Origin: Sinohyriopsis cumingii
Lineage: Eukaryota > Mollusca > Bivalvia > Unionida > Unionidae
Reading direction: 5' to 3'
Assembly: GCA_028554795.2 (NCBI GenBank)
Contig: CM068839.1
Location: 10,567,220-10,631,219, forward strand
DNA length: 64,000 nt
Shown here: one piece after another, positions 1 to 64,000 of the stretch
Layout: each line of letters begins with the position of its first letter
Position numbering within the stretch: position 1 is the stretch's first letter
Translations under genes and position numbers: made by a program
Notes under the pieces: generated by a model
Seen by the model: the letters and a program-made list of their open reading frames with translations, nothing else
Databases searched by the model: none
Told to the model about the DNA's origin: nothing

Positions 1-26
1 CCAATACGCTTCATGTGACTTTGTTT

Positions 27-322
27 GATACAGTACCAGTTAGAGTATTGATACAGTACCAGTTAGAGTATTGATACATTACCAATTAGAGTATTGATAC
101 AGTACCAGTTAGAGTATTGATACAGTAGCAGTTAGAGTATTGATACAGTAGCAGTTAGAGTATTGATACATTGCCAATTAGAGTATTGATACAGTACCAG
201 TTAGAGCATTGATACAGTAGCAGTTAGAGTATTGATACATTGACAATTAGAGTATTGATACAGTACCAGTTAGAGTATTGATACAGTACCAGTTAGAGTA
301 TTGATACAGTACCAGTTAGAGT
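27..322. repeat. 23-bp tandem repeat, about 13 copies
   Basis: The unit gatacagtaccagttagag plus tatt recurs head to tail with a few substitutions (ccaatt, gcagtt variants). It is a minisatellite with no coding signal. Confidence 0.95.
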
Positions 323-325
323 ACA

Positions 326-1611
326 GTAGATGATCCATGTTACACTGTTTCAGTTTCATTGCTAAACATTCCATTGTTGGGATCTTCCTGTGAAAGGATG
401 ATTACTAAATGCAGAAATTCTCACAATTACTGTGTTTTATTTGTGACTGGATATTTACATTATTTGATTTGGAACAGTGGACTACAGAAAAAAAACAAAT
501 TTTATTTTGAGGCGAAATTGCATCACATAAGAAACATGTGATCGTTTGAGCTATTTAACCACTTCAAAACGCTTTGGTTGGATACATTTCTGCCAGTTGA
601 AAAATGAATATATGCCACATTCTTTTGTGAACAGAGTTTATTTATTTCTATAAGTTAACGTTTAAACATCGCTTGTATATAGGGTGGAATCCATGTTGCT
701 GGTATACCGCCCCCACCCCCACCCCCATCCTAAATGAACAGTACCCTTAGGTTTTTTTGTTGTTGTTGTTCTTGTCTTTGGGTTTTACGCTATTTATCAT
801 AGCATGATAACTATACAATGTGTAACAATCGCCTGTGGGATAAATTGGTCATATTCAGACAGACGTGGCCATTTTGTTTCCCAATTCCCTTTCGGGGAAC
901 AGAGACGAAAAATGGCTGCCACGATCTTAACAGTAGTAATCGTGAAAATAAAAATTTCAGAAGGGGTTGTTAGGAAGCTTTTTCCCACCATCGCAACCAA
1001 TCAGTAAAGACAATACTGGGCAAGAATTTCATGAGCTTATTTGGACCAATCAGAATCAAATAAAGTGAATGTTAACATGTTGTTAGGTCAGAAATATTAA
1101 ATAGCACACACTATAGGCAAAGTGTACCGAATATTTAGTATATCTCTATCTACATGTTGTCTATTTAAAAGAGGTTCCTCTTCGTTAATATCAAAGACAT
1201 TTTTTAAATAGTGAGCTCCTGAAATAATTATACCGCTCTCAGCCAGATATGTTAGCTTTGCTAAGCGGAGCCCTGTTATCACAGGATCCAAGCGTTTTCC
1301 AAATTTTTGTGAATTGTCTCTCACAGAAAAAAAACTACTCTGTTTCTCTTCATATTATTCTTTCTTTACTTTACAAACATATTTGAATTTGGGTTTTTAT
1401 ACGCTTATAAAACCATATTCGCTGGGGAGTTAAATACTCTAAAACCGCGTAAAAATATATTACGTAACTATCATTATCTTCACACTCAGTATTTCACAAA
1501 ACAAGCTGAGATGCTCATTTTATAGAAGAGATTGCGTCGAACTTTCAAAGGCGCGAGTCTTGTAGACTATATGGTTGCTTCCTCGGGATTTTACCAGTTT
1601 ATTACATACTT
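326..1611. other. Non-coding stretch, nothing recognised
   Basis: Only short open frames on both strands, with no recognisable protein. It contains a short C-rich run near 711-727 and a TTG run near 760. No RNA gene or repeat family was identified. Confidence 0.6.
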
Positions 1612-1784
1612 CCATCTTGAAGGGCATGTGAGAAAGCTTGCCAGTAGCTTCTCGTGGGTCGGTGGTTCTTTCCGGGGTTTTCCGGGTTCTTCCTCCACCA
1701 TTAATACTGGTCGCCATGTATAGCCTATCGTGCTGAAAAATGGCGTTAAACCCCACAACAACAACAACAACAACCATCTTGAAG
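1612..1784 (+). mobile_element. 5'-truncated tRNA-derived SINE with target duplication
   Basis: The body at about 1623-1773 ends in (AAC)n and matches, by eye, the 3' two thirds of two other copies in this window (54340-54590 and 63003-63232, both minus). The 11-bp sequence CCATCTTGAAG occurs immediately before the body (1612-1622) and immediately after the tail (1774-1784), a perfect target-site duplication. The tRNA-like head is missing, as expected for incomplete reverse transcription. Confidence 0.85.
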
Positions 1785-2029
1785 AATGAGAAGAAAGATA
1801 GCGTACATTTCCTATTCAAATTCACCTTAAGTTTTCCTGATAATATTTTAGAGGACAATGCAAACAATGATTGTATATATGTTACTTTTTCTGAACAGAT
1901 ATTATATATTTTACAAGATGAGTTGAAGTCTTCTACTGGTTCAATAAGATTTATGTGTATTGATTAACTAAAATATTGGCGAGTCCGTTAGGTGTGGTTC
2001 TTGAATTTATTGCATACGAGTGTGGATTT

Positions 2030-3200
2030 TTTAAAGTTCGACACAGTCTCTTCTAAGTTAGCATCCAAGACATTTTTGCATTAAAATCTCCTGCCAAGAG
2101 CAGCAACGCATCTGAAAAATCATTTTACTCTCGCCAAGTATGATTCAAACAACTTAACACCATTTATATCTTCACTTTTGGTCCCATACATTAGATCCTT
2201 CTGGAGAAATGTACATAAAACATAGAATTTTATCTTTAACAATATGAAAATATTGCATTCAAAATATATCATAATACAATTATCGAAATAAAAAATATGC
2301 GTCTCATATCACCAGATATCTTCGGTGTTCCAAGATAAAAGTTCCATGTTTAATATATTTGCTAGCCTCAGCCGACGTAATATGAATTTTCATCCCTCTC
2401 ACATCCCATTACCCCGCTCCAGGCCCCTATCAGTCAATGGAAACGTTACATCTATGCTTCATGAGTGAAATGGTCGACCGCTGACACTATTACCATAACG
2501 CCGGCATCGTACTTGTCAACTTCCAGGTGCAAGACCACGTGCACTTGTTTACCTACATATAGCAGGTCACGATTATCCACCTCATACGTATATATCGAGT
2601 CATCAATCACTAGTTTGTCATATTTCAGACATTCAAACGGATGTTATTGTTAGCGTCGTTTAAATACGGAATTAATACCTTCCTGATAGCACGCACTTTC
2701 TGTGTGAAGGTCTTGTAAGTCATGCCTCTCCTTAGATGTTCAATATCTTTCGCAGCACGGTTTCCATGCCTTAATAGCTATTAAATTTGCCAATTATGGG
2801 ATGGTCAGGCTTATTGTCTCTGGACGGTAATTTGTGGCCAGTAATGTCAATATTATATGCGTGCGCAGATCAAGTTTCACCTGGATAAAGAACCTAACCT
2901 TGGACGCGCAACTGTCACATTTTTCGTTCGCGGGAATTCGATAGAAAAGCAAATTGTTTCGGCGAGAATGTGATTCAAGTTTATCCAGTTGGCCCTCCAT
3001 TGTCTTAATATTAACTCTCAGAGTTTTATTATACATTTTAGACTCTCTGTCTCTTTATTTTTACAACATCAATGTCAGCCTTCAAATCATTAGTAACAAT
3101 TTTTAAGTTGTTACATGTATCATTCACTTGGTCGATTTTTGCGGACTCAACATCGTGAAATTGTTGTTCTTTTTACTTGTATCCTAGTCATACTTTCTAG
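2030..3200 (-). mobile_element. L1-like LINE relic (ORF1 tail and endonuclease start)
   Basis: On the minus strand, 2794-3036 encodes a segment with LESHSRRNNLLFYRIP, typical of L1-type ORF1 proteins. It is preceded (about 3050-3190) by a charged coiled-coil-like stretch broken by stops. Further along the same strand, near 2060-2115, the frame reads LLLLAGDFNAKM; the GDFNA motif is the signature of LINE apurinic endonucleases. No reverse transcriptase was seen. The copy is interrupted by many stops and is clearly dead. Family assignment to L1 rather than another LINE clade is inference. Confidence 0.6.
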
Positions 3201-3769
3201 TGCCATGCATTTCTTTTACCGCTTCGTTTGAGGAGGCTTAATTAGTCACACGTGTATCTCCAACATCAGAAACAGATAAGTTGGACTGTCTATCAGTGAT
3301 GCCTATGCTAACCGTTGTGGGCACCCGTCATGCTCCAAGTTGCCACTTAAAGTAAGAAGTGACAAGGTCAAGAAAACTCTTAAAGTCAGCATAAATGCAA
3401 GCCAATCAACCTCTAAAGCATTGTCTTCCGAGACTTTCACACGCTGAACAAATATACCAATTCTCGCTCAACTGATTGTGAGATCCGTGCCCCTTTTTAG
3501 TTGAATTTTTGTCAGCACTAAATAAACGTCACTTCAACACAACAACTGAGTGCACGGATGATATCCATAGATTGGTACAGTACTGCATTTGCTTTCGACT
3601 GTAGAGCAATATAGTTCTGAATAATTTTTGTAGATGAGCACAGCACAGCACTCGACTTGGAGTATGTGGATCCATCCCATGATTTATTTGTAGAATTCAT
3701 CTTTTTTATTTGATGACTTTGTTTTAAATGATCTTTCTGTCTTAGAACACTCTCCGTTTAATACTATTT
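3201..3769. other. Unassigned stretch between LINE and Polinton relics
   Basis: No convincing protein or repeat. It may be diverged sequence belonging to either neighbouring relic. Confidence 0.4.
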
Positions 3770-4760
3770 GGGACGTCGCATTCGTTTCTTGTAGACGTTC
3801 TAATACACTTTGTCCAAGGGTCAACTGACGAATTGATGATTATTAAAAACTTACAATCGTGTGAGGACTGATTGTTCTGACATGAAACTATTGATCTTGA
3901 CGTGACTTTAAGGTTTCTTATAAGGCCACAAGCCTTACCACTTGACTCAAATGGTAGTTAATTGTCAGAACCTTCACTTTACATTCTCAATGAAGTTGTT
4001 CTTTCTTTTCTAGGCACTGGTAATCGTAATTTTAGGTAAAATACTGGCAAAACTCAAAATACTCTCTTCCTCGGCCCATGTGTTTAAACGTGTGTCTTCG
4101 ATATGATAACCTCTAAGGCAATTGATCTGCATGCAACACTCAGTGCCAATTTAAAGGACGAGGTCTCCCAGAGGTTGTGACAATTTTAAACGGGCACTGG
4201 CTACCACGTAAACAACAATTATGTCATTACCAAATTAGTACAAACTCTATGACGTCTTCGTAACGCATCAAAATCAAATCTTCACCAATTAATTTTCCTT
4301 TAACGTCCATAAGCTGAAAACAATGACTTGGATCTATCAAGTGTTCAGTCTAAGGCAACATTTCACGTTGAGTCAGTTTTCCACACAAACAATTCAGCAT
4401 GACTTTAGCAGACGCACGTCTTCCTTCGTTCTGTTCTACGTATTCCCATTTGATGCCTTCATCAGATAGATACGATTGTTTGAATTTATCTTTTTCTTCT
4501 GGAGTGTTACACCAGGAAGGATAGGCGCTGACTTACTGTTTCAGTTTCCGAAATTTGTAAATGCAGCCTGAAAAAATATCTGAACTCCTGTTGTCGTCCT
4601 GTTGGTATTATTCTGTTGTAGAAAAGTGCCAAATTTCGTAATCTTTTAACAATCAGTATCCACAGTCGAGAGAATGAAACAGTTCGACACTGATCAATAT
4701 TCTTGAAATGTGCGTTCTTGGTCTTGGACAGCTGCAACTGTCTTAAACCCCAATACATTT
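3770..4760 (-). pseudogene. Polinton DNA polymerase B relic, C-terminal half (relic 1)
   Basis: Nucleotide and protein similarity to the polymerase of the large element at 18098-19080 runs colinearly. The motif-B region near 4395-4440 reads KVMLNCLCGKLTQRE, next to QNEGRRASAKV. The stretch near 4498-4530 matches the segment around 18945-18985, 4630-4670 matches 19078-19115, and the C-terminal end near 3810-3835 matches 18215-18235. Motif C near 4100 is badly damaged. The reading frame changes repeatedly and stops are frequent. The N-terminal half is missing; the sequence passes directly to a gene-D relic at 4900. This copy is much more decayed than the element at 6.9-24.4 kb, so it is an older insertion. 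Confidence 0.8.
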
Positions 4761-4899
4761 TAAGGAAGGTGTTAATACTTTTTAGGAAGGTGTACTTGCT
4801 TTCAGTGTTGGAGTCTCTGAGATAGCCGATGTGGTCATGGAATACTTAAAAGACTTGGATTGAGAGGTTCCCTTTCTCTTGAGTTTTGCGGAGAAAAAA

Positions 4900-5200
4900 A
4901 AACCTCATTAATTCTTCTCGGATGTCTTAGCTCCATCAAAATGTCATGTAACAGACAGTTCTATTTCCACTCCCTTTCTCGTGTTCACCGCTCAAGGTTT
5001 TCATCTTCTCTCGTAGTTTTCTCTTTTCCTCTTGTTGTTTTTGACAAAATGTCTGTTTTTCTTCTTTCTGGTGGTCTATTAAGGTCTCTTGCTCTTCCTA
5101 TCTCCTGTTTCCTTTTAAAGTCATCATATACTGGCAGTGATTGAGACAGAGGAGTTGGAGGTGGTGTCGACAAAACTTCTTGTGATAATATAAAACACAC
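4900..5200 (-). pseudogene. Relic of Polinton coiled-coil gene D (relic 1)
   Basis: The 5' part (about 5065-5200) reads LSQEV...TPLSQSLPVYDDFKRKQ, aligning with the gene at 23045-23646 (TSQEF...LSPSLPLTDHFKQRQ). In a neighbouring frame a charged Q/K/E-rich helix follows, as in that gene. Near 4925-4955 the frame reads DILMELRHPRRINE, matching DILAELRSLKQMYQ of gene D. It lies upstream of, and on the same strand as, the polymerase relic, as in the large element. Confidence 0.65.
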
Positions 5201-5214
5201 CCTGACTAAGTCAT

Positions 5215-5427
5215 ATGACCGGCGTTCTGGTTGGTGGAACCTCCTCAGTTTCGATTCGGTCTTTGACTATATATAGAGGTGTGTTTACGAATCGTGTTAA
5301 TAAGATTTGGTTTGGCGCTTTACGGCACGCAAACACAATTAGTTTATTTAGTGCCCTTCTTAAGAAAAGTCAAAATGTTGATGATGAGTATAGAGAGCTC
5401 GACCGCCCTCTCAAATATGTTACTTGA
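5215..5427 (+). pseudogene. Possible relic of plus-strand gene E (relic 1)
   Basis: A 70-codon frame divergent from the gene-D relic. TNRVNKIWFGALRHANTIS resembles SRIVNAVPYGLTHVCQII of gene E at 23866-24113 (shared V-N, aromatic-G pattern). A TATA-like TATATATA (about 5268-5275) lies at its start. The main support is synteny: D minus, E plus, then a stem-loop at 5613. The similarity alone is weak. Confidence 0.35.
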
Positions 5428-5612
5428 TGTTAGCCTCCTGATCTAGTGGATGGTGAAGATAAGGACAGAGGCAGCCGTCTATTTCAGAAAAAAGCTATGT
5501 GGAGAGATTATGTTGTCTCAAAAGAAGGTTAGCATTTGGCCGATGGTCGGGATAATCATGCGACGAAGAAAAGGTGCGATCAATATTAAATAAGCATAGC
5601 TATCTGCCCAAC

Positions 5613-5628
5613 TGCCCTTTTCAGGACT
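5613..5628 (+). terminator. Decayed histone-like 3' stem-loop (relic 1)
   Basis: TGCCCTTTTCAGGACT shares the 12-mer GCCCTTTTCAGG with the intact stem-loop past gene C (9944-9959 read on minus), including the UUUC loop and closing U-A and C-G pairs. The lower stem has lost pairs. It lies 3' of the gene-E relic, where gene E's stem-loop lies in the large element. Confidence 0.45.
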
Positions 5629-6065
5629 ACTTTGATCTCTTAGAAACAGAGATACTATTCAATAGTTGCAAAATATGTTGTATGTTTGTATATCTTTGTA
5701 TTTTGTCTATGACAACTAAAACTTTAACCCTTCTAAAACCCTCGTGCTCTGTGTTTGTGCTAGTATGTTTGTGTGTAGGTGTGAATATTCTTACTCCTTT
5801 TCTCCATTTATTCCACTTCCAGGGTTGTTATGTGCGTATGTGTAAGCGTACGATATTATTTTGCCCCCTTTCTCATTGCGTGCTTATGAAAATAATGGTA
5901 TTATTGTCAGTATGTGTGAGTATTGGTTAGATGAGGGTACTGGTCAGTCCGACGGTGTTTTTGGTTAGTAGGTGCATGTATTGGTCAGTAGGTTTAGGTG
6001 TTGGTCAGTAAATGTCAGCGTTTTACGCTTTATAATTCTACTTGTGCTCACACATATCAACAAAT

Positions 6066-6300
6066 ATTAAACCTATGGACATTTATAACATTTCCCTTTG
6101 TGCCGATTGATCCCCATAATGTTAAACCTATGGACATTTATAACATTTCCCCTTGTGCCGATTGATCACCATAATGTTAAACCTATGGACATTTATAACA
6201 TTTCCCCTTGTGCCGATTGATCCCCATAATGTTAAACCTATGGACATTTATAACATTTCCCCTTGTGCCGATTGATCCCCATAATGTTAAACCTATGGAC
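6066..6300. repeat. 55-bp tandem repeat, about four copies
   Basis: The unit begins aaacctatggacatttataa and ends ccccataatgtt. Four near-identical copies are followed by diverged, related sequence to about 6460. Similar diverged words recur at 62.6-62.9 kb. Confidence 0.9.
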
Positions 6301-6933
6301 ATTTTTAGCCTTATCATTTCCAATGGTGTCCATAAAGTCCCATAAATGGAAACTTATGGAGTAATGATAATGTCCGTGTGTCCATACTGGCCCATAATGG
6401 CAATCCTGTAGACTAATATTAACTTCCCTTTTGACCATACCGGTCCCTAATGTTTATTTCCACTTGTGCTAATGTGTGCCAACGTCTTTACTCTGTATTA
6501 ATTGAGTGATATTAACACATATGTTTGTTCATGTATTGCTGATGACGTTTTAATAAAAGAGAACAGACGACGTATAGAGAGTTCACAAGAGGTCATGAAA
6601 TCGAAATATAAAACATTATCTTCCTGTTTTTTTATTTGCCAATTGTCGTAGTCAGTTTTCCCTTCACGCATACTGAGAGGAGATTCTGGTCTTGTGTAAA
6701 CGTGACGTCGTGTGAAAGTTGTGTTATTGATGCAATACGTGTATTTTCTTGTACGCATTTCTTTACCATAGAAATTAATTTTTATTTTCGAGGTGAAGAT
6801 ATATGCATTCTTAAACAATAATCTTTACTTAAGATAGAACTGTAGTGAATAGAAAAAATGTTAATGTAGATTGTATCTCTATTTGAGTGAAGTAACATGA
6901 CAAGGATGGGATGAGAGTAGACAGAAGGAATGA

Positions 6934-6939
6934 GACATA
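6934..6939. repeat. Left target-site duplication of the Polinton
   Basis: GACATA immediately before the element; the right flank (24408-24413) is GTCATA. Five of six bases match. Polintons generate 6-bp duplications, so the size is right and one base has changed since insertion. Confidence 0.8.
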
Positions 6940-7266
6940 AGTAGTGAATAGGGCCACCGTAGGGTCAAGGGGACTTTAATGTTAAAAAGGGTATATCCAC
7001 TATAGGGTCTATGGGAATTTAACATGGGGAAAATGAACATGGATGAGACTGTAGAGCGTCAAGGAAAAATGAACACGGATGGGCCTGTATAGCGTCAAGG
7101 GAAATTGAACATGGATGGGTCTGTATAGCGTCAAGGGAAATTGAACATGGGAGATGGAGATAACACAGACGAGAGACAAACACTGATACAACATGAAAAA
7201 AATCTTTTGAGGCAAGAAAATCATTTCTTTTCGAGACCAATGAGGGGCCCTTAAAAAGGGCCTTTG
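6940..7266 (+). repeat. Left terminal inverted repeat
   Basis: Reverse complement of 24121-24407, matching from AGTAGTGAATAGGGCCAC inward to the stem-loop GGCCC...GGGCC and the adjoining CAAA. The left copy is longer because an internal ~37-bp subrepeat (ATGGATGGG...GCGTCAAGGGAAA) is present about three times here and twice on the right. Short open frames inside this repeat are not genes. Confidence 0.95.
7246..7262 (-). terminator. Histone-like stem-loop past gene A (TIR copy, left)
   Basis: In gene direction GGCCCTTTTTAAGGGCC, preceded by CAAA and followed by CCTCA. It is a 17-nt version of the right-TIR copy with one extra base in the loop region. A purine block CGAAAAGAAA follows about 13 nt downstream (plus 7224-7233). 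It lies about 78 nt past the gene A stop. Confidence 0.75.
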
Positions 7267-7339
7267 ACTTCTTCTTCTTCTATTTCCTCCACTTCTTCAG
7301 CCATCTCCTAACCTTTCCCACTATTCCTGTCTTCTTCTT

Positions 7340-7863
7340 CTACTTTTGGGACTCTGCCATCCAGTCAGGATGGCCGATGGCTCTAAACTTGTTCTGGATT
7401 TTGATCCAGTTATGGTTCAGCCTCTCAAACTCTTCCTTTTTCGTTATATTTTCTTTTTCTTTTCTCTCCTTTAACCAGCTTTCTTTGGTCTTCTTCACTT
7501 CTACATCTATCACCTTTCTCATCTGTTCTTCCGCTTTCTTCAGTAGTTCACCACCCCTTTTGACAAAGGGCCACTCTGACCATTGCTCTATCTCTTCCAA
7601 ATAGCATCTGACTTCTATTACCTTATCCAGAGACTCTTTTATTGTCCCCACTCTGACATAGGGGGATTAATGAATCCTCTCAGTCTCTTCACTTCTTCCT
7701 CTATTATTCCATCTATCATCTCCCTGGCTAATTTTAGTTGGTTGACATAGGCAAGACTGTTTGTTAACCTCCATTCTCTTTCAATTCTTTCAACAGCATA
7801 TTCCCCATCCACCATCCAAAAGTAAGTATTTCTTAAATCATTGAACAAAGCTGACACTGCCAT
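7340..7863 (-). pseudogene. Gene A, small coiled-coil Polinton accessory protein, frameshifted
   Basis: ATG at 7863. The first frame runs about 74 codons (to 7639) and contains RLTNSLAYVNQLKLAREM followed by IIEEEVKRL. A second frame, open from about 7655 to a stop at 7340, continues with a highly charged helical segment (KKTKESWLKERKEKEN). One frameshift near 7650 explains the split, giving about 174 codons in all. No known domain. The helical core matches genes B and C in pattern (R-L-x-K/N, L, A/I-R, E-E), so the three look like paralogues. A shared upstream motif lies at 7921-7950 and the stem-loop at 7246 follows. Function unknown; a structural or regulatory viral accessory role is only a guess. 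Confidence 0.6.
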
Positions 7864-7910
7864 CTTCTTTGCTTATTCCTTAGAAAGGCGCGAACGACGA
7901 ACGCTTTGAG

Positions 7911-7950
7911 GTTTTATCTAAAGCACGGAAATGAAGGAAAACATCCCCTA
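7911..7950 (-). promoter_or_regulatory. Promoter of gene A: shared upstream motif plus TATA-like box
   Basis: In gene direction: GGGGATGTTTTCCTTC, then ATTTCCGTGCTTTA, then the TATA-like GATAAAAC (7911-7918). The same motif precedes genes B and C at similar distance from their TATA-like boxes. Confidence 0.6.
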
Positions 7951-7974
7951 TTTTTTCTCTTCTCATATTATTTA

Positions 7975-8845
7975 CTATCCACACAAAGGTGAAGAGACAA
8001 ATAACTAACCACAATCTATTATCCACACACGCGAAGAAGCCAAATCAAACCAAAATCTATCATCCACACAGGGGAAAAGCTGAAAACATAACCATAATTT
8101 ACCATCCGCACACGCGAAGAAGCCAAATCAAACCCAAAATCTACCATCCACACACGCCAAGAAGCAGAAACAAACCCATCATTTACTATCCACACACGAG
8201 AAGAAGCCAAATCAAACCCAAAATTTACTATCCACACACGCTGAGAAGCTAAAAACATAACCACAATCTATTATCCACACACGAGAAGAAGCCAAATCAA
8301 ACCCAAAATCTACCATCCACACACGGGAAAAGCTAAAAACATAACCATAATCTACTATCCACACACGCGAAGAAGCCAAATCAAACCCTAAAATCTACCA
8401 TCCACACACGCCAAGAAGCAGAAACAAACCCATCATTTACTATCCACACACGCGGAGATGCCAAATCAAACCCAAAATGTATTATCCACACACGCTGAGA
8501 AGCTAAAAACATAACCACAATCTACTATCCACACACGAGAAGATGCCAAATCAAACCCCAAATTTACCATCTACACACGGGAGAAGCTAAAATACATAGC
8601 CACAATCTACTATCCACACACGAGAAGAAACCAAATCAAACCCAAAATGTATTATCCACACACGCTGAGTAGCTAAAAACATAACCACAATATACTATCC
8701 ACACACGAGAAGAAGCCACGGAGAAGCAGAAACATAACCATAATATACTATCCACACACGGGAAGGTTTAAAAAACCATACTCTCTACTATTTACACTAA
8801 CTTACTTCACCACTTACAAAACTCAATAATCTACCATCCACACAA
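7975..8845. repeat. Minisatellite inside the Polinton (~42-bp alternating units)
   Basis: About 18-20 units built around ATCCACACACG, alternating a unit with AAGAAGCCAAATCAAACCC and one with GCTAAAAACATAACCA. Open frames across it reflect the repeat only. It separates the gene A promoter from the gene B region. Confidence 0.9.
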
Positions 8846-8868
8846 ACGTACGTTACCGCTTACAAACA

Positions 8869-8871
8869 CAT

Positions 8872-8914
<43 letters not shown>
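8869..8914. repeat. (CA)n microsatellite
   Basis: About 22 CA dinucleotides directly after the minisatellite. Confidence 0.97.
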
Positions 8915-8919
<5 letters not shown>

Positions 8920-9006
8920 ACATCAGGAAAGGAGTATTTATAATCACACTACTCCCCATTCACACATTGGCAAATTGAATAGTGTTTCTTTTATAGATTT
9001 TTGGTT

Positions 9007-9022
9007 AGCCCTAAAAAGGGCT
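9007..9022 (-). terminator. Histone-like stem-loop past gene B
   Basis: In gene direction AGCCCTTTTTAGGGCT: a perfect 6-bp stem, 4-nt UUUU loop, A-rich 5' flank and AACCA 3' flank. The purine block AAAAGAAAC (plus 8984-8992) starts about 15 nt after the stem. It lies about 145 nt past the likely end of gene B. Confidence 0.75.
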
Positions 9023-9164
9023 GTTTTTCTGGAACTCCAGATGCACCTGTCTAATGGCGGCACCTTCCGGCTCTGGCACCACAGACACAACGTCTACTCC
9101 AATCATTGTTCCAATTCACTCGAGTGGTTGGAAGAGCAGACGGGGATTGAGTGGCTTCACTATC

Positions 9165-9581
9165 TCACTTCTCCGTTTGTTGAATAATGAACACTTCTTG
9201 TTCCCTCTGTCTTCTTTGTCTTCTTTGTCTTCTATGCCACACTCTAGGATGAACAACTGGCCTCCTTACCTCCTGTGGGTCCCTGTACTGGTTCTTGTTG
9301 TTGTTGTTGTTCACGTTGTGGGTGTGGTGCAGCTACTGGCTGTGGTGCAGCCATTGCCTATTGAGGTTCCATCACCATAGGCTTCACCTCACAACTTGGT
9401 CTCATGAACAGGTGAGGTCGGATCCCTCTCTTCTTTTCCTCCTCTTCTTTCATTCTCTCTCTTACTCCTCCTGCTCTATCCTGGCTTCTTCCACAATAGC
9501 TCGTCCAGGGAGTCGCCTGGCATACTCCAGGTGCATCTGAAGTTCCATTAACTTAGTCAGTCTGCTGCTCATTCTACTCAT
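9165..9581 (-). pseudogene. Gene B, coiled-coil protein with Gln-rich linker and Arg-rich tail, broken
   Basis: Start chosen at the ATG at 9581 (MSRMSSRL), since the TATA box at 9634-9641 lies about 55 bp upstream and earlier codons would overlap it. The first frame carries the A/B/C family core (RLTKLMELQMHLEYARRL, then IVEEARIEQEE) and stops at 9462. A neighbouring frame continues with charged helix, then an in-frame TAG, then a Pro/Gln-rich stretch (about 9290-9350) with a run of five Gln. A third frame gives an Arg/Gln-rich tail (HRRQRRQRRQREQ) ending in TGA at 9165-9167. At least two frameshifts and one stop are implied. Function unknown. Confidence 0.5.
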
Positions 9582-9633
9582 TCTGTACTGTTGATTAATC
9601 AACGATGGGAAGCCAGACTGCTGCGTGTTTGCG

Positions 9634-9675
9634 TATATATACTTGAAGCACGAACGTGAAGGAAAACATCCCCTA
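9634..9675 (-). promoter_or_regulatory. Promoter of gene B: shared motif plus TATA box
   Basis: In gene direction: GGGGATGTTTTCCTTC, ACGTTCGTGCTTC, AAG, then TATATATA (9634-9641). Nearly identical to the motifs before genes A and C. Confidence 0.7.
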
Positions 9676-9773
9676 AGACCCAAATCTTACATTACCTACA
9701 TCCCCTAAGACCCAAATCTTACATTACCTATATCAATACCAAAAAAAAAAGCGCGGACCTAAAGGAAACCCTC
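9668..9773 (-). promoter_or_regulatory. Duplicated promoter segment with a fourth copy of the shared motif
   Basis: A ~31-bp segment (CCCCTAAGACCCAAATC followed by TTACATTACCTA) is tandemly duplicated at about 9670-9731. Beyond it, 9748-9773 carries GGTTTCCTTTAGGTCCGCGC, a further copy of the A/B/C upstream motif with no gene of its own directly after it. A weaker copy lies at about 9824-9845. This looks like duplicated upstream regulatory DNA. Confidence 0.5.
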
Positions 9774-9943
9774 ACTCACTTTTTTGTACTGACAATCACT
9801 CACTGAACATTTTTTTTTACTAGTGACGGAAACGAAGGACTTAGAGTCACACTTTCTAACCAAGATAAAGAAATCATGTGCTTATAGAAGCACTTCTATT
9901 TTTTCTAACTGACTAACATAGCATAGGCAATGAATGATGGGGT

Positions 9944-9959
9944 AGCCCTGAAAAGGGCT
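9944..9959 (-). terminator. Histone-like stem-loop past gene C
   Basis: In gene direction AGCCCTTTTCAGGGCT: perfect 6-bp stem, UUUC loop, preceded by AAAAAAC and followed by ACCCCA, close to the histone ACCCA flank. No close purine block; the nearest (AGAAAAAATAG) is about 35 nt downstream. It lies about 40 nt past the likely gene C end. Confidence 0.8.
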
Positions 9960-10000
9960 GTTTTTTGTATGAACGAAGAGTGATGGCAATCTTTTAGGGT

Positions 10001-10309
10001 CTAAGATTGTGGCCTCGTCTGGTGACAGACTTTCTCACAGGATAAGGTATGCTTCTTCGGAAAGAGAAAGAGAACTCGTTGTTGTCGACAGGGCAGTCGA
10101 CAAAACCTCTGTTAGGTTTCTGTTGCTGCTGCTCTCTCTCTCTGTTCTCTCTGTTGTTTCTGAAGTCTGTACTTCTCCGTCCATTCTTCTTTCTCCCTGT
10201 TTATTTCCTCTCTGAAGAGCTCTTCTATCAGGTATTCAGTGACTTTTAACATTCTGATACGATGCAAATTGACGTAGGCTTCGTTCAGCTTGGCTAATCT
10301 TGAGCACAT
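10001..10309 (-). pseudogene. Gene C, small coiled-coil Polinton accessory protein
   Basis: ATG at 10309 gives MCSRLAKLNEAYVNLHRIRM followed by a strongly charged helix (KYRLQKQQREQRERAA) to a TAA at 10112. The same frame stays open after that TAA to a TAG at 10001-10003, so the TAA may be an inactivating mutation, or the gene may simply end there. The core resembles genes A and B. An upstream TTG extension is possible but the ATG fits the promoter at 10357-10400. Function unknown. Confidence 0.55.
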
Positions 10310-10356
10310 CTTCGTAGGAGGATGAGTCGACAATGGATGGTCAGACTGGAGACTAC

Positions 10357-10400
10357 TCCGCTTTTATGGTAAAAGCGCGGACGCGAAGGAAAACACCCTT
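10357..10400 (-). promoter_or_regulatory. Promoter of gene C: shared motif plus TATA-like box
   Basis: In gene direction: GGGTGTTTTCCTTCGCGTCC, GCGCTTT, then the TATA-like CATAAAAG about 50 bp before the ATG at 10309. Confidence 0.6.
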
Positions 10401-10769
10401 ACACGGTTTCTAGTCGGAACACTAAAATAGTGTGATGTGAGGGATAGAGAGAAGTCAAAGAGCATGGTTCTTGATACCCATAGCAAAAAACAAACGACAA
10501 ACGCACTTTTTTCAAAACACAACATTTTTTATTTAGATAACTCACAACTAACAATTCACAATTTTTTTAAAAATAACTATTCAATTCAATAACAAACATT
10601 TTTTTCAATAACTATATATTTTGAACAAGGTTGACAACATTGTGAATGAAACTGAGATTTCCACTCTTGGAAGTCGTTGAGTCATTGATGTACACCATGT
10701 TTCCTAGCTAAAAGACAAAAGATAACCATAATGACCTATGTAAAGAGGGATAACAGTCTTCCATGGCTT
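10401..10769. other. Non-coding, AT-rich stretch past the capsid gene
   Basis: Contains A/T-rich sequence (10500-10640) and no recognisable protein. No histone-like stem-loop was seen downstream of the capsid gene, unlike the small accessory genes. Confidence 0.5.
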
Positions 10770-12078
10770 CTAATAGTCTAGAATGACTTCTCTCAAACTG
10801 TTGATTTCTAGGGTATTATCGAATTCGGCATACAGGAGGACGTTCACTGTCTGGGGTAGAGGTTCTGCAAACTGAAGTTCCACACGCAGTTGACCAGATT
10901 TGATAGGGTGGAAATGTCCCTCGTCACTGCCTTGGTCTGGAGTGAAATCAAAAGCCCACAAAGCATAGCCTCCTGCATAATCGTCGTACGAAATGCCGTG
11001 ACTGGTGTTGGTCCCTAACTGTCCCGTGGCTTCGTACAGGGACAAGTACGATCTCAAGTAATTCCTGTCACTCGGAAGGTCTGGTTCACAGGGCATTGCC
11101 ATCGCTACTGACTTCAATTTTGGAGACTCTGTAGTGCTTAAACTGGAATGGACTTTGATCGTGGACTCCGTTGAGTGCTGCACTGCTCACGATGCCAATG
11201 ATTAAACGTTTGGGTAACTGTCCTTGGAACAGATGATCTTCGATCTTGGATCGGAGTCCAGCAGGAATAGTGAAAGTTTTCACTTCCACATGTCGTATCG
11301 GATACTTGGCGTTCGTTCTGTTCAAAGTGTGACTGATGTCGTTTCCCGCTTTAGGTAACACTTCCACACGTCGCACGTAGAGTCTGGCTTCTTGAATGAT
11401 AGTTTTGTACTCGGTAGCATGGGCCATCAAATGGAATGCGGTACTGCTACGATTCAGTCTGAGGCGGATATCCACACCGTTCAGCAAATACTTCTCTTGC
11501 AACCACATGTCCAAATGCAAACCATCCATCAGTTCTAAACTTCGTCCTTGCAGGATTTTCTTTCTACGGTCGTTAAAACCTACTTTGTGAGGATCGTCAT
11601 CTGCTGTCAAGGCTGTGTCGTTAAACGTGTTCTCCCCTGCTGCGTCAGCTTTCCATACCACGCAAGCATCCAGATCAGTGTTCTTGCTCTCTTTTCCGTA
11701 CGTCAAGAGATTTTCCAGGTACGCTAGGTAAGGGTAAGTATCCATGCTACTGCTGACCAGTTTGTTATTCAAATACAAATCCACTTCACTGAACAAGGAA
11801 TGCATGAAATTGTTGACGGGAGCTACTCTGGCATAGGCTCCTGGAGCAGTGTCGTCCGTTTTGATCACTTTGACTTTCAGGTTCAAGTAACTACTATTCA
11901 GATCGATGTAATCTTCGGGTTGTCCTTTGATTTCAAACTCGATGAGAGCTGAATCCATCAAAGAGGAAACGGGATGAAATTCGACCCATTGGGATTCTTG
12001 CATCGTCATCATGGTAGGCGGCATGGCAAACAGATCCAGTTCCGGCTTGGAACAAGCGCAAGACTCTTGGTGCATCAT
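10770..12078 (-). pseudogene. Polinton major capsid protein (double jelly-roll type), one frameshift
   Basis: ATG at 12078. The first frame of 330 codons begins near the Polinton capsid hallmark ELDLFAMPPT, then EDYIDLNSSYLNLKVKV and NGVDIRLRLNRSSTAFHLM. These are features I recognise from Polinton/adintovirus hexon-like capsid proteins. The frame ends at 11086, but an overlapping frame (from about 11095) continues with EPDLPSDRNYLRSYLSLYEA to a stop at 10770. Together this is about 436 codons with a single frameshift near 11090. It forms the virion shell in the viral form. It is the least damaged of the long genes, and lies 17 bp after the pVI-like gene in the same direction. Confidence 0.88.
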
Positions 12079-12095
12079 TTCTGTCTCTCTATAAT

Positions 12096-12401
12096 TTAAT
12101 AATCAAAAACGTCTCGAGCAGTTCTTCTTTTCTTTGTCTTCAGGGAAGGATGAATGTCTGAATCGGTAGCGTTCAGGGTATTTATAAGAGTTTCTCGTCG
12201 GTCCAAAATGTTTTTACCCGTTTGCAGCAAGACATTTTTGCCTGCCCTCAAGAAAGCTTCTTTGGGGTTTTGTTTGTCAATGATGACATTTTGGAGAAAT
12301 TCTTTACCATGCGTCAATGCCGCATCTTTCAAGGCATGCAATCCTCGTGTCACCATCGGTTTCAACACCAGAGCCACCGAACGAAAGGCTGATTTTAACA
12401 T
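12096..12401 (-). CDS. pVI-like small virion protein
   Basis: 101 codons from ATG at 12401. The protein has an N-terminal amphipathic helix-like segment (MLKSAFRSVALVLKPMVTRG), a central helical part and a basic C-terminus (LKTKKRRTARDVF). Polintons encode such a protein between minor and major capsid genes, and it is compared with adenovirus pVI (membrane-lytic, internal capsid). Upstream in frame the sequence RGIARQRGHGFG resembles the usual N-terminus of Polinton homologues but is cut off by a TAA, so the original start may have been further upstream and lost. Otherwise the frame is intact. Confidence 0.65.
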   Translation of the reverse strand: MLKSAFRSVALVLKPMVTRGLHALKDAALTHGKEFLQNVIIDKQNPKEAFLRAGKNVLLQTGKNILDRRETLINTLNATDSDIHPSLKTKKRRTARDVFDY

Positions 12402-12458
12402 AACCCCAAAACCATGTCCTCGCTGTCGAGCAATGCCTCGTTACACTGGATATATGAC

Positions 12459-13376
12459 TTACAATTCGTTAGAGAATCGTTTTCGAAAATGGAGTTTCAC
12501 CGTGACTTTCCCTTTGGAGAATGGAATCTTTTGTCTCAGATCTCCTTTTATAGCAATGTTGACAGTGTCAAAATACGACTTACTGACGGGCAAATAGTGA
12601 TGATGTACAAATTCACGGTGTACATGATGGGTGTTTGCACCTTCCCGGTCATTGGCCATGGTACTATCCACTTTGAAAGTAATGACCCGCAGTAACGGCA
12701 CCAAGGTGTGTCCCACCACGTTATACGCCACCACATCGGAATACACAAAGATCAAATTCAGTACTTCGTTCAGTTCTACAGGGTTTCCAAAAGCCCTGTA
12801 AAAATTCATATTACTGTTGATCTTGGGGCTCAAATTGTTTGCGACAATTTGTGCATGTCCATCCAAAATTTCAAACAAACTACCATTCAACCTGAGGGAT
12901 AATGTGTCCGTATACTAAAATTTGATCACGAGGAGATAAGCCACTTTATGGTACTCAATCTTCACAATTCTTTTGGCTCTGTTCAGGGCATTGCCAAAGC
13001 CTAAGTCGAGCCTGTCCGCAGTAGTGTCCACCAAATGTTCACCAATAAAATAATAACCTGAAGGAATTTTCAATGTGTAGATACTGAAGGATGGATTGTT
13101 GGCTGGTCTTGTGTCCCCTAAAAACCCGATTTTGTTTATTTCTTCTTGCAATTGGGCATTCAGGATTTCTACCTGGAAAGTGTTTTGCTTTTCGGTGATG
13201 TTTTTGATTTGTGTCGGGTGAATGATCTCTACCAAAGCCACTTGCCAATGGGCTTAATGATCTAATTGGATGGCCTGATGTAATTTGGCCGTGTAACAGC
13301 ACAAAGTATTGTGGGGAAACACCTCCATGGAACTGTCACTGGGTAAGGTTAAGTAAAATTGGTTGTTATCGTTCAT
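12459..13376 (-). pseudogene. Polinton minor capsid protein, two in-frame stops
   Basis: ATG at 13376, overlapping the stop of the upstream membrane-protein gene by 4 nt (ATGA). The single frame of 306 codons is interrupted by TAA at 13254-13256 and TAG at 12915-12917. The N-terminus (FYLTLPSDSSMEVFPHNTL) and the following WQVALVEIIHP are typical of the conserved Polinton minor-capsid (penton-like) protein. The C-terminal part has VVGHTLVPLLRVI, then HREFVHHHYLPVSKSYFDTV, and ends VTVKLHFRKRFSNEL, all conserved positions in that family. Placement before the pVI-like and major capsid genes fits a virion module. Confidence 0.8.
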
Positions 13377-13777
13377 AATTCCAGAGTTCTGTGGCTGTCC
13401 GAGGGGTTACTGGAAGTCAGAGGCGTGTCTCCGCCGATAAAGGGGTTGTTATTGTTGTTGGAGAGGTGACTGACACTGGACGCAAGATTCCCGTTGTTAC
13501 CGTTCCAGGAGAATTTCAGGGAGGGATTGGGAAGCAGGGAACCGTTGCAACTGCTCAATAAAATGGTCCACAATTATTTGTCTCCTTGTTGCAAACTCAG
13601 ATTGGCAATGACTGCCCCGATGACACAATACACCACAAAGATTTGGCAGAAAAAGACGATTTGCGTTTTAGGCACACGTTCTCCACACCGCACCCACAAG
13701 GGTTGTTTCTGTAAATCTTGCAGAGAAGAACTGGGTGAAGGAGTGGTAGCAGTAGCTGAGTCTGTGTGAAAGGGCAT
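13373..13777 (-). pseudogene. Polinton small membrane protein, one in-frame stop
   Basis: ATG at 13777 (MPFHTDSATATT), just past the integrase stop. A Ser/Thr/Pro-rich start is followed by a hydrophobic segment (IVFFCQIFVVYCVIGAVIAN) that should span a membrane, then a TAA at 13574-13576. The same frame continues with LWTILLSSCNGSLLPNPSLK, a second partly hydrophobic conserved element, and an Asn/Ser-rich tail to 13373. I recognise the pair of hydrophobic elements as a conserved Polinton membrane protein of unknown role. Confidence 0.65.
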
Positions 13778-13782
13778 GATGG

Positions 13783-14884
13783 TCACTTCTTTTTATAGTC
13801 GATGACTTGCGAAGCGTCGATCCAAGAATCAAAACTGGGTGGATATCCTTTCCAACTTACTTTGACTTCTTTGACACGACGTTTGCCCACTTTACGGATT
13901 CTGCGTTCGAGAATGCTTTCGATGTCGTACACTTCGTCTTCTTTTTTGGTGACACGTTGTAACTTGGGCAAATAAAACGTTCCTTTTAGCACTTCTCCGT
14001 TCATGTCTTCCATTTTATAGACGGTAGGATAACGATCATGCACTCGTCCAGTGACACGAAACAATTCGGTGGTCCAGTTGGGCAAGTAACCTTTGTCGAA
14101 AGTGCGTTTGGTTTTGCCAATGCGCACCCAATCTCCCACAGAAAACACATCACCTTTCTTGGGGAAAGACACTGTTGGGGTCGTACCAAACAGGCGATCA
14201 GAAGCTAGCACTTCGTTGTCGGGAGTCACCTCTTGCGGGGCACGTCCAATGCTTCGATGGTAAGATTGGTTGTACGCTTGAACCAGGTACGGTAAGATGT
14301 CAATGTACTTGAGAGTGTGGTGATGCGTAAAATATTTCCACATGCGTTCTTTCAAAGTGCGTTGAAAACGTTCCACGATGCTGGCTTTGATTTCGGGATT
14401 CTCGGTGGTGAAAAAATGAATGTCACGTTTCTTAAATTCTTTTTGGAAAGCTTGGTTCAGAAATTCGGTACCTTTGTCATCAAAGAGGGTGACGACCACA
14501 TTGTTTCTACACCCGTTGCAGGGCTCGCACTAACTCTCTACTCGATTTGGAAGTCAATGGCACGACCCAGGCAAATTTGGAAAAGACGTCGATGACGCAA
14601 AACAAATATTTGTAGCCCCGATTATAGGTGGCCAAATGAGAAACATCCGCTAAATCGGCTTGCCATTGATGATCGATGCCTTCCACTTGGGTGCGACTTC
14701 TGCAAAACTTGCGTCGAATGGGTTTGTGCAAAGTGTAGGTAGTTTGTTCTTGTAACCATCATTGCACTTGAGGTAAACGGAAACTTTTCAGCCGAGTTTT
14801 GGCAGCACGATACAACTTTTGAACTCCTCCGTAACCTGCAGGATGGGATGGGTCGTAATAAATACTGGCTAACACCTTCTCCAT
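13783..14884 (-). pseudogene. Polinton integrase (rve/DDE type) with C-terminal chromodomain
   Basis: ATG at 14884. About 367 codons. The N-terminal part (YYDPSHPAGYGGVQKLYRA) is interrupted by TGA at 14759-14761, then continues through the core: D in HQWQADLADVSHL (about residue 70), D in LFDDKGTEFLN, and E in the segment NPEIKASIVERFQRTL. The DDE triad is therefore still recognisable. A frameshift lies near 14505, between the first and second catalytic Asp. The C-terminus has a chromodomain-like segment (VSWKGYPPSFDSWIDAS), which in retroelements directs integration to chromatin. The enzyme inserts the element and makes the 6-bp duplication. It directly follows the 230-residue protein and precedes the membrane protein. 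Confidence 0.92.
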
Positions 14885-14895
14885 TTTTTTTGTTG

Positions 14896-15581
14896 TTAAT
14901 AAGTCACCCACTCTTCGCTGATACTACTTTGGACGGGACAAAAGGGTGGTTTGGAAACGGATTTACGTGTCCGATGGGCTACGGAAGTAGACGTAGAAGC
15001 TAGTGGTGGAGGTGGTAATGGAATGGCCTTGGGCTTCTTTTCTTTTTTTACTTCTGGTTTCCCTTCTTTCTTTTTCACTTCTGTCGAAGGAGCAGTGGGC
15101 ATCATCTTTTCAACCCAGGCTTTCATTTCTTCTTGTTGAGGTGTGAGGGAAGGGGCCAAGAAGGACGCTGCAATCTTACTAGAAATGGGGGCTCCTGACG
15201 GTGTTTGAAAAACGTCTCGTATCTCTTCTTCCTCAGGCTTTCTTGGGGTGGCGTCTCTCATGACCAATGGTGATGGTATTGGTTGTAATATGCGGGATGG
15301 ACTTTTCATCAAAGTCTTGAAATCTTTTAGAGTGGGTAGAACTGTTTCGTCTAAAGGTTTCTGGTGAAAGAGGTGCAGTCGTTGCAAGAGTTGACCGTAC
15401 TTTTGCGATTTTTCTGTTTCGGACAAATCGTGGCGATCCATCAATGACTGCAATTCGTGTTGTAACTGGGACATCTTTCTCAAATTGGGATTGGGAGGCA
15501 AATGCGGGGTCCGCTGTTCTTGCCAACGATGGTATTCCATCCATCGTTTGTAACGCACTAAACTAGTTTTCGTCCTTCCAT
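14896..15581 (-). CDS. Conserved Polinton protein of ~230 residues, unknown function
   Basis: A long frame is open from just after the preceding stop to 14896. The helical segment (MSQLQHELQSLMDRHDLSE then KYGQLLQRLHLFHQ) matches the Polinton protein family that usually starts MARKMVLVP-like and has a K-x-x-x-Y-x-x-x-L-Q-R core. An ATG at 15581 in another frame gives MEGRKLV before stopping, which resembles that usual start, so an early frameshift is likely. The downstream half is Pro/Lys/Glu-rich and low complexity, ending SSISEEWVTY. The frame is shared with the end of the preceding gene, whose TGA is only a few codons away. Role in the virion or element unknown. Confidence 0.65.
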
Positions 15582-15594
15582 TCGATGTCAAGGG

Positions 15595-16007
15595 TCACGT
15601 GTGAGATCTTGCTCCCACTAGTCCTCCCAGCATGGTAACCAAGACTCCTTTCAGCAAAGGTCCTAACAATAGTGGCAAAATTCCTCCACGTTGGACCAAC
15701 ATCTTCTTCTTTTGACGAATGGGGAATTTTCTTTTGAACCATTTGGCGAAGAACGTGCCGATGTTTGCCTAAGCATTGTTACTGGTGTAGCGACAAAGGG
15801 ATCGTACCTTTCAAGACGTTCAAACAACATTCGCACACGGTATCGATGACATCTTTGGAGGCCGTTTGAATGAGCTTTTTATCGCAGGAGTAGAGAAGCT
15901 TTGGACAGGACAGACAACATGTCCCCATGTTTGACTAAACGAGGAGGCAGTCATTTCCTTTTCTTTCCTTTGGGTTTAGATGAGAAATATTTTTTGGGGA
16001 GTGACAT
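15595..16007 (-). pseudogene. Small conserved Polinton protein (pX-like candidate), several breaks
   Basis: ATG at 16007 starts MSLPKKYFSSKPKGKKRK, then TGA. The frame continues LVKHGDMLSVLSKASLLL, then shifts near 15890 to DVIDTVCECCLNVLKGTIPL, meets TAA at 15779-15781, and shifts again near 15770 to RGGILPLLLGPLLKGVLV, ending TGA at 15595. The order of basic start, helical segment with LKGxIPLxxHQ, and Gly-Gly hydrophobic tail matches a small protein found in most Polintons and sometimes likened to adenovirus pX. TATA box at 16061-16070. It shares architecture with the N-terminal half of the next gene (16081-16930). Confidence 0.65.
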
Positions 16008-16060
16008 CTTTGAGTCTTCAGAAGCACAAAAAACACTGATACCCAGGCTTTGTCGCAGAC

Positions 16061-16070
16061 CTTTTTTATA
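16061..16070 (-). promoter_or_regulatory. TATA box of the pX-like gene
   Basis: TATAAAAAAG on the minus strand, about 55 bp before the ATG at 16007. Confidence 0.6.
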
Positions 16071-16080
16071 CTGGAATTCG

Positions 16081-16930
16081 TCACCACTGATTGTCTTTAC
16101 GTCGTATCAACTTGAGGACAGGCATCACACGTCGTGCAGGGGTTCGCAACGGACTCAATCGAGTCAGTCCTTGATTGGACAAATCCGGTAAACTCTGTAA
16201 CATGCCCGAACTCTCTTGGACATTGATTTTGGGAACAGGTACTTTGTGAGCAGCTGCCATTGCAGTTAAAGAGCAGGAGAGTGTCACCACTGGAGGAGAC
16301 GTTCTTGGAGACACGGGCTTCCATGGTGTCTTCAATGGAGAAGTGGATGAACCTGAGGCTACCAGAGACGCGGTCACCGTCGTTGCAGGTCGTGGTCTGT
16401 GAATGTACGGTTGCGTCCTGGCCGAAGTGCCTCTGTTGCGAGTAAAAGCTGTTTTCTGTGGGCTTTTCTTTTTCTGGGAACTTCTCTGTTTCTTTTTCTG
16501 TGAGCTTTTCTTTTTCTGGGGTTGTAACCTGGTCTTGACACCATTGCTCTTTTTCTTCTTCCGGCTTCGTTTGGCTTTTTGGGGATTGGCTTTTTTCTTC
16601 GGGAGAACTTTGGGGGCATTAGGATCCCATCTTAAGAGGGAGCGAATGATGACACCTCCTACAGTACCGCTCCCTCCAGGTTTGAGTGTCGATACGGGGA
16701 TCGGCCAGTTGGGTCAAGGCTACTTTGTTTCTACCAAAAAAGCGTTTGGTTTGATGAGGAATCTGAATGATACCTTGCAGTAATTGACGTGCTGTCACCG
16801 TAAACCATCGTAAGACTTCTCTGAGACTGGTTTCTAAGACACGAACACGTATTTGTGGATTTTTTTCGTGACTGATGCCATACAAGACACGAATCAATTT
16901 GACGGGAAGATGAGACTGAAGGGACGTCAT
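16081..16930 (-). pseudogene. Basic core-like protein with pX-like N-terminus, one frameshift
   Basis: ATG at 16930. The first frame (MTSLQSHLPVKLIRVLYGI, then ARQLLQGIIQIPHQTKRFF) runs to about 16680. The adjoining frame then gives GGSGTVGGVIIRSLLRWDP and stays open to 16081. That second part holds a Lys-rich region with repeated SQKKK blocks (about 16450-16560), a Ser/Thr/Pro-rich linker and a C-terminus PARRVMPVLKLIRRKDNQW. One frameshift near 16675 explains the split; total about 283 codons. The basic region suggests DNA condensation, like adenovirus core proteins. The N-terminal helical part plus Gly-Gly hydrophobic element resembles the neighbouring 15595-16007 protein. A competing Arg-rich frame at 16374-16619 is a shadow. 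Confidence 0.6.
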
Positions 16931-16987
16931 GTTGACACTGTATGAGACAGACGAAAAGTGTCTGAGGTTTTCATAGATTTTTTGGGG

Positions 16988-17715
16988 TCATGTCCACGAC
17001 GGAGACGTGTACAGGACAGGCCCTCCGTCTTGACACCAGTGGTGAAACAAATAGGTAGGAAATCGCAAATAATCGGGGGTAGTGGGTTTCAAATCGACGA
17101 TTAGATAGGCGTGTGGAGTTTGAGTGGCATCGTCGTACGCCTGAGTCAGCCAAGGCGTTCCTAACTGTTTGGCTAAGACTTACACTTACGATTTATCTCG
17201 AGGGCTTTTAAACAAGACTACGTAAAGAGCATTGAGACTGATGGTACGATGGGTTTTACTTTCTTGAAACAAATTTGAGTGATGTAAATGACACTGGCAT
17301 TACGATGATGCCCTTTGCGCGTAAACCACAGTTTAATTTCTTCTTCGTCTTCTCCTAACATGTCATCGAAAATAACCAGATGGGTTTGACGGGGGTCATG
17401 TACGATTCCGTCGTCTTCGTTTGGAATGCCTTCCACAAACACGATGGAATCCCCTTGACTTTCTCACAAGAGGCTGTACGCCGATTGCCACTCTTTGTAA
17501 CACCACACGATTCGTTAAGGTGGACGATGGATCAAATGATGTTTATGTTCGATCAAACGTTTGACAAATTCGGTTTTGCCTGAACCGCTAGGTCCAGCAA
17601 TAAGCATGTTAAAGCAATGACGAAGATACAAAGCCTCCCAACTGGCACGATCTAAGTGTTCGTCGATGACTTTGAAAGTGGAGGAAGAGGGAACAGAGAC
17701 AGCAGAGGTAGCCAT
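16988..17715 (-). pseudogene. Polinton packaging ATPase (A32/FtsK-HerA type), broken
   Basis: ATG at 17715 (MATSAVSVPSSSTF). Walker A is GPSGSGKTEFVKRL (about residues 37-50) and Walker B is THLVIFDDML. Between them the same frame has TAA at about 17518 and TGA at about 17465. Past Walker B a frameshift near 17265 leads to THRTISLNALYVVLFKSPRD, more damage near 17180, and the conserved C-terminus AYLIVDLKPTTPDYLRFPT ending TGA at 16988-16990. The family pumps DNA into capsids. Total about 243 codons, the usual size. Upstream sequence has a TATA-like TATACAAAC near 17765. Confidence 0.88.
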
Positions 17716-18097
17716 ACTGTCAGGAATGTCACTTGTGACACGAAGACAAACAAGACAAGAGTTTGTATACTTTTTCAGGACACGTTTATTGATGTTACAA
17801 GAATAAACACGAAAGACTAAAATACATGAAAGCCACATTGTTATGTAAAACGATAAAATTCACATGAAAACGATCAAAGTGGAATAGAAACAAGTCTCTG
17901 TACAACAATTGTATGGTCACTAAGATGTCCTAGGGACAGGGTGTAATGTTCTAACAGGTTTTACATGAGGTATTGTCACACAAGTGTCCTCCCGAAATGG
18001 TCTTTCAGGAATGTCCATGACAGTCCTCTGAACTTCTTTTGTGCTTCTCAGAAAGAATTCATTTTCTTCGTTTGGTCTTGGTACTCACAATACACTA
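17716..18097. other. Intergenic spacer with possible polymerase poly(A) signal
   Basis: Contains AATAAA on the minus strand (17785-17790), downstream of the polymerase stop. No protein or stem-loop seen. Polymerase transcripts may thus be polyadenylated conventionally. Confidence 0.4.
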
Positions 18098-21000
18098 TCA
18101 GTCTTGGACGTTGTCCCTTTTTATATGCTGACCAATATCGACGTGACCGTACGGCAAAGTGAAGTGAGTGGGAAGCCGCACTCGCTTCTGGTACACGATT
18201 TGATAGACTTTTTCCAAGGGTCGACTGACGATGTGGTGAGTGGGTAAACGTACAATCTTGTTCGGTTGGTGAGTGGTCACTTTAAAGTTTTCATCCTCTC
18301 CAGACTGGAAGGCTTCTATCAATACCCCAAAGCTGACCACTCGACTGGCACGATAATTCAGAGTCAGTCCTTTCGTTTTACACTCGGTGGGCACTTCACC
18401 TTGTCTGTCCCGGTATTCGTAGCCGTAATTTTTAGGTCCGTAACCAGCAAAACTTAAAATCTTCTCGTCGGCGTGCTCGTCTGTGCAGGCTCCTAAACGG
18501 TCTCCTTCGATGTTAGGGTGACGTTGACCTTGGCGATCGATGTAGATGCAACTGTCCGTGTCAAAGTACAGGACACGATCCCCTAACAGTTCTAAAGCTT
18601 CGTACAATTGTAAGCGAGCATGGGTTGTCACGTAAGCCGCAATGATGACATTTCCAAATTCGTCGGCTTGTACAAAGTCCAGATCTTCTTCATAATTGAC
18701 TAAGATCAAATCCTCACGAACGACGTCCACGTGTTTCATAAATTTAGGTTTGTCGTGAATCATCTGGAAGTAGCGGGAAGGTTCTGTCAAATATTCCATC
18801 TTGGGTAAACACGGTCGTTGTGCCATTTTGCCCCACAAGCAATTTAACATCACTTTGGCAAACGATCGCCTGCCTTCGTTTTTCTCGATGTGGTCCAAAG
18901 AGATGCCCTCTTGTTCCCAGTATTTCTCTTTGAATGTATTTTCATCTTCGGGAGTGTGACACCAAGAAGGATAGCCACTGTTTCAGTTTCAAAAAGGCAT
19001 CCACGAAGTCTGCGAAAATGCCTTTCTGAGTTGGTTCAACCTTGGGGTATTGTTGTGTCTTGGGAAAGTGCTAAATTTCGTACACTTCTAACAGTTGGTA
19101 TCCCAAGTCCAGAGCCTTAAACAATTCCACGCTGACCCACGTTCCCGTCAAGGCGCGTTCTTCCTGGGTGTGCTGACAAGGCTGGTCTTGGTTGCACATT
19201 TCGGCACAAGTACAGCACAAGCGAAACATCAGTTTTCCTTGGCAATGGTGAGGTAACACGGGATGGTACAAGTTGGTTGGAGGCAAGACTTTGCACTTGA
19301 TCAACCCTTCGTATTGTTGAATGTGGTCCAGGTCGATGTGTTCTGTCAGCAATTGCGGGTATCCTCCAGGAAAGCGACAATATTTACACACGTAAGGATA
19401 CAGTGAGCACACGTCCAAGTACTTGATTTCCTCTCCTTTCTCTTCTTCGGTGTGGTACAGCAAACAGGTGGCATTTGTCCGTCCTACGTACAAGCTGTCC
19501 CTCGGGTTCAGGGGGTCCATCAACTTGTAACTTTCCACGATGCGTTTAAACTCGGGATCGGTTTTCAAACGTTGATCGTGCTGGTGTTCCCACATTTCCA
19601 CCACTTGGTATCCTTGCTGTTCTAACTTCAAGCGTCGCTGACAAGTGGCTTGGTACAAGTCTTCCATGGTTCGTTGTAAAAACTGCTTTTTACTCCCTCG
19701 TTCAGGGTTGCAGACAGGACATCCGTGAAATAAGCAACCGTTAAACTCGTACACGATCTAGGGGTTTTCTAAGTCCCAGCCATCCACCGAATACGTTCCG
19801 ATGGTCTTTTCGCTCCCTCCGTTGCGGACATGCTGAATCCATTTGTCTTCCTTGTCGCACAAGTAGTGTAACCAACGTAGGGCTTTGACCGAGTATTGAC
19901 ATTTGACAAAGTTGGTTGTTTGAGGACTGATAACAGCCAGGGTGTTTTCAGGCATGAATCGTTGTCGGTACACTAAGGAACATGCTTTGGCAATGGTGCA
20001 GGCTTCTTTCAAAGGATCAACACCTCCGTGTTCCATGAACAGTTCTCGAAATTTTCCACAGCAACGTCGTAAAATGTCCACGTCGCAACGACAATACTTT
20101 AACATTTCTTCCTGAAAGTCGAAAGGGTCTGAGGCGTGAGTCTGGTACCAAGCGTAGAAAGCTTCCCGTTGTTCGGTACGCATGTTGTCGGGGTCGTAAT
20201 CGATAGCCTCAGGCAAATGGGGTAGAACGGCATGTTGATTGGCTTTGGTATTGAAAAAGTGTAGAAAGTAGCCTTTAACCATTTCTGTAATTCCAAACGT
20301 TTTAGGCATTAGGCTCAAAGGCATTTCGAAATAACTCATCGAATCTTTAAACTGTACTTGTCCCACTTGCATGGAAATGATTTTGGCTGCGTTCAAAGTG
20401 ACTTTAGGACGTTCGGTGCCTTGTTCCGTATAGTACCTCAAAAGAAACTCTCCATCGTATCCCGAGAAATTGTGGGCCATCACCGTGGCATGGCGATGAC
20501 GGTCTCCGTAACGTTCGGTGTCCTCTTGGCTCCACGTCTTGTCGATGGGGTCTAAGACCCATCGGGCAAAATCGGCAAGCGTGTTCGGTCCTCGAAAGAT
20601 TTTTTCACGTCCTCCAGGAATCTTGCTGCTGTGAGGGCAATAACTAAAGATAGGCTCTTGAATGCTCTTTTCACACGCTCGATGAGCCACACAGAAATTA
20701 GGAATGTGAATCCAGTCTCTTGCATGCATTCGAAAACTTAAAAGATGAAATTGCCTTTCTTCTTCTTCTTCTTGTGACCATCATCGTTCTCTTGTTGTGG
20801 CTGGTATTTTTGCATATAGCATCGGTGTTCCAAGTCCACGATTTGGTGACAAATGTGACATGTTTTCTTTCCTGGACATACGTGTGCCTTGGCACAATTG
20901 GTACGTATGCCTTGTCCACACGTAGGGCACAATCTCAGGAGCTGACAAGCACATTTCTTCTGTGAACCTTGTGTCTTTAGATGTTGTTGGTAACAGGCAG

Positions 21001-22079
21001 GGGTGACAAAATTGCGCTGACAAGCTGGACAATGCACTCGTTCTTGTCCTTCGTCCAGACAGGGTTGGGACGCCAAACATCCTGAGCATTTCGATCCACA
21101 ATGTTTGTGTTGCTCTCGATTATTATAACCATAGTCACATTTCTCATAGTAATATCTGTATCCCAGGAATCCGGTGATACTGGTAATGGCATCGAAATGT
21201 TCATCGTGATGATAGACGTGAATGTATTTTCCATCTTTAAAATCTTGGCCTCGAAACAACAGAGGTCCGCGCACTTGTTGAGGGTGCACTTTCAAGCTGT
21301 AGCGTAGAGCTAGGACATCTTGCAATTTTTGCATTTCAGGAATGCCACAGGGTGTCTTTGGACAGACCGGCTTGTTGTAACAGGAGTTCTGCTTCATTTC
21401 GTTGTTTGGCTCTGTCCGATTGTCGAATGTTCTCCCAGACTCTTTTCCATTATACCGTGTCGTTCTTGATGGCATAGGTTATTCCCATCACGATAGCCCT
21501 GGCTTAACACATCTGGTCTTGAGGGTTGTTAATTCGGACGAGGCTCCTTTTGGTGTTGCGAAGGGCGTCCATCAATAAGACTTTTTTGCGTCCAGTCCCT
21601 TCAGGAGGAGAGACATGGGTCATGGACAGTGTGGCTTTACCATCGGTGATGTGAAACTGGTCATTGGATTGTTGTTCCTGTTGAATCTTGTCCATAACTT
21701 TGGAAGGTGTCAGTTCTGCGGGACCGATAAACTCGATCTAAACAGGGGATTTCAAGCTATCGTGATATATGGAAAGTCTCAAGCGATCGTCTTCTTTGGC
21801 TTGACATTGTCGCTTTAGTGTGGTTAACAAAGAATCCCACATCTCGGTGATGAACCCTTCTGCTTTCTCCAACGGTACGTCAGACTTGAAATCTTTAAAC
21901 TTCACCCTGTAAGTGTAAGCCGTGGTTCTAAATTTTCTAGAGGAGCGCTTTTCCGTCTCTCGAATGTGATAGTACTTTTCAGGGTTAACTGGTGAACTTT
22001 GGCTAGGTGCAGACTCTCTGGGCCTGGATTCTGGTTCACTCATGTCATCTTCAAAATCACTGGAATGAATTTGTGCCAA
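18098..22079 (-). pseudogene. Protein-primed DNA polymerase B, heavily interrupted
   Basis: About 1,320 codons from ATG at 22079. The acidic start is followed by the Polinton-specific FRTTAYTYRVKF, a Cys/His-rich zinc-binding region (20760-21080), exonuclease motifs, then polymerase motifs. Exo II is HNFSGYDGEFLLRYY (about 20450), Exo III CRCDVDILRRCC (about 20080), motif A LDVCSLYPYV (about 19395), motif B KVMLNCLWGKMAQRP (about 18845), motif C YFDTDSCIYID (about 18550). Breaks: TAG about 21736; TAA about 21506; TAA about 21453; frameshift about 21340; a stop and loss of the Asp in Exo I near 20740; frameshift about 20715; TAG 19758-19760; TAG about 19073; frameshift about 18975. It would replicate the element from protein-primed ends. 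Non-functional here. Confidence 0.95.
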
Positions 22080-22237
22080 GACTTCATCTATTGTACTAGG
22101 CGATAGATCACGTTTCTGCCTCTTACTTTCTTCTCTTTTCTTTACTAATGGATGTGATCGTTTCCTCTTGACTGCAAAAAGTCAAATGACTACTTGTTAA
22201 ACACCATGGGTCACTTTATATTCATGACAGCCCAGGG

Positions 22238-22246
22238 TATATAAAG
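22238..22246 (+). promoter_or_regulatory. TATA box of the zinc-knuckle gene
   Basis: TATATAAAG, 55 bp before the ATG at 22301, divergent from the polymerase start. Confidence 0.75.
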
Positions 22247-22300
22247 GGTGTGTGTCTTACCCTTCCACTATTCATTTTCACTCTCAAACTGAGCAGAACG

Positions 22301-22618
22301 ATGGAAGAGCCTACCAAGATCGAACTTTTGATCAGAGCTTTGCGAGGGGTCATTAGAAAATGTTGTTCAGACAAGCCAACGGACTACTCGGCCTCCTTTC
22401 GAGATAAAAGTCAAGATACTTGCTATATCTGTAAGAAGAATGGACATTGGTCTTCAGAGTGTCCCAACCGTCAAAAAAGCAAAACAGGGGCTAGTAGAGA
22501 CAAAAGTCAAGATACCTGTTATCATTGTCAAGAAAAAGGACATTGGTCGTCAGATTGCCCTAAGAAACAACTGAAGCAAGAAGAAAAAGAAGAAGAGAGG
22601 AGTTATGGACGGGAATAA
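22301..22618 (+). CDS. Two-knuckle CCHC zinc-finger protein
   Basis: 105 codons, intact, on the plus strand opposite almost all other element genes. Start set at the ATG at 22301 (MEEPTKIELLIRALRG), since codons further upstream fall between the TATA box and likely transcription start. Two C-x2-C-x4-H-x4-C knuckles, CYICKKNGHWSSEC and CYHCQEKGHWSSDC, follow near-identical RDKSQDT lead-ins, so the second is an internal duplication of about 37 residues. The tail is Lys/Glu-rich. CCHC knuckles bind single-stranded nucleic acid, as in retroviral nucleocapsid. The gene is uninterrupted in an otherwise broken element, which may be chance given its size. It is absent between gene D and the polymerase in the relic at 61 kb. 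Confidence 0.85.
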   Translation: MEEPTKIELLIRALRGVIRKCCSDKPTDYSASFRDKSQDTCYICKKNGHWSSECPNRQKSKTGASRDKSQDTCYHCQEKGHWSSDCPKKQLKQEEKEEERSYGRE

Positions 22619-23010
22619 GAAGAAATACCCTCCCCCAGGGAAGAACCCAGACACGTGCAGAAAGAGAAACAGAAGAAGAAAAGAAGAAATGGAGAAAGTG
22701 AGGAAGAAGTGGAGAGAATAAACTGTGACAGTGAAGAAATTTAAAAAACAGAGAGAGAGTGAAGACAGATACAGAAGAAGCTTATGAACATTTTAAAGTG
22801 TTATGTTGTGCTGTGAATTGGGTTGTAAAAAACTGGATCAGAATGGACCAGGCATAAAACGTAAGTGTCTTTTAGTTTTGATTTTTAGAATAAGAACCTA
22901 CACTCACGCACTCATACATTCACACATACCATAAGGTTAAAAAAGAGGGCTTTTTGAGTTTTAATTGATGTTGGCAATTGAAATACTATCTCTTTTCGAG
23001 AGAAATGGGT
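22619..23010. other. Purine-rich spacer after the zinc-knuckle gene
   Basis: 22610-22790 is strongly A/G-rich on the plus strand and could be a 3' UTR. A weak T-rich hairpin-like sequence near 22943-22962 does not meet the stem-loop pattern. The segment 22986-23010 holds the purine block downstream of the gene D stem-loop. Confidence 0.4.
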
Positions 23011-23026
23011 GGACCTGAAAAGGGTA
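23011..23026 (-). terminator. Decayed histone-like stem-loop past gene D
   Basis: In gene direction TACCCTTTTCAGGTCC: loop UUUC and the upper three pairs intact, lower stem lost. It is preceded by CAAA and followed by exactly ACCCA, and a purine block CGAAAAGAGA (plus 22989-22998) begins 13 nt after the stem, the same spacing as at the right TIR. It lies about 19 nt past the gene D stop. Confidence 0.65.
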
Positions 23027-23044
23027 TTTGGGTATTTGTTTTTT

Positions 23045-23646
23045 TTAAATCAACTTTAACTGCCTTAAGCCTTTGCCACGGCCAAGGCCTACTTGTGGTT
23101 TGACTCCTGTGGATGATGACTGAGTAGAAATCACTAAGGGTGGTACGACAGGCGTAGTCACAGGATTGGGTTGTTTTAGCTCGGGAAGGTCTTATTCTCT
23201 TCGGTCGTAATAAAGAAGTCTGATACATTTGTTTCAGACTTCTTAATTCCGCTAAAATGTCTAAGAGTACCGTGACCGTTAGGACTTTCACACTCTTGTT
23301 TCTTCGCTGCTTCTTCTTCCTGTCGTTTCCTTCTTGCCTCTTCTTCTCGCTGTTGTTGAAGAAGAAAAGCTTGTTCTGCTTCCTTTTGCTGCTGCATAAA
23401 TTTATCCAATTCTTCTTTCTGTCTCTGTTTGAAATGATCAGTAAGTGGTAAAGAAGGAGAAAGTACTGACAAAGGTACTGGTACCGGAACAAATTCTTGC
23501 GAGGTAAGAAAATCCACAAAATCCCAATTAAAAGTAGCCTCTTTTGGAAGTAGGTCCGTGTTCACTTGGGTATTCGCTGCTATTTCATCGCTTCTCGTCT
23601 CCACGACCAGTGCACCCCCATTCATTGTCTTCTGAGTTTCCTTCAT
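23045..23646 (-). pseudogene. Gene D, Polinton coiled-coil protein upstream of polymerase, two frameshifts
   Basis: ATG at 23646 (MKETQKTMNGGALV). Segments in order: an N-terminal part with TSQEF and LSPSLPLTDHFKQRQKEEL; a long Q/E/R-rich coiled coil (about 23300-23450); after a frameshift near 23290, VLLDILAELRSLKQMYQTSL; after another near 23175, a Pro/Ser-rich tail ending GLGRGKGLRQLKLI with TAA at 23045-23047. About 200 codons in all. The coil and the ILxELRxLxxMYQ motif recur in two other Polinton fragments here (about 4900-5200 and 60971-61195), always upstream of and on the same strand as the polymerase. Function unknown; no known domain. Confidence 0.65.
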
Positions 23647-23694
23647 GATTGAAAACGGTGTTGCATGGACTAACTGCGCACAAACGCTAGCGCC

Positions 23695-23717
23695 TCTATA
23701 TAGGGGATGTGACGTCA
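23695..23717 (-). promoter_or_regulatory. Gene D promoter: CRE/ATF-type site and TATA box
   Basis: In gene direction a full palindromic TGACGTCA (23710-23717) lies a few bases before CCCTATATAGA (23695-23705), about 50 bp before the ATG at 23646. TGACGTCA is the consensus site of CREB/ATF bZIP factors. Confidence 0.65.
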
Positions 23718-23813
23718 GAGACTGCTCTCATCGGATTGGACGTGTGGTGACTGAATTTTGTAAGGCATGTTTGGATTGATCAACCAACTCAATCCGTTTC
23801 GATACTCCCTTCC

Positions 23814-23823
23814 CTTATAAATA
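23814..23823 (+). promoter_or_regulatory. TATA box of gene E
   Basis: TTATAAATAA, about 45 bp before the ATG at 23866, divergent from the gene D promoter about 100 bp away. Confidence 0.65.
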
Positions 23824-23865
23824 ACCGCAGTTCGCTGCATTTCTTCACCTGTTCTAGTCACCAAC

Positions 23866-24113
23866 ATGTGGACCGACGTAGAATCCTCTATTCTCGTATC
23901 GTCAATGCTGTTCCGTACGGACTTACCCATGTATGTCAGATCATCGTGGGTCATTGTCAGGAGGACAGATACAAGCGTTTGGAAAAGAAGAATGTATGTG
24001 GAGAGACAAGGCTGTTTAAAGAAAGTTATGATCTACGGACCAGAAGTCAGACAAAGTTTGAGGAAAAGAAGAAGACCAATGCTATATCCCCTATGTTAAC
24101 GGAAGGATGTTAA
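23866..24113 (+). CDS. Gene E, small plus-strand accessory gene, probably frameshifted
   Basis: The first ATG after the TATA box is at 23866 (MWTDVESSILVSSML) and is open for 77 codons. A frame two bases later is open for 81 codons to 24113 and looks more protein-like (SRIVNAVPYGLTHVCQII, then a charged region TKFEEKKKTN). One small frameshift near the start would join them. No known domain. A possible relic of the same gene lies at 5215-5427, and both are followed by a histone-like stem-loop. Which frame is real is uncertain. The antisense frame at 23715-23954 is taken as a shadow. Confidence 0.4.
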
Positions 24114-24120
24114 CATAAAG

Positions 24121-24407
24121 CCAAAGGCCCTTTTCAGGGCCCCTCATTGGTCTCGAAAAGAAATGACTTTCTTGTCTCAATTTTTTTTCATGTTGTATCA
24201 GTGTTTGTCTCTTGTCTGTGTTATCTCCGTCTCCCATGTTCAATTTCCCTTGACGCTATACAGGCCCATCCATGTTCATTTCCCTTGACGCTCTACAGTC
24301 CCATCCATGTTCATTTTTCCCATGTTAAATTCCCATAGACCCTATAGTGGATATACCCTTTTTAACATTGAAGTTCCCTTGACCCTACAGTGGCCCTATT
24401 CACTACT
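24121..24407 (-). repeat. Right terminal inverted repeat
   Basis: Reverse complement of 6940-7266, ending CACTACT at 24407. Its inner edge is the stem-loop at 24126-24141. Confidence 0.95.
24126..24141 (+). terminator. Histone-like stem-loop past gene E (TIR copy, right; best match)
   Basis: GGCCCTTTTCAGGGCC: perfect 6-bp stem and UUUC loop, matching the metazoan histone consensus GGYYCUUYUNAGRRCC at all 16 positions. It is preceded by CCAAA (24121-24125), as in histone mRNAs, and followed by CCTCA where histones have ACCCA. A purine block CGAAAAGAAA (24154-24163) starts 13 nt after the stem, where histone genes carry the U7-binding downstream element. It lies 13 nt past the gene E stop. Confidence 0.85.
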
Positions 24408-24413
24408 GTCATA
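24408..24413. repeat. Right target-site duplication of the Polinton
   Basis: GTCATA against GACATA at 6934-6939. Confidence 0.8.
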
Positions 24414-24945
24414 TCAGTTCTCACCACGTATTTCTTCTTTTAGGTACAGGAGGTACAACTCAGTAACTAAAACTTAGGAATAAAAATTTTTCACAGCATT
24501 TAACAATTCCTTACACAAATTGTATTTTTATGCGACGCAAGGAAATTAGGCTAACCTATGAGAGACAGCGTTAGTTCCTAGCCCAACTCATACCTACGTG
24601 TGCATTACGGTTTCATACACAAGCAGTGAAAGTTCACTCCAATTACGTCTACTGCCAGACGAAATAATAGCTGCGCTGAAATTCAGCTTATTATTTAGTT
24701 TAATTTTAAATTGTATCAATTTGAAATTCCATAGCCTTTTGCTCTTGGTCGATTGTTATGCCGTAATAATGAAGAAAAAATATTGTGCAATGAGTTTTAA
24801 CGTTGGCAAAGTAAGTGATCACAACACTAAATATCTTCATCAGACAGCGACTCATGTTGTCGAACTGGTATATAGTTAAAAGCTAATTGTTGACTGATGT
24901 AAGACATGTATCAAAGAGAGACAAATCAAGTGAAAATCGAATAAA
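24414..24945. other. Non-coding stretch, nothing recognised
   Basis: Host flank. Short random open frames only. Confidence 0.5.
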
Positions 24946-24947
24946 AA

Positions 24948-25742
24948 TGAAATGGCGAGGAACAGTGGAGTAATCTACAGACGATGCTCCATGTATTTCA
25001 AATAAAAATGAAATGGCGAGGGACAGTGGAGTAATCTACAGACGATGCTCCATGTATTTCAAATAAAAATGAAATGGCGAGGAACAGTGGAGTAATCTAC
25101 AGACGATGCTCCATGTATTTCAAATAAAAATGAAATGGCGAGGGACAGTGGAGTAATCTACAGACGATGCTCCATCTATTTCAAATAAAAATGAAATGGC
25201 GAGGAACAGTGGAGTAATCTACAGACGATGCTCCATGTATTTCAAATAAAAATGAAATGGCGAGGGACAGTGGAGTAATCTACAGACGATGCTCCATCTA
25301 TTTCAAATAAAAATGAAATGGCGAGGAACAGTGGAGTAATCTACAGACGATGCTCCATGTATTTCAAATAAAAATGAAATGGCGAGGGACAGTGGAGTAA
25401 TCTACAGACGATGCTCCATCTATTTCAAATAAAAATGAAATGGCGAGGGACAGTGGAGTAATCTACAGACGATGCTCCATCTATTTCAAATAAAAATGAA
25501 ATGGCGAGGAACAGTGGAGTAATCTACAGATGATGCTCCATCTATTTCAAATAAAAATGAAATGGCGAGGGACAGTGGAGTAATCTACAGACGATGCTCC
25601 ATCTATTTCAAATAAAAATGAAATGGCGAGGAACAGTGGAGTAATCTACAGACGATGCTCCATCTATTTCAAATAAAAATGAAATTGCGAGGAACAGTGG
25701 AGTAATCTACAGACGATGCTCCATGTATTTCAAATAAAAATG
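24948..25742. repeat. 61-bp tandem repeat, 13 copies
   Basis: Unit contains AATGAAATGGCGAGG, CAGTGGAGTAATCTACAGAC and GATGCTCCAT. Units alternate GGGAC/GGAAC and CTATT/GTATT variants over much of the array. Confidence 0.97.
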
Positions 25743-25749
25743 TACGAAA

Positions 25750-28590
25750 TGAGTCTAATACTTTTTATCTCTTGCAGGACTTGGTGAGTTTAAGTTTGAA
25801 TTTATTCGACGAATACATTCATTTTATTCAACAGCAAAACAAATGTAGGATTATATTTATCAGATGTATAAAAATACCATGAAATACATTAGGACGCTTC
25901 GTTCCTTACGCGTATGCCTTGCATGATGTCATGACATCGTTGGTAATGTCATCGAATGGGAATGATCTCGTTAGTAAAGAGCTAGGAGTTTGGTATTGAA
26001 AACAATGAAACGACAACAAACTACAAACTTTGTAAAGATTGTTTATTTATGGGGGAGATAGACAGTATCTTATAATGTGCTTAACATCAACAAATTTGAA
26101 ATGACCACCAGAACATGACCAGGTCTAGCTCGTTCAGTATTTGCTAATGATTCTTAAAAATAAAAGAAAAACAAGCCTGTTCATTTTATCAAAACATCGC
26201 AAAGTGTGTTAGACTAATTGTCTATTAATTTTGTTTAGCAATACCATGTTAGGCAAGCGTAATGATTGTATCCAAGGGATGAATATGGAACAGGATCCTT
26301 CCCTTACATCAATCAGACCATAGACTATGACACATTTTCTCTTTGTATCAAGCTCCTTTGCTTCATTACCATAGCATTTTCTTTCATTTTCTGCTTTCAT
26401 TCTTTCTGTCCTGTTATTATATAACCTAAAGTTTGTAGTTCGTATTTGGTGTGAATTTCTGTTTCAATGTTCGTGAAAATATATGTGCATGTTGTTCTGG
26501 CGCATTAACACACTTAAATGTGAACCTATCAAATACGTCAAACACACTTAAATGTGAACCTATCAAATACGTCAGTACAATCGGAAATCCCCACCATTGT
26601 CTATTATGTGTCTGTCATCCGCCGGCTAAGACCATCCTCATGCTTCTTTGTGTTTATGTGGCGGTAGGTGCAGGTTGCGGGAGTAAGTGCTAAACTGATA
26701 AGACCCATGCGCACAATTAGAACTTCCTACAATTCAAATGTATGAAGCCTCTTGCTGGAAATTTTATAGAAATTTCGTGCTATTATGTTAGTGTGTAATC
26801 ACAATCACACAGACCGGTATATTTTGGAATACGCTCGCGGAATGTCAAAACTCACAACGAAGGAGTTGGAAACTTACATTTGCCGTAAACTCAAACAAGT
26901 ATAATGATGTTAAATTACGGTAGCTAAGTTTTTATATATAAAAATTCACGCTATCCAATTGAACATAATTACATCTTTTCGATTGTTGCATAGCCTTCAA
27001 CTCTCTATGGGGCGATATGCCGTACACGTCATGAATAAATGTACTCAAAGAGCAAGTAACGGTCACAATGTCAGTCAAAAATATTTCAGAGCTTTCTTTT
27101 GTTAAGTATATTTCATCTGCATTGTTTGTTAACTTTGTATTCGTTTTATGCTCTTGATAATTTTTATTTTGGATTTGATCTTGTCCAAAATTAAGTTAAT
27201 TTTCTACCTGACCTGAATCATTGATTTTGGTTTTGCAAACAGCATGTTTATCTTAATCTGAGTTCGGAACATTGGAAATTATACATGAAATGCCAGGTCT
27301 ACGCGTTGATAACCACATTTTCTATTCTCATTTTAGTAACAGAGCTTCTAATTATAACTAAAATTTCACCTTTTAAACATTTGGAACCTTCTAGAATGAA
27401 ATTATCAATTAGCTATTTTTTTTTTTTAAAGAAAATGTTAATTGTGTCCTGATGTCATCTAGAGGACTATATCATTTGGTTTATCTAGAGAGTATTCATT
27501 CGTGCTGTAAGATCTGAGGAGAATCGGTTGTATTATTGTGTCCACTATTTCATTTTGGGCTGGAATTTATTTGTTCAAATTATTTATTTCAAGTATTCTT
27601 CTCTGGAAATACAAAGTGCTCAAAAAAATTCTTGGAAATAGAGACATGGATTTACAGTGAAATACAAACAAGAATATATTCTTGGATTGTATTTTTGAGA
27701 TTCAACAAAAGACCGCTTGCACATCAGTACGACACAGCTCATCACAGGCACAGCAACACTTCCAGTGTTGTATTTATTTTGGGATACCACTAAAATTCAT
27801 TCAGAACCTTAATCGTTAAGGTTGATGTTAGAAATTCTAGGATTATTTGGAATTTGATTTGCAATACCTTAAGTACGTTTCACATTTTTCACTTTGTATT
27901 CTAGGGGAAAATGATTTCTTGAATTTTACATAAATGTTTGGTTTTCGCTCTTTTCTATGACTTAGTTTAAGACCATAGATTGGTAATATTCTGACCTGCT
28001 TGCACTGTGGCATTGAATATGTCAATAGAAGAAATATGAGGAAAGGTGGTCTTGCAATACACACCTTTTCTGTTATTATTTTACCACAATTTTTCAATAA
28101 GATTTTTGGAAGCTAATTTAAAAAAAGATTCAACTGTAGTTTTCATTAACTTATAGATGTCAATACTTATTATGTAAATTCGTTATACTGATGTCGCTGT
28201 AACTTCAACCTTTTCTCTGCCATAAGAAATAAAGACACGTGGGATATGACAGACTTGCTTTCGTACTTTAACTGGAGATGAGTTTTGGCGCTCTAACCAA
28301 TGGTGTCTGCTCTGATTAAGTAGTCTTCAAGGTACTTCAACTTATTCAAAATGGGGAACACAAACTTTGATAACGCTTTAACGCTTTTTAATAATCAATG
28401 ACTCAGTCTCCAATTTACAAAAATGTAAGGTTTCTGTCACAAACCTTAGCAAAAGAAATTCACCTGGCAAGGCAAGTATCGTGATGACGATCAAATATAT
28501 GTAAAACTTGTTGTCCCGGCACTAACTGTAGCTGAGTCGAAGAATTCGTATTGCAATGGCCAGGCGTTTAATAGTTAATTAGCTATACTA
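25750..28590. other. Non-coding stretch, nothing recognised
   Basis: AT-rich intergenic DNA. A short direct repeat (cacttaaatgtgaacctatc) occurs twice near 26512-26563. No exon or RNA gene identified. Confidence 0.5.
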
Positions 28591-28597
28591 AACATCT

Positions 28598-28643
<46 letters not shown>

Positions 28644-28762
28644 CAGACAGACAGACAGGGTTGGCGAGAAGAATGGTGGGTGTATCAGGGTGGGTGGGTG
28701 GGTCATGAGAGAGAGAGAGAGAGATGGCGGGGGAAGGGTGAGAGAGAGAAAGAGAGAGAGAG
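28598..28762. repeat. Interrupted (GA)n/(GACA)n microsatellite
   Basis: GA runs broken by GACA units and by a GGGT-rich segment. Confidence 0.95.
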
Positions 28763-31590
28763 GTTCAAGGCTCGTGTAGACTAGAATTATAGACCTAACA
28801 TTTTTTTGGTCCCGATATACCATTCCCATTGCGCTACCAACTTCCCAAGTATGAACGACCAAATTATGAGACTCGATTGCACAACCACAAACAACTCTAA
28901 TTTATAAGACTTCCAGTATAATCGCTTACGATGTAGGAGGAGTAGGCGCATGATGAAAAGTGCCCCTACAAGAACGCACAATCACTTGAACGGACTGGCA
29001 CAAATATTTTATCTCCAGTTTTATTCGAACAACGTTTCGAAAGTAACAAAATACAGGCAGGTTATATTTAGGTTTTGAACAACAGCGATGTCAGAAATCG
29101 ACAGAGAAGTTGTCGGTAAGGTTCTGCTGCAGTTTAAATCACTATAATAATGTTGAATTGCAACAGTGATTTCAAGCTATTCAATTTATCGTTTGAATTG
29201 CTGCAATTTGACAATTAGTTTGTACTCTTTGGTCGGATGTCGTAAATTTCTACTAAAAGGCGGTGATTTTGACGACATATCGAAAACTATTTCATTATTC
29301 AGCATGTACTCTGTTGGAACCTGTTCGATATGATTATCCTTCTGTTAATCTGCGCGTCAAAGTTGCATTATTTCCGTGAATGTTATGCTTTCGTGATTTC
29401 AGAAACATTTCGTATTTCATTTTGCTTAGTTACATAATAATGGTGTAAATTTTGCACACACGTGATCGAAAATAAGACAAGTTCTAAAGATTCCAGTAGT
29501 GTCAAGGTTCTTATCTATGGGGAGTCAGTATAACCCATTTGAAAGGGTGGAGTCTAAATGACGAAATAAAATGAAAAACAGGCATCCTAATAGGTGTAAT
29601 ATCAATCGTGTCTTCAAACAGTGAGTATGATATCAGAAAGCACTTACAGTGACATAGATTTTCCCGTATTGAACCGTGTAAAACCCTTACTTAACTGTAG
29701 CCAAAATATATTGTCTAGCCGTATTGATTCTACCGTAATGACCCATGCATATTTCTCACCTATCTTTATCTAAGATACGTTGTCTCATAATACTTTGGTG
29801 AATTAGGGTCTATGTGGTGAGATTCAAATCGCAAGTAGAATGAACTGTGTTGACCCAGATCTGCAGTCGCATCATTATATGGCAAATCTGAGTCTGCACA
29901 GTTCGAAGTAAGCCTTATGTATAGTTACATATGGTATCGAAAGTATGTTCTAATCTTGTTTTCATGCCTGAACGATGACTATCGAGTTAAAGCTGAAAAG
30001 GGTCTCGATACAGGGATCAAAGAATGTCTCCTCTCAGCAACCTGTGTTCAGATTTACTCGAAGCATTTGTCTGAATGAAAGTCTTTGCATGTGTAAATAC
30101 TGTTTGTTATGATTGTTATTACTGCTGCTGCAGACGATGGCGATCATTATGATATACCATCAATGTACATTTCTACGCGCTGGTTGCATCACAAAAAACA
30201 AAAAATAAAAAAATAAAAAACAATCCGTAGAATAAACTTTTTATTTATTACATAGTACCTCCTCCTTTATAACTGCCGTTTAAAATAAATTTGTTTCACC
30301 GGTCATTGGTTGTAATTAATACACTCATTCGCGTGGACGATAGCAACCGGGAATGATTTCTGTTTACGACTGGACGGTGGCAAGTCCTTGAAAGAAATCA
30401 CTCTTCTGGAACTTGACTTAAATTTCTACCAAAAAAAAAACCCAACCTATATCAAGGAGAAGAATCAGTGACAGTATGTAATTTGTTCTCGCACTGGTTG
30501 TGAAAAGGGCATACATTTTAACATTTTTATTAACTATGCGTTCTCTTGGAAAGATTTATAGCAAATTTCAAGCGCCACAATCAACATCGACTTGCAAGTG
30601 CTTTTATTCCAATGTCAGACCTGAATCGCACTGAACCCATCTTCTGCAGGAGAGGGAAACTCGCGCTAAGTTCGCGCATACGCAGTGGAAAAGCAGTAAT
30701 GGAATTGAATTACGGAGCAAGATCTTATTAAAATATACATATTGTGGAGAGCTAAATAAATGTACGCATTTAAGAAAACATGTAGTAGTTGCGTTTGTTC
30801 CATGGACTGCGTAGAGTTGACGTTATTTTGGGATTCACCTGTTTAAGAAAATTTGGACAGCCACTGATGAAAGTTGAGACGTAATTTCTACGTCACTACC
30901 AAGCTGATTGTTATTCAGATATAACGGGAAATAAAAGCAAATACACTTTCCAAAAGTTGTTGTAAATTACTCAGACAAATATATTACAGCGCCGTAAAAG
31001 TGGATGGCGATAATAGGTTATGTAGGGCAAGGAGCATTTTTGTTCCGCTTTGTTATACAGCCATTTTAAGAAGTACTTTTTTTGACAGAAGAAAACTAAT
31101 ATCAATGTTTATGTATTTACAATATGCTTAGAACTGTTTCTGAAAAGTGACCTAATGTTTGTTTTATTAACGAATTTACAAACCAAATGAAAATACGTAA
31201 GAAAAAGTAAACGTGCTTCCTTCTAGTTTTGCACCATGACAATTCTGTAGCATGGAAGAAAAATTGAAGATGGAAAGGTATTATTCGTACTTATAACAGT
31301 TGGAAATGGTTTTGATATGTACATGAAAAAAGGCAAGAAGACCGCTTCCTGTTCACCCCAATACCCATAATGCAGCTTATGGTTCACTTTCCGGTCTGTT
31401 ATCATATCTGAATCATGTGCTTTTTTATCAACTGTCGGGGTTTCAAAAGGATTGCATTGTTTGTTTCCTTGTTTATAGCTTAGAAATGTGTTGTAATCTG
31501 CAACATGCATCTGCATTCTTTCTTCGTAAAAGTCATTAAATAAACACTTTATATTATTTTTATACATAATGAACTAAAAATTGCAAATTT
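28763..31590. other. Non-coding stretch, nothing recognised
   Basis: AT-rich intergenic DNA with A-runs near 30196-30220 and 30431. No supported gene. Confidence 0.5.
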
Positions 31591-31591
31591 A

Positions 31592-31597
<6 letters not shown>

Positions 31598-31635
<38 letters not shown>

Positions 31636-31832
31636 CTTTGTACTGTGTATGTAAATATGCAGGTAAGATGATTAGTTCCATGCACCTAGTTGTGTCATCA
31701 TGTTTAAATAAAATCGTTATTATTATTAGTAGTAGTAGTAGGAGGAGGAGAAGTAGTAATAGTAGTAGTATTAGTAGTAGTAGTAGTAGTAGGAGGAGGA
31801 GGAGGAGAAGTAGTAATAGTAATAGTATTTCA
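31598..31832. repeat. (TG)n and (TAG)n/(AGG)n microsatellites
   Basis: TG run at 31598-31634, then a TAG/AGG trinucleotide tract at 31716-31830. Open frames here are repeat artefacts. Confidence 0.95.
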
Positions 31833-31920
31833 CAATTGAATACATGTTTCGAAGAAAAGCTCTCTGAACCTTGATTCCTCAAACAAATTTTGTAACCTTA
31901 TGAACCCCGCTGATAAGTAA

Positions 31921-34900
31921 TCTGGGCCAGAGCGAGTTAAAGCCTAGCTTTGTGGCAGCATTATTATCACAGTCTTCTGGGGCAAAGCGAGTTAAAGCCT
32001 AGCTTTGTGGCATCATTATTATCACACTCTTCTGGGGCAAAGCGAGTTAAAGCCTAGCTTTGTGGCATCATTATTATCACAGTCTCCTGAGGCGAAGCGA
32101 GTTAAAGCCTAGCTTTGTGGCAGCATTATTATCATAGTCTTCTGGGGCAAAGCGAGTTAAAGCCTAGCTTTGTGGCAGCATTATTATCACAGTCTTCTGA
32201 GGCGAAGCGAGTTAAAGCCTAGCTTTGTGGCAGCATTATTATCACAGTCTCCTGAGGCAAAGCGAGTTAAAGCCTAGCTTTGTGGCAGCATTATTATCAC
32301 AGTCTTCTGAGGCAAAGCGATTAAAGCCTAGCTTTGTGGCAGCATTATTATCACAGTCTTCTGAGGCAAAGCGAGTTAAAGCCTAGCTTTGCGGCAGCAT
32401 TATTATCACAGTCTTCTGGGGCAAAGCGAGTTAAAGCCTAGCTTTGCGGCAGCATTATTATCACAGTCTCCTGAGGCGAAGCGAGTTAAAGCCTAGCTTT
32501 GTGGCAGAATTATTATCACAGCCTTCTGGGGCAAAGCGAGTTAAAGCCTAGGTTTGTGGCAGCATAATTATCACAGTCTCCTGAGGCAAAGCGAGTTAAA
32601 GCCTAGCTTTGTGGCATCATTATTATCACAGTCTTCTGAGGCGAAGCGAGTTAAAGCCTAGCTTTGTGGCAGCATTATTATCACAGTCTTCTGAGGCAAA
32701 GCGAGTTAAAGCCTAGCTTTGTGGCAGCATTATTATCACAGTCTTCTGAGGCGAAACGAGTTAAAGCCTAGTTTTGTGGCAGCATTATTATTACAGTCTC
32801 CTGAGGCAAGGCGAGTTAAAGCCAAGCTTTGTGGCAGCATCATTATCACAGTCTCTTGAGGCAAAGCGAGTTAAAGCCTAGCTTTGTGGCAGCATTATTA
32901 TCACAGTCTCCTGAGGCAAAGCGAGTTAAAGCCTAGCTTTGTGGCAGCATTATTATCACAGTCTCCTCAGGCAAAGCGAGTTAAAGCCTAGCTTTGTGGC
33001 AGCATTATTATCACAGTCTTCTGAGGCAAAGCGAGTTAAAGCCTAGCTTTGTGGCAGCATCATTATCACAGTCTCTTGAGGCAAAGCGAGTTAAAGCCTA
33101 GCTTTGTGGCAGCATTATTATCACAGTCTCCTCAGGCAAAGCGAGTTAAAGCCTAGCTTTGTGGCAGCATTATTATCACAGTCTCCTGAGGCAAAGCGAG
33201 TTAAAGCCTAGCTTTGTGGCAGCATTATTATCACAGTCTCCTGAGGCAAAGCGAGTTAAAGCCTAGCTTTGTGGCAGCATTATTATCACAGTCTTCTGAG
33301 GCAAAGCGAGTTAAAGCCTAGCTTTGTGGCAGCATTATTATCACAGTCTCCTGAGGCAAAGAGAGTTAAAGCCTAGCTTTGTGGCAGCATTATTATCACA
33401 GTCTCCTGAGGCAAAGCGAGTTAAAGCCTAGCTTTGTGGCAGCATTATTATCACAGTCTTCTGAGGCGAAGCGAGTTAAAGCCTAGCTTTGTGGCAGCAT
33501 TATTATCGCAGTCTTCTGAGGCAAAGCGAGTTAAAGCCTAGCTTTGTGGCAGCATTATTATCGCAGTCTCCTGAGGCAAAGGGAGTGAAAGCCTAGCTTT
33601 GTGGCAGCATTATTATCACAGTCTTCTGAGGCAAAGGGAGTGAAAGCCTAGCTTTGCGGCAGCATTATTATCACAGTCTCCTGAGGCGAAGCGAGTTAAA
33701 GCCTAGTTTTGTGGCAGCATTATTATCACAGTCTTCTGGGGCAAAGCGAGTTAAAGCCTAGCTTTGTGGCAGCATTATTATCACAGTCTCCTGAGGCAAA
33801 GCGAGTTAAAGCCTAGCTTTGTGGCAGCATTATTATCACAGTCTTCTGAGGCAAAGCGATTAAAGCCTAGCTTTGTGGCAGCATTATTATCACAGTCTTC
33901 TGAGGCAAAGCGAGTTAAAGCCTAGCTTTGCGGCAGCATTATTATCACAGTCTTCTGAGGCGAAGCGAGTTAAAGCCTAGCTTTGCGGCAGCATTATTAT
34001 CACAGTCTTCTGGGGCAAAGCGAGTTAAAGCCTAGCTTTGTGGCAGCATTATTATCACAGTCTTCTGAGGCAAAGCGAGTTAAAGCCTAGCTTTGCGGCA
34101 GCATTATTATCACAGTCTCCTGAGGCGAAGCGAGTTAAAGCCTAGCTTTGTGGCAGAATTATTATCACAGCCTTCTGGGGCAAAGCGAGTTAAAGCCTAG
34201 CTTTGTGGCAGCATAATTATCACAGTCTCCTGAGGCAAAGCGAGTTAAAGCCTAGCTTTGTGGCATCATTATTATCACACTCTTCTGAGGCAAAGCGAGT
34301 TAAAGCCTAGCTTTGTGGCATCATTATTATCACAGTCTTCTGAGGCGAAGCGAGTTAAAGCCTAGCTTTGTGGCAGCATTATTATCACAGTCTTCTGAGG
34401 CAAAGCGAGTTAAAGCCTAGCTTTGTGGCAGCATTATTATCACAGTCTTCTGAGGCGAAACGAGTTAAAGCCTAGTTTTGTGGCAGCATTATTATTACAG
34501 TCTCCTGAGGCAAAGCGAGTTAAAGCCTAGCTTTGTGGCAGCATTATTATCACAGTCTCCTGAGGCAAAGCGAGTTAAAGCCTAGCTTTGTGGCAGCATT
34601 ATTATCACAGTCTCCTGAGGCGAAGCGAGTTAAAGCCTAGCTTTGTGGCAGCATTATTATCACAGTCTCCTGAGGCAAAGCGAGTTAAAGCCTAGCTTTG
34701 TGGCAGCATTATTATCACAGTCTCCTGAGGCAAAGCGAGTTAAAGCCTAGCTTTGTGGCAGCATTATTATCACAGTCTCCTGAGGCAAAGAGAGTTAAAG
34801 CCTGGCTTTGTGGCAGCATTATTATCACAGTCTCCTGAGGCAAAGCGAGTTAAAGCCTAGCTTTGTGGCAGCATTATTATCACAGTCTTCTGAGGCGAAG

Positions 34901-37028
34901 CGAGTTAAAGCCTAGCTTTGTGGCAGCATTATTATCACAGTCTTCTGAGGCAAAGCGAGTTAAAGCCTAGCTTTGTGGCAGCATTATTATCACACTCTTC
35001 TGAGGCAAAGCGAGTTAAAGCCTAGCTTTGTGGCAGCATTATTATCGCAGTCTCCTGAGGCAAAGGGAGTGAAAGCCTAGCTTTGTGGCAGCATTATTAT
35101 CACAGTCTTCTGAGGCAAAGGGAGTGAAAGCCTAGCTTTGCGGCAGCATTATTATCACAGTCTCCTGAGGCGAAGCGAGTTAAAGCCTAGTTTTGTGGCA
35201 GCATTATTATCACAGTCTTCTGGGGCAAAGCGAGTTAAAGCCTAGCTTTGTGGCAGCATTATTATCACAGTCTTCTGAGGCAAAGCGAGTTAAAGCCTAG
35301 CTTTGCGGCAGCATTATTATCACAGTCTCCTGAGGCGAAGCGAGTTAAAGCCTAGCTTTGTGGCAGAATTATTATCACAGCCTTCTGGGGCAAAGCGAGT
35401 TAAAGCCTAGCTTTGCGGCAGCATTATTATCGCAGTCTCCTGAGGCAAAGGGAGTGAAAGCCTAGCTTTGTGGCAGCATTATTATCACAGTCTTCTGAGG
35501 CAAGGCGAGTTAAAGCCTAGCTTTATGGCATCATTATTATCACACTCTTCTGAGGCAAAGCGAGTTAAAGCCTAGCTTTGTGGCATCATTATTATCACAG
35601 TCTCCTGAGGCGAAGCGAGTTAAAGCCTAGCTTTGTGGCAGCATTATTATGACAGTCTTCTGGGGCAAAGCGAGTTAAAGCCTAGCTTTGTGGCAGCATT
35701 ATTATCACAGTCTTCTGGGGCAAAGCGAGTTAAAGCCTAGCTTTGTGGCAGCATTATTATCACAGTCTTCTGAGGCAAAGCGAGTTAAAGCCTAGCTTTG
35801 TGGCAGCATTATTTTCAGTCTCCTGAGGCGAAGCGAGTTAAAGCCTAGCTTTGTGGCAGCATTATTATCACAGTCTCCTGAGGCAAAGCGAGTTAAAGCC
35901 TAGCTTTGTGGCAGCATTATTATCACAGTCTTCTGAGGCAAAGCGAGTTAAAGCCTAGCTTTGTGGCAGCATTATTATCGCAGTCTCCTGAGGCAAAGCG
36001 AGTTAAAGCCTAGCTTTGTGGCAGCATTATTATCGCAGTCTCCTGAGGCAAAGCGAGTTAAAGCCTAGCTTTGTGGCAGCATTATTATCGCAGTCTCCTG
36101 AGGCAAAGCGAGTTAAAGCCTAGCTTTGTGGCAGCATTATTATCACAGTCTCCTGAGGCAAAGCGAGTTAAAGCCTAGCTTTGTGGCAGCATTATTATCA
36201 CAGTCTTCTGGGGCAAAGCGAGTTAAAGCCTAGCTTTGTGGCAGCATTATTATCACAGTCTTCTGAGGCAAAGCGAGTTAAAGCCTAGCTTTGCGGCAGC
36301 ATTATTATCACAGTCTCCTGAGGTGAAGCGAGTTAAAGCCTAGCTTTGTGGCAGAATTATTATCTCAGCCTTCTGGGGCAAAGCGAGTTAAAGCCTAGCT
36401 TTGTGGCAGCATTATTATCACAGTCTTCTGGGGCAAAGCGAGTTAAAGCCTAGCTTTGTGGCATTATTATTATCACAGTCTTCTGAGGCGAAGCGGGTTA
36501 AAGCCTAGCTTTGTGGCAGCATTATTATCACAGTCTTCTGGGGCAAAGCGAGTTAAAGCCTAGCTTTGTGGCAGCATTATTATCACAGTCTTCTGAGGCG
36601 AAGCGAGTTAAAGCCTAGTTTTGTGGCAGCATTATTATCACAGTCTCCTCAGGCAAAGCGAGTTAAAGCCTAGCTTTGTGGCAGCATTATTATCACAGTC
36701 TTCTGGGGCAAAGCGAGTTAAAGCCTAGCTTTGTGGCAGCATTATTATCGCAGTCTCCTGAGGCAAAGAGAGTTAAAGCCTAGCTTTGTGGCAGCATTAT
36801 TATCACAGTCTTCTGGGGCAAAGCGAGTTAAAGCCTAGCTTTGTGACATCATTATTATCACAGTCTTCTGAGGCAAAGCGAGTTAAAGCCTAGCTTTGTG
36901 GCGGCATTATTTTCAGTCTCCTGAGGCGAAGCGAGTTAAAGCCTAGCTTTGTGGCAGCATTATTATCACAGTCTCCTGAGGCAAAGCGAGTTAAAGCCTA
37001 GCTTTGTGGCAGAATTATTATCACAGTC
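31921..37028. repeat. 55-bp satellite array, about 93 copies
   Basis: The unit contains GGCAAAGCGAGTTAAAGCC, TAGCTTTGTGGCAGCATTAT and TATCACAGTCTCCTGA. Over 5.1 kb the copies differ at a few recurrent positions (GTGG/GCGG, CAAAG/CGAAG, GTCTCC/GTCTTC). Rare variants recur at long distances, showing duplication of multi-unit blocks. It lies just beyond the 3' end of the fibrinogen-domain gene. Confidence 0.98.
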
Positions 37029-37436
37029 TTCACGTAATATCTGATCACGACTAATATTATTCAATACAAAAATATGCTTGAAATTCGTAAGATACAGGAA
37101 GTGATTTACGGACTGGGGGTGATGGGCGATTTACAAAATATGTTTTATCATCTGATAAGCGACGTTTGTTTATGTTCTGTAAGTATGGCCCTTGATGTGA
37201 GTATTGGTGTATTCATTCTAAACAAGATTTGTCATTGGCATTTTTCCCACTAGATAAAGTTTTCGCAGACTAGAATATTTGGGAATTAAAAACTCATAAA
37301 TCCCCGTCTTTGGCTTGTCTCGGTTTTGCAATGCAAGGGAGCTAACTCCTTAAGCTTTGTCGGGCAACCCTAAAATAGTTGCCCAAACCATGATGAACAC
37401 TACAGATAAGGCTAGACTCAAAGTAAAGATTAATGA

Positions 37437-37437
37437 A

Positions 37438-37479
<42 letters not shown>

Positions 37480-37503
37480 GCTGTTATTGTTATTATTATT
37501 ATT
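37437..37503. repeat. (ATT)n microsatellite
   Basis: ATT run with one GCTGTT interruption. Confidence 0.97.
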
Positions 37504-37767
37504 TAGTACAAATGACATGAAAGAGCATAGAAAGCCTCGAACACTGCAAGTCTAAAACATAGACACAATATTACGTCCGTCATATATTCTACGGATACCG
37601 AGTAAATTAATGACACGTGCAAAATATATCCATGGCAATCCAGTTATACTTCTTAATAATTTCTTTTATGTTATACTTTCAAAGGGGTCAAGAAAGGGTC
37701 TCAGTCCTTGATAACTGATGACTACTCTTATTCTATACAAAAATAGTTTTCATGATTCCAACCTGTT

Positions 37768-38054
37768 GTGAGGATCATGCGTCCGTCAGATACATGTGAG
37801 GTTCATGCGTCCGTCAGATACATGTGAGGATCATGCGTCCCTCAGATACATATGAGGATCATGCGTCCCTCAAATACATGTGAGGTTCATGCGTCCGTCA
37901 GATACATGTGAGGATCATGCGTCCGTCAGATACATGTGAGGATCATGCGTCCCTCAGATACATGTGAGGTTCATGAGTCCCTCAGATACATGTGAGGATC
38001 ATGCGTCCCTCAGATACATGTGAGGATCATGCGTACGTCAGATACATGTGAGGA
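37768..38054. repeat. 28-bp tandem repeat, about 10 copies
   Basis: Unit GAGGATCATGCGTCCGTCAG plus ATACATGT with GATC/GTTC and CCG/CCC variants. Confidence 0.95.
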
Positions 38055-38127
38055 TCTCGTTCGGTACAACATTTTAATTCAATTAACCCAACTTTAATTA
38101 GTATGATCTTACACAGTATTCATGACA

Positions 38128-38250
38128 TTACAAGAATGGCGCTGAATTCTTGCTAGGGGCTGTGGAGGGTCTGAACTTCATTTCCGTCTTCTTCATCGAA
38201 TATCGGCTGCTCGTGTGTCTCCATGGATACCATTCGATTCCGTTATGTAT
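38128..38250 (-). CDS. Fibrinogen-domain gene, last coding exon
   Basis: Terminal exon of the EGF/fibrinogen-domain gene. The acceptor TATATAG precedes ATACATAACGG at 38250; frame phase 0 matches the end of the exon at 42856-43021. It encodes NGIEWYPWRHTSSRYSMKK and TEMKFRPS, the conserved C-terminal end of fibrinogen-related domains (G-I-x-W-x-x-W ... Y-S-x-K-x-T-E-M-K-x-R-P), then a short tail and TAA at 38128-38130. A possible ATTAAA poly(A) signal lies about 30 bp downstream (38093-38098). Confidence 0.9.
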   Translation of the reverse strand: MHNGIEWYPWRHTSSRYSMKKTEMKFRPSTAPSKNSAPFL

Positions 38251-40791
38251 CTATATAAAATATAATAACGTTACGCTTCATTTGTTTTTAAATTCACTTC
38301 CTACACGATGTCGTGTGAATGAAAATCTGGGACCTTTTCCATCTTTAAAGATCTAAAATAAAATCCTCTTGAAATTATTCCGCACCCATTTACATACAGC
38401 TTGTGAGTTTGCAAACGTGATTTTAAAAAAAACATATTCGTATTTTTGCGATGTTCACGTTCTGACAAAATAATTATCCTACAACTGCAGTCATATGGAG
38501 ATTATACTACAGGAATTATCCAGACAAAATCTGATGAAACTCTGACCAACTATACGTTTAACATTTCATCTCACACATCATTTATATACTTCTGCTTTTT
38601 AAAGCCTGACATCGACTCTGAGCACAGTTTCGCATTCGAACCCTGTGGTAAGGTAAGATTTGATACTGGTCGGCATGATTAAAATGATAATAAAACATAA
38701 TGAGGTTTCTAACGACATAGCATACAGCAGTAAATACATTAGATCAATGTGATTTGCAAAACATACAAACAATACATAACACATAATACAACTGGACAAA
38801 GCGCACAACACATAACGAGCAATCACTGCACCTTTTAAAAAAGCGGTATTATGGTGCTTAATTAACGAAAATAATGTGCATGTCAAGACCGGACAGGGCT
38901 CTATTGTCCAATAGGCACTGTACCTAGGGCCTGCGAAATCATATTATTGGAAAGTATATACGCGAAGAGGCAGTCATGTCATCATCATTTTATTAAAGAC
39001 GCGCACATGGCCTAGAAGGTAACATTAGCCATAAGAATAACATTCTATTAAACGTCAATGTATATTAAATTAAAAGGAAGCCGTGGTCAGAATTAACAGC
39101 CTGCCGAGACGCACATTAAGCCAGACTTTAAGAATAGAGGGAAGTAATGTAAGGGCACCTGCTGATTAGGAGAGTCGGTGGTATTATCTGCAGATGTTGC
39201 ATTTATAGTCTTTACCATTCCAGGATGAAATGAAGGATCTATATGAAATTAAATATTGTTCCTCTCCATAATGAGTTGGTAGCTCATTCTAGAGAATGGC
39301 AGCTTCATAGCTAGAAGACGTTTTGCCGTATGCTGAGGTTGGAATTCTTGGCACACCGAACATATTTGAATAACTAAACGTGTATTTTTGTGTGTTATAA
39401 ACGTAGCAAATCATATACGCAATGGAAAGCAAACTTATTCAGAATTGTAAACTTTTTAGAGACATCGACATAAGTGCATGAATTTTCAGGGTTGCTATTT
39501 TTGCCTCAAGTACAAGTTTATGGTAACCACTGATATAATTGTCACATACACATTTCAGAGTCACGTTCTAGTATTTTATTTTTGAAGTTTACGAGCGTTC
39601 TTGTGACTGCCGAGGTACCAGGCTAAGGAACAGAAGCAGAAATTGGAAAGGATAGTTTATTGGCTCTTGTTGATTTTGGGAGTGTGAAGAAGATATTTGC
39701 CTTGAAGTTTTCATACAATGATTTCTTAAAGTTATATGAAATTTCAGTTGATATTCAATATTACAAGTGAACAGAATATAACTTGATTGATATGGCGAAT
39801 GCAAAACTGCATATTGTCAATACAATATGTAATTCATGTACAATTCATTGGTTCATAAATGAATGAATAAATGATGGGGACAGAAACCTGTGTACACATA
39901 TGTCATCAGTTTATGGCAGTTTGACAATGTGTTCACAGTTTTATGACGGCATTTCTTATGTTAAGTAGAGGTTTAATACCGAATGTGCTTGTGCTCACAG
40001 CAGGGTTGGCTTACATTCTATTCCCAGTGAATGTGTCAATCAGTGTCAAAGTCCTGTGTGGAAAAGGACAGCGTGTTGTCTCAGTATAGTTAAATAAAGA
40101 GCCATGTTTAATTCCAGAAAAAAATCTTATCGACAAAAATATTTAAAAAAGTTGAGTCAAAGGATTAATCCCGATGGAACCGTTTTTTACATTTATGTTT
40201 TTGTCCAGCTACTCAAGATAACATGCATCTTAATTTGATCCTTACGATTTGATAGAAAGCTCAATAAAAGACTTACTGAACCTTATGACAGACCATAAGC
40301 CCTGAGCTTGCAGACGAGAATATCATGAGGGAGACAGTAAAATAAAACTTAGAAAACCCCACCAGAAAACCCCACCAGAACAGCAGATCATATTTCCTTT
40401 CGTCAAGAGCCTTCGCCCATTCTTCGAGTAAGCGCAAAAGAGTGGTTTTGCATCCATGACATTTTCGAAAGTAACCGAATGTTGCTTATAATGTTATCAA
40501 AAAATGATTCCAACTGGGTCGCAGTTGATTTATTTAAACAGTTTGGATATTACGGGTAAAATACCATGAAAAATAATAGACTAATGTTTTGTTAATTAGA
40601 TCTGAAACATAGCCAATAAGATTTGGTTCCCAGCTTTTATCTATTTAACAGGAATTACAACCCCACCCGTCCACCCGTCCCGTAGCTTAATTAGAATTAA
40701 AACATCTTTTCATTCTAAACTGTTATGTATATTTGACTTAATTATATCTGATTTAATATATATTTATTTAAATTTAATTGTTTCTCAGTTT

Positions 40792-40793
<2 letters not shown>

Positions 40794-40872
<79 letters not shown>
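40794..40872. repeat. (AT)n microsatellite
   Basis: About 39 AT units. Confidence 0.98.
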
Positions 40873-40874
<2 letters not shown>

Positions 40875-41877
40875 CACTACCTAATATTGTAACTTAAATT
40901 TATTCACTAGAGATGATACTTATTTTTCAAAAAATAATTTGACCTTGACTGTTAGTTTATAAACACCAGGTATTGATCTAAATCCTGACCTTGTTTCAAA
41001 TTTTGTAGCAACTATCATAAACAAGTCCTATTTTATTTTAAAATGAATGGTTGTTGTCGAGGTCATGATAGGACTTCGGGTTTAAGATGTAGATAAAAAA
41101 ACTTATTTTTTATTTCTTAGAATAAAATGATTGGTTTTCGTCAGGGTCACACTGGTTGTACGTGACCTTTAACAAGTACGTAGTTTCTATAACTTTCGAG
41201 AAGGTGATACGTGACCCTTGTTTACGTTTCGGAAGACTATATAACCTCTATTTTGGAAAATTATTCTCAATTGCAGCTGAGCTTTTTCTTACACTAGAAG
41301 TAGTATGTTGTGCTTTTGGAATTATTTCAAATTACTTAGATTCAAAAGGATTAATTTTGTTATTTTTCTGGAAAATACGTGCGCTCATGTGAAATTGATG
41401 AACAAGGACAGTTCTTTATTTAAAAAATCTATTCAGCTATCAAAAACCGGAGTGATATATCGTATTTCTACAAGGAACTGTAGAATTCAACAATACTGAT
41501 CTCACCATACGCCATCGTGTTCCGTCTTGGATTCTTCGTCGGGATTCGACCTTGAAATCAGTAGGACATTTTATTTTTAGGACTTCAAAAATTTTAATCT
41601 TGGATTATTCTTGGATTATGTTTTGGATTTGCTTCTATAAAACCGTAAGTTAATATCATTTCATTTTTACAGAATTTTTCCAGGGAAATAAATTATTGTA
41701 TTTTTCAAAGCTTGTTGTTTTCACTCTTTCTTATGTTACTGTTTATTCGAGCCTAAACACGTAACATAAGAATACACTTAATCACGGTTAATCTGCGTAA
41801 ATTCAAAATTGTATGTGTTACTATTATCCTTAAAAACCCTGATACTTTGATGAGTTAAAGGATGAAAAGCAACATCC

Positions 41878-42332
41878 TTGCCAACGTCTACCGCCACATT
41901 TACATACCAGTTATCGATTTCACATATTTCCCTATGCCAATGTCTGCTGCCACATTTACATACCAGTTATCGATTTCACGTGTTTCCCTATGCTAACGTC
42001 TACCGCCACATTTACATACCAGTTATCGATTTCACATATTTCCATATGCCAATGTCTACTGCCCCATTTACATACCAGTTATCGATTTCACATATTTCCA
42101 TATGCCAATGTCTACCGCCACATTTACATACCAGTTATCGATTTCACATATTTCCCTATGCCAACGTCTACCGCCACATTTACATAGCAGCTATCGATTG
42201 CACATATTTCCCTATGCCAACGTCTACCGCCACATTTACATACCAGTCATCGATTTCACATATTTCCCTATGCCAATGTCTACCGCCACATTTACATACC
42301 AGTTATCGATTTCATGTGTTTCCCTATGTGTT
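41878..42332. repeat. 56-bp tandem repeat, about 8 copies
   Basis: Unit with CAACGTCTACCGCCACATTT, ACATACCAGTTATCGATTTC and ACATATTTCCCTATG. The unit is not a multiple of three and is open in all three forward frames, giving a 172-codon frame that is not a gene. Confidence 0.96.
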
Positions 42333-42855
42333 GTTTAGAATTATTATACAATCTTCTAGAATTATGTTGTTTTTTTACCATGTGAATTTTAGTTAGACAA
42401 ATATGACTTAGAGATCATAGCCAAAAGTTCCTGGATTTATTTCCTCAAGTAATTCAACTGAACTAGAGGTCCATTCAGAGTATCTGGTCTATATGGAATG
42501 GTCCACGGTACCTGGTCCGTAGTGAATGTTAAGACAAAACCGATTCACCCCAACATAAGCATTTCTGGATTCAACTTTAAAATAGAACACGTGATCCCAT
42601 TTGTTCATTCGCAGTTTATTAAGAAAGTGACTCTGTTCCAAACTACCAACAAGTGCATGGTTGAATGAATCACATAATGTTTTCTATTAACAAAAATTAG
42701 AATCACAGCCATTCAATGATAGCAAAAAGGTTAGATGCAGCTGTTACTTTTGTGATTTGTTTATGTCCTGTCATATGGTTCTTATGTGGCTGGGTGTAGC
42801 CAAAACAGTTTCATAACGTATGTAGTAGACAAAGAATTAAGGAAAAAGCACTCAC

Positions 42856-43021
42856 CGCCGATGTGTATGGTCCAGTGTTGTAGAACTTTCCGTTGAGGTC
42901 TCCAGCCCAGCAGGCATTGTGCCACCAACCTGAGCCGTAGGTTTGTGCACAGTTGCCATAATAGTTGTCCTGGTCACGGTCAAATGTGGAGAATTTCATG
43001 TGATTGGAGGCAAACACGGAT
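42856..43021 (-). CDS. Fibrinogen-domain gene, third FReD exon
   Basis: 166 nt between acceptor TATATTCAG and donor GTGAGTGC. It encodes the calcium-binding loop ([10 protein letters not shown]) and the disulphide pair region [19 protein letters not shown] followed by [12 protein letters not shown], all hallmark fibrinogen C-domain positions. Entry phase 2 fits the preceding exon; exit phase 0 fits the last exon at 38128-38250. Confidence 0.93.
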
Positions 43022-44509
43022 CTGAATATAGTGTTTAAAAATGTCTAAGCTGGGGTCATACTTGTTATGAAAGCTATGTTTGGTTGGAAAATTGGAACCT
43101 TGGGAATATCTCTGCTCAAGACACACACTCTATATTGGAAATTTACGCCATGAGATAAAATTCGAACATGAAGAATGGACAAAATAGCATAATTGTATAA
43201 AAGTGAAGTAAAAGAAAGCAAACAAAAAGTGAGACATTTTAGACGGCCGACACAATACAACTAGGAAAAGAGTGACAAAGTCACAATAGTATCAAAGAAG
43301 CAAAATTTTAAAACATGGACAATACCTCGTTCGGAAAGGAAGTAGAATAAACTGAGCTTAAACGAGCACTTGTGTGTTTCTGAGTCAGCTGGCATGTCAC
43401 ACGAAATCGGTATATATTGAAACATTCCAAAACTGTGATGAAGTTCTAACTTTAAGAAAAATCATTCCTTGAGAAGATTTAAAATTAATTAATAAGGGCC
43501 ATAACTTTCTCAAAACGCAAAGGTGAAGAGACGAAACTTCCGAAAGCAATAAAAATAAGAAAGGCAGTGTTCACACACACAAAATTCCATTAGGATATGT
43601 CGAATGGTTCCCGAGATATGTTAGGTAAAAGGTCTAAACCTATCCTTTCATAATAATCTGTTGTGATTGTAAAAACGCAATCTGGCAGAGTCTACTTATT
43701 TAGGCAAGCCTGTTGTAGAGATCGATATACATACTATGCGAGCTTATGTTTTAGATCGATAAGCATTTGTCTCTGTAAAGATTATTTTATTTTTTGTCTG
43801 TAAATCCGCGTTGTTTCTTATTTGTGCTCGTAATTGTCTGTGATTTTCCATTTCTGCCAGAACTTTTTTAAACTCAGCCGGACTGACAATTTATTTTCAA
43901 TTGCAACAGAGTACAATTTACTGACTGTACTGAGATTTTTTGAGGCGGCAAGCAATTCGTGTGTTTATTCGTGAATGTGCAGTCGCACTGAAATTAATTT
44001 ACTAGCACCACCAGTGACACCAGTTACTATCGTTATAGCTCAGACAATAACCGAGTGTCGCACCTATGATGATTGACGTGGTCGTGATTCCAGTTACACC
44101 AAGACCAACAGTTACTTTCGCAACAGGACCGCAAAAACATTTACGATACTCGTTTGTAGTTTACGATCAGTGCGGTTCTCTTGGTAATTTCATTTCTCAG
44201 CGTTCCTCTTCTTCGATTATTTTTTCTCGACGGTAAGACTTAGGGTCTGACATAGTTCTTATATTAATTGTACAATCGGGTATTTTAATTGCACTACAGG
44301 CAGACGATGTTCAATCTGATCATCACACGCACGCGCACTTTTAGCCAATTACCCTGTTTACTGACACAACTGTCATGCAGTTATAAAAATCCTCTGCCTC
44401 AGGAATACTTAAATCTCCGGAGCTAGTGCGTTCTTGTGCTTTGGCACCCCTCTCATACAAAAGCACACCGATTACTCCCGAACCTTTGACATTTAACTAT
44501 CGTCTTTGT

Positions 44510-45994
44510 TCAATAACTGTTACCTGAACAAGTGAGTCTTTGTTGAACAACAGTCAAGACCTTTCTTAGATGAGTCATTTGTTGGTTTAACATATTTGAT
44601 GGTGAACTTAACTGGCGATTGAGCATTTGCTTGGGCGATGATTCCAAGCTGGGTTCGAGTTGGCATTGATACATCATGGTGGCTCCAGGTATAGATTTCT
44701 GTTTGACCCTTGACAAGATTATATTTTAGTGTGTATGAGTCTGGTTTACGCCGTTTTGAAGAAGATATTCATCTGCAAGTGGAACGAAATTGGTATCAAT
44801 GTTTACATCCGCTGGCAGCGGATCCAACACAACCGTCGGAGGTTAATTCCGCAATCTCATCACCTCGGTCAGATTCCATTACATATATAATAATGATAAA
44901 ATCTAATCTTAAACACGAACACCAAAGACGGTTAAATACCCTTAATGTTAAGTGTGTAATCCTTCGAAATGAATTTCATCTCAAGCAACTTGTGATGCTG
45001 AAAATGCAACAGAAAAGATCCTTGCTTTGTTGTCGGGATTGGAATTAAAATATTCCTGTGGTAAAATAAAGACCAAGATATTTCCTATCATTTATCAATA
45101 TTCCTACAGTGCCCCACGTATTTGTAATTTACTTATGATAAACAAATATGATCCGAACTCGCGCACTTTTAAGATGTGACGTTAAGGTAAATCAAAACCA
45201 TTATTAATAGAATGAAATATAAGTCGCCCACATCCTATAGTACTGGGATCATCGTGTTCAGCTCCTCCTTTGACTAACACTCCTTGAATTACATCCCATG
45301 AACTTACTACGCATTGTTGTGCGGGTACGTGGGCACGTTATTGTTGCAGGTATTATCCTGTTGCAATATCGGCTGTATCAACATAGTCTTTGATAAACGC
45401 AACCGACACCCGATGTCACTAATTTCACCTTTGTCGGTGAGCTTAATCCAGGAATTTACCACAAAGTCGCCTTGAGCTTGACAATAATACCTTGAATGTC
45501 TACGTCTGACGTTTTCAGTTGGCCAGTTTGATCTTCAAAAATCAAAAGTTCACCTGGATTGACACCGACAACAACACGACTAGTAAACTCAAACAAATCC
45601 GCTTTGACAGCAAATAGGCTCAGATTTACCATCATCACCGTATCATCGAGTTGAGTAATGTCCGTAAATGTTAATAGACTTTGTTGTATAATATTTCACG
45701 ACCTTTAATGTGAAATCAATAAGTGTTTGCGGTGTTGGTGGGCACTCCAGTTTACACAACGCTTTAACAACAAGATGACCGCGTATGGGGCCATCCAACC
45801 GTGTTTGTACTGTCATAGTCGAATAAAACAACGGTTCGTGTCCACGCTTGATAAATAGTTAACCTTAACTGACGGTGCAAGTCCATACGAGTCAAAATGC
45901 AACTATGTTTAGGTGTGATCATGTATGGGACCCAGTGATATGAGGCGCCGTAGCGGACAAAAGCTGAAAGTTGCCGTTGAAATTTTAATGTCAT
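44510..45994 (-). pseudogene. Unassigned open fragments of the intronic element
   Basis: Several minus-strand frames of 60-76 codons (e.g. 45764-45994 with FVRYGASYHWVPYMI, 45456-45638, 44510-44716) are more protein-like than the surroundings and share the strand of the polymerase relic. They may be further genes of the same element, but no family was recognised. Confidence 0.3.
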
Positions 45995-46089
45995 ACGTCC
46001 ATGATTCCAATTTCACATGTTGTATCAAAAATGTTTTGAGCGATTACGCTTATTGGTGAGTCTGATACCGTGGCTATTGCCATCATTAT

Positions 46090-46790
46090 TACATGGTCAT
46101 CGTACCGACACAGTTATGAAGCACCACAGGGATGTTTGTTTTGTTGGGATAAATTCTCGACGGTAAATTACACGCGTTGCGTGCAGTACCTCTGTATGCT
46201 CTAGTGATATGACAGTGATCATGAACTTTGGAACCGGGATTTGCTCTTTATCGGAGGATTTCTTTGCTCTTCAGTGAAACCCTTTTCACACATCCAGCAA
46301 TGAGTGGCTGTGGAAAACTCACAAATGTTATCACCTTACATTATTATGCATGCTGGTGTGTAGAGCTGCTGCCGTATCAATTTTGCCGCAACTTCGATTG
46401 ATCTGAGAAATGTCTCAACTGTGTTTATCGAGCATACATTCTAGACACGATAAGGGACCGGCTATTCTGTTTTGCTATCTCATCGAAATACTACATAACA
46501 AAGACGCATGGAATTTGTTCAGCGAATTGCACTGTTTGATCGGTATCAGGCTCATTCGTATGTTTGTTAGCAGAGCTGGACGCATTTGCGTCTGCCACTG
46601 AAACATCCAGGCGTTCAAAATCCGCATGGATGGTATACAGGACTTTCATCTTTCTTTGTTTTGCAGTCAATTTGACAGTGTTTTCACTAATCTTTAAAAT
46701 GACTTGTACGCTGTGATTTTTCACTGATACCACCAAGGTTAAAGTCGTGACTGGTAAACAGTTTTTGAGTGTTAAATACATGCATACAAC
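46090..46790 (-). pseudogene. Relic of a second, distinct family-B DNA polymerase
   Basis: Near 46610-46660 the minus strand reads KMKVLYTIHADFERL, the Exo I region (ADFE) of the DNA_pol_B_2-type polymerases found in many invertebrate mobile elements. It is followed by EQIPCVF, a usual companion. About 250 bp further, near 46275-46310, CWMCEKGFTEEQ appears, then in another frame (46096-46235) KVHDHCHITRAYRGTARNAC, NLPSRI and IPVVLHNC. This C-x2-C ... D-H-C-H ... C-N-L ... I-P-V-x-x-H-N block is typical of that polymerase group. Stops and shifts abound; the palm domain was not found. It differs from the Polinton polymerase at 18-22 kb. Confidence 0.7.
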
Positions 46791-47640
46791 GGCTGAATTG
46801 GTAGTTCTTCGTGTATGCTTGCTGTGTCGGTTACGCAGTCGACCAAGGTCCTTTAACCATGCGCAAAGGGATACTAGTTATGTTTCTTTCATTTCACTCA
46901 GCAACAACAAATCAATCAGTATTCGCTTGTTTCGACCTTGGGGAGATAAGGCAAATGGATAAAAACCGCTGTCATAAGTGAACACCTTAACAGCGATACA
47001 CAGGTTAAGTATTTCAAGTGTGTCTTAAGTGTGACTTTGGTATCCTGCAAGGGAAATTCGATATCACCAAAATTGATTTTACCTTGCTATCGTCAGTATT
47101 TTCGAGCCAAGTCTTATTTGTCACTGACCGGCTATAACGCTGACAATATTGTCCATTCAAAACATATGTTGTCAGTGTTACTTTACGTTTATAGCCAACA
47201 TTGGCGCCAACCCAGTCTGTTTTCGGTATATAACTGGAACACGAAACAGTCGATACGATGACAGATGAACCTTGAGTGACGAACATCTTTCTAGAGTCCA
47301 TCTCGATCCTGCATAGGTGTATTTCTCCAGCATTTCGAGAATCATCGCAATGCCTCTGCCAAGTTAATCACTGATGGCGCTCCGGTACAGGATACCTCTG
47401 CGATTCCACAGAGCAATAGTTGTTGTTTTCTATCCAGCCTTGTCATCATTTTGCGGCATAACTAGACGTGCATTCAAAACCATGTCTGCTTTGAGCCCAG
47501 CGTGACCAAAGTTTTGTAAATAGTTGTCGAGTTTGCCTGATGTGTCTGTGAGCGGAACAATTGCCATTTGATTTTCCAATTCGCCACTGTTTCTGGAGTT
47601 TGAATTCTGGTACTTGTGATTTGTTGCGTTTTTATAGGAA
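46791..47640 (-). other. Possible upstream part of the intronic element
   Basis: Protein-like minus-strand frames (e.g. 47014-47301) upstream of the polymerase relic, not identified. Could be its N-terminus or another gene. Confidence 0.25.
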
Positions 47641-50425
47641 CATACTCAGCCACTTCAAATGCGATTGATGGGACGAGACGATGACGACGGTTTTGTTTAT
47701 AGTTATCTACTACTGCAAGGATGTCGGATTTTATCGCACCTCAAGGTTTTTGGATATTATGCTCACGTGCAAATTGTCTTAGTTGGTTTGCCGGTGTTTT
47801 TTATTTTTGTTCTTGCTATCGCAATTGCAAGCGGTGGAGGTTGTGGTGATACCTGTGGATTCAGTGTAAATATGGGTCTCAGTCATTCAAGTATGTCTGC
47901 TTTTTTCTTACGACTTGGTATATATATTTCATTCTGTCATGCAAGCTGCTTTAGCCGCGTTACAGTAGGCATGCTATACAAAGGGGAGTGTGAATCGTTT
48001 TTCTAATTGAGAAACTGTGTTGATGGCTTGTTTTTTTTTTCACTCGGTATTTTGGCAGGATTAGAAACGGAAATCGTTTCAGTCCTGATGACTATTTCAT
48101 TATTTTGTTTTATCGATTTGTGTTGCTGCATATGTGTTTGAGCAGCCACAGGTGTTTGTGGGTTTTTTTAGCACTCTTTATAGTACTCACGAACAGACCC
48201 ACAAGACTGACAAAGATGATTACGTGATTTGATTCTAAGGCCCCATTTATGGCAGTGTCGTGCTCCCAGCAATCACGTAATATATGCGTGTGTGCTTTAC
48301 AGTACCCATAAAGACATGTTCTGACACAGAGCTTGTATTTTCCAAAGCAGAGAACTTTGCACTTTTTGCGTCCCAATGTCAAGTAACTTTCTATATATAC
48401 GCGTTATCATTTTATCTGACATTACCTTGCTCATAACGCAATGTGTTTGTCGCCGCTTCACTATAAGCTGGATGGACAAAGAACATTATAATATTCTTCA
48501 TTCGACAGATATATGGTAAATCGAAGTTTTAAACTGGTATTCTCAGATATATGGTAAATCGAAGTTTTATATTGGTATTCTCAGATAAAATATTAAACTG
48601 CCTTTGACTTTCTTGAAAAGACATGGGAAGTAAAATAAAATCATATCCATCTTGAGTCAAGACAAATCAAGCTCAAATGACCCGTCACTGAGGGTTATAC
48701 CACTTGAGATGTATAAAAGTCTTTGCGCTGGAACAAATAACATCAAATTTCTGACCAAGTGGGTGAATTTCTTGGAGATATTTTGCTTCATTGCTTTTAG
48801 CAATATGTTCTAAAAATTAATCTCGATACTCACGCTTCCGCAAGTCTGCAACGTCGTATATTACTTCATGCAAAAACTTCTCTTCTCGAGTGGGTGGGTC
48901 GACTGCTTCGCATGTATAACTATATTGGCACACATCTTGGTATGCGTGGTATTTCCGTTCTCACAACTATTGACATTCCTACACTTATGACCCAGAAGCA
49001 TTTGTTTAATTTACTTGTTCTTGAACATCCTCCTCACTGACCGCATGATAAAGATCACTCACTACATACGCAGTGGGTGACTTATGTTTGGTTGTGGCCT
49101 TACTCTTTCATGCACGATATTCCGCAGATTCTTTTAGTTTTATTTGCCTCAAACTCTGCCCAAGTATATTTCGTTCTGTTTCTAAAGTTACTACCAGATT
49201 CATCAAGTTATCAATGTGTTTTCAATTTGTTTTGGAAATTTCGAACGTCTTCTGTGTTCTCTAATGAACATGTGTGGTGGATTCAAACGGTACGGCGATC
49301 TTATTTTATCCGTCACATTTGTGGCATTTCATTCTTTTGCCAGGTTCACGCCTCTACTAGAAACTTCCATGAATTCCTGCAGTATATGTTGTGAATCAAT
49401 GGCTCGGCTACCACTCAACATTTCTTTATCAATTACCACAATATTTTAATACAAACTATTCCCAACTCGATTCAACTCAGCTATATTTTCTTTCTGCCAG
49501 TACAAAATTATAAATGTACAAAACCCATGTAATGGATGCTATAACACATTGTGGAGAACACTGCTGTGAAGAAAACTAAGTCCACAGCAGAAGCTGACAT
49601 ACGTTCATTGATTCATTGATTCATTGATTCATTCATTCATTCATGCATATGCCTGGGTCTGCTTGCAGTATGTGTATATTAATCGCGACCATAGGCTTGC
49701 CTAAATAAGTACACTATGCGGGATTTCGTTTCTACAATCAAAACAGAGTAGTATACATGGCTAGGCTTTGCCTTTTGTCCCTCTGGGGCAATTGTATCCG
49801 GACAAGAATCTACCCCACCCACCCCACCCATGACTGGATTATCCAAGTCACAAAAGTATGTGCCTATGTGTGTGTGCAGATTGATGAATGCGCAACAGTA
49901 ACTTAGGAGCTAATTATGTCATGGGGATAGAGGCGAGGAAAGGCGAAATTACCCCAAATGGGGCAAAATATGGCAAAACATACAGTTCCATACTACTAGT
50001 TTACAGGTAATTTCCGCAAGGAAGGTCAAGGTCGCGTGTCATACGCTGCGGTATAGTCCGTTAGTATTTAAGTTCTGAATGTTTTTACAAAATCTATAAA
50101 TAGAATACTGAGAATAAAACGCAAACGTTATTAATTTACTTTGATGTCTTGGTGTGAACTGGATCATATGCAAATAGCAAAGGAATACTACTCCGCCACA
50201 TAGGACAAACGACCTTGACTTTGGAAATGGTGTCACAGTGATTTTTCTGATATTCGATTTCATTGATTTTTAATGATTACTTTGGAGAACCACGCCACCG
50301 TCCTTCCAATCATGCTACCATGCCGGATGAATTTTTAAATATTCATTCTCTTATTGTAAAAATATTTTGATTGGCATCGAAACAAAAATACGAATATATT
50401 GCACCACCACCAGTTGCCAACCTTG

Positions 50426-50430
<5 letters not shown>

Positions 50431-50486
<56 letters not shown>
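50431..50486. repeat. (AT)n microsatellite
   Basis: About 28 AT units in the intron. Confidence 0.97.
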
Positions 50487-50489
<3 letters not shown>

Positions 50490-50800
50490 TAGGATATTTT
50501 TTCCCAAATATTCTGACATTTCATACTTTCATACTACAGTGATATAATTTCAAATGCATGTGAAAGATCTGAAGGCAAGAGAAAGTCTAACTAGTCGTCC
50601 CCAGCCAATTTTGACTGACAGAAGAAGAAGAGGAAGAATAAAAAGATGATGATGACTATGATGATGAGGATGGCGACAATGATTCTGGTAGCAACGATGA
50701 TTATGATGACAATCACTATGACAATAAAGCTAATTTTGATGGCGAAGACAATGGTAACTTTGATGACGATTATGAAGTTGAAGAAGGAGTAAACACTCAC

Positions 50801-51073
50801 GCCGGATAATTTAAGGCATCGCCGGCGTTGCCGCGGTAACCACCAACATTTAGTTTGAAACCGCTGGCTTCGTTCGAAAGGGTGAACTGGTCATACTCAG
50901 CATAAACATATCCGCCCTGCCAGTCCCACATATCGAGTCTGAGGATCATGCTGCGGTTTGCAATAACATTGTACACCCTTTGAAGACCCCACCAGAAGTT
51001 TGCGTTCAGTTCCCCAAACCCGTCCCGGTATTCCGTCCAGTTGCGATTGAAGTCCACTACGTCAGAAACACGC
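50801..51073 (-). CDS. Fibrinogen-domain gene, second FReD exon
   Basis: 273 nt between acceptor TTTACCAG and donor GTGAGT. It encodes VDFNRNWTEYRDGFGELNAN, FWWGLQRVY, LRLDMWDWQGGYVYAEYDQF and GGYRGNAGDAL, the core of the fibrinogen C-terminal domain. In family members this fold binds carbohydrate or other ligands. Entry and exit phases agree with the neighbouring exons. Confidence 0.95.
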
Positions 51074-51119
51074 CTGGTAAAGAAGTAAAGAAAGTGATTG
51101 CATTTATTTATGTATTATT

Positions 51120-51148
51120 TCATATACATACATACATAAATACATACA

Positions 51149-51180
<32 letters not shown>

Positions 51181-51182
51181 CA

Positions 51183-51213
<31 letters not shown>

Positions 51214-51246
51214 CATGCATGCATGCATACATACATACATACATAT
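51120..51246. repeat. (CATA)n microsatellite
   Basis: CATA units with a few GCAT and TATA interruptions, within the short intron between the first two FReD exons. Confidence 0.97.
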
Positions 51247-51265
51247 ATTCATGTTGTTTCCTTAC

Positions 51266-51410
51266 CTTTGAAACAATGTCCACCCCCCATTGTCGGTGGC
51301 CATGTCACAGGAAGCAAGAGTGAAGTTTCCTTCCGGAAAAACAATGCCGTACACGCCAGGGGTTGACATGTTGAAGTAGGTCCTGAGATCATAGCAATCT
51401 CGCATGGGAG
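51266..51410 (-). CDS. Fibrinogen-domain gene, first FReD exon
   Basis: 145 nt between acceptor TTCAACAG and donor GTAAGG. It encodes MRDCYDLRTYFNMSTPGVYG, then LASCDMATDNGGWTLFQR, the canonical start of a fibrinogen-related domain (first disulphide Cys, SGVY-like and C-D-M-x-T-D-x-G-G-W-T). Entry phase 1 is compatible with the phase-1 EGF exons upstream, so the gene reads EGF-EGF-EGF-FReD, a layout of secreted or membrane-bound recognition proteins such as fibrinogen-related immune lectins. The 5' end of the gene (signal peptide) lies beyond the window. Confidence 0.94.
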
Positions 51411-52954
51411 CTGTTGAACAAGCATTGATACAAAACTATAGGATTGAATGCGCTTCTTAACTGAAGATCGTTTAAGAAGAACATCTGAAATAATATGTGC
51501 AATGGCAAATATAACATTCATGTAAGTAAAGTCGACTTTTTTGGCCTCAGTGACGGATTTCTCAGTTACTTTCTAATAAGATTCAATTTTGAACTATTTA
51601 AAGTTTACACCCAATTCTCTGGGTTCAATGTCCAATCTACTGATGAATTCAATCCCCACATCCGGTAACGATTCATCAATGTAACCTCATTAAACTTTGA
51701 AGAAACAAGATCAGACAGGAAGTTTAAAGTCCGTCAGTAGTAGCATTTTAACGATATGAGACCAACTGGTCAATTCCGGCTCCCAACTCCTGAAAACCTT
51801 CTATATTCCTTATTAAGGACGTTTATACGTGCCTGCATCTATGATTGTAACCCGCGTACGCCACCAAGCGAAGTTCCCACCAGTCAGATCAATAAAACCG
51901 CTGTGAGCTTTTTGTAACACTGATGTTATTGATCTACAGTGTACTGGCTCTCGTGTTTCTTGTATAAGGCAGTTTAAATCGAGAAATGGAGTATTCCGCG
52001 TTACCTATCATTACCAATCAGGAAGCAGAAATTTTCTTAACTTAAGCGACTTTTACCACTGTCGATGTGAAAAAGACTCAAATTATTGTTGATGGAAGTG
52101 CTACAAAATCATTTAGACACGGAATCACGATACCAAGAACCTAGCTATGATAAACATGTTGGATTACTAATCAAATCTTTAAAACTTGTAAACTTGTCGG
52201 ACCAATCATGCGAACTTTATCAGTGTTATGTACACTTTGGTGTGGTAATTCTAACTGGTCTCGTTTTATACTGACTAATAAGGGAGGGAGATGTTATGTT
52301 TATATATGAATTTCTTTTCTTTGACATGTTAAAACTTATTGTTGCGTCTTCTAGTAGAGTGGCATACTCTCATGGAAATATTGCATGTTCGAAGGACAGT
52401 GGCGAAAATTATTTTAACTTTCTTTAATAATTATGGAAACGTCGAGAGCTTAGGATGGTTGCGCATGCAATGAAAGTCAATGTTGATTATGCTCTATTAG
52501 TGTCAGTTATAACTACAACTCATAATTATTTGAGATGCAGTTTGGTCTGAAACAACCTCTGAGTGTTCTGGGATGCCGTTTGTCACTCTCAAGGCTCATG
52601 GGGTTGAAAATTCAAGACATCGTAATTGACACTGACTATAATATATATGTTGATTGTTAGAAAAATATGCAGCAGTTCAAACAGCAGCTTGCTTATTATT
52701 CTCAAAGAAATGCTGCCTAAAAGCACAGCCTGAGCGGATAGTTTCAGTTTGCATAAGAATATTATATTAAGTAATCACAATGGCTAAATACATAATGTTG
52801 AAAACTTCATATATTGACACGTATATTATTTAGAAAAAAATTTATGAGCGTACCTATTGCTGAAATTAAATTACTCGAGCAATGGCGTTTTTGTGACGCC
52901 ACAGAAAAGATTAAATCAAAATTTCGCCTTAGTGCATCATATCGAATCGCCCAA

Positions 52955-53160
52955 ACAATAGTATATAATGTCTAAAAAAATAGTCTATAATGTCTCCAAA
53001 CAATAGTCTATAATGTCTCAAAATGATAGTCTATAATGTCTCAAAACAATAGTCTATAATGTCTCAAAACAATAGTCTATAATGTCTCAAAACAATAGTC
53101 TATAATGTCTCAAAATAATAGTCTATAATGTCTCAAAACAATAGTCTATAATGTCTCAAA
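52955..53160. repeat. 23-bp tandem repeat, about 8 copies
   Basis: Unit ATAGTCTATAATGTCTCAAA plus ACA. Confidence 0.95.
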
Positions 53161-54339
53161 TACGTAACTGGAGCTTCCTGATAAATTAATCGAGCTAAGT
53201 ATCGTGATGGGGAGAAAAAAACGACGAAAACTCTGCGAAGCATATAACACGAAGTGTTACTATTCATTATACGATATTGTGTAAGAAAAGTTTTAATGGC
53301 TTAGCTTAATCGAAGATATTGAAATGACCTATGAAGACCACAGTGAAAAGAGCAATGTGAAAATCAATTCGAAAATGCCTGCTGCATATAATATAACAAT
53401 GGCATCCACACCAAGCTTTCATGAGGTATACGCAGATGTACAACGCAACAGAAACGAAGCATCTCAGTTAGCGGAGCAAACAAACATAGCTGAGATATAC
53501 AAATACTCCGCGAGATTTTATATTGTTGGACACAAAAGTGAAAATGTGGTCGTGTTCGAAAGTTCGAGTTGGTGCAATGCTCGGTGATTGGTCATTCGGG
53601 CTATTTTGGCCGAGACCGACTTCATGAAACTTCGATGCGGATTTGCGAGCGAATTTGCAAAGAATCCAGAAATTACAAGCATGTTTATTTGCAAAAGTCT
53701 GATCTATAAATTTCTATTCCCATAACATAAAAGTATGGTATGTCGTTTGCTGGGGTCTAACATATAATATATAGTTTGACCAGATTCCGTTATCTCTGCA
53801 CGTACATGAGGCGATAAAACAAAGTGACTGGAAAAAAGCAACCCATTAAATAACGTAGCGTGTATATAGAAAGTTATATGGCACTGGGAAGCTATCAATG
53901 AAAAGGCGTTAAGATTACATATTGCTTGGATTTCCCCCAAAACATGGCCCCGGATTATCTGTAGTCGATGGTGGCGTCCATGTATCTTCCATGCCACAAT
54001 CACCATCTGACACAACTTCTTCTCCCCCTTATTGACCAGGACAGGCACCCATTGGGAACCTTCATAACGAAACTGAGCATTAGAGATCTATATGATATTT
54101 AATAAAATAACAGCCGTACGTGGACGTGTGATACCCTTGACTGCTCTCGGTGTAAATAAACACGTGTTCGTAGCGTTTCAGAATGCGCATCGAGTGGATG
54201 ACGGGAAATCACGTAGTGCGGGGACATTTGACCAGTTTTAAGTTACTCAACGATTAAACGACCATTAGAAACCCGCCAAAGAAATTTTGCTTAACTTCAC
54301 AGAAACTTATGTCGCATGTGCATATCACAATCTGGTTGT

Positions 54340-54592
54340 ATAAGGCCTGTTGTGGGGTTTAACACATTTTTTCGGCACATGATAGGCTATACATGGCGGC
54401 CAGTATTAATGGTGGAGGAAGAACCCGGGAAAACCCCAGAAAGAACCACCGACCCACGAGAAGCTTCTGGCAAGCTGTCTCACATACCAACATTGGCCGA
54501 ATCCAAGACTCGAACCCACACAGACAGAGATGAGACGGCAGTGATCCGTAACGGATAGCACTTATGACCACTCGGCCACTCGGGGCCCCATC
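54340..54592 (-). mobile_element. tRNA-derived SINE, near full length
   Basis: Read on minus: a tRNA-like head with A-box-like GGCCGAGTGGTC and B-box GGGTTCGAGTC, then a body shared with the copies at 1623 and 63003 (GGGTCGGTGGTTCTTT, CCTCCACCATTAATACTGG, GCCATGTATAGCC), ending AAACCCCACAACA. The head resembles a class II tRNA (Ser/Leu type), which is inference. Confidence 0.85.
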
Positions 54593-55627
54593 TAAATGTT
54601 GACACAGGCCTGCAAGTTCTCCAGAACACATGGAGTTATTTAAACAGTTATTGGCTGATATGTATTTTCATGCACGTGTAGGTGTTGTTACCGCCAATTG
54701 TTACAGATGTAGTGGAGTGATCCTTTCCGACATGATTCTGTTGTCTGCGGACACAGGTGGACGAATGAGGGTCATTGATGCGCCTGTGGAAAATTCGAAG
54801 TGGATTTCCCAAACTCGTAACTGAACGGCACACGTAAATTAATGTGTTATCACGAAGTTTAAGCTGGTCTTTACCATAACCATCATGCAAAAATAAAGAG
54901 CACAATAAGAAACTACTGCGGGGTCAAACTTTAATCAAGATAACTGGAATTGTCCACGTATTGCTAAGCTCAAACAACTTCAACAGCTGAAGACGGCCAA
55001 ACAAAAGAACACTTCGTCGACATTAAAGTTGTCAAAGTCAGAGGTGGCGCAAATGCAAAAGAGCAGTGGAATATTGTCTTTTCTCGTGGAAACTTCTGCG
55101 TTGCTGGTGGCAGCAACTCTCTCTCTCTGTTGTAAAATCAGCTATGTTAGGGACTGTCTGAACCGCATCCGGAATGGCTCAGAAAAAAACGTTTGGCTGA
55201 CCCATAGGGTCTCGTCAACGAATAGATCAAAGACAAACTTATTCGAATACCTGGGGCAACTCGAAAAAGTACATTGTCTAAGGTTTTTGATTCCCCGATA
55301 CGACTCGCAAAGGTCTTTAGTTGTGGTCTCGCCGTTGACGGCCACAGTGCGTCCATTGACCAATTTTGATTTACTCGCGCCGATAAATTCAGTCAAGCAT
55401 TTCCGAGGTGTCTATATGCGGTACGAGTTTGTGTCGAGGATCACGTATGTGCGAAACTGGAACCATTACCCTTTATTCTATAGTAGGACCTGGGACTCAT
55501 TGGTTTGCATACGTTATAACTCCTCCACATCATTTTTACTTTGACTCATAGGTGCTTGAAAAACCTGAACCTAACATCTTAAATGTGGTCGAGTCTAGAT
55601 CACATTTATTCATCTTATGGTGATCAG

Positions 55628-55922
55628 GAAGCGAGTGGGGTACAAAAATAATATTGATAAATGGGGTACAAAAATAATATTTATAAATGGGGTACAAAAA
55701 TAACATTGATAAATGGGGTACAAAAATAATATTGATAAATGGGGTACAAAAATAATATTAATAAATGGAGTACAAAAATAATATTGATATATGGGGTACA
55801 AAAATAATATTGACAAATGGGGTACAAAATTAATATTGATAAATGGGGTACAAAATTAATATTGATATATGGGGTACAAAAATAATATTGATAAATGGGG
55901 TACAAAAATAATATTGATAAAC
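55628..55922. repeat. 26-bp tandem repeat, about 11 copies
   Basis: Unit ATTGATAAATGGGGTACAAA plus AATAAT. Confidence 0.96.
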
Positions 55923-56552
55923 AATCAGGTGCATATGGTTTCGACGGTCGAAATGGAAAACCACCGACATCACTCCATGCACAGAAACAAAGCCGAGGCA
56001 CTATCGACCTCAAACAGGTGCATGACTTAACATTAATTAAAAATCGAGTGAATGTTTGTCCGCGTAATAAGCTCACAGCGGCATTATTGATCTGACCGGG
56101 TCACCCCGAGAGAACTTCGCTTGGGGGCATACGCGGGTTACATTCATTTATGCACGCGTGTGCAGACGTGCTCAAAAGAAAAAAGTCATTTGGAATATAG
56201 ACGGGCTTTAGAGGTTGATAACCGGAATCGGTCTCATATCGCTATAATGCTACTACTCCATCTGAACCAATTCACACTTACGATATGAATCAGATCACAT
56301 TCTAAATGAGTTAAATTGTACAAGTGAGGTTCTGCCAACGAATGCTCCAAATTTGTACGGTTTTATGCTTATCTTTTTAGAGAGAAAAATGTATATAGTG
56401 TCATTTTTGAATAACAGCAATTTTTGGAGGGAATGAATTCCTGAACCTAATAATCAGCATTGGCAGACGTGAGAACTTAAAGAGCATCATACGTTCACCA
56501 GAATACAAAAATGTCTTCGAAATTTTTTAATGAATTATTTAACTATACAATA

Positions 56553-57078
56553 TATTCCCTGATAATAATATCCCAGAGTGGCATATCTTCCTGATTACAC
56601 AAGATATAATTACACGATATCTCCCCATATAATAATATCCCAGAGTGGCGTATCTTCCTGATTACACAAGATATAATTACACGATATCTCCCCTGATAAT
56701 AATATCCCAGAGTGGCATATCTTCCTGATTACACAAGATATAATTACACGATATCTCCTCTGATAATAATATCCCAGAGTGGCGTATCTTCCTGATTACA
56801 CAAGATATAATTACACGATATCTCCCCTGATAATAATATCCCAGAGTGGTATATCTTCCTGATTACACAAGATATAATTACACGATATCTCCCCTGATAA
56901 TAATATCCCAGAGTGGCGTATCTTCCTGAGTACACAAGATATAATTTCACGATATCTCCCCATATAATAATATCCCAGAGTGGCATATCTTCGTTATTAC
57001 ACAAGATATAATTACACTATATCTCCCCTGATAATAATATCTCAGAGTGGCGTATCTTCCTGATTACACAAGATACTT
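56553..57078. repeat. 67-bp tandem repeat, about 8 copies
   Basis: Unit with CTGATAATAATATCCCAGAG, TGGCATATCTTCCTGATTAC and ACACGATATCTCCC. It runs to the donor side of the third EGF exon. Confidence 0.96.
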
Positions 57079-57080
57079 AC

Positions 57081-57194
57081 ATATTTCACACAAGACTCCC
57101 CTGACTCCAGGTGGACATGCGCACTCAAATGATCCGTTTCTGTTGACGCAAGTGCCCGATGAACATGGATTGCTGCGGGCACATTCATCCACGT
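57081..57194 (-). CDS. Fibrinogen-domain gene, EGF-like exon 3
   Basis: 114 nt, acceptor TATTATCAG, donor GTAAGT, phase 1 at both ends. Encodes DECARSNPCSSGTCV, NRNGSFECACPPG, VRGVLCEI: six Cys with the calcium-binding D-x-D/N-E-C pattern. Confidence 0.93.
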
Positions 57195-57920
57195 CTGATA
57201 ATACGGAAATAACATAAATTACTTAATTAAAATACATACAAATCAATTTTTAAAATTACGTTTTAAAAAGAGATTCATAAAAGACAGCCATATGCACCAA
57301 CACACCGTGCTTACACAAGTGACACCTGTCTACGTACACACTAGTGGCACTATGACCTAAATATATAGATGTACATGCCTACCCAACTAATTAGCTCAAT
57401 AACTAACAAGCCAACGAATCAATAACAAAATATTTGTTCCTACGGGTGGCGCAACTGTTTGCTTAATTACCTACTCGTCAATTTACTTATATACATTACT
57501 CCCTGCCAAACCAACTAACTATCCTATTCTATTAAAATTTAGGAACCAATCAACCGACTAGATAACCAGCTGAATGGCTGACTCACTTTGTCATTTAAAT
57601 TCCATTATCTACATCTTCATAGTTATCCTCATCAAGTAAATAAGTCAATAACATCGATATTTATCGATATGTTCAAGTCTACGCTACGTAATACACATGT
57701 ACCCCGTGTGCATGATAATTATTTATAGAGACATATTTGTTTCCTCTGTTCAATCAATTTTAGTGTTCACTTAAATTTTTCTTTTTATCTGGCTGTTTAA
57801 TGATCATTGTATCGATAGTGTGTATGATCTATACTATCTATTTCATTGTACTTCATTCAGATTCTTAATACATACACATGAAGAGGAATCAGTTCAAAAG
57901 ATAGTGTCATTATGTAATAC
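57195..57920. other. Intron between EGF exons
   Basis: About 0.7 kb, no other feature recognised. Confidence 0.7.
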
Positions 57921-58034
57921 CTGTATCACAAGTGGTTCCCTCGTATCCGGGAGGGCAGAAACAGTAGTAACTGGAAATGTCATCGAGACATACCCCTCCA
58001 TTTAAACACGGGTTCGGCGTACAATCATTGATAT
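57921..58034 (-). CDS. Fibrinogen-domain gene, EGF-like exon 2
   Basis: 114 nt, acceptor TTCTTCAG, donor GTATTA, phase 1 at both ends. Encodes INDCTPNPCLNGGVCL, DDISSYYCFCPPGYEGTTC: a complete six-Cys EGF module. Confidence 0.93.
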
Positions 58035-58718
58035 CTGAAGAAGAATAAACATGAAATATTTCCACCAAACACAATTGCAGACCAATATTGTAGAAAGTAA
58101 CTGTTTATCTTAGAAATGGACACCTGCTACACTTTTACCCGAAATCCCGAAACATCTTTATTTCATATTAGAATTCCTATCCCATGATTGCTTATAAAAA
58201 AGAGATGGGAAATCGGACAACCACAAAGCTCGGCTGCACAATACAAATGCAGATGTAAGTGGTTTGTGTTTGTGAATGCCTAAAATGACCTGCTATGAGT
58301 GATTTTAACGATAGGTAAGGTACGTCGTGCAAGTCAGTGACTTTTTGGTAAGCAGGTGACGTATTCCTCAAGATGCAAGTAAATGTAAAGTTTAATGACT
58401 ACACAAATAATACTATCTGAAACCATGATATAAACACAACAGGTGCACAAACTCATTAAAACACGAATAGAAGGTTGCCGTAACCTGATTTGTACTGATA
58501 AAGTTTTAGACTGCAAGCAAAAATGTTTGAGAAATTGATCTAAATATAAAAGAAGAAAACAATAATTGGAGCGTCAAAACTTCAGTCATAGTGACCTACT
58601 TTAGGTACGGTGGTGTAGTACTCTTCACATGCAGGAACATATCAAGTTTAATGACGTCTAATCAGACAAGTAATCACAAATATCTACGAATTCCTTAAAA
58701 CGGGGCGCTATAACACAA

Positions 58719-58794
<76 letters not shown>

Positions 58795-59443
58795 TGTTTC
58801 AACGTGGAATAATCCACACACACCTTGTATAGACACGTGTGCAAAAAATAGATCATTGTGATTTAATTATGTCAATGGCGAGAAGGACAACTCGAAATAA
58901 ATATTCTCATTAGGTTTCAAGACTAAATGAAATAGTGACAGTAAAACTTGACCAAATCCAAAAACTGAACGTATTCACTGGAACGCGAATGTAGATCAAT
59001 GTGACCCACTTTTACCCGTGATGAGAAGTAACCTATACAATAAATTACCAATGACATAACACGACTGTACAATGACAAGTGTCTGAGAAAAGGAGATACA
59101 TGCAAACATTTAACGCTGACACATACATCAACAACAACAGTAGCGATAACTCCGTCCGACAAGTGATACATATCTCACGTTAGGCTTCGCAAGCGAGACA
59201 AAAATTGTTTCCATTAACTGAATACGAGTCAACAAATACTTGTCAGGTACTTTTCAAATGGCACATTTAGAAAGTTAGGGTAAAATATTTACATCAGGAT
59301 TAGAAATTGTATGTCTCTGTACCGTGTCTCTAATTTTTGTAACAGATATTGACATCAGTTTAACAGACAACCCACTGCAATGAATTAAATGTCTTATTCT
59401 GTAATAATGAATTTAAAATTACGAATACTTTTTTATTACTCAC
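58035..59443. other. Intron between EGF exons
   Basis: About 1.4 kb with an (AT)n tract at 58721-58792; nothing else recognised. Confidence 0.7.
58721..58792. repeat. (AT)n microsatellite
   Basis: About 36 AT units. Confidence 0.97.
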
Positions 59444-59557
59444 TTTCCTCGCAGTTGGTTCCATTGAACCCTTTGACGCACTTGCAAGTGTAGGTACCAA
59501 TACCGTCGACACAGGAGGCGCCGTTCTCGCACGGATCGCTCAAACACTCGTTTATTT
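59444..59557 (-). CDS. Fibrinogen-domain gene, EGF-like exon 1 (first in window)
   Basis: 114 nt, acceptor TTCACATAG, donor GTGAGT, phase 1 at both ends. Encodes [35 protein letters not shown]. Earlier exons must lie at higher coordinates but none was recognised up to 64,000. Confidence 0.93.
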
Positions 59558-60625
59558 CTATGTGAAGATAAGGACATTCCATGTGATTATATTTTAAATA
59601 TATTGATATAATAAATAAATGAGCTCTTGAATCCTGTTGTACATTAGCTTATGAAACCCTCTTCACATCGGATCCATCGCGAGAAATGGCATAACACTTG
59701 CTCAGAATACCTTCTGTATCTCTGTGAATACCTTCAGTCTCTAAGTCTTACAATACTCCAACCAGGCTTTTGAAATTCTATGACTGTACTAACATTACAT
59801 GATACAATATTTGAGAAATAAAGAAAGAAAATCCCCATACAAACTAACCAGTATTTTGAAGCTTTATTTCATGAAACATGAACCTTAAATTAAATTAATT
59901 ATTAATCAATGCAGCTTGAAAAAATGTAAAAAGAAAACAACTCATGCACACACCCACAAAGAACACATTTTTGCGTACAGTTGCAGTAGTACACAATTTA
60001 GTCAAGAAACTGCATTTAACTGTTGCATTACCAAACGATTCATTCAGGATGCTGTCTTTTGCTGTTGCGGTACCAGACAATTCAGTCAAAAAAAACTGCG
60101 TTTAAATGTTGCACTAACACGCAATTTAGTCAAGAAAATGTCTTTAACTGTTAAAGGAATGAATATTTTAGTTAAGAAACTGTCTTTCACTTTTGCAGTA
60201 CAACATAATTTAGACATGAAACTGTCTTTTACATCACAGTTTAGTGAAGAAAACGTCTTTGCTGTTAAAGTAACGCACAATTTTGTAAAGAAACTGACTG
60301 TTGCAGCGTCACACAGTTTGGTCAAGAAATTATATTTCACTTTTTAATCAGTGCACGTTTTAGCAAAGAAACTGTTAAAGTAGACCACATTTCATGAATA
60401 AAGTGGCTTTCGTTGTTGCAGTAACACACAATTTAGTCAAGAAACTATATTTCACTGTTAAGGTAGACCACACTTTAGTCACGACAATGAATTTTACGGT
60501 TACAGTATCACACAATTTTGGTCAAGAAAGACGGTCTTTTACAGTTACAGTAGACCACATTTAGTGAAGAAACGGACTTTCATTGTTGCAGTATCACAAA
60601 ATTTGGTGACAAAATTTCCTGACGC
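59558..60625. other. Non-coding stretch with diverged tandem repeat
   Basis: From about 59990 to 60600 a diverged motif (acacaatttagtcaagaaac, then tttca/ctgttgcagta) recurs around ten times at irregular spacing. Open frames on both strands come from it. Nothing else recognised. Confidence 0.6.
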
Positions 60626-60636
60626 ATGACCACTTT

Positions 60637-60760
<124 letters not shown>

Positions 60761-60970
60761 CAGGTGCAGTGTAACATGGCTACAATGAAACTTGTGTTGG
60801 GGATCTCCCGCATTAGATATTTCTTATAAATACTTGAAGTGATAGCATGACTACTGCTGCTGCTAAACGAGTATTCGTCCAGAGGAGTAAGACTTTAATT
60901 TGGCTTTGTGTGATTCATTATCATAAAGAATCTTTGCTGGTATCACCACCTTCTCCATCATTACTAGTCC

Positions 60971-61195
60971 ATGAATGGTCTTCGAAACGCCAAAAAGAAC
61001 AGACATTTAATTCAACAAGAAGATGAGGAGAAGAGAAAGCATCAAGTGGAGAAGGGAAAACTTTGAACAGTAATCAGACAGAAGACAATGAAAACAAAAC
61101 TGTTAGTGTGTTACAAAACATTTTGACAGACTTAAAACACTTGAGAGAAATGTATCAAAAACTTTGGAGAAGCCCAAGAGTATGACGAATGGAGA
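60971..61195 (+). pseudogene. Gene D relic of a third Polinton fragment (relic 3)
   Basis: A charged coil (about 60990-61065) is followed at 61091-61160 by TVSVLQNILTDLKHLREMYQ, aligning with VTVLLDILAELRSLKQMYQ of gene D. A stop separates the two segments. It lies just upstream of the polymerase fragment, same strand. Confidence 0.65.
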
Positions 61196-61344
61196 GAGAG
61201 AGAGAGTTTTTGCTTAAATCAAACTTGAATCAGCAATCATCTTGCACTTTGCACACGAGAATCAAGAATCCAGTGGACGTTTACGTTCTGTGACGCTTCA
61301 TACGATGATAGAAGTGTTTGCATATGTTCACCTGGGCGGGTCCG

Positions 61345-61640
61345 AAGACGACATGATTGACCCATTTTCAACACCATCTATATTTTCATCAAGACCGTCA
61401 TAGCAAAGTTGATTCAAAAGGGACACTTGTTTGGCATCCGCCGAAGATTATTTTAACATTCAGAACACTCACAAAGTGACTTTCATAATGTTTAGAACGA
61501 CGATTTACACGTTCACGGTAAATTGTAAAGACTTCAGGTCTCAAATACAAGCAGAGACAGCAGCTGTCTTCGTTACAGAGTTATGGAAATCAATATTAGA
61601 GAAGTGTTTGTGTTTGTGCTTATGTTTTTATTTAATTTGT
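61345..61640 (+). pseudogene. Polinton polymerase N-terminus fragment (relic 3)
   Basis: SEDDMIDPFSTPS (61347 onward), then after stops EDYFNIQNTHK and FRTTIYTFTVNCKDF with AVFVTELWKSILE align with the start of the large element's polymerase (EDDMSEP, EKYYHIRETEK, FRTTAYTYRVKFKDF, GFITEMWDSLL). The rest of the gene is absent and no inverted repeats were seen. Confidence 0.75.
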
Positions 61641-61699
61641 AACGTAGTTGTAACGATATTAGTCATGTGGCTGCGATCTTTGCAGTGTTGAAGTTTATA

Positions 61700-61937
61700 G
61701 TGATGTCCAGCGCTGGGGCATAATGCCGCAGACATGTACAACTGTGTACCACTAAGACACATTATCCTGACACCCAGCCGACGAGTCCTAACACTAACAT
61801 ATTAATGTTGATCGCTGAGCGATGGAGCTTCTAATACTTTTTGTTATAAGTCGTTGGTATGACTCAGCTGGGATTCGAACCCGCGACATCCCACATCCGA
61901 TGAAATAAAACGACTATGCCAAGCTAAAGATCGTTAT
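61700..61937 (-). mobile_element. Possible second type of tRNA-derived SINE
   Basis: Read on minus: TTAGCTTGGCATAGTCG then GCGGGTTCGAATCCCAGC, a tRNA-like A box and B box about 40 nt apart, followed by an unrelated body. The body differs from the other SINE family here. Could instead be a tRNA pseudogene. Confidence 0.45.
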
Positions 61938-62039
61938 CTACTCTTCATGATTACCAAGAAACATGTATATCATGATTGATGCGCCAACATATTTACGACC
62001 AGAAGGATGTTTAGATTCGACACTAGGAAACTAGAGATG

Positions 62040-62890
62040 ACTGATTATACCAAATACCTTTAGGATTGTAGATAACTGGGTGATGATCACTCCAAACAAC
62101 GTGTTGGATAGTAGATAAATGCTCATTGGATAGTAGGTAAATGGGTGCGGGTAATTCCAAAAGGAGTTTTTATGGTATAAAAGTAGTTGCTGGAGAGTAA
62201 ATCGCTAAGTGGTGTATGGTAGATAAGTGGATGACGGTTACTCCAAATGGCGTGTTGCATAATAGATAACTTGGTGTTGGATTGTAGAAATTTGGGTGCT
62301 GGACAGTATATCACTAAGTGATGGACACTGCAGACGCCATTTTGATGTTATAGTGTGGGTGTTTGATAGTAGGTATTTGGTGCGTTGGTCACTCCAAACG
62401 GCGCACTGAATAACAGATAACTGGGTGTTCGATAGTAGATAACTGTTGTATACTGGATATAGTTTTAACATTACATTTGCCGTTTATATTTATAGAAGAT
62501 AACGCATGTGAAATGAACATTTTAACATTACGATTCCCGTTTAACCGTAAAAACTTTTCGAGATGGAGTCGTAATGCTAAATTCCCGTTTGACGATATAG
62601 AATCCAACACATTTTAAACCTATGTATATTTCTAACATAAGTTTCCTGTTAAAGACCATACAAATAAAAACAAAACCCTAGAAATTATGGCATCAGTGTT
62701 ATGTTCCCATTTGAGGTCAACAATATTAAACTTACAAACATTTTTAATGTTACACTTCCCTTTTGTCGCTATAAATCAGAAAATAGGGGCCCATTACTAT
62801 TTTTCCATTGTTCACAGACGGTCCCAATAGGACTATGTTGAAAATTCCCATTGTCTCCATACAGCCACATAATGTTAAACCTAATGAATC
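62040..62890. repeat. Diverged tandem repeats
   Basis: From 62060 to 62450 the words ggatagtagataa, gtcactccaaac and ctgggtg recur. From 62610 to 62890 words related to the 55-bp repeat at 6066 (aaacctatg, cataatgttaaacctaatg) recur in diverged form. No gene seen. Confidence 0.5.
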
Positions 62891-62992
62891 TGCAAAGTAT
62901 TAGGTCTTAGGAAATATCAGCTATGGAAATCGCTTTATCAAACAACCGACTTCCTTCGTTCTGTCATCCTGAGTTCTAATTAAGTTGATTTA

Positions 62993-63242
62993 CATTGATT
63001 AGTTGTTGTTGTTTTGGATTGAACGCCATATCTAAGGGCAAGATAGGCCATACATAGCTGGCATTATAATTGGTGGAAGAAGAACCCCGGGAAAACCCAG
63101 GTAAGAACCACGACCCACAGCAAGATACTGGACGCTTTCTCGCATACCCACATTGGCCGAGGCTGATACTCAAACCCACGCTGACGTAGGTAAGATGACA
63201 GTGATCGAGCCCTTTAGACCACGCGGCCATCGCATTGATAAG
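62993..63242 (-). mobile_element. tRNA-derived SINE with target duplication
   Basis: Same family as 1623 and 54340: on minus, a tRNA-like head (TGGCCGCGTGGTC, GGGTTTGAGTA), shared body and (AAC)n tail. CATTGATTAG (62993-63002) and CATTGATAAG (63233-63242) flank it, a 9/10 target duplication. Confidence 0.85.
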
Positions 63243-64000
63243 CACTACACTCTTATTACAAAAAGGGTCGAAGTGAACCATATATCACACTCCATTGATT
63301 TAGTTCCAATATGCTTTTAAAGTTCATTTTTTCGTACTGTTCATGTTAGAGTCGCACAATTTAGTAATAGATCCTTTTCACAATCTAGTGTAAATTGTTC
63401 CCTAATATCAACAGATGTTGTAAAATGATTGACACTGGATTATTAATTGGCAAAACCAAACTGGCTAACAGTAAGTTGTGGACACTAGCAAGAATATTAC
63501 CTATACACTTGAAAACTATTATTACCGATGTATCCATGCAATTCAATCCTGTTAGATTTTCCAAGGACCGGGTTTCCGTGTATGACAATAGTATATTAGA
63601 ATATGCATTGGCTAGTTTGGGGTTTGATTGCTTTAGAAAAGTTTAACAAAATTTACATTTACGCCCATTTTGCTGAGGTGCTCTCTCTCTCTCTCTCTCT
63701 CTCAGACACACACACGCACGCACGCACATACATACATACACGTGGATAATTTTGTCGTCTACACAGAGTTCTTTCCCTTTTCATTGTTATTACTTTATGG
63801 TCTTAAACTGAGAAACATAATAATCGAAATCCAACAATGGTAGTAAAATTCAACAAATAATTTTTTCTATAGTATCCAAAAGTGAACTTACAATATTGTG
63901 AATTAAATACCAAATATTCTTAAAAGTTCTATCGCAATTCCAAAGGTATGATTTTCCTCAATTGAATAATGTCATTTACCACAGAGGCAACAGAAAAATG
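63243..64000. other. Non-coding end of window
   Basis: Holds a (TC)n/(CA)n tract at 63682-63740. An 83-codon plus frame at 63395-63646 has no recognised homology. Confidence 0.5.

Follow-up and report, generated by a model that had tools for sequence, protein, structure and literature searches.

Putative histone-type 3′ ends on the accessory genes of Polinton elements in the bivalve Sinohyriopsis cumingii

A passage in PMC7026596 describes histone mRNAs as the only eukaryotic mRNAs known to lack a poly(A) tail. The 3′ end of replication-dependent histone mRNAs (RF00032, SLBP/U7) is also the closest counterpart of the gene ends considered here, which match it in stem sequence, 4-nt loop, A-rich 5′ flank, ACCCA-like 3′ flank, a purine-rich U7-type downstream element (HDE) at 13 nt, and a short 3′ UTR. 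In contrast to the replication-dependent histone genes, however, the genes in question are non-histone and borne by a mobile element. Like Polinton/Maverick elements and adintoviruses, this element has terminal inverted repeats (TIRs), a short target duplication, a DNA polymerase B (PolB), an rve integrase with a chromodomain, a P-loop piece of a candidate ATPase and a predicted double-jelly-roll capsid. Our literature searches turned up no description of histone-type gene ends in Polinton/Maverick elements or adintoviruses.

The Polinton copy occupies positions 6940–24407 (no strand assigned) of the window, the whole 64,000-nucleotide stretch that was analysed, and was recognised by its TIR ends, the flanking hexamers and pieces of PolB, integrase and capsid genes. 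Both termini read AGTAGTGAATAGGG, and the flanking hexamers, GACATA and GTCATA, are alike at five of six positions, in keeping with a 6-bp target duplication. The TIRs are approximately 300 bp in length, with pieces of the left arm (6940–7264, + strand) being 90–98% complementary to the right arm (24123–24407, − strand). The stem-loops of genes A and E lie at the inner ends of the left and right arm, respectively, a position overlooked in an earlier sequence-only reading of this DNA. The copy is decayed, with interrupted frames in PolB, integrase, capsid and several accessory genes. PolB (18098–20780, − strand) is in pieces, two of which (19071–19754 and 19758–20729) match PF03175 with E-values of 3.9e-14 and 8.3e-13, respectively, indicating a family B DNA polymerase of the putatively protein-primed type; the piece at 18098–18898 is without a Pfam match and was assigned from its position. 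The integrase (13783–14758, − strand), apparently of the retroviral type, comprises an rve core piece (PF00665, E 2.4e-6, under the Pfam cut-off) and a chromodomain (PF00385, E 3.7e-7, over it). The packaging-ATPase candidate is a P-loop piece with best matches to Pox_A32 (E 0.0017) and FtsK (E 0.0036), both under the Pfam cut-off. For the frameshifted major capsid protein gene (10770–12102, − strand) 448 relatives were found, and comparison of a structure model of a relative, P0011, with the PDB led to the capsids of Sputnik, mavirus and PBCV-1, so that the modelled fold points to a double-jelly-roll capsid. An open reading frame in another locus, L032, resembles an adenain-type protease by eye, without a Pfam match.

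Among the accessory genes, A (7298–7872), B (9054–9572) and D (23048–23646), all on the − strand, are frameshifted in the window copy and were traced by tblastn, in the case of A with copies from other loci and open reading frames, in the case of D with relatives. Gene C (9994–10363, − strand) was placed by open reading frames and the C ends of other copies, and gene E (23866–24099, + strand; tblastn and open reading frame) is open and encodes 77 amino acids. The start of gene C resembles gene B, and the two look related. Pfam yielded no match over the cut-off for the accessory proteins, the LxCxE motif is present in none of 11 reference sequences, and the predicted fold of D, a single long helix with the rest disordered, is uninformative. 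The CCHC zinc-knuckle gene (22301–22618, + strand; PF00098), which is followed by AATAAA at 22717 and is without a stem-loop, served as internal negative control.

The sequence-only reading had placed five histone-type hairpins behind genes A to E, in sense with the preceding gene, three of them perfect, one with an extra base and one without its lower stem, and all of this was borne out. As judged by R1, a covariance model for which the five histone 3′ ends of the host were the only input, and by alignment, they have the 6-bp stem and 4-nt loop of the host histone type. The stem-loop of gene E (24126–24141, + strand; R1 42.5 bits, E 3.4e-7; RF00032 31.0 bits) is a perfect 16-nt hairpin with a G-C closing pair. 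Those of gene B (9007–9022, − strand; R1 44.7 bits, E 9.8e-8; RF00032 26.1 bits) and gene C (9944–9959, − strand; R1 23.6 bits, E 0.011; RF00032 26.3 bits) are likewise perfect 16-nt hairpins, with an A-U closing pair. The extra base is found behind gene A (7246–7262, − strand; R1 35.9 bits, E 1.2e-5; RF00032 21.3 bits), and behind gene D (23011–23026, − strand; R1 25.4 bits, E 0.004; absent from the RF00032 list) only the upper stem and the ACCCA flank are retained. In the window, these five sites and one at 5608 are the top six matches of R1 (E 1e-7 to 0.011), the next having an E-value of 1.4. Of the computational checks proposed by the sequence-only reading and run here, the majority turned out favourable. 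In the covariance search, the sites stand far over background with the host-derived R1, but no site in the window attains the gathering score of 34 bits of RF00032 (Histone3), the copies scoring 21.3–31.0 bits at a relaxed threshold. When the gathering threshold itself was taken as the criterion, the decayed window copy fell short of it. The relaxed search also lists a site at 52879, outside the Polinton, with 22.4 bits. On a 16-point hairpin score, the Polinton contains three full-score matches compared with 0.025 expected from 40 dinucleotide shuffles; at a score of at least 14 there are five compared with 1.65, which is nearer background. Chance hairpins were ruled out by the shuffle control, the R1 scores and the genome counts given below, with zero reversed matches.

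The claim of histone-type 3′ ends gained further ground from the second half of the signal, which the sequence-only reading had overlooked. At four sites the stem is followed, at a distance of exactly 13 nt, by a purine-rich NAAAAG: A (GAAAAG, 7227–7232, − strand), B (TAAAAG, 8988–8993, − strand), D (GAAAAG, 22992–22997, − strand) and E (GAAAAG, 24155–24160, + strand). At window site C no such element was found; GAAAAG is present at 13–14 nt in seven of the seven other C ends seen. This agrees with the host spacing: in a host histone repeat, all five genes carry the hairpin, followed by GAAAAG at 13–14 nt. Across 68 loci, NAAAAG follows exactly 13 nt after the stem in 106 of 108 hairpins (109 minus one close to a locus end). 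By gene end, the element at 13 nt is absent at five of 22 B ends, two of these being wrong-strand matches, and at one of 29 E ends. Moreover, hairpin and downstream element are the best-conserved blocks of the D and E 3′ ends and are kept better than the flanking non-coding DNA.

Hairpins of this kind, which the sequence-only reading expected in related copies, occur by the tens of thousands. The perfect hairpin with the element at 13 nt is found 31,063 times genome-wide and the variant with the A-U closing pair 21,286 times, each with no match in the reversed control, and perfect hairpins exceed 50,000 in total. The hairpin-plus-element pattern also picks up a host H2B array. Sampled sites, drawn from the first 10 Mb of one contig, sit 3′ of Polinton accessory genes in sense orientation in 20/20 and 10/10 cases (30 in total); if the samples are representative, most perfect hairpins are Polinton-borne. 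Of RF00032 genome matches, 75 were scored, all above 34 bits, with the best copies at 34.5–45.6 bits. In the 68 loci, corresponding to 68 of these 75 matches, an accessory-gene match lies just upstream and in sense for 109 of 109 hairpins. Misplaced histone genes were ruled out, as the histone motifs searched for occur in none of the 68 loci.

Starting from the gene ends, with a hairpin score of at least 14 of 16 as criterion, a hairpin is present at all ends of D (44/44), E (29/29), A (12/12) and F (9/9) and at 20 of 22 ends of B, both misses being wrong-strand matches. The same holds for ends outside the hairpin-search hits (D 27/27, E 18/18; 45/45). The controls gave 1/135 in antisense and 0/135 within coding sequence, so that the predicted clustering 3′ of open reading frames in sense withstood comparison. 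The distance from stop codon to stem-loop is mostly 15–50 nt, and 19 of 20 gene B hairpins have the compensatory A-U closing pair. In these elements, the CCHC gene lacks the stem-loop in all 20 copies, 18 of which have an A[AT]TAAA poly(A) signal.

These data support histone-type 3′ ends on accessory genes A–F, and very probably the host SLBP/U7 machinery makes poly(A)-less ends of this type on their mRNAs. The pre-mRNAs would carry the SLBP stem-loop and, 13 nt further, a purine-rich GAAAAGA, with which host U7 snRNP could pair; host cleavage between the two would then yield a poly(A)-less mRNA ending in the stem-loop. From a signal with this sense orientation, spacing, gene specificity, abundance and likeness to host histone ends, we infer cleavage by U7 snRNP, SLBP binding and limitation of the accessory transcripts to S phase. 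At least one other gene, CCHC, would use an ordinary poly(A) signal, giving two 3′-end classes in one element. The histone-type endings suggest that the accessory genes are tied to the cell's DNA-replication programme. Their mRNAs might be stable and translated only during DNA replication, an arrangement that would fit a Polinton replicating its DNA by means of a polymerase that it encodes itself. We lean, with some reserve, towards the broader reading of a regulon of six accessory gene types under the host histone mRNA programme, poly(A)-less, SLBP-bound and confined to replication, with CCHC polyadenylated. Searches for the host factors returned no match for SLBP with PF15247 or for U7 with RF00066, and both were equally silent in control genomes. 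An Sm-site pattern for U7 gave 45 matches compared with 80 in the reversed control, i.e., background; the 12 of the 45 that were inspected look like coding repeat or unrelated sequence and were rejected.

Could the SLBP-bound hairpin instead serve stability, export or translation, with the transcripts mainly cleaved and polyadenylated further downstream and U7 playing a minor part? At 28 of 116 ends of A, B, D, E and F (D 14/44, E 6/29, A 4/12, F 4/9), an A[AT]TAAA lies no more than 200 nt from the stop codon, and some polyadenylation is therefore possible. However, no B end has this signal (0/22), and a U7-type element held at exactly 13 nt in nearly all hairpins, and belonging to the best-conserved block of D and E ends, speaks against it as the main route, which we regard as unlikely. 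Even less probable is a histone 3′ end captured once and spread as a functionless passenger. The common ancestry of all copies in a genome and the persistence of the motif in dead copies would fit such a history, but the motif follows genes of six types (with B and C apparently related), shows a compensatory closing pair in B, spares the CCHC gene of these elements (0/20), is better kept than the adjoining non-coding DNA, and occurs in a remnant whose PolB is only 36% identical. That the palindromes work as DNA, in replication, packaging or recombination, is hardly credible and was dismissed: two sites do lie at TIR inner ends, but hairpins are also found after the internal genes B, C and D; they share the orientation of the gene (109/109, antisense 1/135), mostly stand a short distance from the stop codon and, like those of host histone genes, have a T-rich sense-strand loop and a downstream element on one side only, at a fixed spacing.

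If SLBP/U7 processing of the accessory mRNAs is true, a mobile DNA element with poly(A)-less ends on many non-histone genes would break the histone-only rule, and a selfish element would be reading the host cell cycle. On the broader reading, and given representative samples, the Polinton would be the largest user, perhaps titrator, of SLBP and U7 in its host animal. The thousands of natural variants would lend themselves to probing SLBP and U7 requirements, and the processing bears on the timing of Polinton replication and on virus-like behaviour.

An extension of the trait to Polintons in general, as worded in the sequence-only reading, is not supported: it is seen in those of this host, including a strongly diverged remnant, but partial Polinton contigs from three other animals yielded no instance. 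These contigs, from tubeworm-symbiont (L073), mussel-symbiont (L074) and Breoghania (L075) assemblies, carry related capsid genes with 41–44% identity and comprise chiefly core genes; Rfam detected no histone-type hairpin in them, and the best R1 match had an E-value of 0.53. In a loose scan, L074 and L075 each gave a single T-loop hairpin that lacked the consensus stem. In IMG/VR, the hairpin pattern gave three matches, on contigs that are phage-like by eye, and no relative of the Polinton capsid was found. The diverged remnant lies left of the main copy in the window and belongs to an older, different Polinton, with a PolB remnant at 3770–4742 (− strand; tblastn 36% identity, E 1.3e-34) and an E-gene remnant at 5375–5600 (+ strand), for which the local alignment score of 57 was matched in none of 2000 shuffles (tblastn alone, E 0.038). 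Behind the latter lies a sixth stem-loop (5608–5653, + strand; R1 26.1 bits, E 0.0028), decayed and with two mismatched pairs, which had been overlooked in the sequence-only reading.

The decayed Polinton (positions 6940-24407) is delimited by terminal inverted repeats (6940-7264 and 24123-24407) and TSD-like hexamers, GACATA and GTCATA, which are identical at five of six positions. Its core genes are preserved as pieces, including family B polymerase fragments, an integrase of the rve/chromodomain type, a weakly matching P-loop piece of the ATPase and a capsid gene. For the latter, the predicted family fold resembles the capsids of Sputnik, mavirus and PBCV-1, and the closest named relatives come from bivalves (Mercenaria, Ostrea, Crassostrea, Saccostrea). 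The accessory genes A, B, C and D on the minus strand and E on the plus strand are located towards the ends of the element. No Pfam family scored above the cut-off for the accessory proteins, and the gene D protein is predicted to fold as a single long helix. A 42/85-bp minisatellite (8006-8718) separates genes A and B, and a 55-bp tandem repeat (6063-6304; 4.4 copies, 97%) adjoins the left end from outside.

The sequence-only reading placed histone-type 3′ stem-loops (hairpins) behind genes A to E, and all five were found in the window as described. With the Rfam model RF00032 four sites remained below the gathering score, site D was not listed, and a site outside the Polinton (52879) scored slightly higher than A. 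The histone genes of the host itself are the more suitable reference: when model R1, built from five of their 3′-ends, was run over the window without filters, all five sites were among the top six matches (B, E and A, followed by 5608, D and C; E-values 9.8e-8 to 0.011), the next match having an E-value of 1.4. Three full-score hairpins were observed in the Polinton as compared to 0.025 per dinucleotide-shuffled copy; at a score of at least 14 the excess was small (5 versus 1.65).

As a reference, an 8.3-kb host histone repeat (L069) comprises H4, H2B, H2A, H1 and H3, the H1 having its nearest named relatives in Mytilus and Saccostrea, which, like the capsid relatives, points to a bivalve as the most likely host, and all five genes carry the hairpin followed by GAAAAG 13-14 nt past the stem. 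In the window, NAAAAG is present exactly 13 nt past the stem at sites A, B, D and E and absent from this position at site C. Gene C ends in other copies (L096 and six more) contain the motif in 7/7 cases, five at 13 and two at 14 nt. According to PMC7026596, the histone downstream element pairs with U7 snRNA, and the substrate therein contains the purine core AAAGAG, which is included in the common Polinton form GAAAAGAGAT. With the downstream element present, both cis-elements of the histone pathway are covered, not the hairpin alone.

Searching the 2.9-Gb host genome with RF00032 yielded 75 scored matches, all above the gathering score, and of 14 control genomes searched alike one gave a signal, below the cut-off. 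Among the 68 matches read, which are spread over many contigs, Polinton accessory-gene matches were present at every locus, and the histone motifs sought in these loci were not found. The loci contain 109 hairpins by pattern, each with a sense accessory-gene match just upstream, and NAAAAG follows 13 nt past the stem in 106 of the 108 that remain when a single hairpin close to the end of its locus is set aside. One locus (L032, 1565-2563, minus strand) harbors an ORF that, read by eye, apparently fuses an adenain/Ulp1-like protease with gene A; the ORF gave no Pfam match.

With gene ends defined by tblastn and a hairpin score of at least 14/16 required, a hairpin was located 3′ of D in 44/44, E in 29/29, A in 12/12, F in 9/9 and B in 20/22 cases in these loci, the two hairpin-less B ends being wrong-strand matches. 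Because the loci were picked by a hairpin, the fair test is provided by ends other than the search match. Here, hairpins were present at D 27/27, E 18/18, B 20/22, A 1/1 and F 1/1 (full score at 21 D, 16 E and 15 B ends), with NAAAAG at 13 nt in 27/27, 17/18, 17/22, 1/1 and 1/1, respectively. The proposed clustering 3′ of genes in sense orientation was borne out: read in antisense, these stretches gave a hairpin in 1/135 cases, and coding sequence in 0/135. The hairpin mostly begins 15-50 nt after the stop codon (range 14-84). The CCHC zinc-knuckle gene, the internal negative control, has a hairpin in 0/20 and a poly(A) signal in 18/20 cases, and the closest hairpin is 355-740 nt away from the end of this gene in 19 copies and 1442 nt away in one. 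A[AT]TAAA occurs at 28/116 ends of A, B, D, E and F. The hairpins of the divergent pair D/E are spaced by about 1.1 kb (window 23011-24141; L059), and equal spacing recurs along contig C1.

Exact genome matches amounted to 19,418 for GGCYCTTTTYAGRGCCAC, 31,063 for GGCCCTTTTCAGGGCC with AAAAG at 13-nt spacing, which overlap the former, and 21,286 for AGCCCTTTTCAGGGCT; each reversed pattern gave 0. Of 100 listed GGCYCTTTTYAGRGCCAC matches, 20 were sampled, about every fifth (one pick off by one), and all had a sense accessory-gene match upstream and AAAAG at 13 nt. Of 100 listed AGCCCTTTTCAGGGCT matches, every tenth was read; four of these end gene B and six end gene C, the element following at 13 nt in eight and at 14 nt in two. 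All sampled matches stem from the first 10 Mb of a single contig. Among 100 listed hairpin-plus-element matches, seven belong to one tandem array whose units measure about 1.85 kb; since the unit read (L119, G000:C1:5073350-5075260) holds an H2B gene of 127 aa, the pattern also detects true histones. This array stands apart from the 8.3-kb quintet repeats. Given more than 50,000 hairpins, and if an element carries about five, we infer, as an order of magnitude, 10,000 Polinton copies.

For D (N 27; 0.951 and 0.989 versus 0.884 for the 3′-UTR) and E (N 18; 0.979 and 0.984 versus 0.795), hairpin and element were the blocks kept best in neighbour-only alignments, although the D coding end reaches 0.907, so that the margin over coding sequence is small. 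For B (N 22, including two wrong-strand pieces) the values were 0.857 and 0.811 versus 0.714 for the surroundings. The closing pair is A-U in 19/20 gene B hairpins and G-C in nearly all those of other genes. Among 18 chosen ends 94.4% of cells pair. With kinship kept in, four two-sided changes were reached by 0/500 shuffles, but two pairs with two-sided changes were matched by 32/500, and pair types were no more numerous than after shuffling.

Judging from these sequence features, the accessory-gene transcripts are most likely processed by SLBP and U7 snRNP. By analogy with the behaviour of histone mRNAs, the accessory proteins would thereby be confined to S phase. Searches for host SLBP and U7 found none and were uninformative, the profile models being silent in the control genomes too. 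In searches of open-licence literature, covering the openings of abstracts and passages of PMC11071296, histone-type 3′-ends were not described for any Polinton, Maverick, adintovirus or other mobile element.

Adjoining the main element on its left, at 3770-5653, is the end of a second, older diverged Polinton with a polymerase B remnant (36% identity) and a gene E remnant (alignment score 57, reached by 0/2000 shuffles; tblastn alone, E-value 0.038). As a sixth, decayed hairpin (5608) sits behind this E remnant, the histone-type ends appear to be older than a deep split among the host's Polintons. Animal Polinton contigs with capsids of 41-44% identity are present inside bacterial assemblies (L073, tubeworm symbiont; L074, mussel symbiont; L075, Breoghania), probably as host contamination. 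In these contigs, which carry mostly core genes, RF00032 detected no hairpin, the best R1 match had an E-value of 0.53, and a loose scan gave only a single T-loop hairpin in L074 and another in L075, neither with the consensus stem. Relatives of gene D comprise 20 proteins in short contigs of several sources, and one of these proteins (P0132) reads through, as judged by eye, into an apparent hairpin and element.
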